A DNA stretch of 64,000 nt from NCBI GenBank assembly GCA_947462875.1, contig CANHQJ010000005.1, positions 1 to 64,000 of the forward strand. The letters are read 5' to 3'. Origin of the DNA: Verrucomicrobiia bacterium. GTDB taxonomy: Bacteria > Verrucomicrobiota > Verrucomicrobiia > Verrucomicrobiales > Akkermansiaceae. The stretch's first letter is position 1. The number at the start of each line of letters is the position of its first letter. The notes beneath the pieces were generated by a model. The model was not told where the DNA came from and ran no database searches. It saw nothing but the letters and a program-made list of their open reading frames with translations. The position numbers and the translations under genes were made by a program. Positions 1 through 64,000 of this stretch are shown in pieces.

Positions 1-965
1 ACCAGCAATTGATCATGGTTCGATTCGCCGGTGACGGTGAACACCAGCGATGATCCGGTGTTTGCGGTAAGGTCGCCCACGATTTCCAGGCTGCGGTCGC
101 TCGTCCCGCCCTGCCCCGCACGCAGGATCCCGTCCAGCGTCACGCTGCCGTTGATCACGCCATCGCCACCAAGGGTAGCACCCGCATCCACGATCACCTC
201 GCTATCCGCGTGAATCGATCCATTCACATTCAATTGACCGGCCGAAACCGTGGTCGTCCCCGTATAGGAGTTGATACCGTTGAGGTTGGTCGTTCCGGCA
301 CCGGTTTTCACCACGTTGGTCGGAGTGCCGGAGTCGCTTATCGCAGACCCGACGGATGTATTGCCGCTTCCGTTATTCAAGGACATCTCGGATCCGTTCA
401 GCTTCACGTTCCCGACCGCGATCGATGCTCCCGTGGTGTCATAGGCCCAATCCTTGATCAACGCGCCGCCGGTATTGTTGGTGAACACCACGCGCATCCA
501 GCCGTAATTGCTGCCATTGAGGCGGAAACCGAGGTAGCCCTCGCTGCCAGCCACAAACTGTCCCGCTCCCGCTCCCATGTGCGTCTCCGAGGCACCGAAG
601 CCGGGAACCTGAGGCGTGCCGGCGTTATTATCGTGATCCCAGGTGAAGGTGGAAAAAGTGCTGCCACTGCCCACGAGACTTCCCTCCGACAGATTGGTCA
701 CCGCCGATGTTTCACTGGTGGTGCTGCGCACCGGTTGAAAGGTGGGGCTGTTCCAAAGCACCGAGCCGCCGAAAAACGGATTGATGTCCCAGCCCGATTG
801 CGGGGCGTTGATGTCCGTGTTCCAGTTACCCGTGTCCACATCGAGATAAACCCCGGCGAAGGTCGCGGGGATCGCGATATCCTTGAGGTTGCTGTAGATC
901 ACATCCGCTGCTGCGGGCAGGGTCAGCAGCAGGGAAACAGCAACAGGAAGAGATCGGCTTTTCAT
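1..965 (-). CDS. PATR-repeat secreted protein, 3' end cut off by the window edge
   Basis: The frame starts with ATG at 965 and stays open to the left edge (321 codons seen), so the C-terminus is missing. It begins with a short Sec-type signal peptide, MKSRSLPVAVSLLLTLPAAA, unlike the long signal peptides of the four upstream giants. Residues of about 21-185 form a non-repetitive domain with the stretches VYLDVDTG, GWDINPFFGG, GYLGFRLNG, YGWMRVVFTNN and KDWAYDTTGASI. I associate this with N-terminal domains of Verrucomicrobia/Planctomycetes secreted proteins, from memory only. At about residues 220-250 a PATR unit follows (KTGAGTTNLNGINSYTGTTT), then the usual AGATLGGDGVINGSV continuation. It lies 65 bp downstream of the last giant gene with no terminator between them, so co-transcription is likely. 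No Shine-Dalgarno sequence precedes the ATG. The exact role is unknown; surface or extracellular location is inferred. Confidence 0.8.
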   Translation of the reverse strand, partial: MKSRSLPVAVSLLLTLPAAADVIYSNLKDIAIPATFAGVYLDVDTGNWNTDINAPQSGWDINPFFGGSVLWNSPTFQPVRSTTSETSAVTNLSEGSLVGSGSTFSTFTWDHDNNAGTPQVPGFGASETHMGAGAGQFVAGSEGYLGFRLNGSNYGWMRVVFTNNTGGALIKDWAYDTTGASIAVGNVKLNGSEMSLNNGSGNTSVGSAISDSGTPTNVVKTGAGTTNLNGINSYTGTTTVSAGQLNVNGSIHADSEVIVDAGATLGGDGVINGSVTLDGILRAGQGGTSDRSLEIVGDLTANTGSSLVFTVTGESNHDQLL

Positions 966-1030
966 GACTTCGGCGGGGCGTACGAGTGGTGGTAAAATCC
1001 AGTGAAGACGTCAATTGGTTAGAGTATCGC

Positions 1031-4000
1031 TCACTCCGCGATTTGCACGCGGAAGAACGTCGGTTTTTTCGGTCCGGCGGGAGTGGGGACGAAGTTCGGG
1101 AACGGCACTCTTACAGCATCAATCGTGCCATCTGTGGCAATGACCGTCGGCGCCACGACGCCATCCGTCCACTGATCCAGTCCGGCACTGAACTGCACCG
1201 TGTAGGTCAAACCGGCAGCCACATAATCGGCGCGGCGACCAAACACTGCGTAATAGACTCCGCTTTCCTCCAGCAGCACCGGTTGACCGGTAGCGGTCAC
1301 CGCTCCACCCGAATAGGTGATCGAGCCCGAGGAAGCCACTTTGGGATTCGTGCCGAAAGCATACTCCATCAGGTTGCTGAAGGAATCGCCATCGTCATCC
1401 GCGCCTTTGGCTCCCGTGACGTTGTTCACATCCGCCCACTCCTGATAGAGCGAGATCAAGCGCAGACTGTTGTCGTTGTATTTCTTCAGAAGATACCCGG
1501 GAATGGCGGCATGCAACGTTGGCGTGCCGGTGATGCCGGTGGAGGAAGTGACGAGAGTATGGCTGTCCAAGGTCGGTGTGCCCGTCACCTTGATCGTGCC
1601 TGCCGTGACGTCGAAGCTGCTCGATGATGTCGTGGGCGAACCAATGGCAAAACTCAGCGAGGCTCCCGTGCTGACGGTGACCGGCGATGCCTGACTGCCG
1701 CCGACCAGCGCAAGAGTGCCCGCATTGACCGTAGTGGTTCCGGTGTAGGTATTGGCGCCCGTGAGGGTCAGGGTGTTCGTGCTGGAGGCACCGAGAACAA
1801 AGTCACCCGTGCCCGCGATCACACCGGCATAGGTGCCGGCTGTCGTCTGGTTCACCGTGAACACTCGACCTGCCTGCGTGTTGATCGTGGCCGTGTTGAT
1901 GCCACTGGTGGGAACAGCAATGGTGCCGCTCAAGCTTCCCGTCGTGGTGTTCACGGCGGTAGCCAGATTGAGCACGGAATTGGTGCCAGCACCCGTGTTG
2001 GTGTTGCTGACAACGAGAGCGCCAGTGACAGCGCCGAGCGTGCCGCCCGTGCCCACCGTGAGCGTCCCTTGGTTCACCGTAGTGCCGCCACCGTAGGTAT
2101 TGGCTCCCGTCAGATTCAATGTGCCGGCACCCGCCTTGACCAAACCTTGCGAACCTGCAATCACGCCACTGATGCTCAGATCGATGGCCGCGGCACCATC
2201 CGCGACCGTGGTGGTGAGAGGACCGGCACTGCTGTTGGAAATTCTCAGCGAAATCGTGGCTTGGGTAGCCGCGGCATTGGTCGTGATGCTCGGGTTGAGG
2301 GAGCTGAAGACTTTCATGTCAAGACCATCCACAGGAGTGATTCCCGAGCGCGGAACAATGCTGCCACCGGTCATCGTAATCTGGCTGATGTGATTGAACT
2401 CCGCTCCTTCGAAGCTACCGCCATTCACAAACAGCGGAGAGAGGGTTCCCGTGCCTTGGCCGAGCGCGTTATGCGACAGAGCCCGTACGGTGGCGCCCGA
2501 TGCGATGGTCAAGGTGCCGGATCCCGCCACGCTGCCCCCGGTGTTGTTACCCTGCAGGGTCACCAGGCCATTGCTGACCGTGAGGCCACCGCTGAAGGTA
2601 TTTCCCGCGAAGCTGCCGTTGCCAAGTGCCAAAGTTCCCGCACCGGTTTTTTCCAAGGTGCTGGCGACCTGAACATTCCCCGCAGCATTCCAGTTATTCT
2701 GCAGGACCGAATTGATCGTCAAATCCGTGGCCGTGCTCAATGTCGCATCGGCCACATTGACCACCAAGGTGCCAGGAGTGCCGGACGGCCCGATGTTGAT
2801 CGCGTTGAAGGTGCCGGTGCCCACATTGATGGTCGAGGCGGCAGTGCCTCCCACCGTCAAGGTGCCCTTGATCGCAAGGGCCGGATAACTCGCACTGGCC
2901 CCCCCGTTCAATGTAACCGTGCCGCCATTGAGAGTCGGATTGATGATGGTGTTGAAATTGCCATTGGTCGCGAGCGTGCCTTGGTTCAGCACAATCGGCG
3001 ATGAAGTTGTTGCTTGATGATTGCCCCAAACGTCATTGCGATCAAAGCGCAGCGTCGCGCCGGTGCTAACTGTGATGATCGAGCTGACCGAAGTCGTTCC
3101 ACCAGTACCGATGGCCAGAACACCGCCTAACACATTCGTCGCGCCAATGTAGGCGTTTGCCCCTTGCAGCGACATTGTACCGACACCAATCTTGTTGATA
3201 CCACCATTGGCTCCGCCCGCATTCCCTGTCGTTCCCAAAATCATACTGACAGCTAAGTCCGTAGCCGCGGAGGAAGTAACATCCGCTACATTGAAATTCT
3301 GGACGCCTTGCAAGCGAATGCCGCCACTACCATTCATCGTCGAAGCACCTGTGCCCGTCACGTTGACAGTAGCAGGACCAGACACTACGTTTGCCAGCAA
3401 GGTATCCCAACCAGACAGAGCCCGGTTCGATGTCCAGGTCGCGCCATTACTCAAAGTCACATTGCCAAAACGGAAATCCGCGAGCGTATTGAACAACAAC
3501 GTGCCACCATCCACCGAGATCACCCGGCTGTCGGCCAAGGCCGTGCCATGGCCGGCCACGAAGATATTGGTGGCTCCGAACTCGAGTGTCGATCCAGTGC
3601 CGGCAGAGAACGCCGACGAGTTCACCATCGTGGCGGAAACCGTCAACCTACCGCTGCCGGTAACTGCGGTGGTGCCGGAGTGTTGACTGGCCGCTGACAG
3701 GGTAAGATTCCCGGCACCGCCCTTGACCAGGTTCCCCGTTGTCGCAGCAATGCCACCCGAGATCGTGAGTGTCTGTGCCGAGGTCGAAACATCCACGGTC
3801 CCGGTGTTTCCAGCCACAATCGTGAAGGCGCGGTTGCTGGAAGCGGTGTTGCCCGTGTAGCGAAGGGTGCCGTTACTCAGGATGAGGTTCGCCGCGTCCG
3901 CGGCAGCCGCGCCGATGCCACTGTTTGCAGCGCCGTTTGCCAGAACCGAAACCGCAAGGATCCCGCCATCGATGGTGGTCACGCCTGTGTAGGTATTGGT

Positions 4001-7000
4001 TCCCGTGAGGGTCAACAAGCCCGTGCCGCTCTTGGTGAAGGAGCTGGCAGCAGTGCCATTGGTGATGGTGGAATTGATGGTGCTGCCGCCGCTGCTGTTT
4101 TCAATCACTTGCAGCGCGGTGGTCACGGCTCTCAGGTTTCCATCCGCCACTGCGGTGCCAATGGTCAGACCGCCTGCTCCCGCCGAAACGAGGATGGAAT
4201 TGACTGCCAGTGTGGTGTTCGTTAGATCCGGATCAATGGTCGCCGCGCTGGTGCCGCCGGACGTGCTTTGGTTGAGGGTATTGATGGTGGTGGTCGCAGC
4301 GGCCAGCGTGATGCTGGCAGGCGCAACCCCTGTGCCCTCGATGATACGGACGTTGTTGGCCGCCGTATTGGCAATCACTTTGGAGCCGGATTCCAGTCGT
4401 GTCACATCGGTGTAAGCCGAATACGCAACGACGCTGTTGTTGGCTCCAGTGGTGGTGGCGAAGTCCGTGCCATTGACCGTGGCCCAGGTGCCGATGATGC
4501 CAGCACTCAGGGTCGGGTTGGTGGTGAAGCGGATTTCGTTTTTCGTATCCACAGTGGTGCCCAGACCAGTGCCTGTGAAGTTCAGGGTGCCCGCTGTGCG
4601 TGCGAGTGAGGCAAACGTGAGAAGCGAAGTTTGCCCGGTCGCAGCCTGTCCTGTGGCGATGGTGTTGGTGCCACCACCAACGCTAAGCGCGCCGGTCGTT
4701 TCTGAGTAGTTTGCCGCGCCTTGGTTATTGGTGAAATTCAGCGTGCCGCCATTCATCGCAAGCGTATTAGCAATGCGGTTGGTGTTATTCGCTGCGGAGG
4801 TATTGGCCAGAGTCAAGGCACCGCCATTGCTCAGCGTGATGCCGGTGGCACTGGCAATCGCGCCGTTAGCTCCGCTGAGATTGAGCGTGCCACCAGTGAC
4901 GGCAACTGTAGTGCTGATCGTATTGGCACCCTGCAGGGTGAGCGTTCCCGATCCCGATTTGGTCAGGCTGAAAGCACCACCCATCACTCCGGATACCAGC
5001 ATATTCGTGCTGCCAGCAGCGGGATTGACCACATTGAACACGGCATTTCCCGTCAAGGTAGCCGAATTGAAATTCACCTGCGTTGTACCACTGGTGACCC
5101 TCGAACCGCCTGTCACATTCAACGTATGCGCACCGATACTAAGAACATTTAACTGGTTCGTGATACCAGCGCCTGCCGTATTGCGATCACTGATGATTGT
5201 CGCACCTGAACCAGTCAAGGTTACATTGGCAGTGTTGGCTAGGGCCGTATCCGTTCCAAGACGAAGCGTGGTGGCAGCCGCCATCGAAAGGTCAATTCTA
5301 TTAACGCTAGCAGCGTTACCGTCACCCATGGCATTCTGCGACCGCAGATCCACGGTGCCGCCGCTGATCGTTACAAGGCCTGTATTTCCTGCGGGGTCCC
5401 ACCAGTTATTATTACCGCTGAGGATGAGCGAGCCCGCGCCGGTCTTGGTGACACGTGCAACAGATGCTGTTCCCGAGAGGTTGCCCGAGAGAATGACATC
5501 CACATCTGCTCCCACGGCAAAGGTGGTGGTAGAGCTGGCGGTTGTTCCGAGTTGCGGGAATCCAGTAAAGTCCAGGGTGGAGACTCCACTGACCACATTG
5601 GCACCCTTGTTCACCGTGAGGGTGAAACCATTTCCGAAAGTGACATTTCCGAGCGAGGTGGAAATGCCAGCACCAGACGTTAACCGATCAAGAACGATTG
5701 TGCTGCTGGCGGAAACCGTCACGTTTTTCGAACTCAATGCCGCATCAGAAGCGAGTTGCAAGGTGCCGCTGTTGAGATTCAACGCTTGCGCCGCCGCTCC
5801 AAGAGAGGCGGTGTTCGTGGTGCGGATCGTGCCTCCGCTGATGGTGGTGCCCCCCGTGTAGGTATTGGCATTCGAGAGGGTCAGTAATCCGGCGGATGCC
5901 TTGGTCAGACTGCCTCCTCCGCTCACAACACCGTTGAACGCGGCATCCTTGGCCGCATAGCTCACATTGACGGTATTAGCACCCGTGAGAGCGATGTTGC
6001 CCGAGTAGGTCTGAACAGCATCTTCCGAGGTGAGTGTGGCGGAATTGAGATTGATCGGGTTGACAAATGACATCGCATTCGACGTGCTCGCCGCAAACAT
6101 GCGCAAGGTCGTTCCTGCATTCATCGTGATCGTCCCCGAGCCAAACGGGAACCTGGCCCCTGCCGTGTTACCCAGGTTGGCGGTCAGAGTGCCGGCATCG
6201 ACAATCGTACCGCCCGTGTAGGAATTCGTTCCGAAAAATGTCATCGTTCCCGGATCAAACTTCCGCACCAGTGTCGCGCCCGTTCCATCGGCAATGATGG
6301 AGTTGACTGTAATCCCCGCAGCGGCGAAATCCCGGAATTCCAGAGAGGTGCCAGCGGCTCTGAGCGTGCCGTTGTTAAGCGAGGTGCCGATGGTCAGCGC
6401 CCCCGCACCCGTGCCCACCGTGACGCTGTTCAAGGCGAGTGTTTGCAGTGCCAAATCAATCGAAGCGGCACTGGTTCCGCCTTCCGAGCTCTGCGTGAGT
6501 GTATTTACCGTCGTCGTCGCCGCGCCGAGCGTGAAGTTCCCTGCGGATCCCGTTCCCTCGATGAAGCGCACATGGCTGCTTGCGCCGTCAGCGATGACTT
6601 TGGAACCTGACGAAAGTCGGGTCAAGTCCGTGGTCGTCGCAGCAACGATCAGCCCTGTGCCGTCATTGATCGCTGGAAGATTCCCGCCAATCGTGGCCCA
6701 GGAACCGAGAACACCCTGCGCGTTGTTCGCATTGGTCGTTCTGGCAATACCGCTTTGCGCCAGATTCAATCGAGAAGTAGAGTTGATGCTAATGGCGCCC
6801 AAGTTGAGAACCGCAGTGCCCGTGGTGCGGGTGATCGTGCTGTTTGTCGCGGCAGTGAGTGTCGTGGAAGCCACGCTGTCTTCAAAACTGCCACCTGTCA
6901 GTTCAATGGCACCACCGGAAAGCGTCAGAACGCCCGAGCCGATCTTGCGGTTGTTGTTTGTGCCATAGTCCAGGCGTAAGATCGTTCCCGCATTGACAGT

Positions 7001-10000
7001 GAAGGCACTGGTGCTGGTGGTATTCGTGCCGCTCAATGCGAGCGTGCCGCCACTGACTGTGGTACTGCCGCTATGCAAATTGTTGCCCGCCAAAACAGTC
7101 AGATTCGATCCGCTTTTCAACACCGGTTGCCCACCTGCCAAATTACCCGCAAAGATCTGGGTAGCGCTTGAAGGGTTGAAGGTAATCGTGCCACCCGAAC
7201 CGGTAGCAGTGCCGGTGTAGGCTGAAGTATCGCCCTGGAACTCCACACCGATCGCTCCGCCCAATGTCAGAGGACCGCTACCGCTGATGGCACCGGTGAG
7301 GCGGAAGTTAAGACCGAAGCCACCACTACTGCTATTGATGATCGAGCCGCCATTCACCGCATCCACGGTGACGTTGTTCTTGAGAATCGCGCCCGCGCCA
7401 CCGCCGTTGTTACCGATGATTTGACCGCGGCTGAGAATACCACCGTTCAATGCAATCGTATGCACCGTGCCAGCGCCCGTATTGTTGGTGTCACGAGTCT
7501 CAAGGCGACCTCCCGTGTTGATGGTGATCGTGCCTGTGGCGGTAACGAATGATCCCGCAGTCGTGGAATACAAGGTCGCTCCGTTGTTGATATCAATATC
7601 ACCACTGGAAATACTTTGAATCCCCGCAAAAAATGCTCCCGAAGAGAGGGTCAGTTTATTTCCACCCAAATTGAGCGTTCCGAAGGACACCAACTTGGCG
7701 GTATCGGCCCCTCCGGTCACCGCGCTGGATGCCGAAGCATTGCCCGTGAGTGTCACGGTGCCGATCGAGGCGCCCGTCGTGGTGCTGCTGTTGGTGATCA
7801 CTCCCAGAGATCCGATTCCTGTTCCGATGATGGAAACAGGACGTCCACTGGCAAATCCTGCTAGATCGAGCATAGCGCCCGTAGCCACGGTGGCCAGTGG
7901 AGTATTGCCCAGACCAGCGTTATTCCCTAGCTTGAGGGTGCCGGCTGTCACGGTAGTCGCACCCGTGAAGGTATTCGCGCCGGAAAGTGTGAGTGTGCCG
8001 CTACCATTGACCGTAAGAGCCCCCGTACCACTGATGATGCCCGAGAAGGTCTGATTCGCGCTGGAAGCAAATGTCAATGTACCAGCATTAGCAATAGCTC
8101 CGGCATACGTTCCCGCACCGAGTGTTCCGGCACCGCCGAGTGTCAGTGTACCTTCTGCCACAGTGGTGGTTCCCGTGAACGTATTGGCACCAGTGAGGGT
8201 GACCGCACCGCCGCTGGACAGCGAAACCACACCAGCCGCCGCATTGTTGCTGATCACCGAATTCACGGTCACAAGCGAGGAACTCTCGTTATTGATCACA
8301 AGGCTGGAAGCGGCCGCTGTCGTGCCCGCGGTAAGGAATCCTTGTCCGGGAGTCGCGCCCATCGTTAGAGCCTGTGCTCCGGTGCTGGAAGCCAGGGCCC
8401 CGGTAGCGCCCGCGCCATTGCCCAGCGTGAGTGTATTGGTTCCCAGATCGATGGTGGTCGCATAGGTGGGAGCCGTCATCAGCAAGGAATTAGCCGTCGT
8501 GCTGGCGGAGAAGGTTGCGGCCGTTCCGGTGGCGGCACCGTCGATGATGCGCAAATCAGTCGTGGGATTCGTCACATCGTTGCCATCGGTCGTCAGGTCG
8601 GTGTAGGTGCCCACCCACTCCACGACGTGATTTCCTCCCGCCGATGAAGTCGAGGCCCAGCTCGTGCCATTCCACAAATGCCCTCCCAGGCGAGTGGTAC
8701 CATCGTTCCCCGTGGTGGTGGTGGTGGTGAGGAAATTCCGACTGCCCAGAGCAATATCCGTCGCATCAGATCCGGCAAAATTGATCGTCCCGCTGGTCGT
8801 ATTGATCGCACCTACGGAAACATCAATGCTGGTCGCGCCATTCCCTGTGAGCAAGATGTTGCCCGAGCCGCTGATGCCGTTGAACGTTTGTGCATTGGCC
8901 TCACCGCTGCCGCCCTTGACCTCAAGGGTGCCGCCACCCAGAATGAGAGCCGATGCCGGGGAAATGATGTTGCTGGTGCCGCCCGTCGCAAAATCGAGTT
9001 GAAGAGTGCCACCGTTCACCGTGGTGCTGCCGGTGTAGAGGTTGGTACCGGTGAGGATTTGCGTTCCCGTGCCCACTTTCTCCAACTGGAGACCGCCACC
9101 GCCGACTCCTGCAGCCAAGGTGGCGTTGGTCACGTTGCCGCGGATCACACCTGCGAAGGTGCCAGTGCCATCATTGGTGCCGAGCACCAGTTTTTCGATG
9201 TTTGCTGAAGAACCACTTTGTCCTGTAGCATTGCCAAAATTGTTCTGCACGATACCCGTGCCGGTCAGCACATCCAAAAATACGGGATCCGCAAAAATGT
9301 CGAAAATCGCCCCGCTGCTGACGTCGATGTCCGCCTTGTTGCCGGACCAGTTCGTGACATTATTATTGTTCTGAAGCGTGCCTTCCTGAATATTGATTTG
9401 TCCCGTGGCGGTGATCGCTTGCGAGCCATTGAATTGCAGCAATGCAGTACCCGTTTTATTGTAGGTGCCGGCACCGGAGAGTGCCACACCAGTGCCAAAG
9501 TTGACCGCAGACGTGACGTTGAATTCCACTGTGGCGGCGTTATTGATCGGGCTGGCAAAGGCGGTCGTATTCACCAAACGCAGAATACCTGCGTTGACGA
9601 CTGTCGGATCGGTGTAGGAGATGACGCTACCTTGGAGCGCTTGTGTTCCCGTGCCCGTTTTGACCACTCCCAGTGTATCAAAACCCACCGTGCCGCCGTC
9701 AACATTGCGCAAGTGACCATTAAAGTAGTAACTTCCCGAACCGGTGAGTGTCAAGGTGGCGGGTCCGAAAGAATTGGCGGTGGTATTGCCATTCTGACGA
9801 TTTTGGATCACGCCACCGCCCTGTGCGGCAACAGAGCCGGTTTCAATGCCCGCAAGCGATTGGCTTTTACCCAAGAAATCGAGTCGGTTCCAGACGGCGC
9901 TGGCTGTAGGAAAGCTAGCAACGACACCCGCGGCAAACTGATTGGCCTGCAGCATTCGCGCATTCGTCAAGTCAGGGCCATTCATGATGAAGCTGCCCTG

Positions 10001-13000
10001 AATGGTCGGTGCCGATGCCCCAAGCAGCAAATTCCCGCGGTTTACGGTGGTGGTGCCTGTGTATGCATTCGTGCCCGTCAGGGTGAGAGAGCCTGTGCCC
10101 ACTTTTACCAAATTCGCCGCCGCACCGCTCAGCACGCCAGCATAGGTGGTGTTCGTATTTCCGCTACCGATGGTGAGAGTTATGGGAGCAGCGCTCGCGT
10201 TGAGCATGCTCAGATTTTGCGTTCCTTGCAAACCGCCAAAGGAGACTGCCGTGAGCGAACCGAAATCCATGGCACCACCGTTGATGTCCACCGTGGTGGT
10301 GGCGAGGGGGTTGCCGGATGTCAGCGCTATCGTTCCACCAACAAGATCGGTCACTCCGGTGTATGTCTGGAGACCGGAGATGGTAAGGGTCCCCGCGCCT
10401 GTCTTGATCACCCCGCCAGCTCCGCTCACCGTGCCGGAGAGAGAAATCGCACCGCTGCCACCCAAGGTGTGGGCAAAGCCGCCATTGGCAATCGTGCCCG
10501 CCAAAGTCAGAGTCGAGCCGCTGTCATTGAGCCATGACTGCGCAGCGCCAAGAATGACAGGTGCCGCGATCGTCACCGCTCCCGCACCGCTGTTGATTTG
10601 CAGGCCACCCGCGCCCGTCGTCAACGCATGACCATTGACCGTAGTGTTGAGCACGACGGCATTGGTGTCATTTACCACGATGCCGCCGATCGTCATGTTT
10701 TGACCGAGGATCATGTCGCCCTGATTCGTGGCTCCCGTGGCGGAAAAGATCACCGTGGTGCCGGATCCCGGCGTCAGCGAGGTATCCGTGCCGCCCACAT
10801 CACTCGCCCAGTTGCTCGCAGTGGAACCATTGGAGATCGCCCAAACATTGTTTCCATCCGCGAAGCCACCTTTCCAGTACACAGATGCCAACGGTGTCGC
10901 GGCAGCGGTCGAAATGCTTACCGCCGTGCCACTCTGGCTGAGGCCGCTCAGCGTGTAATTCGAGGCGTTGTACACCACCCCGATCGAATACGTCGCGTTG
11001 TTCAAGCCACTGGCCGCCGTGATCAGATTGTGCGTACCAGTCGCAGGTGCCGCACCGGGAATCACAAAAACATCCAGAGTCACCGGACCTGCCACGGTAA
11101 CGGCCGCTCCTGTGCTGGTGATGGCGGATTGCCCCAACGTGCCACCCAGGGCCGTACGCACGCGACTGCCGGAAGCCAAATTGATCACACCAGTGCCCAG
11201 ATTCAGGGGTCCTGCCACCGTAGGTTGATAGGCTAAAGTAGCGCCATTGGCCACCGTTACCCCGCTATTCGTGCCCAAAGATGACGATCCCGTGGCAATG
11301 AGAGTGCCATTGCTGACAGTAGTGCCACCTGAAAACGTGCTCGCACCAGAAAGTGTTTGTGTGCCAGTGCCTGTTTTCGCAAGAGCTAGTGAGCCCGCTG
11401 CATTGACAATCGGACCCGAAAATGTCGCCGTGGCGTTGTTTCCTCCAATCGTCAAGGTAGGTGTGCCGCTAACGCCATCTACTGTGCCGTTGCCAGAAAG
11501 ACCGTTGATCGTATCGCTAAAACCACCGAGATTGAGGCGGCCTACGCCCGTGCCATTAGTATTGATGATCACATTCCCAGTGCCAGAGCCATGAGGGATT
11601 TGATTCGCTGCCCCTAAAGCCAGGGTTGCCGATTTACCCGAGGCCGCATTGAAGTTGATGACGGTGTCGCCTTGGTAGTTATTCGGATTGAGAGTCGCAT
11701 TGTTCAAAGTGACAAGAAATTGTGTAGCACTTGCAGACTTTGATGTAATATCCAGAACGATTCCGCTAGCTCCTGTGACTTGGTTTGTGAGAGTGAAGGA
11801 TCCGGCCGTTGCTGTATTCGCTGTGAAGGTAGCAGGCGCGAGGTTCGCCGTGATCACACCAGATAAGGTGATTCCTGCTACGTCCGTCCGGATTCCCACT
11901 CGGTCGTTGCCCAGAGCGGTATTGAAAATAATAGGGTTGGCAAGTGTTTGCGTCGCAGTGGTAAAGTAAATGCCAGCTAGATCTGTGGCTGATTCGCCAA
12001 TCGTAATCGCACCCGTGCCATACGCACCAGCCGTGATCGTGCCAGGAGACATCCTAGTGCCAGTCGCACTATTGGTCAGCACAATGCCACCAGAGAAAGT
12101 ATTGCTGCCATTCGTAAGCGCAAATGATCCAGTTGGATTCGTGACACGCAATGCCACCGTGCGCGTGGCACCGTTTCTGATACTCACGTCGCTGGTTCCG
12201 GCATTCGTAATCGAGAGAGTGGTCGTTCCCGAGCCAGCAGCATCGTCTCTCACAATTCCACCGGCCGCTCCTCCCAGACTGGCGACTGAGGCATTGAAGG
12301 CATTCAGGTCAAAAACACTGGTGCCGTTTACGGTAAGAGCACCGCCCAGTGAGACTGCATTTGCCACGCCTTGGCGGAGCGTGCCCGCCGTAATGGTAGT
12401 GGCACCCGTGTGATTATTAGTACCAGACAGTGTGAGAATGCCTGCCGAATCTTTTACAAAAGCACCCGAGCCAGTAAGATTGCCGGCCAGCGCTTGGTTT
12501 GCGGTGCTATTGACCGTCAAATTGCCTCCACCTGTCGTCCAGTTACCGCCGATGGTGGAAGCTGTGCCCGTAAGAGTGGTGTTGCCTCCTTGGTTGTTGT
12601 AGGTGCCGCTGAAGCCGGAAAGATTGCCGGAAAGAGTGAGCGTGCCTCCGTCCGTGCGATTGATGTTTCCGGAACCGGTGATCGCTCCGGACCAGATGAC
12701 GTTAGTGCTGCCATAGCCGCGAAAAGTGCCCCCACCCGCCTGGACTTCAATGTCGCGGGCAAGAGCGATGTTGGCATTGTTGTCGAGTAACCCACCACCA
12801 TTGAGAATGATCTTGTTCGCCGCATTGCCAAACGAAAGGTTGTTGGCATAGGACACCAATCCCGCCGTAATCGTCACATCGCCGATGAACGTATTCGTCG
12901 CTTGATTGAGCCTGATGCCGAGACCGCCATCGCCACCACCGTTGGCGGAAAGATTTCCTGTCGCCCGCAGTGTCAGCGGACCGGTTCCGGCCACGACGCC

Positions 13001-13732
13001 GCCAATGGTGGTCGTGATGGCTCCACTAATGGATGTACTATCAATCACGCCGCCACCGGAGCCCAAGGTAATGCCACGATTGGCATTGATCGTTTGGTTG
13101 CCCACGGTCACGCGCAGGGTGCCGCCATCCAGGGTCAGTTGATCCGCCACCGCCGCACCGGGCGCGGCGCCCAGTCCGCTGTCCGCCGCGATGGAAATGG
13201 TTCCCCCCGTGATGCTGGTTTTGCCTGTAAATGTGTTAGCCCCGGCAAGACTCAACAATCCTGCTCCGGATTTGGCGATGCCGAAACCCGTGCCCGAAAT
13301 CACCGAGCTGATGTTCGCCGTTCCTGTGATCGCAAACGGTGTCGCCACCGCATTCAATTCCAGCGCCACACCTCCGGAAATGGTCGGTGTCCCCTCTTGC
13401 ACCGTCAATCCCCCTATGACTTGTGTGCCGTTCAACGTCACAGTGTAGGCCGATGTCGCATCCGTTCCCGCCGAAAAAATCGCCACGTCGCCCGCTGTCC
13501 ATACGGCTGTCACCACATCCCCGGCGGCACTGGTGCTCCAGAAAGTATCCGTGCCCCAGATTCCCGTGGGAGTCACGCCTGCTCCTGCCGTATCCGCGTT
13601 CGCATCCCAATACGAATCCGCCGCTTTTGCCGGTTTGACGGCCAATGCCATGGCCAATGCCGTGGCAAGAATGGTGGGGATAAAAAAACGACGTGTCGCA
13701 CGTATGCGCACAAGGCTGAATTTGGATTTCAT
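1031..13732 (-). CDS. giant PATR-repeat secreted protein, 4233 aa
   Basis: This is a 4233-residue Gly/Thr/Ser/Asn/Ala-rich protein made almost entirely of autotransporter-associated beta-strand repeats of the form KTGxGTLTLSGANTYTGxTT-VxxGTL; I count about twenty clear copies. Such repeats are expected to fold as a long right-handed beta-helix. The signal peptide (residues 1-37 or 38, ending AKA|A) carries TRRFFIP at 13-19, matching the twin-arginine pattern. An internal W-x-G...W...NW cap lies near 10790-10885. A block of about 370 residues (12420-11300) is shared with all three other giants. A 180-residue module starting W-A-T-(I/V) occurs twice (6715-6190 and 4505-3970). The C-terminus has a DDDGDSFSNLMEYAFGTNP calcium-loop-like segment at about residue 4114 and ends in FFRVQIAE. 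No autotransporter barrel is visible. The ATG at 13732 is chosen because its signal peptide aligns with the three paralogues. Adhesin or structural fibre is the best guess; no enzyme domain was recognised. Confidence 0.9.
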   Translation of the reverse strand: MKSKFSLVRIRATRRFFIPTILATALAMALAVKPAKAADSYWDANADTAGAGVTPTGIWGTDTFWSTSAAGDVVTAVWTAGDVAIFSAGTDATSAYTVTLNGTQVIGGLTVQEGTPTISGGVALELNAVATPFAITGTANISSVISGTGFGIAKSGAGLLSLAGANTFTGKTSITGGTISIAADSGLGAAPGAAVADQLTLDGGTLRVTVGNQTINANRGITLGSGGGVIDSTSISGAITTTIGGVVAGTGPLTLRATGNLSANGGGDGGLGIRLNQATNTFIGDVTITAGLVSYANNLSFGNAANKIILNGGGLLDNNANIALARDIEVQAGGGTFRGYGSTNVIWSGAITGSGNINRTDGGTLTLSGNLSGFSGTYNNQGGNTTLTGTASTIGGNWTTGGGNLTVNSTANQALAGNLTGSGAFVKDSAGILTLSGTNNHTGATTITAGTLRQGVANAVSLGGALTVNGTSVFDLNAFNASVASLGGAAGGIVRDDAAGSGTTTLSITNAGTSDVSIRNGATRTVALRVTNPTGSFALTNGSNTFSGGIVLTNSATGTRMSPGTITAGAYGTGAITIGESATDLAGIYFTTATQTLANPIIFNTALGNDRVGIRTDVAGITLSGVITANLAPATFTANTATAGSFTLTNQVTGASGIVLDITSKSASATQFLVTLNNATLNPNNYQGDTVINFNAASGKSATLALGAANQIPHGSGTGNVIINTNGTGVGRLNLGGFSDTINGLSGNGTVDGVSGTPTLTIGGNNATATFSGPIVNAAGSLALAKTGTGTQTLSGASTFSGGTTVSNGTLIATGSSSLGTNSGVTVANGATLAYQPTVAGPLNLGTGVINLASGSRVRTALGGTLGQSAITSTGAAVTVAGPVTLDVFVIPGAAPATGTHNLITAASGLNNATYSIGVVYNASNYTLSGLSQSGTAVSISTAAATPLASVYWKGGFADGNNVWAISNGSTASNWASDVGGTDTSLTPGSGTTVIFSATGATNQGDMILGQNMTIGGIVVNDTNAVVLNTTVNGHALTTGAGGLQINSGAGAVTIAAPVILGAAQSWLNDSGSTLTLAGTIANGGFAHTLGGSGAISLSGTVSGAGGVIKTGAGTLTISGLQTYTGVTDLVGGTIALTSGNPLATTTVDINGGAMDFGSLTAVSFGGLQGTQNLSMLNASAAPITLTIGSGNTNTTYAGVLSGAAANLVKVGTGSLTLTGTNAYTGTTTVNRGNLLLGASAPTIQGSFIMNGPDLTNARMLQANQFAAGVVASFPTASAVWNRLDFLGKSQSLAGIETGSVAAQGGGVIQNRQNGNTTANSFGPATLTLTGSGSYYFNGHLRNVDGGTVGFDTLGVVKTGTGTQALQGSVISYTDPTVVNAGILRLVNTTAFASPINNAATVEFNVTSAVNFGTGVALSGAGTYNKTGTALLQFNGSQAITATGQINIQEGTLQNNNNVTNWSGNKADIDVSSGAIFDIFADPVFLDVLTGTGIVQNNFGNATGQSGSSANIEKLVLGTNDGTGTFAGVIRGNVTNATLAAGVGGGGLQLEKVGTGTQILTGTNLYTGSTTVNGGTLQLDFATGGTSNIISPASALILGGGTLEVKGGSGEANAQTFNGISGSGNILLTGNGATSIDVSVGAINTTSGTINFAGSDATDIALGSRNFLTTTTTTGNDGTTRLGGHLWNGTSWASTSSAGGNHVVEWVGTYTDLTTDGNDVTNPTTDLRIIDGAATGTAATFSASTTANSLLMTAPTYATTIDLGTNTLTLGNGAGATGALASSTGAQALTMGATPGQGFLTAGTTAAASSLVINNESSSLVTVNSVISNNAAAGVVSLSSGGAVTLTGANTFTGTTTVAEGTLTLGGAGTLGAGTYAGAIANAGTLTFASSANQTFSGIISGTGALTVNGSGTLTLSGANTFTGATTVTAGTLKLGNNAGLGNTPLATVATGAMLDLAGFASGRPVSIIGTGIGSLGVITNSSTTTGASIGTVTLTGNASASSAVTGGADTAKLVSFGTLNLGGNKLTLSSGAFFAGIQSISSGDIDINNGATLYSTTAGSFVTATGTITINTGGRLETRDTNNTGAGTVHTIALNGGILSRGQIIGNNGGGAGAILKNNVTVDAVNGGSIINSSSGGFGLNFRLTGAISGSGPLTLGGAIGVEFQGDTSAYTGTATGSGGTITFNPSSATQIFAGNLAGGQPVLKSGSNLTVLAGNNLHSGSTTVSGGTLALSGTNTTSTSAFTVNAGTILRLDYGTNNNRKIGSGVLTLSGGAIELTGGSFEDSVASTTLTAATNSTITRTTGTAVLNLGAISINSTSRLNLAQSGIARTTNANNAQGVLGSWATIGGNLPAINDGTGLIVAATTTDLTRLSSGSKVIADGASSHVRFIEGTGSAGNFTLGAATTTVNTLTQSSEGGTSAASIDLALQTLALNSVTVGTGAGALTIGTSLNNGTLRAAGTSLEFRDFAAAGITVNSIIADGTGATLVRKFDPGTMTFFGTNSYTGGTIVDAGTLTANLGNTAGARFPFGSGTITMNAGTTLRMFAASTSNAMSFVNPINLNSATLTSEDAVQTYSGNIALTGANTVNVSYAAKDAAFNGVVSGGGSLTKASAGLLTLSNANTYTGGTTISGGTIRTTNTASLGAAAQALNLNSGTLQLASDAALSSKNVTVSASSTIVLDRLTSGAGISTSLGNVTFGNGFTLTVNKGANVVSGVSTLDFTGFPQLGTTASSTTTFAVGADVDVILSGNLSGTASVARVTKTGAGSLILSGNNNWWDPAGNTGLVTISGGTVDLRSQNAMGDGNAASVNRIDLSMAAATTLRLGTDTALANTANVTLTGSGATIISDRNTAGAGITNQLNVLSIGAHTLNVTGGSRVTSGTTQVNFNSATLTGNAVFNVVNPAAGSTNMLVSGVMGGAFSLTKSGSGTLTLQGANTISTTVAVTGGTLNLSGANGAIASATGITLSNGGALTLANTSAANNTNRIANTLAMNGGTLNFTNNQGAANYSETTGALSVGGGTNTIATGQAATGQTSLLTFASLARTAGTLNFTGTGLGTTVDTKNEIRFTTNPTLSAGIIGTWATVNGTDFATTTGANNSVVAYSAYTDVTRLESGSKVIANTAANNVRIIEGTGVAPASITLAAATTTINTLNQSTSGGTSAATIDPDLTNTTLAVNSILVSAGAGGLTIGTAVADGNLRAVTTALQVIENSSGGSTINSTITNGTAASSFTKSGTGLLTLTGTNTYTGVTTIDGGILAVSVLANGAANSGIGAAAADAANLILSNGTLRYTGNTASSNRAFTIVAGNTGTVDVSTSAQTLTISGGIAATTGNLVKGGAGNLTLSAASQHSGTTAVTGSGRLTVSATMVNSSAFSAGTGSTLEFGATNIFVAGHGTALADSRVISVDGGTLLFNTLADFRFGNVTLSNGATWTSNRALSGWDTLLANVVSGPATVNVTGTGASTMNGSGGIRLQGVQNFNVADVTSSAATDLAVSMILGTTGNAGGANGGINKIGVGTMSLQGANAYIGATNVLGGVLAIGTGGTTSVSSIITVSTGATLRFDRNDVWGNHQATTSSPIVLNQGTLATNGNFNTIINPTLNGGTVTLNGGASASYPALAIKGTLTVGGTAASTINVGTGTFNAINIGPSGTPGTLVVNVADATLSTATDLTINSVLQNNWNAAGNVQVASTLEKTGAGTLALGNGSFAGNTFSGGLTVSNGLVTLQGNNTGGSVAGSGTLTIASGATVRALSHNALGQGTGTLSPLFVNGGSFEGAEFNHISQITMTGGSIVPRSGITPVDGLDMKVFSSLNPSITTNAAATQATISLRISNSSAGPLTTTVADGAAAIDLSISGVIAGSQGLVKAGAGTLNLTGANTYGGGTTVNQGTLTVGTGGTLGAVTGALVVSNTNTGAGTNSVLNLATAVNTTTGSLSGTIAVPTSGINTATINTQAGRVFTVNQTTAGTYAGVIAGTGDFVLGASSTNTLTLTGANTYTGTTTVNAGTLALVGGSQASPVTVSTGASLSFAIGSPTTSSSSFDVTAGTIKVTGTPTLDSHTLVTSSTGITGTPTLHAAIPGYLLKKYNDNSLRLISLYQEWADVNNVTGAKGADDDGDSFSNLMEYAFGTNPKVASSGSITYSGGAVTATGQPVLLEESGVYYAVFGRRADYVAAGLTYTVQFSAGLDQWTDGVVAPTVIATDGTIDAVRVPFPNFVPTPAGPKKPTFFRVQIAE
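3970..6715 (-). repeat. two diverged copies of one module inside the 4233-aa giant
   Basis: Copy one (6715-6190) reads GSWATIGGNLP, LTRLSSGSKVIADG, RFIEGTG, ATTTVNTLTQSSEGGTSAA, LTIGTS. Copy two (4505-3970) reads GTWATVNGTDFA, VTRLESGSKVIANT, RIIEGTG, ATTTINTLNQSTSGGTSAA, LTIGTA. They are separated by about 1.7 kb of ordinary PATR sequence, which indicates an internal duplication. Confidence 0.7.
11300..12420 (-). repeat. module shared by all four giants (copy 1)
   Basis: This block of about 370 residues contains, in order, RQGVANA, the N-G-A-T-R-x-V-A-L-R-V-T motif, TNGSNTFSGGIVLTN, TDLAGIYF, DRVGIRTDV, ITANLAPATF, GDTVI, QIPHGSGTGNVIINTNGTG, TINGLSGNG and GTGTQTLSGASTFSGG. The same order and many of the same residues recur in the other three giants. 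Boundaries are approximate because the edges were judged by eye on the protein level. Confidence 0.75.
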
Positions 13733-13895
13733 AGCTGTTGGAACTTGTTAGGGGATGGAACTTGGGGCGGGCAGCAGCAAACATTTGAATTCTGTCGCTG
13801 CTATGAAAAGCAGTACATTCTAGTCAGACGACCAACGCAAGAAAAAAAACCAAAATCCGCATGCATTCGTCTCATTCATCCGATTGATCCGTCAC
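13733..13895 (-). promoter_or_regulatory. leader and presumed promoter region of the 4233-aa giant
   Basis: These 163 bp separate the upstream terminator from the giant's ATG and contain no gene. The 36 nt before the ATG are C/A-rich with only three G in the mRNA sense and no Shine-Dalgarno sequence. The opposite strand correspondingly shows GGGG (13751-13754), GGGG (13764-13767) and GGG (13769-13771) runs. A small hairpin CTGCT/AGCAG lies at 13798-13813. No convincing -35/-10 pair was found, although TTGCGT near 13836 is a possible -35. Confidence 0.4.
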
Positions 13896-13927
13896 AAAAA
13901 ACGGCCGCCATCCGGGGATGGCGGCCG
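13896..13927 (-). terminator. Rho-independent terminator after the 4124-aa giant
   Basis: A perfect 12-bp inverted repeat (CGGCCGCCATCC at 13902-13913 and its complement at 13916-13927) is followed on the minus strand by six T residues (13901-13896). It sits 20 bp past the stop codon of the 13948-26322 gene. The stem is identical to that at 26451-26476. Confidence 0.92.
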
Positions 13928-13947
13928 CTTTGTCGATTCGCCTTTTC

Positions 13948-16900
13948 TTATTGTGGCGTTGCGTCCGTCACTCTCAGGCGCATGTAGTCACTGCTGTCGG
14001 TCGCGGTATCTCCTTCCGTGCGGAAGGTGTGCCACTCCCAGCCACTGTCCAGATTTGGCAGCGCGGGCACAATCGCGCTTCGCACCGAAGCGGCATCATC
14101 GCCCTCTACTTCGCTTACCACCACCGTGTTCCACGTCGTCAGGTCGTCCGAGCCCTCGATGGTGTATTTCACCAGGTCCTTGATCGCTTCCTGCTTGCTG
14201 CCATTGTCGGCAAAGGTCGCGACGGCGCGGGTGGCCACGGTATAAGTCAACACGGGGCTGCCACCGATCACGTGGATCTTGGGATAGACCCGTGCTCCCG
14301 AGCCGCCGTTTTTCGGATTCGAGTTCGTGGCGAACTCCAGCAGGTTGTTCATTCCATCGCCATCGGGGTCAGCCGATTTCGCCGCATCACCATCCAGCAG
14401 GCCGAAGCCGTTGGCCCAAGCCTGGAAAGGATCCCCGTTGATGACTTTGATCTTACCATCGTCCTTGAATGTGCTGTAATCCCACGCCAATCCTGAGCTC
14501 AACGCCGCGGCAGTGAAATCGAAGCTATAATCGCCAGTGGTCAATCCCGTCACGTCAGCAATGTCAAAGCTATCGTTCAACACAGGAACATAACCACTGA
14601 GTGTCACGACAATCTTTCCATCTGCCGTAAGATCTCCCGCGACAATAACTCTATCACTCTGATTGGCGGCTGTTCCCGTGATAGTGGCGGCGTAGTTCGA
14701 TCCTGAATCAAGCGCAAGTGTGCTGCTGAAATTCAGCGAAGCAACGCTGTTTCTGCCTGGGGAAACTGTACCTCCGCTCGCCACCGTGGTGGCCCCGGCA
14801 ATCGTACCGTTACCGCCAAGTGTGCCTGTGGTGGCCACGCTAACCGAACCTGCGTTGGTTCCATTGATGAATAAGGAGCCACCTGTCACAGAAGTTCCGC
14901 CCGTATGGGTATTCGCTCCAGAGAGGGTGAGAGAGCCCGCTCCTTGCTTGGTAAGAGCCAATGCCCCAGTGAGTCGCACACTGTTGGCGGTGCCAGGAGT
15001 GGTGGTCGCCGTGGGTGAGAAATCAGCGGCATTATTCACGGTCAGAGTGGCAGCGGTAGTACTGGTAATTGTCCTGGTGCCAGTCGAGCTGGTGCCATTG
15101 TCGTTGTAAGTGATACCCGCGATCGTCTGGTCGAAACCATTAAGGTCGATAGCCCCTGTGCTACCTCCCGAAGGATTGCCCATAATCGCCACACTTGTCG
15201 AAGGCAAAACGTTGGCTGAGCCCATTCTCAAAGTGCCGTTTGCCACACCAGTGTCAACCCAACTGTAGGTCTTGCCTGGTGCTCCCACTACCCATGTGCC
15301 ACCATCCGTCTTCGCAAGGTTTCCGCCCGTTAGATTGATACTTCCGATGACTTGATTCAAGGCATTGGTTGATTCACCCCGCAAGAACAGCACAGCACCA
15401 GAAGACATAGTGCCTGTGATGTCGCCACTGATGGTGATGGAACCACTACTATTGGAGGAAACAAATTGCACGAGGTTTGACGAACTGCTCACATCGATAG
15501 GACCGGTGAAGGTATGGTTCTGGGCAGCGTTGAGAACGACTTGGGCACGGCCAGCCGCACTACCAAAGAAATTGATCGGCTCGGCGATGGTTAGACCTGT
15601 GGTCGCATTGGTCAAACTGAGGGTATTGGCCCCTGTGCCATTTCCTCCGTTAACGGTGGTAGAGCCCACAGTCGTGCCAAGCGCGTTATTGTGGGTGATC
15701 GCCAAGGTTCCACCGTTGATTGTGGTAGCTCCCGCGTAGCTATTATCTCCGGACAGAATCAATGTTGATCCACCCGTCTTGGTCAAACCGCCCGTGCCGA
15801 GACTGATAGGACCAGTGATGCTGCTTGCTACTGAGCCATCGGTGTTAAAGGCAAGATTGGTATTGGAACCGGTAATACTGCTAGCACCCGTGAAGTTCAG
15901 TGAAGATCCGCCATCGGCAGTGAACAAAGCATCACCACTCAGGGTGATCGCGCCACTCAGGTTGACATTCTTGTTGCCTCCCATATTGAGAACACCGTTG
16001 GTGGCGGTCGTGCCCGTTCCCTGAACGGTGAAAGGCTCTGCCACGGTCAAGTTTGTCGCCAGTGAGTTAAAGGTCACACGTGCTCCGCTCACCACGGCTG
16101 TCTCTGCCGCAGTCGAACCGAGAGCGTCGATGTTGCCCACACTGAGCATACCCGCATTGACAGAAGTCAGACCGGTGTAGGTATTGGTTCCGGAGAGGGC
16201 CAGGATGCCGAGTCCCTCTTTCGTCAAGGTGCCCACTGCAGCTGGCGCCTCGGCATCTTGCAGCACCTGGGCGATGGTAATGTCACGTCCGGATGGCACG
16301 TTGAACTTCGCACCGTTATCCGTGAGATAAGCATTGGTGAAGGTGCCAGCAGGAATGTAGGTAGCACTTGCCGCCACCGGAGAGAGGAAGCCCGTTGAGG
16401 AATCGAAGGTGATGGTCGCTGTGGCACCAGAGCCTTTCGCATTGGTTGGGAAGGCGGGCAATGTCACCTGCGCGGTGCCGCCGATGGTGATCGTCGAACT
16501 GCTGTTGTTGCCGCCGGACAGCGCGTTGAATGTTGTCGCAGAGAATGTTCCACCCGTGAGACTCAAGGCAGCGTTGCCACCCGCGTTGTTCACAGCAACA
16601 CTACCAGCCAATTGCAAGATACCAACCGTCGCGGTGCCGCCGGTTTGGTTGAACGTGCCAGTCGTGTTCGTCGCAAGGTTGTTATCCGAGCGAGCAATAC
16701 CCAAGAGGGATGTGGAAGCCATATTGAGGACACCTCCACTGGAGAGATTGAAGACCCCTGTCGCGCCGGTATTCACACCAAGCAGGACGCCCAAGCCAGC
16801 GACCGTATTCAACGTACCGCCGCTCAGATTATAAGTGCCCGTTGAGTTGCTGCCAGCAGTAGTTCCGGTGCCACCATTACCCAGCAACAGTTGATTGCCG

Positions 16901-19900
16901 CTCATGGTCAGCGTGCCGCCCGTTTGGTTGACAATACCTGCGGTGAGTGGATTGTCGCCAGAGCCGACATTAAATACCCCAGTCGTCATTGTACCATTAC
17001 TGATATTGAGTGTTGCTGTGGTCGACAGGAGATTGCCAACCATGATCGCGCCCATCGTGGCGGTGCGAGCACCTGATAGCGTGAGCACGCCGTTACTGAC
17101 CGTGGTCGTGCCACTGTAGGTGTTTGCACCGGTAAGCTCTACCGTTCCAGCTCCATTCACTTGAACATTGCGCGCACCACTGACAACACCGCTCATGGTA
17201 AGGGTGGTGGTCGCAGCCGGTTGCGCCACCATGTTACTAGCAAGAAACACGTTCTCGGCAATGGTATGCGAGCCGGTTGTTACCGTAACCACCGCGTTGT
17301 TCGCACTGTTGTTCAGTGTCAAATTGCTGCTGCCATTGGCACCGATGGTGTAGGCATTCGCATTGTTAAAGCGGATAAATCCAACGCTCTGTGGCGTATC
17401 CACGATCACAGCTCTTGGCGCCGTGATGACGGAACCGAATAATGCGGCATCACCTGCGATCTCTGGCAGGTAGCCAGTCCAATTGGTGCCCAGACTCCAG
17501 TTGCCACCGCTATCAACACCCCATGCACTTTCATCCACGGTAGCCGTCACAATGATGGTGTTACCGACAATTGCGGGGGTCAAGGTCACTCGGCCGATGG
17601 TTTGACCGGTGAGCGTGAATCCTCCGCTATTGATCGGATTGGCGGAGCTCACCAAAGTATAAGTATCGCCGGCTGACAGACCGCTGAGTGCATTGAAGGT
17701 GAACGCGCTATTCGCAGTGAGGGTGAAATTATCTACCGTGATCGTGTCATTGATACCAGAGGCGCCCAAATCAAAATTCAAAGTGCCGCCGCTGAGAGTC
17801 ATCGATTTGCCTGTAAGATCCAGTGCATTCGTCGCCGCTGTCGTAAATCCTAGCGTGCCAGTTCCACCCACAGTGATGGCGCTGGTCGAGGGTGTCCCTG
17901 CCGCGGCTCCATCGAGTTGCAACCTACCAGCGGAGACAAGAGTCGCTCCGCTGAAGGTATTCGCTCCAGAGAGTGTCAAGGTATTAGCACCAAGTTTGGT
18001 CAGACCACCAGAGGTGTTGTTGGTTGTCAGTGGCGAAGTGTTAAAAGGAGCAATCGAGCCGCCACCGCCCGTGAGGGTGATGGTAGGTGTTTCATTTTCG
18101 GTGTAAGTTCCCGGATTGGTGATGACAATGCCACTTACCTTATCGCCGGAGAGAAGCGCATAACCAGTGGCTGGCACTCCGCCGCCAGAAGGTGCGGCAA
18201 ACCGCACCATGGGAGCTCCAACGTATCCCGAGTTACCTGCCAAGCCCGAAACATCGCCGATGTTGTCTTGCGTCACGGCGTATCCGCTCGCAACAAGCAG
18301 CGGATTGGTAAATGTCACAGGGAAGTTATTGGTATCCACGACCAAGCCACCCGTGAAATTCGACGTGCTGCCAATCTGCGTGTTGAATGCAGTGTTGGCA
18401 TTGTTGTTATTGGTGATCGCACCGAAGACCGTTGACGTGAAGATATAGTTTGCTGTGCTGGCAGGGATCACTGCTGTCAACCCGGCGGTGGCTCTCAAAG
18501 TTCCACCAGCGAAGTTGATATAGCTGTTGTTTGTTCCAACGGCAGCAGTTCCAGTGGCGATGTTCAAGCCCAGGGAAAGGGTGCCTCCTGCGACGTTCAA
18601 AAAGCCGTCACTGGTGAACGTTCCGGAAGCAAATGTACCCTGTCCGAAGTTGATGCCCCTGGTGCCAGTGTCCACGTTTCCGCCAGCAACATTGAGCATG
18701 CCATAGGAGGCATTGTTGGTGCTGGTCATGCTAAGCCCGGTGATTGAAAACTGAGCTGTGACAGCGGCGGACCGGGTGAAGCTACCGCCTGGGGCGACGG
18801 TCATGGACATATTGCCGCTGTTGCGAATCGGCAGGAACCAGTCACCGACATTCTGCGTCAGCGCACCAGACCCACCCACATAGATCACCGCCGTCGACGC
18901 GTTACCATTGGTTAAACCTGTTCCGTCAAAACGGGCAGTGTTAAACGTACCTCCAGTAATGTTCCACATCCCGTAGCCACCGTTGTTGGAGAGATATTGA
19001 TCGTCGGCGGCGTTGGGCGGCACGATGGTCACGCTGCCTGCGGTTTGATTCATCACGGCAACGCTGCCAGCTACGTTTGCCCCAGTGAAGATCCGGTAGC
19101 TGTTCACGTTGCCGCTGATATTGACGACGGTGTTACCAGCGGTATCGCCGTAACGTAAGGCACTTGAGCCGACGGTGCCGGTCAGCGAACCGGTTAGGTT
19201 GAAAACTCCACCATTGATAGTGGTATTGCCGGTATAGGTGCTATTCCCGCTGAGAGTGAGAGTCCCTGCACCATCTTTGGTCACGCCACCTGCTCCAGTC
19301 GCGATCGCACCAGAGATCGTGATATTGCCCGCACCGCCAACAACGAGATTCAGGTTGGACGAACTAACGGCGATCGGATTGCTCAGGGTCAGCGTGCCGC
19401 TGTCCGAGTTGATCCGTGCCTGGGTTGCCAAGGTGATCGTGCCGCCGTAGGTGTTGTCACCGGCCATGTTGCGTAAGGCACCCAAATTGGGAGTAGGGAG
19501 CGTGACCCCACCGCCGTTGATGGTGAGTGATTCCGCGCCGACGGTAATGGCTCCGCCCGTGCCGTCCAGTTCCAATGCACTGGACCCTGTTTGCGTGACA
19601 CCACCTGCGGCCGTGCCGAGTCCTGTGTTATTGGTAATGCGCAAAACTCCTCCTGTAATGGCAGTAGCTCCCGTGTAAGTGTTCGCGCCGTTGAGAATCA
19701 TGGTGCCAGCCCCTGTTTTCGTCAGACCACGGTTGTTACCGCCATCGCCGATGTTGCCGCCGACAGTCAAAACGCTTGCTGAGGTTGTGGCGATAATACT
19801 GGAGCCTAACGTCACCGCGCCCGTGCCCAGATTGAGATCATTGGTGCCAGTGAAAGTGAAATTGCCATTCCAGTTTTGGACGTTGTTGTTGGTCAACGTG

Positions 19901-22900
19901 TTAGCGGTAAGCGGGGTATTGATGGTCGTGCCTGCTCCGATGGTAAACACGCCAGTCCCCAGCGCCGTGGCGCTATTGAGGTTGAGAGTGCCGCCACTGA
20001 GAGTGATGGCGCCTGCACCCGAATTATTTCCAGAGATTGTCAATGCACCCGTGTTGGTTTTATTCACACTTCCCGTGAACACTGTGCTGCCGCTGATCGT
20101 GAGCGAGCCAGTAGGGTCAACATCCCATGTCTGAGCGGCACCAATCGTCAACGGAGCAGAAATGGTGGTATTTCCGCCGCCGGCTAAGACGCGGATTCCA
20201 TTAATAGGACTCGCAGGCGAGATGGTAAGTGCGCCGCCTGTGCCCTCAGTGATTGTTGCATCAGTGATACCAGAGGGCGAATTGGTAAATTGCAGGCTGT
20301 TTACCGTAAATGCGGCATCCAACGTAGTGGTGATCGTATTTGTTACGGTAGGGGCACCGGTAGCACTGAAGATCACCGAATCTGTGGCAACAGGAATGCT
20401 GCTTGCATCCACCAAGCCAGCACTATCCGCAGTCCAGTTCGCTGAGCCACTGCCTAAGGTATTCCAGGACAGATTTTGCCCACCTCGCCAGTAGATCGGC
20501 ACTTCGGCGACTACTGAAATGCTGACAAGTGAATCAGTGGCGGTGATCGTATAATTGAAGCCACTAGGCGCGGCGCCGAGAACATAAGTGGCACCCGACA
20601 GGCCACTGGGTGCAGTAATGAGGTTATAGGTTCCCGCTGCCACTGTGCCAAACAAGTTGAGTGTTACTACGCCCGCAGTTACTGCTGTGCCGGAGGCACC
20701 CACCGCAATGCTATCGTTTGTCGGTGTGTTCGTAACCTCGAAGCCTAATTGCGCGCCATTTGCGAGAGTTAATGCTCCTGCGGAATTTCCAAGGACAAGC
20801 GCTTCAATGGCGGAATTTCGTTGATCAAGATTCCCCGTTGCACCAACTGAGATCGCTGCGACGCCGCCCGTGCCGAAACCAGCTTGTAACGTGCCTTCAT
20901 TGACTGCGACACCCGCCAAGCCAGAGTTAAGGGTGGTGCTATCACTGATCACAGCCGTGCCGACGCCAGTTTTGATCAAATTACCCGCAGTGCTAGAAAC
21001 GGTTGCGATGTTTAACACACCCGCAGAGTTTACCACATCAACCGTGCCCGCAGCGGCTCCGATCACTACAGATCGATTGAGCGCATTGGGCCCGGCGGAG
21101 GTGTAGCTGATGCCACCGCCGTCGAGATTAACCACCGTCGAGTTACCGAGTGGTCCTAGCGTCGCAGGAGAGGATGGGAAAGCCACGAAGCCGCCGTTTA
21201 CGTTGAGCGCTCCTGCAAAATTACTACCCGTAGCACCTGTGGGGCTCGCTAAAGTCTGCGTTCCAGAGCCAATTTTGGTAACAGAAAGCGTTCCCGCCGT
21301 ATTATTGATCGCACCGCTATGAGTGGCCGTTGCATTATTATCGCCGAGAGTCAGCGTCACTGTGCCGCTCGTGCTAGCCACGTTGCCGTTCCCACTCAAA
21401 CCATTGATCGTTTCATTCACGGCGGCAAGGCTCAACAAGCCAATGCCAGTGCCATTGGTATTGATAATGACATTGCCCTTGCCCGTGCCATGGGGAATCT
21501 GCTCCGCAGTTCCTACCTGTAATGTTCTGTTGCGGCCAGCGGTGGCGTTTTGGCCGATCACGGTATCACCGGTATAGTCGTTGTCAGCGGCGCTGTTGTT
21601 CAGCGTGATCGTGATGCCGGCACCGGAAGTCGCCGAATCCAGAATCAATCCCTGGCTACCCGTGACTTTGCCCGACAGAGTGATCGCTCCTGTGCCATTG
21701 GAGCTGAACGTCACCGGGGCGAGATTCGCGGTAATCTGACCGGAAAGAGTAATTCCTGACACGTCAGAGCGAATACCCACACGGTCCGTGCCGAGCGCTG
21801 TATTAATGATGATGTCGTTTGTAAGAGTCTGGCTCGCAGTACTAAATAAAATTCCTGCCAGGTCAGTTGCCGCTTCTCCCACTGTAATCGCACCCGTACC
21901 GTAGGCTCCGGCCGTGATGGTGCCCGGCGACATGCGAGTGCCGCCGATACTATTCGTTAAAACAATGCCACCGGAAAAAGTGTTACTGCCGTTGGTCAGC
22001 GAGAAGTTGCCGTTACCGTTGGTGACACGCAAAGCTACTGCTCTCGTGGCTCCATTGGTGATATTCGCAGCAGAAGCACCCGCATTCGTGATACTGAAAG
22101 TGCTGGTACCAGAACCTGCGGCACCGTCTGTGACGATGCCTGTGCTTAGACCGCCCAGGGTGGTAACAGAAGCGTCAAATCCATTCAAATCAAATGTCGC
22201 ATTCACTAACGGATCCGCAGTACCATTCAGCGTCAGCGCTGTGCCCACTGGAATGGCGTTGGCCACCCCTTGACGAATTGTACCAGCATTTACGGTGGTA
22301 GCCCCCGTGTAGGTGTTTGCACTCGAGAGTGCCAAAATCCCAGTTCCTGTTTTTGTTATACCCAAAGTGCCCACCCCGCCATTTTCCAAAATACCGCTGA
22401 AAGTAGTATCGGTGGCATCTCCCGCCGTAAGCGTTGCCGCTGTGGCAGTATGATTGTTCTGGACAACACCACTGCCAGAGAGAGCAGCGATGGTATTGGA
22501 AAATCCATTGAGGCGCAAGATGCCGGTGCCATTGACGGTAACGGCAGAACTGGCGCTGAACGAATTCGTGGCACCGCCTTGCAAAATTCCACCACTCGGC
22601 ACGGTAGTAGCGCCGTTGTATGTCGAAGCGCCCGCTGCGGCCGAGAGTGTCACGAGACCACTGATGTCGAGTGTTCCAGCGCCTGTTACTGGTCCACTCA
22701 CTGTCAAAGTAGAACCATTGAGGCCAGTGCCAGCCACAGTCCACGTTTGCGCGGCGCCAAGTACAACAGGAGCGGAAATCGTAACGTTTCCGGCATTGCT
22801 CGCCACATTCAAGCCGTCCGAGGACGAAGTCGGCGAGATAGTGAGAACACCGAGTGCTGAAGATGGTGTCACACCAGGCGCGATGTTTACGGCAGTCACT

Positions 22901-25900
22901 CCATTTGGATCGCTACCAAACAAGATTTTATTGACCGTGAAATTGTTGTCTAACGTGGTGTTAACAACGCCACCAAGCATATTGGCATTGATCGTACTAA
23001 AAATCACAGTATTTCCTGAGCTCGGATTGGTCTGTGCATTGGTGGTTCCCGCATCTGTGGTATACCAATTGGTGTCACTTCCACTCATCCCGCTCCAACT
23101 GCCATTGGTATTGCCACGCCAGAAAACATCTCCGGTCGCTGCCGCAGCTGTCGCGACACCCAACTGAACGAGTGTGTCAGTGGCGCTAAGAGTATATGTA
23201 AATCCACCTGGTGCGCTTGTGAGCACATAACTCGCACCACTCAATCCACTTGGTGCGGAAATAAGATCGAAGGTTCCCACTCCGATGCCGGGCAATGCCG
23301 TGATGCCGATGTTCACCGTGCCCGCCGTAACAGCCGCATTCGGGGTTGTAATCGAATCTGATGCTGCGGTATTTGCACCGATATCAAAGCCAAGGTTAGT
23401 GGGACCTGCAACGGAACCGTAGGTGAGCAGCGAAACATTCGGCAATGGATTTGCTGTTCCGCTCGTTAAGCTGAATGTGACACCCCCCAACCCGCTAGGA
23501 GTAACAGTGAGCGCGGTATTTGTCAGCAGTGACCCAGTTACATTCAGTATGCCCGAGTTCGCGGTAGTGCCTCCGGAATAAGTATTCGCTCCACCCAAGG
23601 TTAGATTTCCCGTGCCCGACTTGATCAAGCCATAATTATTGCCACCATCACCGATCGCACCGTTGAATATCGTAGTAGTGCCAGCCACAGAAGTACCGGC
23701 GTTCGCGGTAAGTGTGCGGGTGGCACCTGTCATCGTGACCGGGCCAGTAAACGTGAGGGTTTTTTCCGACCCGTTCGTGTTGAAGAGGGTATCCGCTGCA
23801 AGAGTGATGGTGTTACCTACAGTAAATGGCGCGGCTATGCCCGAGCGAAGGGCCGCACCATTAAGAATCAATGGCGTGCTACCCGCGCCGAAGGGACCAT
23901 CCGTGGGGCTCCCTGCGGTCCCTGTGGAGCTAAATCCAACAGCGACAAAACCTGAATCCAACGAGGTACCGCCCGTGTAAGTGCTGGCAGCTGACATACC
24001 GACCACCCCAGTACTCGTTCCAGATACGATGACATTGCCAGTTCCACTGATGATACCATTCGTCAGTTGATTGGCAGCAGAGTGACGAAGCGCAAGGGTG
24101 TTCTCACCGATATCGATCGGTGAGGAAACGGTCAAATTTCCAGCACCACCGCCAATGGTGGCACCGCCAGTGGCGATCGTGATCGGGCCGACCCAGGTAG
24201 CATTGCCACTAGCGTTTGTCAACGCACCGACTGCTGCGGAAGCCAAGCCAGTGCCCGCCAAGTTGATTGGCTCTGCATTGGTCATCGTTACACCGTTCGC
24301 GTTCAATGCTGCACCTGACTGAATCGTCGTGCCAGCGGCCGATGAGCCAAAAGCATTGGCACTAGCGGGCTGAAGTAAACCCGCAGTCACGGTGATTGTG
24401 CCCGCATAGGCCGTCGAGTCATCGAACTGGAAAATCCCCAAGCCAGTCTTGGTAATGTTGCCGCTCCCTTGGAGTTGCGAGGCACCTCCACCTGTGCCCG
24501 TGCCCGTGCCGTCGTCAATGATGAGGGTGGCACCGCTGGCGATATCAAGTATTCCACCACCGGTACCGATATTGAAAATAATACCCCCAGCTTGGTTGGT
24601 GCCGGTTCCATTGTTGTTGAACGTGCCGCTGGTGAGGCGGAAAGTGCCACCGTTCGTCAGCAAAAGCTGCTTGTAAACGTTCGCGGTCCCAGATGCCCCG
24701 TACGGAGCAGACGAGGTGTAGGTAGCCCCCGGCATCGCAAAAACTGCCGTTGCAGAACTCACAGCGATGTTGCCACGGAAAGTGTTGGCACCACTGAGCG
24801 TCAACGTACCATTGGTAATGCTAATGGCTGTCGAACCTACTGCCGTGGTGCCGCTCATGACGCCGGTCGCGGTCATCGACCCCGCGCCAGACTTGGTCAT
24901 GGCAAACGTGCTGAGGTTCGTCGCCGCGACAGTTGCCAGAGTATTTGCTCCCGTAGCAAAATTGGCAGCACCCGTGAGAGTCGCAGCACCAAAAGTGATG
25001 CCACCAATGCCCGCATCGATGATGTTGTTCCCACGAGTGATGTTCAGGGTCTGCGCTCCTATAGAAAGCGTGCCTAAGGTATGTGTCGTCGAAGTAGCCG
25101 CCGATGCCAGGCGATCCGCCGTGATCGTGGAAGTCGCGGTAACAGTGGTATTGCGCCCAAAGTTTGTATTCGTATCATTGGCCAACTGCAAGGTGCCGCC
25201 ACCAAGAGAAAGAGCACTAGCGCCTAACGCTGAGGCAGAGGTCGTTGCACGGAGAATGCCAGCCGTGACAGTAGTAGTGCCACTGTAATTACTGACACCC
25301 GAGAGTGTCCAGGTGCCTGTGCCTACTTTGTTCAGGCCGCCGAGCGTGTTGACTCCTGCCCCGTTGTTGATGGCTCCGGAAACCGTGCCCGTGGCGCTAC
25401 CGCCGAGGAATAAGGTGCGACCATCAATGTTGGGGGCGATCGTATTGAAGAGGGTGAGCGACCCGCCATCCGAGTGGATTCGAGTGCCGCCGCCGCCGCT
25501 AGCAAGGGTGATGGTGCCGCTGATCACATTGTCGCCGGTGACGTTGCGGATAATGCCGTTGCCTCCCTGACCTTCACCGCTGGTGGTGAAGTTGTTGGCG
25601 ACGGTGATGCCGCTGGCGCTGTTGAGAGTCAGTGCCGCAAAATTGGAGCTTCCATTATTACTTACTATCGAGACAGGTCCCGTGCCGAGCGCGGAACCAT
25701 TGGTGATGTTCACAGTACCCACGTTCGCGGTGTTGTTCCCAATTGTGGTTCCACCAGAGTAGGTGTTGGTGCCGGAGAGGTTGAGCGTGCCCGTACCAGC
25801 TTTGGTCAGAGTCCGCGCAGACCCGCTTTGGCTGATGACGCTGGAGACGGTCAGCGATGCGGCTCCCGTATTATTGGTCACCGTCCAAGTTTGGTTCGCG

Positions 25901-26322
25901 CTCAGAATCAGGCTGCTCTCGCTGATGGTGTGAGCGCGCGCCGTGGTGTTAGGCAATGTGACGGTGATGCCCCCCGAACCTACGGTGAGAGCTCCCGCGC
26001 CGTCGGCGATGGTGAATGCGGCATCCCGATTGATGGTGATGCCGGTAAAGCTTGCTGCCACATTGATGGTAGCCGTCGAACCTCCTGTGCCAAAAGTGGC
26101 CACAGTGGTACCGTTGAGCGCGTTTACCACCCCTGGTGCGGTGCCGTCCCAGTTACTGGCCGTGTTGATATTCGTGTCCACCGTGCCGCCCCCACCATCC
26201 CAGATGGTGCCAGCATTAGCCGAAGGCACAGCGAGCAAAGCAGCGATTGCACTGGCAAGAATGCTCGGAATGAAAAAACGACGGGACGCGCGTACGCTCA
26301 CAAGGCTATACTTGGGTTTCAT
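13948..26322 (-). CDS. giant PATR-repeat secreted protein, 4124 aa
   Basis: This is a 4124-residue PATR protein with about fifteen clear repeat units. Residues 1-37 are a signal peptide ending ANA|GT with SRRFFIP at 13-19. A W-D-G...NWDG start module follows directly. Similar caps recur internally as FWRGNTNGSW (near 23130), YWRGGQNLSW (near 20490) and WGVDSGGNWSLGTNW (near 17510), so the protein looks like about four shorter PATR proteins joined end to end. A non-PATR insert NSGYVGAPMVRF...GIVITNPGTY lies at about 18050-18230. The C-terminal 170 residues contain ADPDGDGMNNLLEFATNSNP (about residue 3984) and a YTIEGSDDLTTW domain ending DYMRLRVTDATPQ. From about 25280 to its end it is collinear with the neighbouring 26508-38093 product, but has extra blocks of about 200 aa at the N-terminus and about 130 aa at 17080-16540. 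No barrel domain is seen. The role is inferred to be a surface fibre or adhesin. Confidence 0.9.
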   Translation of the reverse strand: MKPKYSLVSVRASRRFFIPSILASAIAALLAVPSANAGTIWDGGGGTVDTNINTASNWDGTAPGVVNALNGTTVATFGTGGSTATINVAASFTGITINRDAAFTIADGAGALTVGSGGITVTLPNTTARAHTISESSLILSANQTWTVTNNTGAASLTVSSVISQSGSARTLTKAGTGTLNLSGTNTYSGGTTIGNNTANVGTVNITNGSALGTGPVSIVSNNGSSNFAALTLNSASGITVANNFTTSGEGQGGNGIIRNVTGDNVISGTITLASGGGGTRIHSDGGSLTLFNTIAPNIDGRTLFLGGSATGTVSGAINNGAGVNTLGGLNKVGTGTWTLSGVSNYSGTTTVTAGILRATTSASALGASALSLGGGTLQLANDTNTNFGRNTTVTATSTITADRLASAATSTTHTLGTLSIGAQTLNITRGNNIIDAGIGGITFGAATLTGAANFATGANTLATVAATNLSTFAMTKSGAGSMTATGVMSGTTAVGSTAISITNGTLTLSGANTFRGNIAVSSATAVFAMPGATYTSSAPYGASGTANVYKQLLLTNGGTFRLTSGTFNNNGTGTNQAGGIIFNIGTGGGILDIASGATLIIDDGTGTGTGGGASQLQGSGNITKTGLGIFQFDDSTAYAGTITVTAGLLQPASANAFGSSAAGTTIQSGAALNANGVTMTNAEPINLAGTGLASAAVGALTNASGNATWVGPITIATGGATIGGGAGNLTVSSPIDIGENTLALRHSAANQLTNGIISGTGNVIVSGTSTGVVGMSAASTYTGGTSLDSGFVAVGFSSTGTAGSPTDGPFGAGSTPLILNGAALRSGIAAPFTVGNTITLAADTLFNTNGSEKTLTFTGPVTMTGATRTLTANAGTSVAGTTTIFNGAIGDGGNNYGLIKSGTGNLTLGGANTYSGGTTANSGILNVTGSLLTNTALTVTPSGLGGVTFSLTSGTANPLPNVSLLTYGSVAGPTNLGFDIGANTAASDSITTPNAAVTAGTVNIGITALPGIGVGTFDLISAPSGLSGASYVLTSAPGGFTYTLSATDTLVQLGVATAAAATGDVFWRGNTNGSWSGMSGSDTNWYTTDAGTTNAQTNPSSGNTVIFSTINANMLGGVVNTTLDNNFTVNKILFGSDPNGVTAVNIAPGVTPSSALGVLTISPTSSSDGLNVASNAGNVTISAPVVLGAAQTWTVAGTGLNGSTLTVSGPVTGAGTLDISGLVTLSAAAGASTYNGATTVPSGGILQGGATNSFSASSAVTVNGTGILRLNGFSNTIAALSGSGVVQNNHTATAATLTAGDATDTTFSGILENGGVGTLGITKTGTGILALSSANTYTGATTVNAGTIRQGVANAIPVGTALTLNGTADPLVNATFDLNGFDASVTTLGGLSTGIVTDGAAGSGTSTFSITNAGASAANITNGATRAVALRVTNGNGNFSLTNGSNTFSGGIVLTNSIGGTRMSPGTITAGAYGTGAITVGEAATDLAGILFSTASQTLTNDIIINTALGTDRVGIRSDVSGITLSGQITANLAPVTFSSNGTGAITLSGKVTGSQGLILDSATSGAGITITLNNSAADNDYTGDTVIGQNATAGRNRTLQVGTAEQIPHGTGKGNVIINTNGTGIGLLSLAAVNETINGLSGNGNVASTSGTVTLTLGDNNATATHSGAINNTAGTLSVTKIGSGTQTLASPTGATGSNFAGALNVNGGFVAFPSSPATLGPLGNSTVVNLDGGGISYTSAGPNALNRSVVIGAAAGTVDVVNSAGVLNIATVSSTAGNLIKTGVGTAVISDSTTLNSGLAGVAVNEGTLQAGFGTGGVAAISVGATGNLDQRNSAIEALVLGNSAGALTLANGAQLGFEVTNTPTNDSIAVGASGTAVTAGVVTLNLFGTVAAGTYNLITAPSGLSGATYVLGAAPSGFNYTITATDSLVSISVVAEVPIYWRGGQNLSWNTLGSGSANWTADSAGLVDASSIPVATDSVIFSATGAPTVTNTITTTLDAAFTVNSLQFTNSPSGITDATITEGTGGALTISPASPINGIRVLAGGGNTTISAPLTIGAAQTWDVDPTGSLTISGSTVFTGSVNKTNTGALTISGNNSGAGAITLSGGTLNLNSATALGTGVFTIGAGTTINTPLTANTLTNNNVQNWNGNFTFTGTNDLNLGTGAVTLGSSIIATTSASVLTVGGNIGDGGNNRGLTKTGAGTMILNGANTYTGATAITGGVLRITNNTGLGTAAGGVTQTGSSALELDGTGGAITVGAESLTINGGGVTLPTPNLGALRNMAGDNTYGGTITLATQARINSDSGTLTLSNPIAVSSSNLNLVVGGAGNITISGAIATGAGGVTKDGAGTLTLSGNSTYTGNTTINGGVFNLTGSLTGTVGSSALRYGDTAGNTVVNISGNVNSYRIFTGANVAGSVAVMNQTAGSVTIVPPNAADDQYLSNNGGYGMWNITGGTFNTARFDGTGLTNGNASTAVIYVGGSGALTQNVGDWFLPIRNSGNMSMTVAPGGSFTRSAAVTAQFSITGLSMTSTNNASYGMLNVAGGNVDTGTRGINFGQGTFASGTFTSDGFLNVAGGTLSLGLNIATGTAAVGTNNSYINFAGGTLRATAGLTAVIPASTANYIFTSTVFGAITNNNNANTAFNTQIGSTSNFTGGLVVDTNNFPVTFTNPLLVASGYAVTQDNIGDVSGLAGNSGYVGAPMVRFAAPSGGGVPATGYALLSGDKVSGIVITNPGTYTENETPTITLTGGGGSIAPFNTSPLTTNNTSGGLTKLGANTLTLSGANTFSGATLVSAGRLQLDGAAAGTPSTSAITVGGTGTLGFTTAATNALDLTGKSMTLSGGTLNFDLGASGINDTITVDNFTLTANSAFTFNALSGLSAGDTYTLVSSANPINSGGFTLTGQTIGRVTLTPAIVGNTIIVTATVDESAWGVDSGGNWSLGTNWTGYLPEIAGDAALFGSVITAPRAVIVDTPQSVGFIRFNNANAYTIGANGSSNLTLNNSANNAVVTVTTGSHTIAENVFLASNMVAQPAATTTLTMSGVVSGARNVQVNGAGTVELTGANTYSGTTTVSNGVLTLSGARTATMGAIMVGNLLSTTATLNISNGTMTTGVFNVGSGDNPLTAGIVNQTGGTLTMSGNQLLLGNGGTGTTAGSNSTGTYNLSGGTLNTVAGLGVLLGVNTGATGVFNLSSGGVLNMASTSLLGIARSDNNLATNTTGTFNQTGGTATVGILQLAGSVAVNNAGGNAALSLTGGTFSATTFNALSGGNNSSSTITIGGTAQVTLPAFPTNAKGSGATATITFDSSTGFLSPVAASATYIPAGTFTNAYLTDNGAKFNVPSGRDITIAQVLQDAEAPAAVGTLTKEGLGILALSGTNTYTGLTSVNAGMLSVGNIDALGSTAAETAVVSGARVTFNSLATNLTVAEPFTVQGTGTTATNGVLNMGGNKNVNLSGAITLSGDALFTADGGSSLNFTGASSITGSNTNLAFNTDGSVASSITGPISLGTGGLTKTGGSTLILSGDNSYAGATTINGGTLAITHNNALGTTVGSTTVNGGNGTGANTLSLTNATTGLTIAEPINFFGSAAGRAQVVLNAAQNHTFTGPIDVSSSSNLVQFVSSNSSGSITISGDITGTMSSGAVLFLRGESTNALNQVIGSINLTGGNLAKTDGGTWVVGAPGKTYSWVDTGVANGTLRMGSANVLPSTSVAIMGNPSGGSTGAIDLNGFDQTIAGITYNDNGTSSTGTRTITSTTAATLTVNNAADFSPTATTTPGTANSVRLTGALALTKQGAGSLTLSGANTHTGGTSVTGGSLFINGTNAGSVSVATTGTLGGNGTIAGATTVASGGTVSPGRNSVASLNFSSTLALDSGSNYAATITGTAANQSDRVIVAGDLTADGKIVVTLSGYVPVLNDSFDIADVTGLTTGDYSFDFTAAALSSGLAWDYSTFKDDGKIKVINGDPFQAWANGFGLLDGDAAKSADPDGDGMNNLLEFATNSNPKNGGSGARVYPKIHVIGGSPVLTYTVATRAVATFADNGSKQEAIKDLVKYTIEGSDDLTTWNTVVVSEVEGDDAASVRSAIVPALPNLDSGWEWHTFRTEGDTATDSSDYMRLRVTDATPQ
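21190..22310 (-). repeat. module shared by all four giants (copy 2)
   Basis: This has the same ordered motifs as the block at 11300-12420, here with TLNGTADP inserted near its start and IPHGTGKGNVIINTNGTG near its end. It was recognised at protein level; the edges are approximate. Confidence 0.75.
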
Positions 26323-26393
26323 ATTTGATGGGGTAGATTGGGTTTATGGGCTTTGGCGTATCAGGTGCGTCGCAACGTAGAGATACGTGACAA

Positions 26394-26423
26394 AACATAT
26401 GCACATGATAATCAAAAGTGCAA
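26394..26423 (-). promoter_or_regulatory. candidate promoter of the 4124-aa giant
   Basis: On the minus strand TTGCAC (26423-26418) and TATGTT (26399-26394) are separated by 18 bp, a fair match to a housekeeping sigma promoter. It lies between the upstream terminator and the ATG. Together with the mRNA leader it leaves about 65-70 nt before the ATG, the last 28 of which (26350-26323) contain no G and no Shine-Dalgarno sequence. Confidence 0.45.
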
Positions 26424-26443
26424 GGAAAATGTTACTTCACCAC

Positions 26444-26476
26444 AAATAAACGGCCGCCATCCGGGGATGGCGGCCG
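26444..26476 (-). terminator. Rho-independent terminator after the 3861-aa giant
   Basis: The same 12-bp stem as the one at 13902-13927 (arms 26451-26462 and 26465-26476) is followed on the minus strand by TTTATTT. It lies 31 bp after the stop codon of the 26508-38093 gene. Its identity with the neighbouring terminator suggests the whole gene-plus-terminator unit was duplicated. Confidence 0.88.
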
Positions 26477-26507
26477 CTGTGATCGGGCGGATGTTTCCGC
26501 TTGCCCG

Positions 26508-29500
26508 TTACGGCGTTTCCGTCACTTGCAGGCGGATGAAGTCGCGGGAATCGGTCGTGGTGCTGTCATCCGTGCGGAAGGTGTGCCACTCCCAACCGGT
26601 ATCGAGAGTGGGCAGTGCGGGCACGATCGCATTCTGCACCGCGGTGGAGTCACTGCTGTTCAGCTCTGTCACCACCACCGTGTTCCAGGTGCTCAGATCG
26701 TCCGAGCCCTCGATGGTGTATTTCACCAGATCCTTCGTCGCCTCTTGCTTGCTGCCGTTCGCGCTAAACGTCGCAGTGGCGCGCGTGGCGACCGTATAGG
26801 TCAGCACGGGGCTCGCTCCGATCATGTGGATCTTGCCATACACCCGCGCTCCGGAACCGCCGTTGCTTGGGTTCGAGTTCGTGGCGAACTCCAGCAAGTT
26901 GTTCATGCCGTCGCCATCGGGGTCGGCCGATTTCGCCGCATCACCACCCACCAGACCGAAGCCACTGGCCCAGGCAAGGAACGGATCCGATGTTTCCACC
27001 GAGATCTGGCCTGTCGTCGCAAACGCATCCGTGTTCCATTTCAGTCCGGCACTCAAGGTCGGCAGAATGAGGTTCGGAGTTCCTGCAATCGAGGCGGCAT
27101 CTGCCAAGTCAAAGGTATCATTGACCACCGGTGTGTAGCCGGACAAAGTCACGGTGATGTCGCCACTTGCCGTTAGGGCACCCGTGACATTGACCTTATC
27201 ATTGACTCCGTTGCCGGTGATGGTCACCGCGTAGTTTGAACCGGCATTCAATGTCAGCGTGCTACCGAAGTTCAGCGTGCCGACGTTATTGACGCCGGGC
27301 GAGAGAACGCCGGTCGTAGCGATGGTGGCGGCACCAGTCACGGTTCCCGTTCCACCAAGCACTCCCGTGGTTCCTGCACTCGCCGTGCCAGCGACAGACC
27401 CCGTGATCAACAGGGTGCCGGCGTTGACGGTGGTAGTCCCCGTGTAGGTGTTGACGCCACTGAGGGTCAGCGCGTTGGTGCTTGAGGCTCCCAGAGCAAA
27501 ATCACCCGAACCTGCAATGACTCCCGCATAGGTGGCATCCGCCGTTTGATTCACGGTCAACAAACGACCCGTTTGCGTGTTGATCGTGGCCGTGTTCGCG
27601 CCACTGCTTGGTGTCGCAATCGAACCACTGAGACTTCCCACCGTGGTGTTTTCAGCAGTAGAGAGATTCACGACCGTCGCATTCCCCTCAGCCGTATTGG
27701 TATTGTTGACAGAGAGCGGACCGGTTGCTCCGCTGATCACGCCACCCGTGCCAATCGTCAGAACGCCTTGATCCACTGTCGTGCCACCCGTATGAGTATT
27801 GGCACCCGTGAGGGTAAGACTACCAGATGCAACCGTGAGACCCACTTTGCGGGTTCCCGTGCCGATCACATCGACAATCCTTCCGACAAAGCTGTAGGAT
27901 CCGGTAGTCGTAAGCACCGAGTCCGATGTCGTCGAACTATTACCAACGGTCGCAGCAAAACCGACCCATTGCTCAACGCCAACAAGTCTCTGATTGAATC
28001 CATTGAGATCCAATGAGGCAACTGCCGATCCGCCGAGCCTTACTGTCGCGGTTGTGGCAATCCCGTCGTTGGCACCTACGATCGCGGTGCCAGTGATTAT
28101 GATACCAGAATAGCCAGTCCCGCCCCCCGAATACATCACTCTGCCGTCCCGCTGAGAAAACTGCGCCGCGGCGGTGATTGGACCGGCCATATGAAGCACG
28201 GTTCCTGGTGCACCCCAGAGGAGTCCACCTGCAGAAGGAGAACCGAGGATGGTAATCGGCCCACTGAACGTGCCAATGCCTGAAGCACCCGAAGACTCAA
28301 TCGTGCCTCTTCCCACTACACCGGGGGTGCTGGTGACTGTAATCGCATTCGGCACATCCAATCCAGCGGCAACGGCGACGCGCAAACCACCGCTAATGTT
28401 GACGGGACCGGATCCGAGCGCGTTATTGCTGGTAACGGCACTAACCACACCTCCCGAGATGATGGTGCCTCCCGAATAAGAGCTATCTCCTCCCAATGTC
28501 AGCGTCGAACCACCGGTCTTCGTCAGACTTCCTGTGCCAATCGCTAAGGGCCCTGTGATGCTGCTGGCCACAGAACCATCCGTGTTAATCGTCAGATTCT
28601 TATCGTCAGCTGAAATCCCGTTGAGCCCGGTGAAGTTGAACGCAGATCCACCATCCACAGTGAAACGGGAATCCGCACTGAGCACAATGTCTCCACTCAG
28701 GTTGATCGTCTTGTTTCCACCGACATTCAACACTCCATTGCTGGCAGTTCCGTTCCCAGAAACTGTGAAGTTTTCCGCTACGGTGGCACCGGTCGCAAGA
28801 GGGTTAAATACCACACGTCCCCCGTCGGCTACCGTAGTGCCCGCTTCCAAGGTTCCCAAAGCATCGACGTTTCCGATGCTAAGAGCGCCAGCAAGAACTG
28901 TCGTCGCTCCCGAATAGAGGTTAGCCCCCGATAGAGTCAGAGTACCGACGCCACTCTTCGTCAGCGTGCCGACTTGCTCAGTCGCATTTTCCAATACCTG
29001 ACCGATGGTGATGTCACGCCCGGTGGGGATATTGAATTTCGCGCCATTCGCTGTCAGATAGGCATTGTCGAATGTAAATGCGGGCATGTAGGTCGCCGTC
29101 GTAGCCGCAGGTGAGAGAAAGCCCGTGGTCGAATCAAGGGTCAGTGTCGCAGTCGATCCCGAGCCCCGCGCCGTCGGATGAGCCGGCAAAGTCACCTGCG
29201 CGGAACCACCGATGGTAATGCTCGAAACATTGGATGGTCCTGCCGAGAGTGCGGTGAACTGTGTCGCATTGAATGTGCCTCCCGTGAGTCTCAATACGGC
29301 ATTGACCCCGCTAGCACCTGCTGCCGCAGAGCCTACCGTGAGGGCGCTGGTGTTGATCGCCCCTGCCGAAACGGTGAGCGTTCCGTTCGTCAGCGAAGTG
29401 GCACCCGAGTAGGTGTTCGTACCGGTTAGCTCCACAGAACCGCTGCCATTGATATCCACAGAACGCCCAGCACCGCTGATCACACCACTGACAGTCAACG

Positions 29501-32500
29501 TCGTGCCAGTTGCTGGCAGCAAGTTGGTATTGCTGAGCAATGCGACATTTTCCGCAATCGTATGCGACCCCGAGGTCACCGTGACGGCGGCAATGCTTGA
29601 GCCGTTGTTGAGACTCAAGTTACCACTGCCATTGGCTCCAATCGTATAGGCATTCGCACTGTCAAACCGCAGGTAGCTCACGGTGTGCGGAGTGTCCACC
29701 AACACCGTCGAAGGCGCGGTGATCGCAGAGCCAAACAACGCCGCATCTCCGGGCACCGTCGGCTTGTAGTTGTTCCAGTTTGGCGCGCTCGGACCTCCGG
29801 TATTCCCCACACTCCAGTTGCCACCACCCGTTTGGTTCCATACGCCTTCTTCCAGTGTCGTCGTCACTGTAATGCTGTTGGCGTTAATCGTGGGAACCAG
29901 ATTCACTCGACCCAGCGTCTGTCCGGAAATGGCAAACGCACCAGTATTGACAATCGGATTGACCGAGGTGAGCAAGGTATAACTTCCTCCCACCGCACCG
30001 ACTCCAGTAAAGGCGAACGAGCTGTTGGCCGATAGTGTGAAGGTATCCACATTGATCGTATCCGAAGCACCTTCGGCACCCACATCGAGTCCGAGCGTGC
30101 CGCCGTTAAGATTGAGTGTCTTGCCAGGCATGTCCAGAGCAGAGGCACTACCCGAGGTAAAGGCCAGCGTGCCACCGCTATTGACGGTGATGCCGCTGGT
30201 GGTGGGCAATGTGGCTGCGCTTCCATTCAGCAGTAGCGTGCCGCCATTGACGCTTGTCGCACCGGCATAGGTATTGGCACCCGACATCGTCAAGGTTCCC
30301 GTTCCATTCTTCCTCAGCCCGCCCGCTGTGTTCAGCGTTTGCAACAAAGAGGTGCTGAAAGGAGGAATCGTTCCGCCACCACCCGTAAGGTTGATGTTGG
30401 GCTGCTCATCGAACTGATAGGTTCCCGGACTGGTGATCACAATCCCCGTCACCTTTCCACCGCTAATGAGCGCGTATCCAGAAGCGGGCGTTCCACCGGC
30501 CGCTGGAGCATCGAACTGCACCATGGGAGCTCCGATGTAACCACTGTTTCCTGGCAACAGCAATAGATCACCGATGTTGGCCTGCGTGACACCGTAGGTG
30601 CTTTCCGCGCCCAGAAGGGCCGTGGTAAATGCCACATTGAACGAATTGGTGTCCACCACCAAACCGCCGTTATAGTCGTTGGCCGTTCCCGCGTTATCGA
30701 TGGATCCAAACACCGTATTGGTGATGGTTTGGTTGGCATTCGTGGCGGGAATGACAGCTGTCAACGCCGCTTGCGCTTTCAGCGTTCCACCCGCAAAGTT
30801 AAGGAAGGCCTTATTGCCAGCGCCTGCGGTGGTAGTGCCAAAATTGGTTCCAATCTGCAGCGTTCCCGCAGTCAGGTTGAGAATCCCGGTGGTATTGTTC
30901 CCAACGCTAGTACCGTTACCAAAGGTGACCGCACGATTCGAATTAAGAATGGTTCCGCCGGCCACATTGAGTACCGCGTAACCGCCGTCACGATCCATGT
31001 TGAGACCAAAGAGATTGGACGCTCCTTGACGATCCAGCGTCCCGCCGGGAGCCAATGTCATCATCGAACGTCCTCCTGCCGCTGCTGCGGAAGGAGAATA
31101 GGACATCAACAACCACTCACCCGTGGTGTTGTCAAACGTTCCTGTTCCGCCGATATACATCACGCCAGTGGTGGCAGATCCATTCGATGGAGCGAAACGT
31201 CCACCAGCCTTCATCGTGCCACCGGTGATTTCCATGTAACCATAGCCAGCCGATGCCACGGCGTGATTGGGATTTCCTGTTTGCGTGCTGGTGAAGTTGA
31301 CCGTGCCGCCGGTTTGAATGTAAGCAGCATTCGCTAACGCATTCGTGGCGCCTTGGAATCGGAAGTAATTCGTGATGTTACCACTGATGTTCAATACGCT
31401 GTTTCCAGGGTCGACCCCGTAAAGCAGGTTCGATCCGGCGGTGGGCGTGCCATTGCCCGTCAACGAACCCGTCATGTTGAGCACGCCGACATTGAGCGAG
31501 GTGTTCCCCGTGTAGGTGTTCGCACCGCTCAGGGTGAGTGTGCCTGTTCCACCTTTGGCCACGCCACCACTACCCAAGGCGATGGCCCCGGAAATCGTCG
31601 TGTTGCCTTCTCCTCCGATCACCAAGGTGCGGCCCACACTGCTCACCGCACTAGGATTATTGAGCGTAAGGGTACCGCTGTCAGAATTGATCCGCGCCTG
31701 GCTTGCCAAGGTGATCGTGCCGCCATAGGTGTTGTCGCCAGCGATGTTGCGCAAGGCTCCCAGGTCAGAAACCGGCAGTGTGACGCCACCGCCGTTGATG
31801 GTGAGAGGTTCCGCACCCACGGTGATGGCTCCGCCCGTGCCGTCCAGTTCCAGGGCACTGCTGCCCGACTGTGTCGTGCCCGCAGCGGTGGAACCCAGAG
31901 CCGCACCGTTCGTGATGCGCAGCACTCCCGCGTTGATCGTTGTCGCCCCGCCGTAGGTATTGCTGCCGCCCAGCACCAGTGTGCCGGCTCCTGCTTTGGT
32001 CAAGCTGTGGTTGCTTCCTCCATCGCCGATCGCTCCACCCACGCTCAGGATGCTTCCTGCCGTGGTCAATTGCAAACTGCTGCCCATGCTCACCGCACCA
32101 CTTCCCAGGTTCAAATCGCTGCTGCCCGTGAAGGTGAAGTCACCATTCCAGTTTTGCGCGTTGTTGGTGCTCAGTGTGTTGTTCGCGGCCGTATTGATCG
32201 TCGTGCCCGCGCCGATGGTCAAGGTTCCCGCTCCCAGCGCCGTGGCGCTGTTGAGATTCAAGGTGCCCGCGCTCAAGGTAATCGCTCCCGTTCCGGAATT
32301 GTTGCCCGATAGCGTCAAGGCTCCGCCATTGGTCTTGTTCACTGCGTTCGTAAACGTCGTGTCTCCGCTGACGACCAGCGATCCTGTAGCATCGATGTCC
32401 CAGGTCTGCGCCGCGCCCACGCTCAGCGGGGCGGAGATCGTCACGGTGCCTCCTCCTGACAGAATGCGTATGCCATTCGTCGACGACGCAGGACTCAGGG

Positions 32501-35500
32501 TCAGCGCTCCTCCCGTCCCCGCTCCTATCGCTACGGCCGTCACTCCTGTCGGCGTATTGCTAAACTGCAGGCTGTCCACCGTGAATGCCGCATTGAGATT
32601 GGTGAGGATCGTGTTGTCCACCATCGGTGCTCCCGCCGCGCTGAAAATCACCGCGTCCGCTGCCGTCGGTATGCTCAGCGCGTCCGTCAGTCCACCGCCA
32701 TCCGTCGTCCAGTTGGCCGTGCCGCTTCCCAGCGTGTTCCATGACAAGTCCTGACCTCCGCGCCAGTGAATCAGCGTCTGGGTCGAAACCGTCAGACTCA
32801 CCAAATTGTCGCTCTTGTTGATCGTGTAATTGAAGCCGTTCGGTGCGGAGCCAATCACGTAGTTCGCACCTGCCAAGCCGCCCGCTGTCGAGGTCAGCAG
32901 GTTGTAGGTGCCCACCGCGGGCGTGCCTGACAAGTTCAAGGTCACCACGCCGCTGGTCACGGCTGTTCCTGTCGCTCCTGTGTCGATGCGATCGCTCGTG
33001 GCGCCGTTGAGTTCAAAGCTCAACTGCGACCCGTTGCTCAGGGTCAGGGCTCCTGCGACATCATCCAGCACAAGTGCCTCGATAGTCGCGTTGTTTTGAT
33101 CGAGGTGACCTGCGCCTCCTACTGTCACGCTGGCCACTCCATCGATGCCGAATCCGGCTCTCAGGGTGCCCTGCTGCACCACCACCGATGCCGCTCCGGC
33201 ATTCAACGATGTGCTGCCCGTCAGCACTGCGGTTCCCGGGCCTGTCTTGATCAAATTGCCTCCCGTGCTGGTAATGCTAGGAACGGTTAACACGCCGGTG
33301 GATCCGGACACATCGAGCGTGCCGGAACCTGCCGCAATCGCGATCGGACGGTTCAGGACGTTCGCGCCACTTCCCGTGTAGCTGATGCCACCGGCATTCA
33401 GGTTCACCACTGTGGATGCTCCCAGTGGTCCGGCCGTTGTGGGCGAGGAGGGGAATGCCACCGTTCCGCCATTGACGGTCAAAGCTCCAGCGAAGTTGCT
33501 CGAACCGCTCAAAGTCTGCGTGCCAGTGCCGATCTTGGTAACCGACAATGTTCCCGAAGTGTTGTTGATGGAACCGCTGTGAGATGCGGTCGCGTTGTTG
33601 TCGCCGAGGGTCAGAGTCGCATCCAACAAGGTGCTCGCCACGTTGCCGCTACCGTTGAGACCGTTGATCGTTTCGTTGCCTCCCGCCAAGCTCAGCAGTC
33701 CGATGCCGGTGCCATTGCTATTGACAATCACGTTGCCCTTGCCCGTTCCGTTAGGAATCTGATCGGGCTGAAGCAATTGCAAGGTCGCGGATTTGCCCGC
33801 TACCGCATTGAAGTTGACGACGGTGTCACCCTGATAATCATTGGCCTCGAGGGTCGCGTTATTGAGTGTAACGAGAAATTGCGTGGCGCTCGCGGTAAGA
33901 GATGTGATGTCTAGCACCAATCCGCTCGCTCCGGTGACTTTGTTGGTCAGCGAGAATGATCCCGCAGTGCCGGTGTTAGCCGTAAACGTGGCAGGAGCCA
34001 AGTTGGCGGTGATGACGCCCGACAAGATAATGTTGGCGACATCCGTTCTGATGCCCACCCGATCCGTTCCCAATGCCGTGTTGAAAATAATCGGATTGCT
34101 CAACGTGTTGTTAGCGACTCCAGAGAAATAAATCCCAGCAAGATCCGTGGGCGCCTCACCGATCACAATCGGACCCGTTCCATAAGGAGTGCCCGTGATC
34201 GCAGTAGAGATACTCAATCGTGTGCCCGCGACCGTATTTTTCAGAATCACCCCACCCGTGAAGCTGTTACTTGCGTTTGCCAAGCGTGGGTTGCTGTTTT
34301 GATTGTTAAAGACGATCTGGGTTTTCCGTGTCGCACCATCGGTGATCAACGCGCTGATCGCTCCCGTGCTGGCGTTATTGATTGCATCCACATAGACTCC
34401 TTCGCCAGCGGGAGTATTGAGGGATGTCGCCGTGGAGGGTGCCGTGGAGGTGCTGCTATTGGTGATCGTGCTCAGAACATCCGTAGAAGTAATCGCTCCC
34501 GTGCTCACGCTGAAACCATTCAGATCGAAGGTCCCAGTAGAAGTTAAAGTGATAGGATTGCTTGCGTTAAGCGCTGTGGCAGATCCCATCGCCAAAACAC
34601 CACCATTCACTGTAGTCGCACCCGTGTGCGTGTTCGAACCACTGAGCGTGAGCCGTCCTATTCCGGTTTTGGTAAAGCCCAAATTGGCCGTGGAACCATT
34701 GCGCAGAATCCCCGAGAATATCGTGTCCGTGCCATCGGCGCCCGCTGTCAAGGTCGCTCCCGTCGCTGCGTTGTTTTCCGCGAATCCGCTGCCAGCCAGT
34801 GAACCGATTGCATTGTTTGAACCGTTCAATCGCAGAATCCCGTTGGCGTTGACCGTCACTGTCGAGTTCGCACTCAAGGAATTGCCCGCTCCCCCTTGCA
34901 GGATGCCGCCATCATTTACGGTAGTGGGTCCGCTGTAGGTGGTGGTTCCATTCGCCGAGGAGATGGTGACCAATCCCCCAATGTTCAGCGACGAGCTTCC
35001 CGTAATCGCTCCAGACACGGTCAGCGCGGAACCATTTGCTCCGGTGCCATCCACACTCCATGTTTGGTTGCTTCCCAAAATCACGGGCGCACTGATCGTG
35101 ACAGCCCCCGCATTGCTTCCTACCGCAATCCCGTCCGTCGACGATACCGGCGCGATGGCCAAAGTTCCTGTATTCAGGGCAGGCGTCAGACCACCGGCGA
35201 TCGTCACGCTGTTTACTCCATTCGGCTCACTGCTGAAAATCAAATTCCGCACGGTGTAATCATTGTCCAAGGTAGTGGCAATCACGCCGCCGGTAGTGGT
35301 GGCGTTGATCGCACTGAAGCGGACCGTGTTCCCCGCACCTGGGTTCGATTGCGCGTTGATCAAACCAGCGGCATCGCTTGTCCAGTTCGTGTTGCTGCCG
35401 CTCAAGGCACTCCAGTTACCGTTCGTATTGCCGCGCCAGTAGATGTCTCCCGATGCTGCGGGCGTCACGCCCAACTGCACGAGACTGTCCGTTGCGTTCA

Positions 35501-38093
35501 GGCTATAGGTGAATCCCCCCGGAGCATTCAGCGCATACGTTGCGCCTGACAAGCCACTGGGCGCCGATAACAAATCGTAGCTCGACGCACTGCCAAATCC
35601 CGGCAAGGCGACGATCGCGATGTTCACTGCTCCCGAGGCAATCGCGGGATTCAGCGTGGTGATGGAGTCAGACCCAGCCGTGTTCGCTCCCAACTCGAAG
35701 CCCAGTGTCGTCGGTCCGGTCAAGGAACCGATGCTCAACGCGGAAACATTGCTCAACGCATTGGCCGCACCTCCCGCCATGCTAAAGGAAACGCCGGATG
35801 CCGAGTTCGGCACAATGCTCAGCGCGGTGTTGGCCGGCACGCTTCCCCGCAATACCAAGCTGCCGTTGTTTGCGGTCGTTCCACCCGTGTAGGTGTTCGC
35901 TCCTCCTAACACGAGGTTTCCTGTACCGGTTTTGGTCAATCCGTAATTGTTGCCGCCATCACCGATCGGACCACTGAAAATCGTGGAGGTCCCCGCAACC
36001 GTCGTGCCCACATTTGCCGTGATCACACGGCTCGCTCCACTCAAGGTCACAGGACCAGTAAAATTCAGCGTCTTTTCCGTAGCAACCGTATAAAACGTCG
36101 TATCGGCAGACATCGCGATATCGTTTGCCACGGTCCGATTCTGTGAAGTTCCCGCACGCAACTGCGCTCCGCCCATGGTCACTGTTCCGGTTCCGAGAGG
36201 ACCAGAGACAAGCGCACCGGGATCACCCACCGTGTCACGATCCACCGCGATAAATCCTGCCGTCAGCGCCGTGCCACCACTATAGGTATGATCAGCACGC
36301 GGCACATAATCTCCGGTGCTCGAACCATTCATCACCAATGAACCAGTGCCAGATATGATACCATCAGTGAATACTCGCCCCGTACTCGTATTGCGAATAG
36401 TCAAAACGTTAGAACCTAAATTAAATGTCGCACCTGCAGCAAAAGTCATTGTGCCCGCAGTGGTGCTGCCGATGGTGCTATTCGCCGCCAAGGTGATTGG
36501 TCCGGCAAAACTTGGCGTCGTGCCAGTGTTACTGGTGAAAATCACGTTGCTTGTTCCTCCAACGCCAGTGCCTGAAATCGTAAGCGGCTCAGCAGCCGTG
36601 GCGACGTGTGCTCCGATGTCGAGCGACGCTCCCGAAGCAATCACCGTGCCGGCCGAGGTGCTGCCGAGAGCCACGCCGGTCGCACTTACTGAGCCGAGAC
36701 GCAACGTTCCCTCGTTAATCAGAATTTGTCCAGTGAAGACGGCATTGCTCGCAGTGCTGTTTCCCAGAACCAAAAGGCCCGAGCCGCTCTTGGTAAGAGC
36801 GCCCGATCCTTGCAACTGCGAGTTAGTCCACGCCGTGCCACTGCCTGAGCCATCATCGATTGTGAATGTGACGCCTGTAGGAACATTGAAAATACCTCCC
36901 CCCGTACCAATTGAGAAAATATAACCATTACCCGGCAAGCTAGCGGTAGGGACGTCGTTGTTGTAAGTAGTGTTCGGACGGAATGTGCCACCGTTACTAA
37001 TTGTTACCGTTTTATAGACCGATGCTAAAATACCCAGAGGCCCTGTAGTGGCATTATCGGTAGCGCCGTTCATTTGCAAGATTGCCGTATTGCCATTGAT
37101 GGAAACATTTCCCGTAAATGTATTGGCGGTGTTGCTCAAGATCATGGTGCCCGCAGTCACGTTGATGCCACCTGTGGTCGTACCAACAACGCCCGTCGAA
37201 AGCGTACCCGCACCGGATTTGTTGATGGCAAAAGTCGCTCCCGAAACAGCTCCTACCGTGAGCAAAGTATCTGCCGATGTTGAAAACGTCGCCGCTCCTG
37301 TGAGAGTCGTCGCGCCAAAGGTCACCCCACCCGTGCTGCTCGTGGCATTGGTGCCACGGTTGACGGTGAGTGTATTCGCTCCGATGCTCAGGGTGCCCAG
37401 CGTATGAGTCACGCCAGCTCCAGCCGTCAAACGATCCGAAGTGATAGCCGCGTTGCCATTGACTGTGGTGTTACGGGCAAAGTTCAGGGCCGTGTCATTC
37501 GCCAACTGCAAGGTGCCGCCGCTCAGAGTTAAGCTACCCGCTCCCAAGGCTCCCACCACACTACTCGCTCTCAAGGTTCCTGCCGACAAGACCACCGCTC
37601 CCGTAAGCGTGTTGGTATTGGATAATGCCAAGGTGCCCAATCCGCTCTTCGTCAACCCTTGAGTCCCGGCAACGACGTTGCTAATCGTTAGAGTCCGGTT
37701 CGCTTGCGTGACATTGATGGCTGGTGAGCCGGAAGCAACTTGCAGGGTCAACGCAAATGGCGACGTGTGCGGAACGATATTGACATCATGTGATGGGGTT
37801 GTGTCCGTAAAGGTAATGTTGCCGATGGTGCGCGCCGTGTTCACAGACACATTCTGCGTCGCGGTGTATTCACCCACAAACGAAGCGGTGTTACCACTAC
37901 CACTGGCCACACTATTACTGACCCAGTTGCCAGTTCCACCCCAGATTCCCGTGCCTGCTGCACCAGTCCACGTGCCACTCTGCGCCTGCGAGGGCTTGAT
38001 GCACAATGCCATGGCCAATGCCGCAGCGAGGATTCCAGGGATAAGACGACGACGAGAAGCGCGCACGCGCACAAGGCTGTACTTGGGTTTCAT
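26508..38093 (-). CDS. giant PATR-repeat secreted protein, 3861 aa
   Basis: This 3861-residue PATR protein is the closest paralogue of the 4124-aa neighbour. An upstream in-frame ATG (38174) would add 27 residues, but MKPKYSLVRVRASRRRLIP at 38093 aligns with the other giants, so that start is chosen. The signal peptide ends SQA|QS at residue 37. Caps YWRGNTNGNW (near 35430), HWRGGQDLSW (near 32765) and WNQTGGGNWSVG (near 29830) repeat the start-module pattern. The insert NSGYIGAPMVQF...GIVITSPGTY is at about 30380-30550. The C-terminus carries ADPDGDGMNNLLEFATNSNP (about residue 3724) and the YTIEGSDDLSTW domain, nearly identical to the neighbour. However, the segment at 27760-27420 matches the 4233-aa giant (2060-1690) rather than the close paralogue, a sign of mosaic exchange. 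No translocator barrel is visible. A surface or extracellular fibre is inferred. Confidence 0.9.
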   Translation of the reverse strand: MKPKYSLVRVRASRRRLIPGILAAALAMALCIKPSQAQSGTWTGAAGTGIWGGTGNWVSNSVASGSGNTASFVGEYTATQNVSVNTARTIGNITFTDTTPSHDVNIVPHTSPFALTLQVASGSPAINVTQANRTLTISNVVAGTQGLTKSGLGTLALSNTNTLTGAVVLSAGTLRASSVVGALGAGSLTLSGGTLQLANDTALNFARNTTVNGNAAITSDRLTAGAGVTHTLGTLSIGANTLTVNRGTNATSSTGGVTFGATTLTGAATFSTSADTLLTVGAVSGATFAINKSGAGTLSTGVVGTTTGGINVTAGTMILSNTANTFTGNVSINGNTAILQMNGATDNATTGPLGILASVYKTVTISNGGTFRPNTTYNNDVPTASLPGNGYIFSIGTGGGIFNVPTGVTFTIDDGSGSGTAWTNSQLQGSGALTKSGSGLLVLGNSTASNAVFTGQILINEGTLRLGSVSATGVALGSTSAGTVIASGASLDIGAHVATAAEPLTISGTGVGGTSNVIFTSNTGTTPSFAGPITLAANSTIGSTTAGTMTFAAGATFNLGSNVLTIRNTSTGRVFTDGIISGTGSLVMNGSSTGDYVPRADHTYSGGTALTAGFIAVDRDTVGDPGALVSGPLGTGTVTMGGAQLRAGTSQNRTVANDIAMSADTTFYTVATEKTLNFTGPVTLSGASRVITANVGTTVAGTSTIFSGPIGDGGNNYGLTKTGTGNLVLGGANTYTGGTTANNGSLVLRGSVPANTALSIVPNSASGVSFSMAGGAANALSNVSALSIGSLTGPTTLGFELGANTAGSDSITTLNPAIASGAVNIAIVALPGFGSASSYDLLSAPSGLSGATYALNAPGGFTYSLNATDSLVQLGVTPAASGDIYWRGNTNGNWSALSGSNTNWTSDAAGLINAQSNPGAGNTVRFSAINATTTGGVIATTLDNDYTVRNLIFSSEPNGVNSVTIAGGLTPALNTGTLAIAPVSSTDGIAVGSNAGAVTISAPVILGSNQTWSVDGTGANGSALTVSGAITGSSSLNIGGLVTISSANGTTTYSGPTTVNDGGILQGGAGNSLSANSTVTVNANGILRLNGSNNAIGSLAGSGFAENNAATGATLTAGADGTDTIFSGILRNGSTANLGFTKTGIGRLTLSGSNTHTGATTVNGGVLAMGSATALNASNPITLTSTGTFDLNGFSVSTGAITSTDVLSTITNSSTSTAPSTATSLNTPAGEGVYVDAINNASTGAISALITDGATRKTQIVFNNQNSNPRLANASNSFTGGVILKNTVAGTRLSISTAITGTPYGTGPIVIGEAPTDLAGIYFSGVANNTLSNPIIFNTALGTDRVGIRTDVANIILSGVITANLAPATFTANTGTAGSFSLTNKVTGASGLVLDITSLTASATQFLVTLNNATLEANDYQGDTVVNFNAVAGKSATLQLLQPDQIPNGTGKGNVIVNSNGTGIGLLSLAGGNETINGLNGSGNVASTLLDATLTLGDNNATASHSGSINNTSGTLSVTKIGTGTQTLSGSSNFAGALTVNGGTVAFPSSPTTAGPLGASTVVNLNAGGISYTGSGANVLNRPIAIAAGSGTLDVSGSTGVLTVPSITSTGGNLIKTGPGTAVLTGSTSLNAGAASVVVQQGTLRAGFGIDGVASVTVGGAGHLDQNNATIEALVLDDVAGALTLSNGSQLSFELNGATSDRIDTGATGTAVTSGVVTLNLSGTPAVGTYNLLTSTAGGLAGANYVIGSAPNGFNYTINKSDNLVSLTVSTQTLIHWRGGQDLSWNTLGSGTANWTTDGGGLTDALSIPTAADAVIFSAAGAPMVDNTILTNLNAAFTVDSLQFSNTPTGVTAVAIGAGTGGALTLSPASSTNGIRILSGGGTVTISAPLSVGAAQTWDIDATGSLVVSGDTTFTNAVNKTNGGALTLSGNNSGTGAITLSAGTLNLNSATALGAGTLTIGAGTTINTAANNTLSTNNAQNWNGDFTFTGSSDLNLGSGAVSMGSSLQLTTAGSILSVGGAIGDGGSNHSLTKAGAGTLVLGGSNTYGGATTINAGVLRITNGAALGSTAAGTTQSGSSALELDGTGGAITVGAEPLTINGGGVTLPVSDLGALRNIAGDNTYGGTITLASQARINSDSGTLTLNNPSAVSSVGRTLVIGGEGNTTISGAIALGSGGVAKGGTGTLTLSGANTYTGNTSLNVGVLNMTGSLTGNGTPTAGSNLLYGVDPGNSVLNISGNITNYFRFQGATNALANAAYIQTGGTVNFTSTQTGNPNHAVASAGYGYMEITGGTMKAGGRFAPSNGSATTGVMYIGGTGTFDNTTGEWLLMSYSPSAAAAGGRSMMTLAPGGTLDRQGASNLFGLNMDRDGGYAVLNVAGGTILNSNRAVTFGNGTSVGNNTTGILNLTAGTLQIGTNFGTTTAGAGNKAFLNFAGGTLKAQAALTAVIPATNANQTITNTVFGSIDNAGTANDYNGGLVVDTNSFNVAFTTALLGAESTYGVTQANIGDLLLLPGNSGYIGAPMVQFDAPAAGGTPASGYALISGGKVTGIVITSPGTYQFDEQPNINLTGGGGTIPPFSTSLLQTLNTAGGLRKNGTGTLTMSGANTYAGATSVNGGTLLLNGSAATLPTTSGITVNSGGTLAFTSGSASALDMPGKTLNLNGGTLGLDVGAEGASDTINVDTFTLSANSSFAFTGVGAVGGSYTLLTSVNPIVNTGAFAISGQTLGRVNLVPTINANSITVTTTLEEGVWNQTGGGNWSVGNTGGPSAPNWNNYKPTVPGDAALFGSAITAPSTVLVDTPHTVSYLRFDSANAYTIGANGSGNLSLNNGSSIAAVTVTSGSHTIAENVALLSNTNLLPATGTTLTVSGVISGAGRSVDINGSGSVELTGTNTYSGATSLTNGTLTVSAGAINTSALTVGSAAAGASGVNAVLRLTGGTFNATQFTALSAGPSNVSSITIGGSAQVTLPAHPTARGSGSTATLTLDSTTGFLSPAATTATYMPAFTFDNAYLTANGAKFNIPTGRDITIGQVLENATEQVGTLTKSGVGTLTLSGANLYSGATTVLAGALSIGNVDALGTLEAGTTVADGGRVVFNPLATGATVAENFTVSGNGTASNGVLNVGGNKTINLSGDIVLSADSRFTVDGGSAFNFTGLNGISADDKNLTINTDGSVASSITGPLAIGTGSLTKTGGSTLTLGGDSSYSGGTIISGGVVSAVTSNNALGSGPVNISGGLRVAVAAGLDVPNAITVTSTPGVVGRGTIESSGASGIGTFSGPITILGSPSAGGLLWGAPGTVLHMAGPITAAAQFSQRDGRVMYSGGGTGYSGIIITGTAIVGANDGIATTATVRLGGSAVASLDLNGFNQRLVGVEQWVGFAATVGNSSTTSDSVLTTTGSYSFVGRIVDVIGTGTRKVGLTVASGSLTLTGANTHTGGTTVDQGVLTIGTGGVISGATGPLSVNNTNTAEGNATVVNLSTAENTTVGSLSGSIATPSSGANTATINTQTGRLLTVNQTADATYAGVIAGSGDFALGASSTNALTLSGVNTYTGTTTVNAGTLLITGSVAGTASAGTTGVLGGTGTVTGAATIATTGVLSPGVNNVGTLNFGSTLTLNAGSNYAVTITGNGVNDKVNVTGALTASGDITVTLSGYTPVVNDTFDLADAASIAGTPNLILPTLSAGLKWNTDAFATTGQISVETSDPFLAWASGFGLVGGDAAKSADPDGDGMNNLLEFATNSNPSNGGSGARVYGKIHMIGASPVLTYTVATRATATFSANGSKQEATKDLVKYTIEGSDDLSTWNTVVVTELNSSDSTAVQNAIVPALPTLDTGWEWHTFRTDDSTTTDSRDFIRLQVTETP
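33450..34350 (-). repeat. module shared by all four giants (copy 3)
   Basis: The conserved order TDLAGIYFSG, DRVGIRTDV, ITANLAPATF, GDTVVNF, QIPNGTGKGNVIVNSNGTG, TINGLNGSG and GTGTQTLSG is present. Its first third differs from copies 1 and 2 and resembles copy 4 (TRKTQIVFNNQN versus TRKTQVVMSNNN). Confidence 0.75.
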
Positions 38094-38131
38094 AAATTTA
38101 AGGGTTTGAGGTAGGGTTGATGGGTTGGAAA
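38094..38131 (-). promoter_or_regulatory. G-free mRNA leader of the 3861-aa giant
   Basis: The 38 nt directly before the ATG contain no G in the mRNA sense and therefore no Shine-Dalgarno sequence. The opposite strand carries three GGG runs (38102-38104, 38114-38116, 38122-38124) and two GG runs, a weak quadruplex-like pattern. I saw no clear promoter between here and the terminator at 38276. Confidence 0.5.
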
Positions 38132-38240
38132 CTTGCCCGCTCAAAAAAGAGACAAATTTCAGAGACAGAAGCACTTTCGCCTAATGATCTCTCTTTTCAA
38201 GAAAAAACCTCACTTCGTGAAAAAAATGATACAGTTCGCA

Positions 38241-38276
38241 AAACAAAAGCCCTCCGGCGTAGAGGCGCGGAGGGCT
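38241..38276 (-). terminator. Rho-independent terminator after the 3462-aa giant
   Basis: Arms AGCCCTCCG (38248-38256) and CGGAGGGCT (38268-38276) form a 9-bp GC-rich stem, followed on the minus strand by TTTTGTTT. It lies about 70 bp beyond the stop of the 38349-48737 gene. Its sequence differs from the two identical terminators further left. Confidence 0.85.
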
Positions 38277-38348
38277 CTGTGAAGCGAGAACCTAGCGGCA
38301 GGATCCTGCGTCGCTAAAGCGATGAATAAAGCACTGCCGCCGTCATCA

Positions 38349-41300
38349 TCAAGGACCGGTGACCTTGAGACGGGCGAAGTTCTTCGAGCCCAACGGCGTC
38401 GGGAAGGTGTATGTCACGTTGCTACCGGAGACAACAACATTCACGCCAGCGGTTTCCGTGGTCCAGGTGCCCGTGAGGGTCTCGGAGGTTTCGACGCTGA
38501 AATCAGTGCCATACACACCCGCATAGCCCGATCCCATCACCCAGGTGACCGTAAGAGTGCCCCCAGTGTTTGTCACACCTGGCAGCGCGGTGAAGCCGGT
38601 GGTGTTGCCGGTTGGTCCGCCGAGGAAATACTCGACACCGTTCGGCACCCCGTCGTTGTCGTGATCGTCATTCAGGTTCGCACCCGCGCCGTTGACCGCG
38701 GCCCATGAACCGTAGCCCGCCTGCTCCAGCACGAGGCTGTTGCCCACGACTTTCAATACATAGCCGGGAACCGGCGAATGAAGGACAGGCGTGCCGGTGA
38801 TACCCGTGGATGACGTGATCAAGGTGTGACTGGCCGCGCTGGGAGTGCCGGTGATCTTGATGGTGCCCGCCGTGAGATCGAAACTGCTGGTCGAAGTGGT
38901 GGGCGAGCCGATGGCGAAACTCAGGGAAGCCCCGGCACTCACCGTGACCGGCGAGGCTTGGCTACCGCCCACGAGAGCGAGTGTGCCTTGGCTGACAGTG
39001 GTGGTGCCCGAATAGGTATTCGCTCCCGAGAGAGTCTGGGTGCCCGTGCCGGCTTTCACCAGAGCGAGCGTGCCTGTGGTATTCGTGATCACGCCGCTGA
39101 AGCTGCTGGTGGCGTTGTTCGCCCCCAGGGTGAGAGTAGGCGTGCCGCTGGCGCCATCGACGATGCCGTTTCCACTGAGGCCGTTGATCGTCTCACTGAA
39201 GCCGGCGAGGTTGAGCGTGCCGACGCCGGTGCCATTGGAGTTGATCACCACATTGCCGGTGCCAGTGCCGTTGGGAATCTGGTCGGCGGCGCCGAGCACC
39301 AAGGTCCTGTTGCGACCGGCTGTGGCGCTCTGACCGATGACCGTGTCACCCGCGTAGTCGTTATTGGCAGCGGTGTTGTTCAGCGTGATGGTGATCGCGG
39401 CTCCGGAGGTGGCCGAGCTGAGGATAAGTCCCTGGCTTCCGGTGATCTTGCCAGTCAAGGTTGCCGCACCGGTGGTGTTGGTGCTGAACGTGATCGGAGC
39501 AAGATTGGCCGTGATCTGGCCGGAAAGGACCATCCCGATGGCATCAAAACGGATACCGACCCGATCCGTACCGACGGCGGTGTTTACCACAATGTCATTG
39601 GGAAGGGTTTGGTTGGCCGTGGTGAAGTACATGCCCGCCTTGTCGGTATTTGCCTGACCGATGATGATCGGACCGCTGCCGTATGGCGTGCCGTTGATGG
39701 TGCCAATGGTGAGCCGCGTGCCGTTGATGGGTTCGTGGGCGAGAACCAGTCCGCCGGAGTAGGAGTTCGAGGGATTGGTGGTCGCAAAGGTTGCGTTGTT
39801 GTTGCTCATCACGACCTGCGTCTTGCGGGTGGGTCCGTCGGTGATGAGTGCCGGCAAGCCGGAGTTGACCGGCGTGCTGATTGTGAGGGCATCCGTCAGG
39901 GCCGGAGAGCCCGAGGTGGTGGCGGTGGAGGCGTGTGTGCCCGCTGCGCTGTTGGTGATGGTATTACCCGCGACGTTGGCAAGGCTAGCAACGGTCTGGC
40001 TGGCACCAAACAGGTCGAAGGTGCTGGTGCCACCGAGCGTCAAGGCGGCAGCGGCAGGCAGGTTGCCGGCTGCTTGCAAGGTGCCGTTGGTGACGTTGAC
40101 TGAGATCGATGCCGAAGTGCCACCCAGGCGCAGGGTGCCTTCGTTGACGGTGGTTGGGCCGGTGTAGGTGTTGGTGCCGTTGAGGATGACCAAACCGGCA
40201 CCAGCCTTGCTCAGGGACGAGGCGGAAGTGTTGTCCTGGATGGCCGAGTTGATCGTCATCGCATTGCCGGTGCTGTTGTTGGTGAGGGCAAGGTCCCCCG
40301 CTGCGGTTGCAGTGGTCAGGATTCCGGAGTTGGGAGCAGTTCCCACCGTGAGGGTTCCAGCTGCGGAGAGCATCACGATGGCGCTCGTGCGGAGCGTGGC
40401 CGAGCTGACGTCGACGGTAGCGGCACTGGTGCCACCGGAGTCGCTTTGCAGCAGGGTGTTCACCGTGGTGGTGGCCGCGCCCAGTGTGATGTTCCCCGGG
40501 GCGCCGGAGCCTTCGATGATCCGGACGTTCGTGGTAGCGTCATCCGCGATGGTGCCGGGATTGAGGCGTGCGACGTTCGTGTAGGCATTGTAGGCCACGA
40601 TGTTGCCGCTGCCGTCATTCATGGCCCAATCCGAGCCGACGAAGGCCCAGGCACCGAGAATGCCGTTGGTATTGGCCGTGCTGGTCTGGATGACGTTGTT
40701 GGCCGCGGTCGCATTGGCGAAGTTGACCACACCGCCCGCGTTGCGGGTGATGGCCCCGACGTTGAGGATGTTGCTGGCTCCGGCGTTGGTGTTGGTAACG
40801 ACCGAGTTCCCGGGGTTGATGGTGAGGCCTGCGACGGTCTTGGCGGTCGTGCCGCTGTAGGTCAGCGTGCCACCGGCCACCGCGAGCGCACCAGTGAAGG
40901 CGTTGGTACCGGAAATCACCAAGTTGCCGGAGGAGGTCTTGGAGAGTGTGCCGCCGCCGTTAAGTTCACCAAGTCCCGTCAAGGTGCCGGACTGCGCGGC
41001 GAGGGTGATGGGGGCTGTTGAACTGCCGATTGCGAAGCCGCCCATGTCGAGCGTGCCGCCATTCAGCGTGATGGTGGAGGTTTCGGTGCCTGCACCGCCG
41101 GTGCGGGTGATGTTGCCTGCGAGGGTGGTCGTTCCGCCGGTCAGGTTGATGTTGGAACTGGCGGTGACGGCACTCCCTGCGTTAGCCATGTTAATGGAAG
41201 TGATTCCGACATTGCCTCCGCTGATGTTGAGGTTCGCGTTTGAGGTGCCACCCGTGCTGGTGTTGACGGCCATGACGATGCTTCCAATGGTCACGGTAGG

Positions 41301-44300
41301 CACGCCCGGTTCAGAGCTGTCGCCGAGATTCACGTTGGCGTTACTGTTTCCGGTATTGACTGAGGTTTTGCTCGCCATGTTCAGGGTTGTGACGTCCAGT
41401 GTGCCTTGATCAAAGGTCAGGGTCGATGTCGAACCGCCTGTGTTTTGACTGCGAGTCGCCATCGTCAAGGTGCTGACATTGATGTTGGCCGTATGGCCAG
41501 CCAGATTGAGGGTGGAGTTCATGCCGACCGCCGTGCTGCCCGTGGAGTTGACCATGTTGAGGATGGTGCGTGTGCCGGTGCCACCGAAGCCGTTCAAAAC
41601 GAGCGTGCCGGTGGTGTCCGCACCGTCGAAGACGACCGTGCCGCTGGAGCGAATCCCGGCCCCGGCCGAGCCGATGTTGGTGGTGTTGGCGTTGATGACG
41701 TTGGAGCCATTGCCTAAGGTAAGGACATGATTCGATTGTCCACCGCTGCCGTCACCGATTCGGAAATTCCCAACGGTGATGGTGTTGGAAGAAGCGAGCC
41801 TCAAAGTCGAAGCAGCAGGGCTGTTCGAACCCGTATTGGAATCACCGAGTCGCAGCGTGCCGCCTGAACCATAGTTGAGCGTGAACGAGGCGAGACTGGA
41901 GAGGTTGACTGACGTGCTGCCAGACAACCCGCCTGCAGTCACTCCCCCGACTTGGAAGGTATTGGTGCCGCCCGTGCCCACTACCAGATTGCCGTTGCCT
42001 GTGGTGACCAACGAAGCGACCGCAGAAGCCAGATCCGCACCAACCGTCACATTGCCATTGAGGTTCAGGGTTTTGCCCGTGCTGATGTTGAGGGTATTGC
42101 TGCTGGCGGTGTTCGTCTGGACCAAGAAGGGGCCCGCGAATGTGGCCGAAGAATCGACTCCACTGACATCAAGGGTGCCGGTATTGGTGCTGCCGGAGGA
42201 GGCACCGAAGGTCAGGCCGCCGGTCAGGCTGGGGCTGGTGGTAGCCAAGGCCAGCGTGCCCAGATCGATGGTGGTGGTGCCGCTGTAGTTGCTGGCGGCT
42301 GTGGAGCTCAGACCGGAGAGGTTCCAGGTGCTGGTTCCGGTTTTCGACACTGAAAGTGTGTTGATGCCGTTCGAAATCACGCCGGAAATCTCATTGCCTG
42401 TGCTGGAACCTGACAGACCCAGTGTTTTGGCGTGGTTATTGTTGCCGATATTCACAGCACCGGGGATGAGCACGCTGGCAGTGGTGGGATTGAAGGTACA
42501 GGTACCGGCACCTCCCGCTGACAAATTCACGGCAGCAATCGAAACCGCGGCGTTGCCACTGGTGACATTTGCTCCAGCTTCGATCGTCCAGATGTTATTG
42601 CCAAAGATGGCGCTCCCCAGAACATGGGTGATACCCGCCCCGGCTGTGGCCCGGTCCGATACGATCGTTCCCGGGAAATTGGAACTGGAGCCCAGCGGGA
42701 AAGAAGACACGCTGGTATCCGTCGCAAGGCGCAACGTGCCCGACGCCGCGGCAGTCGAGATCCCCACAGAGCTTGAGCTGGAAAGAGCGTTGACATGTGC
42801 GGCCACCAAGGTGCCGCCACCAATGTTGGTAGCTCCGGTGAAGGTGTTGGAACCCGATAGAACCACAGTCCCGGTTGTCGATTTGGTCAACGCACCAGTG
42901 CCACCCAGGTTTGCGGAAACGATGCCGCTTTCGAGGGCATAGGAAGTGCCGGTGAGCGTGCCGCTGCCGGTGATGGAGGCACCGTTCCGGAGGGAAACGG
43001 CCCCGACGGTGTCGCTGTTCGATCCGAGGCTGAGGATGGCGGAAGCGCCGTCCACCGTCACCGCGCCTGTGTCAGGAAGGGTGTTGGTGGCGTCACCAAG
43101 AACCAAGGTGCCACCACTGATGGTGGTGCCGCCGGTGTAGGAGTTGCCGGCGGTGGCCAGGGTGAAGGTGCCGGCGTTGGTCGGCGCGAGGGTGAGCGAG
43201 CCGCTGCCGCTGATCGAGCCGGCTCCGGAAACCGTATAGTTCCGGCCGGTGGTGTTCATTGTCACGCCGAGCGGGGATAACGTGCTGGCCAGCGTGACTG
43301 TGGGATTCCCGCTCGCGCCCGCTGCATCGCCGAAGATGACCGAGTCAAGGGTGTCGAAGAAGGTGGTGGCGACCAGGTTGGAATCGACCCAGTTGGTCGT
43401 GGAGGTGTCCCAGTTGCCATCCCCGGTATTCCAGGAGATGGGGGCGTTGGCATTGTTGGTGACCGTCACGAACAGGGTATTCGAGGAAACGCTGAAGGTT
43501 CCCGTGATCCGATGGGTTCGGAGGTCGAAGGCGGAGCCGTCCACCGGGCCGCTGCCGGTCCAGGTGGCCAAGGGGTAGGTTTGACCGACCGCAATGGATG
43601 CCATGTTGGTGGCGGTCAGTTTGACGCCGGGCGTGGTGCCATTGACAAAGTTGGCGACCTTGATCGGAGCGACGGTAAGGCTGGGTGTGGTGCTGCCGAA
43701 GTCCACGAGGGCCACGGCATTGTTCTGAAGGGTCAGGTCGCCGGTGTTGACCCACTGGCCATCGGTCGCGGCGACGAGAGCGCCGGCCTCGGCTCCGGTG
43801 GCGACGGTAATATTGCTGGTGGCGGAGCCTGCCGATGACAGACGAAGGGTTCCCGCGTTCACAGAAGTCGCACCGGTGTAGGTATTGGCTCCGGAGAGGG
43901 TCAGGGTGCCGAGGCCGCTCTTGGTGAGGGCGCCGCCACCGTCATTGACCAAAGCGCTGCCGAAGGAGACCGAGAAGCCATTGGTGTTGATGTTAGCGCC
44001 ACCGCTTTTGACGTTCATCGTCAGGTTGGAGACGGTGGGAAGGTTCGCAGCGGCCACGAACTGGCCGCCATTGAAATTGAAGATCCGGTTGGTGCCGCTG
44101 ATCGAGGCGATCTGGTTCAACGTGAGCGTGCCGCCGTCCAGGTTGACGGTGCCGGTGTTGCCGGCGAACGTGCCTAGGTTGTATTCGAGCGTATTGATCG
44201 TCGCGGAACCCGCTGTCAATGTGAGGGTGGCATTGCCAGCGACGGTTCCCACGTTGCCGAGCATCAGCTTTCCGTTGTTGGCCGTGTTGACATAGCTGCC

Positions 44301-47300
44301 GCCGTTGATGGTGAGGGTGCCGTTGGGAGTGCCCGCCGCCGCGGTATTGGCGATGGTGTCGTAGTTGGTGGCTCCACCACCAAGGGTGGTCAGTGTGCCG
44401 CCGGTGAGGGTCAGTGCTCCGTTTCCGCCGTTGGCAATCAACAGGCCTCGCTGGCTTGCGCCGGCACCACCGGACTGGATGCTTCCGCCAGTGATCTGGT
44501 TGCCAGTGCCGAGGATGCTCAGACGGGTGATGTTAAGCGTGCCGGAGGAGCTGATGGTGTTGCTTCCCGCCGTGATCAGGCCGGTGGCGGGCGTGGTCGT
44601 GACGTTACCGGTAGTGCCCGTGCCCGTGACGGTCTGGCTCGCAGCAAGGGTCAGGCCACCCGTCGAGTTCCAAGTCGCCCCATCACCGATGGAGATCGTG
44701 GGCGAGGTGGTAATGCGGTTTAACGACATGCTCAACGTGCCGGCGCTGATGGTGGTATTGCCGGTGTAGGTGTTGGTGCCGCCCAGGGTCCAGGTCGCGG
44801 CTCCCGTCTTCACCAGGGAAACATTCGTGCCACCGATGACGAGGTTGATCGTGCCGGTCGAACTCGCATCACCCGTCAAGGTAAGCGTCTGTCCACTGCC
44901 TGTGAAAGGAACCGAGGTGCCGGGAGACGTGCTCCACGTGTAGGTCGAGTTGTTGACGACATCCAGGGTGGCACCGTTGGCGCCGATGTTGACGACACGT
45001 CCGCGAGCACTGGTCTCATTGTTGAAGCGCAGGGTTCCGCCATCGACCACCACCTGCCCGCCACTGTTGTTGAGATTTCCAAGGGACGGAGAACCGGCCC
45101 CCACAGCAGCCGACTGACCGAAGTTTTTTACCACCAAGACCCCGCCGCTGCCCACGGTGACGACCGATGAAACCGGAGTGGCTACGGAGTATAGCTGCGC
45201 GCCATCCGCCGAAAGGTCGAGCACACCGCCGTTGATCGTCGTGTTCCCTGTGTAACTGTTGGCATTTGTAACGGTGAGAGTACCGGTGCCGCTTTTCGTC
45301 AGGTTACCGGAAGAGATGCCGAAGGCACCGCTGAGCACGTAGTCCTTTGTGCTGTTGTTGAAGGTGGTGTTTGAGGGCGCGACGTTCGCGGCATCGATGT
45401 CAACCGTGACCGGACCGGTCGGGGTGGCGCTGTCGTTGAAGAGCACATTGTCGGTCGCCTGGAACAGCGTGTAGCTGTCGTCCGATGACAGCTTCCAGTT
45501 GTTGGCGGAGGCGGTGTTCCATTTCCCATCGCCATCACCGGCCCAGTAAGGAATGTCATCCGCACCGATGGTGAGCGTGATGGCGGTACCCGAATTGCCA
45601 AAGGTCTTGGCCTGGCGCGCGCTGGCTCCCGTCACGGTGCCAAGGACGAACTGGCCGAATCCACCCGCTCCGGTGATGCTTCCGCCGCCATAACTGATGA
45701 GATCGTAGGTGCCTGCGGGCCAACTGGCGGCGCTGGGATTGATGGTCACTTGTCCAGCTGAACCGTTGCCCACCAGGCTGGTGGCGGCGATGGCAGCCGA
45801 AGTGCTGCTGCTGAAGGTGTTGACCGTGGCCACGCCATTGAAGGTCAGGGCTCCGACATTCAGGGACGCACCTGGGACGCCGTCGTTGTTGGAAAGGACG
45901 CCGCCGGTAGCGTCACCGACCGTCACGGCGCCGACCGTGCCGCTTCCGGTGAGGGTGCCTTGGGTGAGGGTGATGCCGGGAGTGCCTGGCACACTGCTGG
46001 TTTGAAGGAGTTTCACGCCGCTGCCGTTGAGGGTGATTCCGCTGCTGGAGTTGATGTCACCGCTTCCGGTGAGCGCGAGCGTGCCGGCGGTGACGGACGT
46101 TGTGCCGGTGTAGCTGTTGTCACCGCTGAGCGTCAGCGTATTGGTGCCAACCTTGATGAGGCTGAGTGTGCCTCCGCCGGTGCCATCACCAAGAACGCCA
46201 GCGTAGCTGCTGGCGAGATTCAGCGAGTTGCCGACCGTGAGGGTGGCATTGGTGGAACTGGCGTTTTCAACGATCGGATTACCCGGCGTGGCATTGCTGT
46301 TGAGGCCGCTGATCACCACGTTGTTTCCGCCGAGGGCCAGGCTACCGCTCGTGGAAGCAGCGAAGGTCACGGCATTTTCCGAACCCGCGGTGCTGTTGAG
46401 CGCCCCCGAGTTGCCAAGCCGGACGGTGCCTGTGCTGATTTGAAGGCCACCTGTGAAGGTGTTGTTGCCGGAGAGGGTGAGCGTGCTGGCACCATCTGAC
46501 TTCGAGACAAAGCCGGTGGTCGTCGTGATCGCACCGGAAATGGTGACATTGCCAGCACCGCCAACAATGAGGTTTCGTGTGGCCCCGGTGATGGCGATGG
46601 CGTTGTTGAGAAGAAGGGTGCCGCTGTCGGAGTTGATGCGGGACTGGGCAGTCAACGTAACGGTGCCGCCGTAGGTGTTGTTGCCGGCGATGTTGCGGAT
46701 CGCACCCAGATTCGGCGTTGGGAGTGTGACGCCGCCGCCAGCGATGCTGATGGCTTCCGCGCCCACGGTCACGGCACCGCCGGTCCCGTCGATTTCCAAC
46801 CCGGATCCGCTAGCCACGGTGACGCCGCCGGCGGTGGTGCCCAGAGAGGTATTTCGGGTGATTCTCAGCACGCCAGCACTGATTGTTGTGGCGCCGGTGT
46901 AGGTGTTGGCGCCGGAGAGCACCCAGGTGCCCGCGCCGGACTTGGTTAGGGAAACCACACCGCTGGCACCGTTGTTGTTCTGAATGATGCCTGAGATCGT
47001 GTTGGCTCCGGTGTTGGTGCCGCCGAGGGTCAGCGTGCGGGCGCCGGTAGAGCTGGCGATGGCGGGATTGAAATTGGCGGCACTGAAGGTCAACGCCCCG
47101 GTGCCGATGTTGTTGATGGTGCCCCCGCCGGTGCCGGCGGCCACTGTGCCGCCAATCCGGATCGTCTTGTCCGTCGTCGCCGTGCCGCCGTTGTATTCAA
47201 GGACTCCGGAGTCGTTATTCTGTCCCAGCTGGACGACCACGTTTCTGCCGAGCGGCTGGTTGTTTGCGATCGCATCGATCGCGTTGACCGAGAGGGTTCC

Positions 47301-48737
47301 ATTCCGGATCAGAGTTTCTCCTGCATAGGAATTTGATCCAGACAAGATCCATCTCCCGGCGCCGGTTTTACCGATGCCGAGGTTGCCGCCCGAGCTCGGG
47401 TTACCGATGGTTCCGGCAAAGGTGTTGTTTCCGGTGTTGGTGCCGTCGAAGAAGAAGGTGCCGGCCGAGGCGATGGTTGTCATCCCCATGTTGGAGTTGA
47501 ACGTAACCGTATTTGCGGCGCTGTTGTTCACGAACCGGTTGATGGGGGTGACACCACCGCCGTCGAATATTCCACCGCCGAATCCCGTACCTATGTTGAT
47601 CTGACGGGTAGCGAAGGTAATATTGGAAGTGCCGGTATAGATGAAGGCATTCTGGTGCCCAGCCTTGTTCAAGGTGAAGTTACCGCCGTCGCCGATGCTG
47701 TTGAAGGTGAAACGGTCGTCCCCCGGCACGCTGCCCGAGGGCATGATGACATTGCCTGTGAAGGTGTTGTTCGTGGCCGTGAAGGCGATACCCGCAAGGA
47801 TGCCGTTCATATTGCCATTCACGATGGTGATGTTGCTACTCCCGGTCAGTTGTCCGCTGAAGGTCGACGTCGCCCCGGTGGCGCTTTGTGGGTTCTGCAG
47901 CGACAATGCCGCACCGACGTTGATGGGATTGGCAAAGGTGATGCTTACCCCGGCACCTTGGCTGCTATTGATCCTTGAGGAGCCAGTAACGGAAACACTG
48001 CCCGTTCCGAAACTGCTGGCGTTTGAGATGTTGATTGTGCCGCCCGAAAGGGTTGTTCCGCCCGAGTAGGTATTCGCTCCAGAAAGCCTCCAGGCTCCGG
48101 CTCCGCTCTTGGTCACCGCAAGGGTGCCGCCAGCCGATCCATCGCCAATGATGCCGCTGACGGTGTTGGCGCCGGTTCCTGTTCCACCTAGAGTGAGCGT
48201 GGTGGTATTACCGGTAATCGCGGATCCTGTCACTCCCCCGGAAACCGAAATCACTCCATTTGCTGCCGTAGTGGGTGCCGAAATAAAGGACGCCGTCGCA
48301 GCAGAGTCGCCGGAGATTTGAATCGGGGTGCTGATGGTTTCCGTATGAGCCCCGACTGCTCCGGTGGTTTGGATCACGCCGCCGTTGTTGAGACGCAGTG
48401 TTCCCGTTTGCAAGGTGAACCCAAATGCAGAAGTATTGCTGAAGGTGATGCCGCCGATGAAACGAGTGGTATCGACGGTCACGGCCCGGCCGGCTGTTAG
48501 GGTAACACCGAAGGTTGCCACATCGGTGTTGTCAGCAGTCGTGGATCCGGGAATGCCATTGGTGGCATTCCAGCTACCGGCAGCGTTCCAGTTACCAGCG
48601 GCATCCGAAAGCCACGCACTGCTCGCTGCATGGGTCGGTTTCGTCGCCAAAGCAAAAGCCAGCGCTGCGGCAAGAATGCTTGGAATAAAACGACGACGGG
48701 ACGCGCGTACGCGCACTAGGGAATACTTGGGTTTCAT
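38349..48737 (-). CDS. giant PATR-repeat secreted protein, 3462 aa
   Basis: This 3462-residue PATR protein has about fourteen clear repeat units. The frame is open up to 49121, overlapping the divergent menD, but MKPKYSLVRVRASRRRFIP at 48737 matches the other giants, so the shorter start is chosen. The signal peptide ends THA|AS at residue 37. Cap modules YWAGDGDGKWN (near 45540) and WNTGDGNWDTSTTNW (near 43420) divide the protein. A W-A-F-V...ATTTVNTLLQSDSGGTSAA module at 40665-40140 is shared with the 4233-aa giant. The end region LALVGGSQASPVTVS...GITGTPVLH is also shared with that giant. The C-terminus has LNDDHDNDGVPNGVEYFLGG (about residue 3360) and ends KNFARLKVTGP. Only one cysteine was noticed in the mature part. 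No barrel is recognised. It is the promoter-proximal member of the array and is separated from menD by 274 bp. Confidence 0.9.
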   Translation of the reverse strand: MKPKYSLVRVRASRRRFIPSILAAALAFALATKPTHAASSAWLSDAAGNWNAAGSWNATNGIPGSTTADNTDVATFGVTLTAGRAVTVDTTRFIGGITFSNTSAFGFTLQTGTLRLNNGGVIQTTGAVGAHTETISTPIQISGDSAATASFISAPTTAANGVISVSGGVTGSAITGNTTTLTLGGTGTGANTVSGIIGDGSAGGTLAVTKSGAGAWRLSGANTYSGGTTLSGGTINISNASSFGTGSVSVTGSSRINSSQGAGVSITFANPINVGAALSLQNPQSATGATSTFSGQLTGSSNITIVNGNMNGILAGIAFTATNNTFTGNVIMPSGSVPGDDRFTFNSIGDGGNFTLNKAGHQNAFIYTGTSNITFATRQINIGTGFGGGIFDGGGVTPINRFVNNSAANTVTFNSNMGMTTIASAGTFFFDGTNTGNNTFAGTIGNPSSGGNLGIGKTGAGRWILSGSNSYAGETLIRNGTLSVNAIDAIANNQPLGRNVVVQLGQNNDSGVLEYNGGTATTDKTIRIGGTVAAGTGGGTINNIGTGALTFSAANFNPAIASSTGARTLTLGGTNTGANTISGIIQNNNGASGVVSLTKSGAGTWVLSGANTYTGATTISAGVLRITRNTSLGTTAGGVTVASGSGLEIDGTGGAVTVGAEAISIAGGGVTLPTPNLGAIRNIAGNNTYGGTVTLTAQSRINSDSGTLLLNNAIAITGATRNLIVGGAGNVTISGAITTTTGFVSKSDGASTLTLSGNNTFTGGLQISTGTVRLGNSGALNSTAGSENAVTFAASTSGSLALGGNNVVISGLNSNATPGNPIVENASSTNATLTVGNSLNLASSYAGVLGDGTGGGTLSLIKVGTNTLTLSGDNSYTGTTSVTAGTLALTGSGDINSSSGITLNGSGVKLLQTSSVPGTPGITLTQGTLTGSGTVGAVTVGDATGGVLSNNDGVPGASLNVGALTFNGVATVNTFSSSTSAAIAATSLVGNGSAGQVTINPSAASWPAGTYDLISYGGGSITGAGGFGQFVLGTVTGASARQAKTFGNSGTAITLTIGADDIPYWAGDGDGKWNTASANNWKLSSDDSYTLFQATDNVLFNDSATPTGPVTVDIDAANVAPSNTTFNNSTKDYVLSGAFGISSGNLTKSGTGTLTVTNANSYTGNTTINGGVLDLSADGAQLYSVATPVSSVVTVGSGGVLVVKNFGQSAAVGAGSPSLGNLNNSGGQVVVDGGTLRFNNETSARGRVVNIGANGATLDVVNNSTYTWSTSPGTSVPFTGSGQTLTLTGDASSTGTINLVIGGTNVSLVKTGAATWTLGGTNTYTGNTTISAGTLSMSLNRITTSPTISIGDGATWNSTGGLTLAASQTVTGTGTTGNVTTTPATGLITAGSNTISSSGTLNITRLSILGTGNQITGGSIQSGGAGASQRGLLIANGGNGALTLTGGTLTTLGGGATNYDTIANTAAAGTPNGTLTINGGSYVNTANNGKLMLGNVGTVAGNATLTLTAGSATINTLEYNLGTFAGNTGTVNLDGGTLTLNQIASISGTNRIFNFNGGQFVAAANLPTVSNLTMNVKSGGANINTNGFSVSFGSALVNDGGGALTKSGLGTLTLSGANTYTGATSVNAGTLRLSSAGSATSNITVATGAEAGALVAATDGQWVNTGDLTLQNNAVALVDFGSTTPSLTVAPIKVANFVNGTTPGVKLTATNMASIAVGQTYPLATWTGSGPVDGSAFDLRTHRITGTFSVSSNTLFVTVTNNANAPISWNTGDGNWDTSTTNWVDSNLVATTFFDTLDSVIFGDAAGASGNPTVTLASTLSPLGVTMNTTGRNYTVSGAGSISGSGSLTLAPTNAGTFTLATAGNSYTGGTTISGGTLVLGDATNTLPDTGAVTVDGASAILSLGSNSDTVGAVSLRNGASITGSGTLTGTSYALESGIVSANLGGTGALTKSTTGTVVLSGSNTFTGATNIGGGTLVAAHVNALSSSSSVGISTAAASGTLRLATDTSVSSFPLGSSSNFPGTIVSDRATAGAGITHVLGSAIFGNNIWTIEAGANVTSGNAAVSIAAVNLSAGGAGTCTFNPTTASVLIPGAVNIGNNNHAKTLGLSGSSTGNEISGVISNGINTLSVSKTGTSTWNLSGLSSTAASNYSGTTTIDLGTLALATTSPSLTGGLTFGASSGSTNTGTLDVSGVDSSATFAGPFLVQTNTASSNTLNISTGKTLNLNGNVTVGADLASAVASLVTTGNGNLVVGTGGTNTFQVGGVTAGGLSGSTSVNLSSLASFTLNYGSGGTLRLGDSNTGSNSPAASTLRLASSNTITVGNFRIGDGSGGQSNHVLTLGNGSNVINANTTNIGSAGAGIRSSGTVVFDGADTTGTLVLNGFGGTGTRTILNMVNSTGSTAVGMNSTLNLAGHTANINVSTLTMATRSQNTGGSTSTLTFDQGTLDVTTLNMASKTSVNTGNSNANVNLGDSSEPGVPTVTIGSIVMAVNTSTGGTSNANLNISGGNVGITSINMANAGSAVTASSNINLTGGTTTLAGNITRTGGAGTETSTITLNGGTLDMGGFAIGSSTAPITLAAQSGTLTGLGELNGGGTLSKTSSGNLVISGTNAFTGALAVAGGTLTYSGTTAKTVAGLTINPGNSVVTNTNAGASNILNVGAITRNAGGVVNFANATAANNVIQTSTANTNGILGAWAFVGSDWAMNDGSGNIVAYNAYTNVARLNPGTIADDATTNVRIIEGSGAPGNITLGAATTTVNTLLQSDSGGTSAATVDVSSATLRTSAIVMLSAAGTLTVGTAPNSGILTTATAAGDLALTNNSTGNAMTINSAIQDNTSASSLSKAGAGLVILNGTNTYTGPTTVNEGTLRLGGTSASISVNVTNGTLQAAGNLPAAAALTLGGTSTFDLFGASQTVASLANVAGNTITNSAAGTHASTATTSGSPALTDALTISTPVNSGLPALITDGPTRKTQVVMSNNNATFATTNPSNSYSGGLVLAHEPINGTRLTIGTINGTPYGSGPIIIGQANTDKAGMYFTTANQTLPNDIVVNTAVGTDRVGIRFDAIGMVLSGQITANLAPITFSTNTTGAATLTGKITGSQGLILSSATSGAAITITLNNTAANNDYAGDTVIGQSATAGRNRTLVLGAADQIPNGTGTGNVVINSNGTGVGTLNLAGFSETINGLSGNGIVDGASGTPTLTLGANNATSSFSGVITNTTGTLALVKAGTGTQTLSGANTYSGTTTVSQGTLALVGGSQASPVTVSAGASLSFAIGSPTTSTSSFDLTAGTIKITGTPSAASHTLITSSTGITGTPVLHSPVPGYVLKVVGNSLVLEQAGYGSWAAVNGAGANLNDDHDNDGVPNGVEYFLGGPTGNTTGFTALPGVTNTGGTLTVTWVMGSGYAGVYGTDFSVETSETLTGTWTTETAGVNVVVSGSNVTYTFPTPLGSKNFARLKVTGP
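38990..39840 (-). repeat. module shared by all four giants (copy 4)
   Basis: The conserved order TDKAGMYFTT, DRVGIRFDA, ITANLAPITF, LNNTAANNDYAGDTVIG, QIPNGTGTGNVVINSNGTG, TINGLSGNGIVDG and GTGTQTLSGANTYSG is present. The middle follows copy 2 (ATAGRNRTL) and the end follows copy 1 (GIVDGASGTPTLTLG), another mosaic pattern. Confidence 0.75.
40140..40665 (-). repeat. module shared with the 4233-aa giant (single copy here)
   Basis: It starts GILGAWAFVGSDWA, then has a TNVARL...RIIEGSG stretch and ATTTVNTLLQSDSGGTSAA. The 4233-aa giant has two diverged copies at 6715-6190 and 4505-3970, each with a W-A-T opening. I did not find this module in the two central giants. Confidence 0.65.
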
Positions 48738-48745
48738 GGATGTTA

Positions 48746-48776
48746 GGGTGAGGGTGTTTTGGGATGCGGGTTTGGG
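48746..48776 (+). promoter_or_regulatory. canonical G-quadruplex motif in front of the 3462-aa giant
   Basis: Five GGG runs (48746-48748, 48752-48754, 48761-48763, 48768-48770, 48774-48776) are separated by loops of 3, 6, 4 and 3 nt, fulfilling the G3-N1-7 pattern. They lie on the template strand of the giant gene, within 40 bp of its ATG. On the mRNA this is a G-free stretch (48766-48738). Confidence 0.6.
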
Positions 48777-48780
48777 CGAT

Positions 48781-48830
48781 GACACAAAAAACGTTTCGTA
48801 AAACGTTTCTTGCGTAACACAACTTGTGTC
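48781..48830. promoter_or_regulatory. candidate operator cluster between menD and the 3462-aa giant
   Basis: Two copies of the 8-bp palindrome AAACGTTT, each extended to AAACGTTTC (48789-48797 and 48801-48809), are spaced 12 bp apart. Next to them is a perfect interrupted palindrome ACACAA-C-TTGTGT (48817-48829), and GACACAA at 48781 pairs with TTGTGTC at 48824. AAACGTTT with a central CG resembles LacI/PurR-family operator cores. No regulator gene is present in the window. Binding is purely a prediction. Confidence 0.4.
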
Positions 48831-49011
48831 ATAGACCCATGATTTCAAGTGAAAATGTTGCAATAGCGCCAAAAACGGCAAAAAACATCTCCCGCAGACG
48901 ACGTATTTTCTGACAGACCCTGCCGATGCCACTTCGCTTCGCGCGATACGCTCGCTCGATCGATTCGTCATGTTCCTTGCCAGATTCCGCAATCGCGTGT
49001 AGATCACGGCT

Positions 49012-50571
49012 GTGGATTCTTTCTCTATCGCCCAGGAAATCATTCGCGACGCCTGGCGGGCGGGCGTGCGGGAATTTGTGGTCTGCGCCGGGGCGCGCAA
49101 TGCCGCTCTCGTCGAGGTCATCGCTCAGGCGGAGCAAACCGGCGAGGTCAAGGTCTGGCGGCATTTTGAGGAACGCAGCGCCGGATTTTTCACGCTCGGA
49201 CGCTGCATACAGACGCGTCAGCCCTGCGCCGTGATCACCACCAGCGGCACCGCCGCCGCCGAGCTGCTGCCCGCCATGATCGAGGCGCATTACCAGCAAC
49301 GCCCGCTGCTCGCCATCACCGCCGATCGCCCCGCCGCCTTCCGCGGCACCGGCGCGCCCCAGGCCATCGAGCAGGTCGATTTGTTTCAACCCTACGCTCC
49401 CTGCGGCGATATCCCTTCGTGGTCCCGGCGCGGCCCCTGGCAGTGCAATGTGTCGCTGGAAGAGGAATTCAGCGTGTCCCCGTGCGATTTCCCCACTCCA
49501 AGCCCCCTGCCCGATTCCCCCAGCTCACCCGTGGCCGTGGGACCACTGGCGCGCTGGCTGCGCGAGGATCTCGATGCCGGACTGGTCGTCCTGCTCGGCG
49601 GTCTGGAAACCGAGGAACAAGAAGAAGTCTGGCACTTTCTCGATGCGATCCGCGTCCCCGTGCTGGCCGATGCCACCAGCGGGATGCGCGAGGCCCTCGG
49701 CCACCTCGGGTTGCCCGATGGCGATCGCCTGCTGCGCGATACCCCTCCGGGAAAAGTCCTGCGCATCGGCGACGTTCCGACTGGTCGGTTTTGGCGTGAC
49801 TTGGAGACCTTGACGGACACGCAAGTCTGGTCCATCACACGCACCGGCTTCTCCGGCCTGGCCCGCGAGAGTGGCGTGGTGGTCGGTCCCGCCCATCGTG
49901 TGATCAAGTCGCTGGGCCACCAGGAACGCATCGGCGATCCTCTGGAGTTTTTTGATCGGACCGCGCGGCGCGGAGCGCTCATCGATGAAACCCTGGAATC
50001 CCTGCCGGAAAGCGAACCTGGCTGGGTGCGCACGCTGTCCCAGTATGCCACGCTCGCCCACTCGCTTTTCCTCGGCAATAGCCTGCCCATCCGCGAGTGG
50101 AACTGGTTCGCCCAGCACCAGCGCCCCGTCACGCTCGTGCGTGCGAACCGTGGGGCGAATGGCATCGATGGCCAGCTCAGCACCTGGCTCGGTGCCAGCG
50201 CCCACGAGGAAAACGCCTGGGCCATCATCGGCGACCTCACCGCCCTCTACGATCTGGCTGCCCCGTTTCTGCTCCACTCCTGCGAACAACGCGGTCGGGT
50301 ATTGGTCATCCTCAACAATGGCGGCGGTCGCATTTTTGAGCGTCTGCCACGCCTCCAGCAAATGCAGGAGCACGCGCGGGAGCTGATGGTCAATCCACAC
50401 TCCCACGATTTCTCGCACTGGGCCGCGCAGTGGGGTCTGGACTACGTGCTCGCCAGGACACTGGATGATCTCGATGCCTTCGAGCCCGGCGAACGCATGG
50501 TGGTGCTGGAAGTCCGGCCCGATGCGCGGCAGACGGCGGATTTTTGGCAACTCTGGGACAAATTCCGCTGA
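49012..50571 (+). CDS. menD: 2-succinyl-5-enolpyruvyl-6-hydroxy-3-cyclohexene-1-carboxylate synthase
   Basis: MenD is a ThDP-dependent enzyme that condenses 2-oxoglutarate with isochorismate in menaquinone synthesis (cytoplasm). The 519-residue product is a little shorter than typical MenD. Key features are FVVCAGARNAAL (about 22-33, the substrate-side loop), HFEERSAGF (51-59, with Glu54 as the expected ThDP-activating residue), ITTSGTAAAELLPAMIEAHYQ, ITADRP, and the ThDP/Mg segment GDLTALYD...NNGGGRIFERLP (near residue 435). The start codon is GTG at 49012 (first residues VDSFSIAQEI). No better in-frame ATG exists before the conserved core, and the ribosome site is weak. Its stop overlaps the start of menH. 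It is divergent from the giant-gene array. Confidence 0.93.
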   Translation: MDSFSIAQEIIRDAWRAGVREFVVCAGARNAALVEVIAQAEQTGEVKVWRHFEERSAGFFTLGRCIQTRQPCAVITTSGTAAAELLPAMIEAHYQQRPLLAITADRPAAFRGTGAPQAIEQVDLFQPYAPCGDIPSWSRRGPWQCNVSLEEEFSVSPCDFPTPSPLPDSPSSPVAVGPLARWLREDLDAGLVVLLGGLETEEQEEVWHFLDAIRVPVLADATSGMREALGHLGLPDGDRLLRDTPPGKVLRIGDVPTGRFWRDLETLTDTQVWSITRTGFSGLARESGVVVGPAHRVIKSLGHQERIGDPLEFFDRTARRGALIDETLESLPESEPGWVRTLSQYATLAHSLFLGNSLPIREWNWFAQHQRPVTLVRANRGANGIDGQLSTWLGASAHEENAWAIIGDLTALYDLAAPFLLHSCEQRGRVLVILNNGGGRIFERLPRLQQMQEHARELMVNPHSHDFSHWAAQWGLDYVLARTLDDLDAFEPGERMVVLEVRPDARQTADFWQLWDKFR

Positions 50572-51302
50572 TGTCTGCGAGCCCCTCCACTCTCTGGTGC
50601 CTGCATGGCGCGGTCGGTGCCGCCGCCGATTGGTCGCCCTTCCGCAGCGCCTGGGAAAATGCCGGGCACGAGCTCCGCGCCGTCGATCTCTGGCGTTTTC
50701 TTGATTGTTGCCCGCGCTCACTGGCCGATACCGCTGTGTCGCTGAACGCGGAAGCAACGGGAAAAATCGAAAAAAACCTTCTGGTCGGATATTCCCTGGG
50801 TGGCCGCATCGCCCTCCATGCCTTGCTGGCAGAAAACTCCCCCTGGGACGCCGCCGTGATCATTTCCGCCCACCCCGGCTTGGAATCCGAAGAAGAAAAA
50901 ATCGAACGCAGAAAAAAAGATGCCGACTGGTCGGTAAAATGTCTTCATGGCGAGTGGGAAACCTTTCTCGGCGAGTGGCAGGAGCAGGGAATTTTGCAAG
51001 GAAGCGCCATCAGCGACCGCACCCCACTGCGCCTGCGTCGCAAGGAAATCGCCCGCAGTTTCCTCGACTGGTCGCTGGGTGCGCAAGACAACCTCTGGCC
51101 GCTGCTTCCGCACATCAAGATCCCCGTGCTCTGGCTCACGGGGGAGAACGATGAAAAATTCACCGCTCTCGCGAGCCGCGCCTGCCCGCTCCTGCCCCAG
51201 GCCCGGCACCGGATCATCGCCGGATGCGGTCACCGCCTGCCCTGGGAACAGCCGCAAGCGTTTCTGCAGGTCATGGCGGATTGGAGCAAGGATTTGAGAT
51301 AA
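50571..51302 (+). CDS. menH: 2-succinyl-6-hydroxy-2,4-cyclohexadiene-1-carboxylate synthase (alpha/beta hydrolase)
   Basis: MenH removes pyruvate from the MenD product to give SHCHC. The 243-residue protein has the oxyanion-side HG motif (residues 12-13), the nucleophile elbow GYSLGGRIA with Ser75, HPGLESEEE...RRKKDADW (a MenH hallmark), Asp194 in GENDEKF and His221 in GCGHRLPWE. The ATG at 50571 shares its A with the TGA stop of menD, so translational coupling is likely. A TTG nine codons upstream is possible but unnecessary. Confidence 0.9.
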   Translation: MSASPSTLWCLHGAVGAAADWSPFRSAWENAGHELRAVDLWRFLDCCPRSLADTAVSLNAEATGKIEKNLLVGYSLGGRIALHALLAENSPWDAAVIISAHPGLESEEEKIERRKKDADWSVKCLHGEWETFLGEWQEQGILQGSAISDRTPLRLRRKEIARSFLDWSLGAQDNLWPLLPHIKIPVLWLTGENDEKFTALASRACPLLPQARHRIIAGCGHRLPWEQPQAFLQVMADWSKDLR

Positions 51303-51307
51303 CAAAC

Positions 51308-51343
51308 AAAAAAAGCCCCGTCACTCGCAAGCGAGGACGGGGC
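51308..51343 (-). terminator. Rho-independent terminator of the DUF6941-like gene
   Basis: Arms GCCCCGTC (51315-51322) and GACGGGGC (51336-51343) with an inner CTCGC/GCGAG pair form a bulged hairpin. On the minus strand it is followed by seven T residues (51314-51308). It lies between convergent genes; on the plus strand no T-run follows, so it mainly serves the minus-strand gene. Confidence 0.85.
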
Positions 51344-51368
51344 CGGGGGTAAGTGGTGAAAAAGAATG

Positions 51369-51779
51369 TTACGCAGGTTGAGCGATGTCAGCCTGGCTGA
51401 TCACGCGGAGCGGCACGCGCACCAAAACATTGCCATCGAAACGGATGTCAAAGTGGTACACGCCAGCCTTCGCCACCGTGCCTTGCAGAGGAGTGATGAG
51501 GTTTTGTGTGGAGAAACCGGGAGTTCCTTCCGGCATATTCACCTGCATGTCGGACTCTTCCTGGGTGTTTTCCGCAGGAGCTTCGGCGTCATCGACCAAC
51601 AGGATCGAGAACTTGTGACTGCCGTGATCGGCAGCGGTGAAGCTGAAACGCAGTGCCAGATTGCAGGCGAAGCGAGCGGGGAAACTTTGGGCGACGATCG
51701 CGTCAAAAGCTCCGAGAACATTGAGTTTGCCTTGATTTTCGACGGCAGTATCACATAGGGTTGCAACGAGTAATTCCAT
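51369..51779 (-). CDS. small DUF6941-like protein of unknown function
   Basis: The 136-residue product begins MELLVATLCDTAVENQGKLN, followed by VLGAFDAI, FPARFACNLALRFSFTAAD and GSHKFSILLVDDAEA. This matches my memory of the widespread DUF6941 family of about 130-residue cytoplasmic proteins with a beta-rich fold; no function is established. An in-frame ATG 12 codons upstream is possible, but the MELL start is the family-typical one. It ends with VYHFDIRFDGNVLVRVPLRV. It is a single-gene transcription unit with its own terminator, convergent with menH. Confidence 0.75.
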   Translation of the reverse strand: MELLVATLCDTAVENQGKLNVLGAFDAIVAQSFPARFACNLALRFSFTAADHGSHKFSILLVDDAEAPAENTQEESDMQVNMPEGTPGFSTQNLITPLQGTVAKAGVYHFDIRFDGNVLVRVPLRVISQADIAQPA

Positions 51780-51824
51780 AACACCGTTAGTTTGGGCGAA
51801 CTTTCCCCATCGCACAACACAAAA

Positions 51825-51852
51825 AATCTAACGAATTTGGCAAATTTGTCAT
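51825..51852 (-). promoter_or_regulatory. candidate promoter of the DUF6941-like gene
   Basis: On the minus strand ATGACA (51852-51847) and TAGATT (51830-51825) are 16 bp apart, an imperfect sigma-70-like pair about 46 bp upstream of the ATG. Confidence 0.35.
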
Positions 51853-52178
51853 AGCGCCAGCAGCCCTGTCCACGATGCTGTGGAGCGTGCCTGCTGTTTT
51901 AAAGGAAATATCCCTTGCGCCTTTTCCCCGGAAGGCGTATCGACGGTGCATGCGTTTTCGCAATTTCCATTCGTAATTGACAAGACTTTCTCCGGCGATT
52001 CCCGGGTGTGAGGTGGCATGGTTCCCCTTTTCTCCTGACGAATGCCGGTCGACGAATGTCTTTTCCGCAACCTTGTGCATCCCCTACGGATCACGGCTTG
52101 CGGATGTTTTCCTGATTCACGCGCACCCGAGTGATGCGCGCGATCGATTCAACAAAAAATTTACGAATTAGAAATACT
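51853..52178. other. non-coding gap of about 330 bp
   Basis: I see no convincing gene here. A minus-strand open frame of 97 codons (52080-51787) has no recognisable features and runs across the promoter of the neighbouring gene. The gap should contain the promoter of the downstream PcfJ-domain gene, but no clear -35/-10 pair was found. Confidence 0.5.
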
Positions 52179-53489
52179 ATGAATACCGTACTTGGTTCTC
52201 AGGAACCGGGGCGCATCGTCGGAAACGCAACGCAAGCCGCATGGATCATCGTGCAGGTGGCGCGTCGCGAGCGATGGGTCGCCCGAACTGTGAATAACCC
52301 GATCTTGCGGAAGCAATGCCGCCTGGTGGGGAGAAACCTGCGTGGTGCCGAGGATTGGCAGCGCCCGATGCAACCATTGCTCGCCCGACTGGTGAAAGTC
52401 CTCGCTGAGCAAACTCGCATCTGGGAGAAGGTGCCGGTGTGGCGTCATCCCATCGTGCCGATTCTGGTGCGCATGTGCGCCTATGAAACGCACTGGATCC
52501 GCGCCCCGGAAGAGTGGCAGGCGCCGCAACAAGAGGACGTGAAAACCATCATGCGCTCGCTGGTGGCTCATTTGTTTGTGCGTTATCCGGTGGCGGATTT
52601 CCTCTACCACGCGTGGCAGGTGCGTGGTGACTTGCGCTGGCGCGAACGCGATTGGTTTGTGCAACTGGCGCAAGGGGCCTCGTGGCGCGATTTGCAAGGA
52701 TTGCCCCGCACGATCAGCCGGCGCGCCTTGCACGAATGCGCGCGCGCACCGGAGGATCTGAGCATCGCGCAGGGCTTGCGCTGGGGGCAAGTGCTGGCCA
52801 GCGGCGGCGGGCCTCGCCTCGCGCGCGAGGTGGTGAGAAGTCGCATGGCGCATGACATGACGCACGACGCGTGGTGGTCGCGCCTCATCCAGAAATTTGC
52901 GGCGGCGGGAGAAACGTCCGCGCGTTCGTATGGGCTGGTGGCGGATCTGTTCGTCGAGATGTTTCATCAGGAGCAGCAAGGTCCTGTGGAGCGATTGCTG
53001 GCATTGCCGATGAAAGAACTCATCGCCCATGCGTGGAAATACTGGCGCGATGCCGCAGCGGCCTTGTCCGTGCATTTGCCGGAATGGCAGCAACGCAGCG
53101 TCACGCATCCGGAGTGCCGCCAGCAATTGAGCAGCCTGATGCGGCAGTGCTGGCATCCGATGATCCCCCGCTCCTTGCAGCGAAGCTATCCCGTGCGCAT
53201 GGGCGTCATTTCGCTGCGCGAGTTGACCAGCGCGGCGGAACTGATCGCGGAAGGTCGGGAAATGCGGCATTGTGTGGCGAGGTATGCGAGCGTCTGTCTG
53301 CGCAAGGGGAGTTCGATCTTTTCCCTCATCATCCATCGTGCGGGTGAGGAAGAAAGGCTGACGGTGGAAGTCTGCCGCGAAACGCGAAAAGTCAAAGAGA
53401 TCAAGGGCCGCTGGAACCGACAACCCAGTCCACAAGCGTGGACCTGTCTGGAACAATGGACCTATGAGAGCGGCTGTTTTGTCGCCTGA
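52179..53489 (+). CDS. PcfJ-domain protein of unknown function
   Basis: The 436-residue product has a PcfJ-like C-terminal domain (about 345-430). It contains LTSAAELIAEGREMRHCVAR, YASVCLRKGSSIFSLIIHR, ERLTVEVCRETRKVKEIKGR and NRQPSPQAW; the (M)-x-H/N-C-V-x-x-Y core and the K-G-R/K-x-N-R finish are typical. The name comes from a gene of the enterococcal conjugative plasmid pCF10, but the biochemical role is unknown and most homologues are chromosomal. The N-terminal 340 residues are helical and rich in Arg, Trp and Gln, with no recognised domain. An ATG 16 codons upstream is possible; neither start has a strong ribosome site. No mobilisation genes are nearby. It ends 25 bp from the convergent glgB. 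Confidence 0.75.
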   Translation: MNTVLGSQEPGRIVGNATQAAWIIVQVARRERWVARTVNNPILRKQCRLVGRNLRGAEDWQRPMQPLLARLVKVLAEQTRIWEKVPVWRHPIVPILVRMCAYETHWIRAPEEWQAPQQEDVKTIMRSLVAHLFVRYPVADFLYHAWQVRGDLRWRERDWFVQLAQGASWRDLQGLPRTISRRALHECARAPEDLSIAQGLRWGQVLASGGGPRLAREVVRSRMAHDMTHDAWWSRLIQKFAAAGETSARSYGLVADLFVEMFHQEQQGPVERLLALPMKELIAHAWKYWRDAAAALSVHLPEWQQRSVTHPECRQQLSSLMRQCWHPMIPRSLQRSYPVRMGVISLRELTSAAELIAEGREMRHCVARYASVCLRKGSSIFSLIIHRAGEEERLTVEVCRETRKVKEIKGRWNRQPSPQAWTCLEQWTYESGCFVA

Positions 53490-53514
53490 TGAGACTGTTT
53501 CCGCCTCCCTGGCC

Positions 53515-55506
53515 TCAGCCCTTTTTCCGCCAGACGAGGGCGGTGCGGCTGGGGAGGTAGAGTTTCATGATGCCGTAGCCGTTCGCGTTCGCTTTGACTT
53601 CGCAGACCTGCCCGGCCTCGACGCGGCCGTGACCGTCGAAGGGCGTGGCATCGCTGTCCAACACAAGCTGCCAGGTTCCGGCGGGCACGTGCAGTTCCCA
53701 ATCGACGAGCGACTGGTGGCCATGAAAGTTGAAGGCAAACAGCAGATCGCCGCGCTTCCAGACGAGGGTTTTGTCGGCATTGTGCTCGGCGATCATGTCG
53801 CAAGAGGCGTTCATCCATGCCGCATCGCCCAGCAATTTCATCATCGCCCCATCGAAGTCGCCCAGGGCTTGGAAACGCAGGTCCGCGCGGTCGCGCAGGC
53901 TCCAGAGGCGGCGGGCATGAGTGTAGGACCAGCCATTGCCCTCGCGCGGGAAATCAATCCACTCGGGATGGCCGAATTCATTTCCCATGAAATTCAGGTA
54001 ACCATGCCCGGCGGTGCCCAGCGTGGCGAGGCGCGCCATTTTGTGCAGGGCGATGGCGCGCTCCACCCGCAGGTCGCCGGAGCCGCGGTGCATCGAGTGA
54101 TAGATCGAGTCATCGGTGAGGGCGAAGAGGAAGGACTTGCCGCCGACCATCGCCTGGTCGTGGCTTTCCACGTAGCTGATCACACGTTCATCGGCACGGC
54201 GTCCGGTGAGCTCGCCCCAGATCCAGCCCATGTGCCAATCTTCCTCGCGGATGTCCTCGGCGCACTTGAACCACATGTCGGGAATGCCCATGGCGAGCCG
54301 ATAGTGAAAGCCACAGCCCCCCTGCTCGCGCGGCGCGCAGAGCCCGGGCAAGCCGCTCACGTCTTCCGCGATCGCCAGCGAGCCGGGTTTCCACTCGTCC
54401 ATGAGCTGCGTGGCGAGTGTGAGGTAGGTGAGGGCGTCTTCATCGGTGCGACCGTGGAAATAATCATCGTAGCTGCCGAAGCCCGCGCCGAAGCCGTGAT
54501 CGTAGTAGAGCATGGAGGTCACGCCATCGAAGCGGAAGCCATCGAACCGGAACTCTTCCAGCCAGTAGCGGATGTTCGAGAGCAGGAAGTGGCGGACCTG
54601 TGGCTTGGCGTAGTCGAAACAGCGCGAGTCCCAGATATCGTGATTCCCGCGTGGTCCATCGTGAAAAAACTGATAGGGCGTGCCATCGTAGCAGGAAATG
54701 CCCTCGACTTCATTTTTCACCGCATGCGAATGGACCAGATCCATGATCACTTGCAGACCCATGCCGTGCGCGGCATCAACCAGTTCCTTGAGTTCATTCG
54801 CGGTGCCGAAGCGCGAGCTCGGCGCGAAAAACGAGCCGACGTGATAGCCGAAGGAGCCGTAGTAGGGGTGTTCCTGCACGGCCATGAGTTGCAGCGTGTT
54901 GTATCCGGCCCCGACGATGCGCGGCAACATGTGCTGGCGGAACTCCACCCAGGTCGAGACTTTTCCCTCCTCGGAGGACATGCCCACATGTGCCTCATAG
55001 ATCACGGGTGGCGCGTTGAGAGCAGGCGTCCGGTGTTTCCACTCATAGGCGGGCTCTTCCCAGATTTGCGCGGTGAAGGTCAATGTCTGCTCATCCTGCA
55101 CCACCCTGCGCCCCCAGGCCGGAAGCCTGTCGCCTTGGCCGCCGTGCCAGTGCATGCGCACGCGATAGTGCTGGCCGTGAAGCAGAGCGGTAGCGGGCAA
55201 TGTCAGTTCCCAGCAGCCATCGCCGATGGACTGCGCCTGATAAGTGGGGGACTCCTGCCATTGCGAAAAATCACCGACCAGGAACAGCGCCTGCGCGTGC
55301 GGGGCCCAGTCGCGATAGACCCACGATCCGTCAGCGGCGCGGTGCAGCCCGAAGTACTGATGCCCCTGCGCGTAGTCCGCCAGCGAAGGACCGCAGGCCG
55401 CGGCGGTGCGAGCCGCGCGGGCCTGCCGTTCCTCAAACACCGCCCGCCACGGGTCCAGCCAAGTGTCTGCGGTAAAGTCAAGAAGCGGAGCACCGGAGCG
55501 TTTCAT
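53515..55506 (-). CDS. glgB: 1,4-alpha-glucan branching enzyme, eukaryotic-like GH13_8 type
   Basis: This enzyme makes alpha-1,6 branches in glycogen. The 663-residue protein has an N-terminal CBM48-like part (YRDWAPHAQALFLVGDFSQW, about 65-85), the (beta/alpha)8 GH13 barrel and a C-terminal beta domain ending TALVWRKKG. Catalytic residues are Asp327 (FRFDGVTSM, nucleophile), Glu381 (IAEDVSG, acid/base) and Asp450 (ESHDQAMVG). The stretches YGSFGYHVGSFFAPSSRFG, DLVHSHAVKNEVEG, FHDGPRGNHDIWDSR and GFHYRLAMGIPDMW resemble animal/plant branching enzymes far more than the classical bacterial GlgB. The ATG at 55506 is preferred over a TTG two codons upstream. No other glycogen gene is in the window. 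Confidence 0.93.
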   Translation of the reverse strand: MKRSGAPLLDFTADTWLDPWRAVFEERQARAARTAAACGPSLADYAQGHQYFGLHRAADGSWVYRDWAPHAQALFLVGDFSQWQESPTYQAQSIGDGCWELTLPATALLHGQHYRVRMHWHGGQGDRLPAWGRRVVQDEQTLTFTAQIWEEPAYEWKHRTPALNAPPVIYEAHVGMSSEEGKVSTWVEFRQHMLPRIVGAGYNTLQLMAVQEHPYYGSFGYHVGSFFAPSSRFGTANELKELVDAAHGMGLQVIMDLVHSHAVKNEVEGISCYDGTPYQFFHDGPRGNHDIWDSRCFDYAKPQVRHFLLSNIRYWLEEFRFDGFRFDGVTSMLYYDHGFGAGFGSYDDYFHGRTDEDALTYLTLATQLMDEWKPGSLAIAEDVSGLPGLCAPREQGGCGFHYRLAMGIPDMWFKCAEDIREEDWHMGWIWGELTGRRADERVISYVESHDQAMVGGKSFLFALTDDSIYHSMHRGSGDLRVERAIALHKMARLATLGTAGHGYLNFMGNEFGHPEWIDFPREGNGWSYTHARRLWSLRDRADLRFQALGDFDGAMMKLLGDAAWMNASCDMIAEHNADKTLVWKRGDLLFAFNFHGHQSLVDWELHVPAGTWQLVLDSDATPFDGHGRVEAGQVCEVKANANGYGIMKLYLPSRTALVWRKKG

Positions 55507-55913
55507 AGGCAAAGCATACGCGCTTTATCCCACGCTCACAATCAAAAGATGAGGAAAGGAGCCGGTGACCCTTTTGCGCTCATTACCCATTTTCGCGCAA
55601 TCAGTAAGCTAGCACCAACGACGTTTATGAATCGAGGCGCTTCCCAGGACGCTAACGACCCGATGCCATCCCAGCGGGAGGAAAGAAGGCTGCCGGTGGT
55701 CGAGCGAGGCACGCTTACCTTACACGCGACGATAGAGCGGAATCACAACAACCGTTAGGCTAACAGTCAGGACGCCTTGTTTTTGTTGTTGTCACTTGAC
55801 GGATCGAACGATCTGGACAAGCCTTCCCTGCGCAATGATGACTCCTTATTCCCACACTGCGAACGCACGACAGATCATGCGTGCCACGTCTTTTCCCTCT
55901 CTTCCGATGAAAC
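55507..55913. other. non-coding gap of about 400 bp
   Basis: No supported gene is present. A 43-codon ATG frame (55627-55758) has no recognisable features. A GATCG-AA-CGATC palindrome lies at 55802-55813 inside CTTG...CAAG, upstream of the YedI-like gene. The promoters of the divergent glgB and YedI-like genes must lie here, but none is clear. Confidence 0.5.
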
Positions 55914-55921
55914 AAGGAGGT
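55914..55921 (+). promoter_or_regulatory. strong Shine-Dalgarno site of the YedI-like gene
   Basis: AAGGAGGT ends 5 bp before the ATG at 55927 and fixes that start over an open frame extending 50 codons further upstream. It is the only near-perfect Shine-Dalgarno sequence I noticed in front of a gene in this window. Confidence 0.85.
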
Positions 55922-55926
55922 CCCTC

Positions 55927-56892
55927 ATGACCTCAGGGTTTTTCTCATTGCTGGATGACATTGCTGCGATTGCGAAAATGGCAGCAACGTCGATCGATGA
56001 CGCCAGTGCATTGGCCGCAAAGGCGGGAAGCAAAGCTGCTGGCATTGTGATAGATGATGCCGCCGTCACACCGCGCTACGTCGTAGGTCTTGCCGCGCAA
56101 CGCGAGCTGCCCATTATCGCGAAGATCGCGAGGGGCTCGCTGAAGAATAAATTGGTGATCCTTCTTCCCGGAGCGCTGGCACTGAGCTTGCTGGCACCAT
56201 GGGTGATCACGCCGCTGTTGATGGTGGGCGGAGCGTTTCTGTGCATGGAGGGCTTTCACAAGGTCATGGATCTCATACGCCCTCATGACAAAGCAATATC
56301 GGCCGATGATGCGGCGCCGCTGAGCGCGGCCGAGATCGAGCGCGTGCAAGTGGCGAGCGCTGTGAGGACTGACTTGATTCTCTCTGCGGAAATCATGGCC
56401 ATTACACTTGCCGGAATTTCCGCATCACCGCTCTGGATGCAAGCTTTTGTGTTAGCGTTGGTGGGCATAGGAATGACCGTAGTGGTCTATGGCGTGGTGG
56501 CGGTCATCGTGAAAGCCGATGATGCAGGCGTTGCCATGGCAAAGTCCCCCAAGGGAATTGTCCGCATCACCGGGCGTTCACTCGTGATGGGCATGCCGCA
56601 TTTTTTGAAAATTCTCAGTCTGATAGGGATGATTGCCATGCTCTGGGTGGGCGGCGGGATTATGATTCACGGCTTGCACGAATTAGGGTTTCATGGCCCC
56701 GAGGACGCGGTGAAAGAAGCCGCTGCCGCCTTCGCCCGTCTCATTCCTGTGGCCAGTGCCTTCATGAATTGGCTGGGCGCCGCAGCGATTGCCGCAATTC
56801 TCGGCGTCATTCTGGGAGGTCTCGTCGATAGGCTGACGAAATACGTCATTACGCCGCTCTGGGAGCGTTTGAGACCAAAAAGCCGAGGTTGA
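55927..56892 (+). CDS. DUF808/YedI-like inner-membrane protein
   Basis: The 321-residue product matches the DUF808 (YedI) family: FSLLDDIAAIAKMAATSIDD at the N-terminus, then AAGIVIDDAAVTPRYVVGL, RELPIIAKIARGSLKNKL and the hydrophobic PWVITPLLMVGGAFLCMEG. About four to six membrane segments are expected, in residues of roughly 72-108, 150-195, 228-252 and 283-305. The C-terminus (DRLTKYVITPLWERLRPK) is basic. The function of the family is not established. It stands as a single gene with a strong ribosome site, unlike its neighbours. Confidence 0.88.
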   Translation: MTSGFFSLLDDIAAIAKMAATSIDDASALAAKAGSKAAGIVIDDAAVTPRYVVGLAAQRELPIIAKIARGSLKNKLVILLPGALALSLLAPWVITPLLMVGGAFLCMEGFHKVMDLIRPHDKAISADDAAPLSAAEIERVQVASAVRTDLILSAEIMAITLAGISASPLWMQAFVLALVGIGMTVVVYGVVAVIVKADDAGVAMAKSPKGIVRITGRSLVMGMPHFLKILSLIGMIAMLWVGGGIMIHGLHELGFHGPEDAVKEAAAAFARLIPVASAFMNWLGAAAIAAILGVILGGLVDRLTKYVITPLWERLRPKSRG

Positions 56893-57055
56893 CAGCTGTC
56901 CCTTCAGGATGCGGGAATGTGGGGGATGGCATGCCATTCGGGTCAGCGTGTCGGCTTCCCTGATGGCACGACAGGTAGAATGTAGCGGAAAAAGGTCACG
57001 GGGTATCTGCTTTCGCGCTTGGATTCGTGAGGGATCGGCGGCATTCTGCGGCGGC

Positions 57056-58102
57056 ATGCAGCAAATCATCCGCATCTCCGAGGGATTCGCGCCTCTTCAC
57101 GAAGAGATTCTCGCGCGGCTGGGCATCACGGCGGCCAAGCGTCTCGGGCTGGAATACTGGTTGTTTTCCTCGGAGGAGATGCTGGATCTGGCGCGGGAGG
57201 AAGCGGGCTTGTTTGTGCGGTGGCAGATGAGGATCGATCACGCCTGGCCCTGTGTGCCGGAAAAAACGATGGACTTTCTCGACAAAGCGGTGACGGCGCT
57301 GGTGCGGAAATTCGCCACCGTGCCCTTGCAGCAGGTGATGGTGAGCCCCTTGCTCGCTGGCTCGCCGCATCCGGTGTATAAAAAAATGGCATCGCAGCTG
57401 CAGCAGCGCTTGCGGCAGGAATTTTGTCCGCCGCGCGCGGGAATGGATCCGGAGGAGCAGGACCCGGAAGGGCTGACGCTGTTTGTTCTGTTAGGGAAAG
57501 AGGGCTTGTTCGGCGCGGCGGCCGCGCCGCGGGCGTGTCGGGGATTTTACGCGGGCGGCAGCAAGTACATCAGCCACAAGGCGCCGCACAGCATCAGCCG
57601 CGCGGGGGCGAAGGTGGCGGAAGCCTTGCATTTCCTGCGGCTGCACGGTCCGGCCCTGCCGGAAACGACCCATTGGCTGGAGCTGGGCGCCAGTCCCGGG
57701 GGAATGACGGCGGAGTTGTTAGAGCGGGGGTTTTTCGTGACGGCGGTGGATCGCGCGCCGCTGGATGCGCGCATCGCCTCGCACCCGCGGCTGACGTTCG
57801 CGGCGGAGAACGCGCTGACCTTTCAGCCGCCGCGTGGGGTGCTCTACGATGCCTTGCTCTGCGACATGAATGGCAGTGCCGAGGAGGCGCTGGCGGTGGT
57901 CCTGAGCAAACGCAACTTCCTGCGCCCGGGAGCCTTGGTGATTTTCACGTTGAAAACGCACAAAGCGGCGGGCGTGGAGGAGATTCTCGCCCTGCATCAT
58001 CGGGTGCTGGAACAGGCGCGGCGGGGAGGCTTGGCATGGCTGGCGCAGACGCACCTTACCTACAATCGGAATGAATTCACGCTGTTCTGGTCCGCACCAT
58101 GA
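57056..58102 (+). CDS. RlmM/FtsJ-like rRNA 2'-O-ribose methyltransferase
   Basis: The 348-residue protein has a C-terminal FtsJ/Rossmann SAM-dependent methyltransferase domain (about 205-345). Visible motifs are WLELGASPGGMTAELLERG (SAM-binding motif I), VTAVDRAPLD (motif II acidic residue), LLCDMNG (the Asp of the K-D-K-E set) and PGALVIFTLKTHK (catalytic Lys). This arrangement resembles RlmM, which methylates C2498 of 23S rRNA, but the target base is not certain. The N-terminal 200 residues may correspond to a THUMP-like RNA-binding region. An upstream ATG (56909) would add 49 residues of non-protein-like sequence, so MQQIIRISEG at 57056 is chosen. It is convergent with metF, 16 bp apart. 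Confidence 0.75.
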   Translation: MQQIIRISEGFAPLHEEILARLGITAAKRLGLEYWLFSSEEMLDLAREEAGLFVRWQMRIDHAWPCVPEKTMDFLDKAVTALVRKFATVPLQQVMVSPLLAGSPHPVYKKMASQLQQRLRQEFCPPRAGMDPEEQDPEGLTLFVLLGKEGLFGAAAAPRACRGFYAGGSKYISHKAPHSISRAGAKVAEALHFLRLHGPALPETTHWLELGASPGGMTAELLERGFFVTAVDRAPLDARIASHPRLTFAAENALTFQPPRGVLYDALLCDMNGSAEEALAVVLSKRNFLRPGALVIFTLKTHKAAGVEEILALHHRVLEQARRGGLAWLAQTHLTYNRNEFTLFWSAP

Positions 58103-58118
58103 GCGCGCGCGGCGCGAG

Positions 58119-59033
58119 TCATCCGACCGTGGCTGCAGGCACGGAGATGCCGAGGCTCTGATAGATCTGCTTGGTCGCGTTGCTTTTGTTCAGGGTATAG
58201 AAATGCAGGCCGTCCACATTCCCATCCAGCAACTCGCTGCACTGCTGCGCCGCATAGTGAATGCCCACTTTTTCCACGGCGGCGGCATCGTCCTGGGCAC
58301 GTGACAGGGCGCGCAGGAGCTTCGCGGGGTAGCGCGCTCCGGCCGCCAGCTCCGCCATGCGTTTCATCGAGGAAAGCGAGGTCACGGGCATGATACCGGC
58401 GATGATGGGGAGATTGACTCCGGCCAGCGCGCAGCGATCGCGGAAATCGAAAAAGTCGTGATTGTCGAAAAACAACTGCGTGCAGATGTAGTCCGCTCCG
58501 GCATCGCACTTCGCCTTGAGATGATCCATTTCCAGCAGCCGGTTCGGCGTGGCGGGGTGGCCTTCCGGAAAGCCCGCGACGCCGATGCCGAATCCGCCGA
58601 GCGGGTGCTGGCCGGATTCATTGAACTCGCGGATGAAACGCACGAGGTCGCTGGCGTGGCGGAAGTCGCCCTGCGACCAGTCATAATCGCTCTGCTGGCG
58701 CGGTGGATCGCCGCGCAGGGCGAGGATATTGCAGACGCCCAGGGCGGCGTAGCGCTGGAGGATTTGCTCCACCTCGGCACGGGTGTGGCCCACGCAGGTC
58801 AGGTGGGGAATGGGCGGGATGCCCGTGGTTTCCTTGATGCGCGCCACCAACTGGTGGGTCAGCTCACGCGTGCCGCCGCCGGCACCGTAGGTGATGGAAA
58901 CGAACGACGGGTGCAGCGGTTCCAGATCGCGAATCGTTTGATACAATTCCTCCGCGCTGGCCTCCGTGCGAGCGGGGAAAAACTCGAAGGAAAAGGTCGG
59001 CTTGCTTTGCCGGATGATTTCGCGTATGTGCAT
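58119..59033 (-). CDS. metF: 5,10-methylenetetrahydrofolate reductase
   Basis: MetF reduces methylene-THF to 5-methyl-THF with FAD, supplying methyl groups for methionine. The 304-residue protein has FSFEFFPART (Glu17 aligns with the catalytic Glu28 of E. coli MetF), ITYGAGGGTRE, HLTCVGHTRAEVE, NILALRGDPP, GVAGFPEGHP, GADYICTQLFFDN and PIIAGIMPVTS, and its length is normal. The frame is open further upstream, but MHIREIIRQSKPTF at 59033 is the family-typical start. The ribosome site is weak. It is divergent from the EF-hand gene, 111 bp away, and convergent with the rRNA methyltransferase. Confidence 0.95.
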   Translation of the reverse strand: MHIREIIRQSKPTFSFEFFPARTEASAEELYQTIRDLEPLHPSFVSITYGAGGGTRELTHQLVARIKETTGIPPIPHLTCVGHTRAEVEQILQRYAALGVCNILALRGDPPRQQSDYDWSQGDFRHASDLVRFIREFNESGQHPLGGFGIGVAGFPEGHPATPNRLLEMDHLKAKCDAGADYICTQLFFDNHDFFDFRDRCALAGVNLPIIAGIMPVTSLSSMKRMAELAAGARYPAKLLRALSRAQDDAAAVEKVGIHYAAQQCSELLDGNVDGLHFYTLNKSNATKQIYQSLGISVPAATVG

Positions 59034-59144
59034 GTGCGCCGGCACTCTGCCACAGCCATGGCCAATCATAAAGCCGCATTTTTGAGAAAATTGCACAACT
59101 TTTCCGGGATGCGGTGGTTGAATCACATAACCTTCCCACCGCTT

Positions 59145-60053
59145 ATGAAACGCTCACTCTCCAGCCTGTTTTTCCTGCTCGCCATGGCTGCCCATGCCCA
59201 GGAAAACCCCGGTGCCCCCAAAGCACGCCCCCAAGAGCCAGGTCGCGAAAAGATGCGCGCGCTGGAATTTTGGAAAAAGGCCGACACCAATCACGACCAA
59301 AAACTTTCCAAGGAAGAATTCCTGCAACTGCCGCGCATTTCGCAACTGCCTGCCGAAAAACAGGAAAAATTGTTCGCTCACCTCGACAAAAACGACAGCC
59401 AAAGCCTGGAGGCGGGAGAATTGATACCGATGGGCGCACCGGCGAATCCGGATGCCTCTCCACCGGGCGACATGAAGCGCCCTCCCCTGCCGCGCATCGC
59501 CGAAATGGATCGCGATGGCGATAAAAAAATCACGTTCGAGGAATTCGTGCAGGCGCCGATGGTGACCAAGCTTCCCGAAGATCGACGTCGGAAAATTTTC
59601 GACAACATGGATCGCAACAAAGATGGTGTGCTCAGCCCCGAAGACGGCCCCGCTCCCGGACAGGGAATGCGTCGTCCTGAAGGTGGACGTCCGGATCGTC
59701 CGGATGGTCGGCCCGATGGTCGCCCGGAAGGTCGTCCTGACCGCCCTCCCGGTAATCCCACGGCACCCCATCCGGCACGCGGCTTCGGAGCGGTGGATGC
59801 GAATCAGGACAATGTGGTCGATTTCCCCGAGTTCCAGCAATTCCCCATGGTGAAGAACCAAGGCGAGGATGCGCAGGAGGATCTGTTTGAAAAGCTCGAT
59901 GCGAACAAGGACCTGAAAGTCGATCAGCAGGAGTGGCGTCAGCACTGGGAGAATCAGAAGCCCACTCCTGATGCCCCGCGCGAGCGGCCGCAGCGCCCCG
60001 CTCCTGAGGCACCGCGCGGCGATGATGAGAAGATGATGGAAGAGGGCATCTAA
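59145..60053 (+). CDS. secreted six-EF-hand calcium-binding protein
   Basis: The 302-residue product starts with a Sec signal peptide (MKRSLSSLFFLLAMAAHAQ, 1-19). Six EF-hand-like 12-residue loops can be placed at 47-58, 81-92, 122-133, 156-167, 218-229 and 252-263 (for example DRDGDKKITFEE). They form three pairs, joined by Pro-rich linkers; one linker (177-203) is a short tandem of R-P-D/E-G/R units. Some loops lack a canonical residue, such as DKNDSQSLEAGE without the central Gly. The protein is likely periplasmic or extracellular and calcium-binding; its partner is unknown. The ATG at 59145 was chosen because it begins the signal peptide. lptD follows 72 bp downstream in the same direction. 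Confidence 0.85.
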   Translation: MKRSLSSLFFLLAMAAHAQENPGAPKARPQEPGREKMRALEFWKKADTNHDQKLSKEEFLQLPRISQLPAEKQEKLFAHLDKNDSQSLEAGELIPMGAPANPDASPPGDMKRPPLPRIAEMDRDGDKKITFEEFVQAPMVTKLPEDRRRKIFDNMDRNKDGVLSPEDGPAPGQGMRRPEGGRPDRPDGRPDGRPEGRPDRPPGNPTAPHPARGFGAVDANQDNVVDFPEFQQFPMVKNQGEDAQEDLFEKLDANKDLKVDQQEWRQHWENQKPTPDAPRERPQRPAPEAPRGDDEKMMEEGI

Positions 60054-60125
60054 GCTGGCGCGGCCGATCAAATCGCAAATCTTCCTTTACATCAGCGGAA
60101 GAAACGGCAACATGCATGGACTTTC

Positions 60126-62600
60126 ATGCAGCGATATTTGTGCATTTGGTTTTTGCCGCTTTTGCTTTCTGTTTCGGCCCAGGAAGATGCCGTGTTGCCG
60201 CCCAATGCGGTCGCACCACCCGCGCCTGTGGAAATTCCTCCCGTGCCCTCGTTGCCGGACGTTGCTCCGCCCAATGCACAGGATATCAACACACAAATGC
60301 CCACGGGCGTGGACATCGCCATCAAGGGGAAAATCACTCCTGTCGCCGGCAATCTGAAAAAATTTCTGGTCACCGGTCCGATCGAGCTGAAGACCAACAG
60401 CGGCGAGGAGGTCTTCGCCGACCGCGCGGAGCTGGACCTGGAGACCGGCACCTACACGCTTCTCGGAAATGTCAGCGTTTTCAATGGCCCGATGATCCAA
60501 CGCGGCGATCGTGTGGTCTATGATCTCAAAGCGAAAAAGCTCAACACCACCGGGCTGAGTGTGAGCTATGATCCGATCATTCTCGAATCCGGCCAATTCG
60601 AGATGAGCGAGGACGAAAACGGCGAGCGCGTGTTTGTCGGGACGGATGCCGGCATCACCACCAACGACGTGGAGGATCCGAACTACTGGCTGCGCGCCGA
60701 TCGCACCACCTTGTATCCGGGAGACAAGATCGTTTTCAACGACCTGAAGCTCTTCATCGGTGACACACCGGTGTTTTGGCTGCCCTATCTCAGCCAGCCG
60801 CTCAATGCGGAGCTCGGCTACCGTTTGCTGCCCGGTGGCCGCACGAACTGGGGCGTCTATTTGCTGCAAAGCTATGGCATCATGCTCGGCGGCGATGAGA
60901 ATAGCCTGCTGGGCGGGGAAAAGCCCTGGCTGCTTTCACGCTGGCACCTCGATATGCGGACGCGGCGTGGCGTGGGTGCGGGGGTGGATTTGTTCGACAC
61001 GCGCATTCAGGATAACCCGAATCTCGGCTGGCTGAAGCTCTACTACATGAACGACATGGATCCCTCGATCGGGCGCTCCGGGATTCCCCGCGGTCCGGTC
61101 GATCCCTCGCGGTATCGCGCGGAGTTCCAGTACCGCATCCCGCTGCAATTCCAGGACCCGCTGGATCCGGATGCCGAATACGCGTTGAACTACGATCTCC
61201 ATCTCCTCAGCGACAATCATTTCCTCGAGGACTTTGATCCGCGTTTTTACCGGCAAAATGCCCAGCCTGATAATACGATCTTCCTCACCCGCCGCACGGA
61301 TGACTCCTTGCTGACGGGCCTGGCGCGCTTGCGCTTGAATGACTTTTACCGCGCGGACAGCCGCTCGCCGGAAATTTCCTTTGACCAAATCCGCCGCCCC
61401 ATCTTCGGCTCCCGCATCCTGCACGAGGGGCAAACCTCCTTTGGCGTGCTGGAGGAAAACATGGCGGATCCCACCCGCGATACCTTGCTGGATCCCTTGT
61501 TGACCTTGCCGGATGGCGACCCGGAGCTGGGCCGCTTGTATTCGCAAGTCGGGCGCTACGAACAACTGCTGATCGAGCAAATGCGTGCTCTGCCGCCGGG
61601 AGATCCTCGCTACGATACCCTCTACCAGCAACTCACCAATCCGCAGTTCATGCGTTTCCACACGTATCAGGAACTCTCGACGCAATATACCTTAGGAAAC
61701 TGGCTGCATCTCACACCGCACATGGGCGCCGGCTACACCCGCTATTTCAACGTAGGAGGCCCCGCCCAGGATGCCGACCGCACACTGTTCTCCGCAGGAC
61801 TGGAAGCCTCGGTGAAATTTCACAAAGACTACCCCGACATCCGCATCCGCAGCCTGGGCGTGGACGGCCTGCGCCACACGATGCAGCCCTATGCGAATTG
61901 GTCCTTCCTTTCCGCCGGTGAATTAGGCCAGGACTATCCTTCGATCGACCGCATGACCTTCTTCACCCGCCCTGCTCCTATCAACGTGGGTCGCTTCCCC
62001 GCCATCGATGACCTGGATGACTGGAACCTCGTGCGTCTCGGTGTCAGAAACCGCCTGGTCACCCAGCGCAATGGCGCGAGTTATCAATGGCTTTTCATGG
62101 ACACCTATCTCGACAGTTACGTCGAGGATCCTGAGCTGCAGCGCGATTTTTCCAACCTCTACAACGACATCACCTGGCTTCCTCTCCCCTGGCTGGCAGT
62201 CGATCTGCAAACCCAGTTTCCCATCATCAGCAGCGGCTCCGGCTATAGCGAATTCACCACCGGTCTGCGTTTCATGCCCACGCCGAACTTTGAGTTTGCC
62301 GTGCAACAACGCACCTTGAGCGGGCATCCTTACTTGCTCGATTCGAACCGCGTCAACATCCGGGCCTACAATCGCTTCAACGAAAACTGGGGCGCGGGGC
62401 TGCTACACCAATGGGAATTTGATGACTCCACGCTCGAGCTGGAACAATACACCCTTCATCGCAGTTACGAAAACTGGATCGTCAGCGCCGGTCTCACTCA
62501 TCGTAACAACCGCAGCCGCGATGAATACGGCTTCCTCATCAGCTTCACCCTCAAAGACTTCCCCTCCGCCTCGGTGCCGTTCAAGATTGATGCCTACTGA
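60126..62600 (+). CDS. lptD: LPS-assembly outer-membrane protein LptD homologue
   Basis: LptD inserts lipopolysaccharide into the outer leaflet of the outer membrane. The 824-residue protein has a signal peptide (1-18, ending SVSA), a Pro-rich spacer (23-50), an OstA/LptA-like beta-jellyroll domain (about 65-175: GPIELKTNSGEEVFADRAEL, YTLLGNVSVF) and then NYWLRADRTTLYPGDKIVF and DTPVFWLPYLSQPL, the conserved junction to the barrel. A long region of amphipathic strands ending LISFTLKDFPSASVPFKIDAY should form the C-terminal barrel. No cysteine occurs after Cys6 of the signal peptide, so the disulfides used by E. coli LptD are absent. It lies between the EF-hand gene and carB. The assignment rests on the junction motifs and architecture. 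Confidence 0.85.
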   Translation: MQRYLCIWFLPLLLSVSAQEDAVLPPNAVAPPAPVEIPPVPSLPDVAPPNAQDINTQMPTGVDIAIKGKITPVAGNLKKFLVTGPIELKTNSGEEVFADRAELDLETGTYTLLGNVSVFNGPMIQRGDRVVYDLKAKKLNTTGLSVSYDPIILESGQFEMSEDENGERVFVGTDAGITTNDVEDPNYWLRADRTTLYPGDKIVFNDLKLFIGDTPVFWLPYLSQPLNAELGYRLLPGGRTNWGVYLLQSYGIMLGGDENSLLGGEKPWLLSRWHLDMRTRRGVGAGVDLFDTRIQDNPNLGWLKLYYMNDMDPSIGRSGIPRGPVDPSRYRAEFQYRIPLQFQDPLDPDAEYALNYDLHLLSDNHFLEDFDPRFYRQNAQPDNTIFLTRRTDDSLLTGLARLRLNDFYRADSRSPEISFDQIRRPIFGSRILHEGQTSFGVLEENMADPTRDTLLDPLLTLPDGDPELGRLYSQVGRYEQLLIEQMRALPPGDPRYDTLYQQLTNPQFMRFHTYQELSTQYTLGNWLHLTPHMGAGYTRYFNVGGPAQDADRTLFSAGLEASVKFHKDYPDIRIRSLGVDGLRHTMQPYANWSFLSAGELGQDYPSIDRMTFFTRPAPINVGRFPAIDDLDDWNLVRLGVRNRLVTQRNGASYQWLFMDTYLDSYVEDPELQRDFSNLYNDITWLPLPWLAVDLQTQFPIISSGSGYSEFTTGLRFMPTPNFEFAVQQRTLSGHPYLLDSNRVNIRAYNRFNENWGAGLLHQWEFDDSTLELEQYTLHRSYENWIVSAGLTHRNNRSRDEYGFLISFTLKDFPSASVPFKIDAY

Positions 62601-62758
62601 GTCAAGGGGATTAGGTGTAGCGACCCAGGGCCTTTAGCATGGCCGCGCGACCGCGGAATGATGCCTCACAACAAAATTCAGCTTTTCCACATCCAATCCT
62701 TTACAAATCCGCTGGTAACTGCCAAATCCCTGCGAGTTTACACCCGACACGCCCGCTT
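62601..62758 (+). other. lptD-carB intergenic region
   Basis: These 158 bp hold a small CCGCG/CGCGG hairpin at 62643-62656 without a T-run. I find no convincing terminator or promoter. Confidence 0.4.
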
Positions 62759-64000
62759 ATGCCCAAAGACACTTCCATCAAGAAAATTCTCGTTATCGGC
62801 TCCGGTCCGATTGTTATCGGCCAAGGTTGCGAATTTGACTACTCGGGGGTGCAAGCCTGCAAGGCGCTGCGCGAGGAAGGCTACCAGGTCGTGCTGGTGA
62901 ACTCGAATCCGGCCACGATCATGACCGATCCGGAATTCGCCTTCCGCACCTACATCGAGCCGATCACCCCGGAAGTGGTGGAAAAAATCATCATCCGCGA
63001 GAAGCCGGACGCGCTCCTGCCCACGCTCGGCGGTCAAACGGCCCTCAACACCTCCATGTCGCTGTTCAAGTCCGGCGCTCTCGACAAGCACGGCGTGCGC
63101 ATGATCGGCGCGAATGCCGATGCCATCGATAAAGGCGAGGACCGCCAGCGCTTCAAGGACGCGATGCTCAAGATCGGCCTCGACGTGCCGCAATCCGGCA
63201 CCGCGCACACGATGGAGGAAGCGCGCGCCATCGCCGAAATGATCGGCCGTTTTCCCCTCATCATCCGCCCCGCCTTCACGCTCGGCGGCCAGGGCGGCGG
63301 CATCGCCTACAACCGCGATGAGTTTGAGGAAATCATCACCCGCGGCCTCGATCTCTCGCCCGTCAGCGAAGTGCTCGTCGAGGAATCCTTGCTCGGCTGG
63401 AAAGAATTCGAAATGGAGGTCATGCGCGACCATGCCGACAACTGCGTGGTCATTTGCTCGATCGAAAACCTCGATCCCATGGGCGTGCACACCGGCGACT
63501 CCATCACCGTGGCGCCCATCCAAACACTCAGCGATCGCGAATACCAGATCATGCGCGATGCCTCCTTCGCCGTGATCCGCGAGATCGGCGTGGAAACGGG
63601 CGGCTCGAACATCCAGTTCGCCACCGATCCCACCACCGGGCGCATGATCGTCATCGAGATGAACCCCCGCGTTTCCCGCTCCTCGGCCCTCGCCTCGAAA
63701 GCCACCGGTTTCCCCATCGCCAAGATCGCCGCGAAACTCGCCGTCGGTTATTCGCTCGATGAGATCCGCAACGACATCACCCGCGAGACACCCGCGTCCT
63801 TCGAGCCGACCATCGACTACGTCGTCACCAAGATCCCGCGCTTCACCTTCGAAAAATTCCCTGCCGCGAATCCGGTGCTCACCACCTCGATGAAATCGGT
63901 CGGCGAAGCGATGGCCATCGGTCGCACCTTCAAGGAGTCGATGCAGAAATGCCTGCGTTCGTTGGAAACCGGCCGCTGGGGCTTCGGCTTCGACAGCAAG
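62759..64000 (+). CDS. carB: carbamoyl-phosphate synthase large subunit, 5' part
   Basis: CarB makes carbamoyl phosphate for arginine and pyrimidine synthesis. The visible 414 codons cover the N-terminal carboxyphosphate half: [20 protein letters not shown] (pre-ATP-grasp), [22 protein letters not shown], then the ATP-grasp domain with [47 protein letters not shown], and [20 protein letters not shown]. The reading frame runs off the right edge, so about the last 650 residues expected for the family are missing. The ATG at 62759 gives the family-typical start; no Shine-Dalgarno sequence is evident. Confidence 0.97.

Follow-up and report, generated by a model that had tools for sequence, protein, structure and literature searches.

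Giant genes, PATR passengers, and very long proteins of PVC bacteria are already known, as the sections available of two reports describe (PMC11573180, PMC12057145); the long proteins in these sections are often extracellular, a likeness to those examined here. The PATR-containing type Va autotransporters, among them UpaB, antigen 43, pertactin, and ShdA, have in common with the giants reported below their PATR repeats, a modelled solenoid fold, a composition rich in Gly, Thr, Ala, Ser, and Asn, and a near absence of Cys. Substrates of the type IX secretion system (T9SS) of Bacteroidota likewise carry one C-terminal domain on dozens of secreted-looking proteins per genome; according to published abstracts, the T9SS is confined to Bacteroidetes. 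Periscope proteins, for which the accessible part of one report gives the PATR protein ShdA as an example, are also long, rod-like surface proteins (PMC9704523). In the available portion of a further study, Akkermansia muciniphila is described as having an autotransporter barrel in nine of its outer-membrane proteins and as encoding 23 predicted PEP-CTERM proteins (PMC4960237). In the open-access literature searched, no description was found of tandem PATR giants without a barrel, of their array, or of the C-terminal domain (CTD) described here.

Organization of the array

The window analyzed comprises the opening 64 kb of contig C5, taken from base 1, of a verrucomicrobial metagenome-assembled genome (MAG) of 3.95 Mb in 39 contigs that is 97.7% complete. 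This genome is denoted G000, and the relatives compared with it carry labels such as G001 to G004, G011, and G021. Four consecutive genes on the minus strand encode giant PATR proteins: g1 (1031..13732; 4,233 amino acids [aa], 19 PATR stretches), g2 (13948..26322; 4,124 aa, 11 PATR stretches, W-rich caps at residues 41, 1068, 1945, and 2934), g3 (26508..38093; 3,861 aa, 14 PATR stretches, W-rich caps at residues 42, 886, 1777, and 2752), and g4 (38349..48737; 3,462 aa, 13 PATR stretches). Both the lengths and the shared strand agree with the original prediction of four consecutive giants. Given the base composition of the window, the probability that frames of these lengths would be free of stops by chance is 10^-52 to 10^-64, and chance frames are therefore excluded. 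The start of g3 is an ATG within a longer GTG frame and that of g4 an ATG within a longer frame, both chosen because of the leader common to all four giants. Intergenic gaps measure 65 bp (gene 5/g1), 215 bp (g1/g2), 185 bp (g2/g3), and 255 bp (g3/g4). Beyond g4, which it adjoins, lies a divergent gene named menD by eye from its translation. Elsewhere in the window, an open reading frame (ORF) at 52131-53489 carries a PcfJ-like domain, and a frame at 58458-60053 with several EF-hand matches lies near a metF-like gene (by eye) on the opposite strand.

BLASTP comparisons gave 27 to 29% identity between g1 and the other three giants. Identity between g2 and g3 is 58% over 3,721 aligned residues. 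With a near-saturated dS of 3.1, g2 and g3 are, judged by their sequences, an old tandem pair. PATR frames are common in G000, at least 25 being found, of which at least 14 span 2,000 aa or more; these counts are lower bounds, as 150 of 229 candidates were scored. Pairs of neighboring PATR genes on one strand also occur on contigs C10 (L018, 2914-15480) and C21 (L021, 5361-12315) of the same genome.

The contig start cuts a further PATR gene, gene 5 (3..965, minus strand), of which 321 aa lie in the window. The start of contig C17 is identical to the first 149 bases of the window in reverse orientation, and the frame then runs to a stop; by addition (321 + 164 - 49), gene 5 totals about 436 aa, and it contains a single PATR repeat. 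A fifth PATR gene had been predicted to continue past the edge, and it does, but not as a giant of comparable kind: with the stop on contig C17 after about 436 aa, gene 5 was rejected as a fifth giant, and the array consists of four giants and one small gene. In G004, too, a giant is followed by a relative of gene 5 (71% identity across the portion available); this giant and g1 are 65% identical over their last 250 residues. Since the small gene recurs behind a giant in G004, giant and small gene form a repeated pair. The tail of gene 5 contains the motif IPEPSLTLLGSLGALLLLRRRR, PEP-CTERM-like by eye, and scored below the cut-offs of both PF07589 (14.3 bits; cut-off, 20.7) and TIGR02595 (12.2 bits; cut-off, 16). 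An exosortase is encoded in G000 (PF09721, 157.4 bits; C4:34939-35721) and may serve gene 5. The giants are hardly its clients, because they are without a PEP-CTERM tail; in none of the four was there a Pfam match to such a tail at an E value of ≤0.01, and their C termini end in strands (e.g., FARLKVTGP). Adjoining gene 5 in the same direction on contig C17 is an ORF of 1,180 aa (L083, 664-4203) with a pseudopilin-like N terminus, weakly similar to Verru_Chthon cassette protein A (19.4 bits; cut-off, 332) or GspK.

Transcription signals

Hairpins on the minus strand follow g2 (13902..13928; z = -3.70), g3 (26451..26477; z = -5.14), and g4 (38240..38280; z = -3.57), and for each, none of 200 shuffled sequences folded as well. 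Those after g3 and g4 were also listed as terminator-like sites by a consensus scan, which missed the one after g2, a 27-mer identical to that after g3. No hairpin was found between g1 and gene 5 (z = 1.3 for the whole gap). Terminators in three cases had been claimed beforehand, and the hairpins after g2, g3, and g4 confirm them. The identical 27-mer fits descent of g2 and g3 by tandem duplication.

A TTTT..CTTG element, a candidate promoter part, precedes each giant on the minus strand, at 48846..48855 (g4), 38198..38207 (g3), 26421..26429 (g2), and 13838..13849 (g1). It lies 107 to 125 nt before the ATG in all seven array genes of G000 and G004, in none of four upstream regions in G001, G002, and G003, and in 1 of 159 other upstream regions; as the motif was picked post hoc from these sequences, the counts measure consistency and are not an independent test. 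A σ70 consensus scan returned no sites upstream of any of g1 to g4, and an Rfam scan of the whole window at the gathering thresholds returned no matches. The terminators and the upstream element suggest that the giants can be regulated apart, and nothing more; they favor neither the composite coat nor the alternative fibers of the original prediction.

Leader of the giants

All four giants begin with a conserved leader (minus strand; g1, 13616..13732; g2, 26206..26322; g3, 37977..38093; g4, 48621..48737), that of g4 starting with MKPKYSLVRVRASRR. By eye, each has a basic n-region and a hydrophobic stretch. Across an alignment of eight leaders from five genomes, the others were 53 to 78% identical to the first. 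A profile of the leader matched four places in G000, the four giants only, despite the at least 25 PATR frames of that genome. Among 260 genomes of the family, eight had a leader match at an E value of ≤1e-5, namely, 5 of the 10 genomes of the genus (G000 included) and three others; up to 28 candidates were scored per genome, so that copy numbers are lower bounds. The leaders of the four paralogues have 10 to 17 of 21 to 28 same-residue codons in common and therefore are not homogenized. In G004, the second array gene has a leader (L027/L044, C6:1-161) identical to that of g3 at 105 of 105 nt. Between the menD genes of these two genomes, just 341 of 468 same-residue codons are conserved, and unrelated DNA precedes the ATG of the two leaders. 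The 105-nt identity may reflect recombination or an artifact of the contig end.

C-terminal domain and autotransporter barrels

The autotransporter barrel PF03797 was absent from the Pfam matches of all four giants, and the C terminus of g4 was modelled as an immunoglobulin (Ig)-like sandwich, not a barrel; the original prediction had not noticed this feature of the C termini. A search for DxDxDG-type patterns near protein ends revealed instead a C-terminal region common to 17 ORFs from the window and other loci of G000. Twelve of these went into a CTD profile, L016, L025, the second L018 ORF, g2, and g3 being left out; invariant positions of the profile are W, three D, N, E, L, W, and F. On the minus strand, the profile matched g1 at 1034..1459 (E value, 1.9e-34) and g4 at 38355..38732 (E value, 2.0e-37). 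The g2 (13966..14433; 43.5 bits) and g3 (26517..26996; 44.9 bits) domains belong to a subtype with longer loops and end 5 and 2 residues before the stop, respectively. Both were recovered from outside the training set, as were the ends of the giants on contigs C6 and C21 of G004 and C13 of G001. By eye, the giants carry three versions of the CTD, one in g2 and g3, one in g1, and one in g4. No transmembrane tail or LPXTG-like ending was visible by eye in their four C termini.

At an E value of ≤0.001, the CTD was found at 48 places in G000 and at 25 to 57 per genome across the 10 genomes of the genus, and at least 20 of the matches in G000 reached ≤1e-17. The match ended 0 to 4 residues before the stop in all 30 best-matching loci and in 27 of 32 further matches elsewhere, some of them profile members; of the other five, four ended 19 to 41 residues before the stop with the profile partly aligned, and one ran off its locus. 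Across the phylum, 87 of 240 genomes had a CTD at an E value of ≤1e-8, with up to 17 candidates scored per genome and copy numbers consequently lower bounds. Nine named records with a CTD all come from metagenome assemblies of Verrucomicrobiota, deposited under the names Akkermansia muciniphila, Akkermansiaceae, Verrucomicrobiaceae, Verrucomicrobia, or Prosthecobacter. Against curated models, the 12 profile members gave best E values of only 0.0025 (Pfam) and 0.02 (NCBIfam). The weak matches to Big_15 (2 of 12 members; E value, 0.0025), Nairovirus_MLD (1 of 12; 0.0042), and DUF3060 (1 of 12; 0.06) in Pfam and to Amuc_1099_fam (2 of 12; 0.02) in NCBIfam were not accepted as identifications. In the model of the g4 tail, two short helices surround the DxDxDG loop and are followed by the Ig-like sandwich at residues 403 to 482, which VIA-align 2 matched weakly to Ig-like and similar domains (Z, 5 to 6).

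PF03797 barrels were found in 22 of 38 genomes searched, G000 included. G000 itself had none at an E value of ≤0.001, a result from one 97.7%-complete MAG obtained with 2 of 14 control genomes positive. The counts for the 10 genomes of the genus were 0, 1, 2, 2, 0, 1, 0, 1, 1, and 1, so that 7 of the 9 other genomes carry one or two. In a sister genus, G011 has 15 barrels and no CTD at an E value of ≤1e-8 (all 13 of its candidates were scored), and genomes listed for that genus have 0 to 5 CTDs at that threshold, counts that are lower bounds. Mainly because of this reverse pattern in G011, a correlation over few genomes, the distribution suggests that CTD and barrel are alternatives. None of 92 PATR candidates in G011 reached an E value of ≤1e-12. 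One of the G011 autotransporter barrels (C1:62701-63459) lies in an open frame of 21,153 aa, and further barrel frames there measure 9,234, 8,252, 5,195, and 4,802 aa.

No two-partner secretion (TPS) domain was found in the four giants, in which PATR was the only Pfam match at an E value of ≤0.01. Three secretins are encoded in G000, two of them Amuc_1098-type pilus secretins and one whose best match is GspD (286.5 bits for a partial piece, below the curated cut-off of 351). T9SS C-terminal models were absent from the NCBIfam matches of the 12 CTD members at an E value of ≤0.1.

Repeats, modules, and fold of the passengers

PF12951 (PATR) matched all four giants with 174 to 232 bits (cut-off, 27), and at an E value of ≤0.01 no other Pfam family matched any of them. 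In NCBIfam, g1 and g4 matched TIGR02601 and, far below the cut-offs, the EprS and ShdA models, and nothing else. Gly, Thr, Ala, Ser, and Asn are the commonest residues in the giants, or nearly so, and Cys rounds to 0.0%. A core block of ∼340 residues occurs in all four at differing positions; its copies (minus strand) lie at 38748..39797 in g4 (residues 2981 to 3330, modelled as a beta-solenoid), 33222..34298 in g3 (48% identity to the g4 copy), 20983..22014 in g2 (55%), and 11111..12127 in g1 (55%).

W-rich caps recur near residues 42, 886 to 1090, 1777 to 1956, and 2752 to 2934 in g2, g3, and the giant on contig C21 of G004, and, without the first, in that on contig C13 of G001, which has one extra. 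The pattern is not universal, with one match in g1, three in g4, and none in the giant on contig C6 of G004 or the G002 fragment. Modules were cut at the caps in four giants, the first G001 cap and all last boundaries being placed by hand. Each of the eight modules of g2 and g3 was closest to the module of the same number, with identities of 57 to 68% for modules 2 and 3. Same-number identity was 36 to 53% for module 1 and 33 to 41% for module 4, and modules of different number were 23 to 30% identical. Giants of the g2 type thus look like four colinear modules of about 850 to 1,050 aa.

Two stretches were modelled. The last 482 residues of g4 (15-row alignment; pLDDT, 76.9; pTM, 0.72) consist only of strands over residues 1 to 358. 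Residues 13 to 360 matched VacA p55 (Z, 16.5), UpaB (14.3), and pertactin (12.7 to 13.9) in VIA-align 2, and phage tailspikes reached a Z of up to 14.2 (Sf6). The g4 solenoid match comes from VIA-align 2, which rescored the Foldseek list; Foldseek alone returned no matches at an E value of ≤0.001. The second model covers residues 1600 to 2199 of g3 (600 aa, two alignment rows; pLDDT, 62.4), and its residues 268 to 600 matched UpaB with a Z of 17.5; solenoids of the UpaB, HMW1, and EtpA type are among its fold matches. Most of residues 160 to 274 of this model, including a W-rich cap, have a pLDDT under 50. A beta-solenoid fold of the passengers is thus supported by the models for both stretches, 482 aa of g4 and 600 aa of g3. 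The beta-helix of the original prediction holds that far, and for the remainder of the giants a solenoid is predicted from sequence similarity only. Assuming 21 to 29 residues per rung and an unbroken solenoid, arithmetic gives rods of 54 to 93 nm, an upper bound, because the low-confidence W-rich module junctions may break the solenoid. The 75 to 100 nm estimated earlier lies at or above the top of this range.

Relatives and divergence along the giants

Stop-free frames with the leader of the giants were found in G004 (3,631 and 4,345 aa) and G021 (2,758 aa), and frames cut by contig ends in G001 (4,651 aa), G003 (1,839 and 2,410 aa), and G002 (742 aa). Decay of these genes in all relatives, which was to count against the original prediction, is contradicted by the stop-free leader-bearing frames in G004, G021, and others. 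Of the 10 genus genomes, 9 yielded menD. Upstream of that gene, a giant with the leader is present in G000, G002, G003, and G004; no such giant was found beside menD in the stretches fetched from G001, G005, G006, G008, and G009. The G001 giant is on a different contig with other neighbor genes. On contig C6 of G004 (L027, 11624-13944), giant and menD are separated by genes for a SulP permease and a carbonic anhydrase, which do not intervene in the window. G004 also has the start of a second leader-bearing gene behind the first, at the contig end. In the relatives, giants were found, but no four-gene array was seen, and the contigs of G001 to G004 end inside such genes.

Comparison of G000 with G004 at this common place revealed uneven divergence. 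The menD products are 94% identical (dS, 0.48), and g4 is 56% identical to the G004 giant over the aligned part. Over the last 252 residues, identity is 85% (dS, 0.75 to 0.88); over residues 200 to 877 it is 23 to 35% and over the first 199 it is 43%, with a dS from 1.3 to saturated. Because saturated synonymous change adjoins ordinary change, this sequence pattern points to recombinational replacement or an old paralogue in the N-terminal part of g4 more than to positive selection, and the low identity there could represent non-orthologous replacement. Within G000, blastn found no tract of ≥120 bp at ≥80% identity between any two array genes, and TRF found a single 24-nt tandem repeat (2.1 copies, 76% matches) over 48.8 kb. 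Recombining cassettes within the array are considered unlikely on these grounds, there being no long near-identical DNA, no homogenization of leaders, and one short tandem repeat.

Proposed export route and alternatives

The CTD in the place of the barrel on all four giants suggests another route to surface display of such rods. Our main reading, to which we give a probability of slightly under one half (about 0.48), is that the array encodes giant surface rods without a barrel, exported by Sec and then probably by a secretin and held or sorted by the CTD. The four giants would probably be transcribed one by one. Their Sec-type leader would take them over the inner membrane and presumably be cleaved, and a passenger of some 3,300 to 4,000 residues, built partly of modules of ∼900 residues, would fold outside into a rod. 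The outer membrane would be crossed without self-insertion, most likely via a secretin such as the GspD-like one, and the CTD would sort the giants to the surface or hold them there. The rods may be displayed with the N terminus outward, the free N-terminal part changing fast, and might act as adhesive or spacing fibers in attached or biofilm life. A wider proposal, which we hold tentatively and consider rather unlikely, is that an undescribed Verrucomicrobiota surface-export or sorting pathway, with ∼50 proteins per genome in the genus, uses the CTD as its signal, in place of the barrel on giant solenoids; related genera would use barrel or CTD, and the array would hold the most extreme clients. 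The CTD could also be an ordinary binding or capping domain.

Display at the surface has to be weighed against release of the giants as structural proteins of an extracellular matrix, with the CTD as a secretion or assembly signal. The position of the CTD at the protein end, the GspD-like secretin, and the four C termini without, by eye, a transmembrane tail or LPXTG-like ending agree with release; a domain used ∼50 times per genome is, however, at least as well explained by surface sorting, and release appears unlikely. A different role would be that of alternative fibers, one or a few giants being made at once and recombination generating variants, in the manner of antigenic or phase variation. 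Such fibers would be in keeping with the terminators after three genes, the conserved upstream element before each, the pairing of one leader with different passengers, the uneven divergence along g4, and the 105-nt leader identical between G000 and G004. That leader, however, lies at a contig end and is possibly an assembly artifact, the leaders of the paralogues are not homogenized (10 to 17 of 21 to 28 codons), and neither the single 24-nt TRF repeat in 48.8 kb nor the lack of any blastn tract of ≥120 bp at ≥80% between array genes favors recombination, which makes this role improbable.

Export might still be of type V, through an unrecognized barrel partner elsewhere in the genome (two-partner secretion or a BamA-like pore). 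Such export is compatible with the fold matches to solenoids like those of UpaB, HMW1, and EtpA and with PF03797 proteins in 7 of 9 other genomes of the genus, but the Pfam matches of the four giants include no TPS domain, the g4 C terminus is modelled as an Ig-like sandwich, and G000 has no PF03797; we regard this route as quite improbable. Least probable, and very much so, is a carbohydrate-active role, in which the beta-helices would bind or cleave polysaccharides and be rods by shape alone. The fold matches include polysaccharide-acting phage tailspikes (Sf6; Z, 14.2), but many non-enzymes have the same fold, and no catalytic Pfam family reached an E value of ≤0.01 in any giant.

If the main reading of barrel-less surface rods is true, many Verrucomicrobiota proteins annotated as autotransporter-like do not use an autotransporter pore, and an uncatalogued CTD marks the clients of another export route. 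The array also allows giants at a common place in two genomes to be compared along their length, where the C-terminal end is near-constant and the N-terminal part fast-changing.

Comparison with known systems

With the PEP-CTERM/exosortase system of Verrucomicrobiota, the locus shares an exosortase in its own genome and the PEP-CTERM-like tail of gene 5, and the giants differ in having no such tail. Unlike T9SS substrates, the 12 CTD members match no NCBIfam T9SS C-terminal model. Periscope proteins, in the accessible part of their description, need highly identical tandem repeats (PMC9704523), whereas the giants have one 24-nt repeat in 48.8 kb. Type Va autotransporters end in the PF03797 barrel, in place of which the giants carry the CTD; the giants also reach 4,233 aa and stand four in a row. 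The PVC giants counted in the available sections of the two reports exceed 5,000 aa, and some are catalytic or transmembrane (PMC12057145, PMC11573180), whereas the array described here consists of four tandem, barrel-less PATR paralogues of 3,462 to 4,233 aa.
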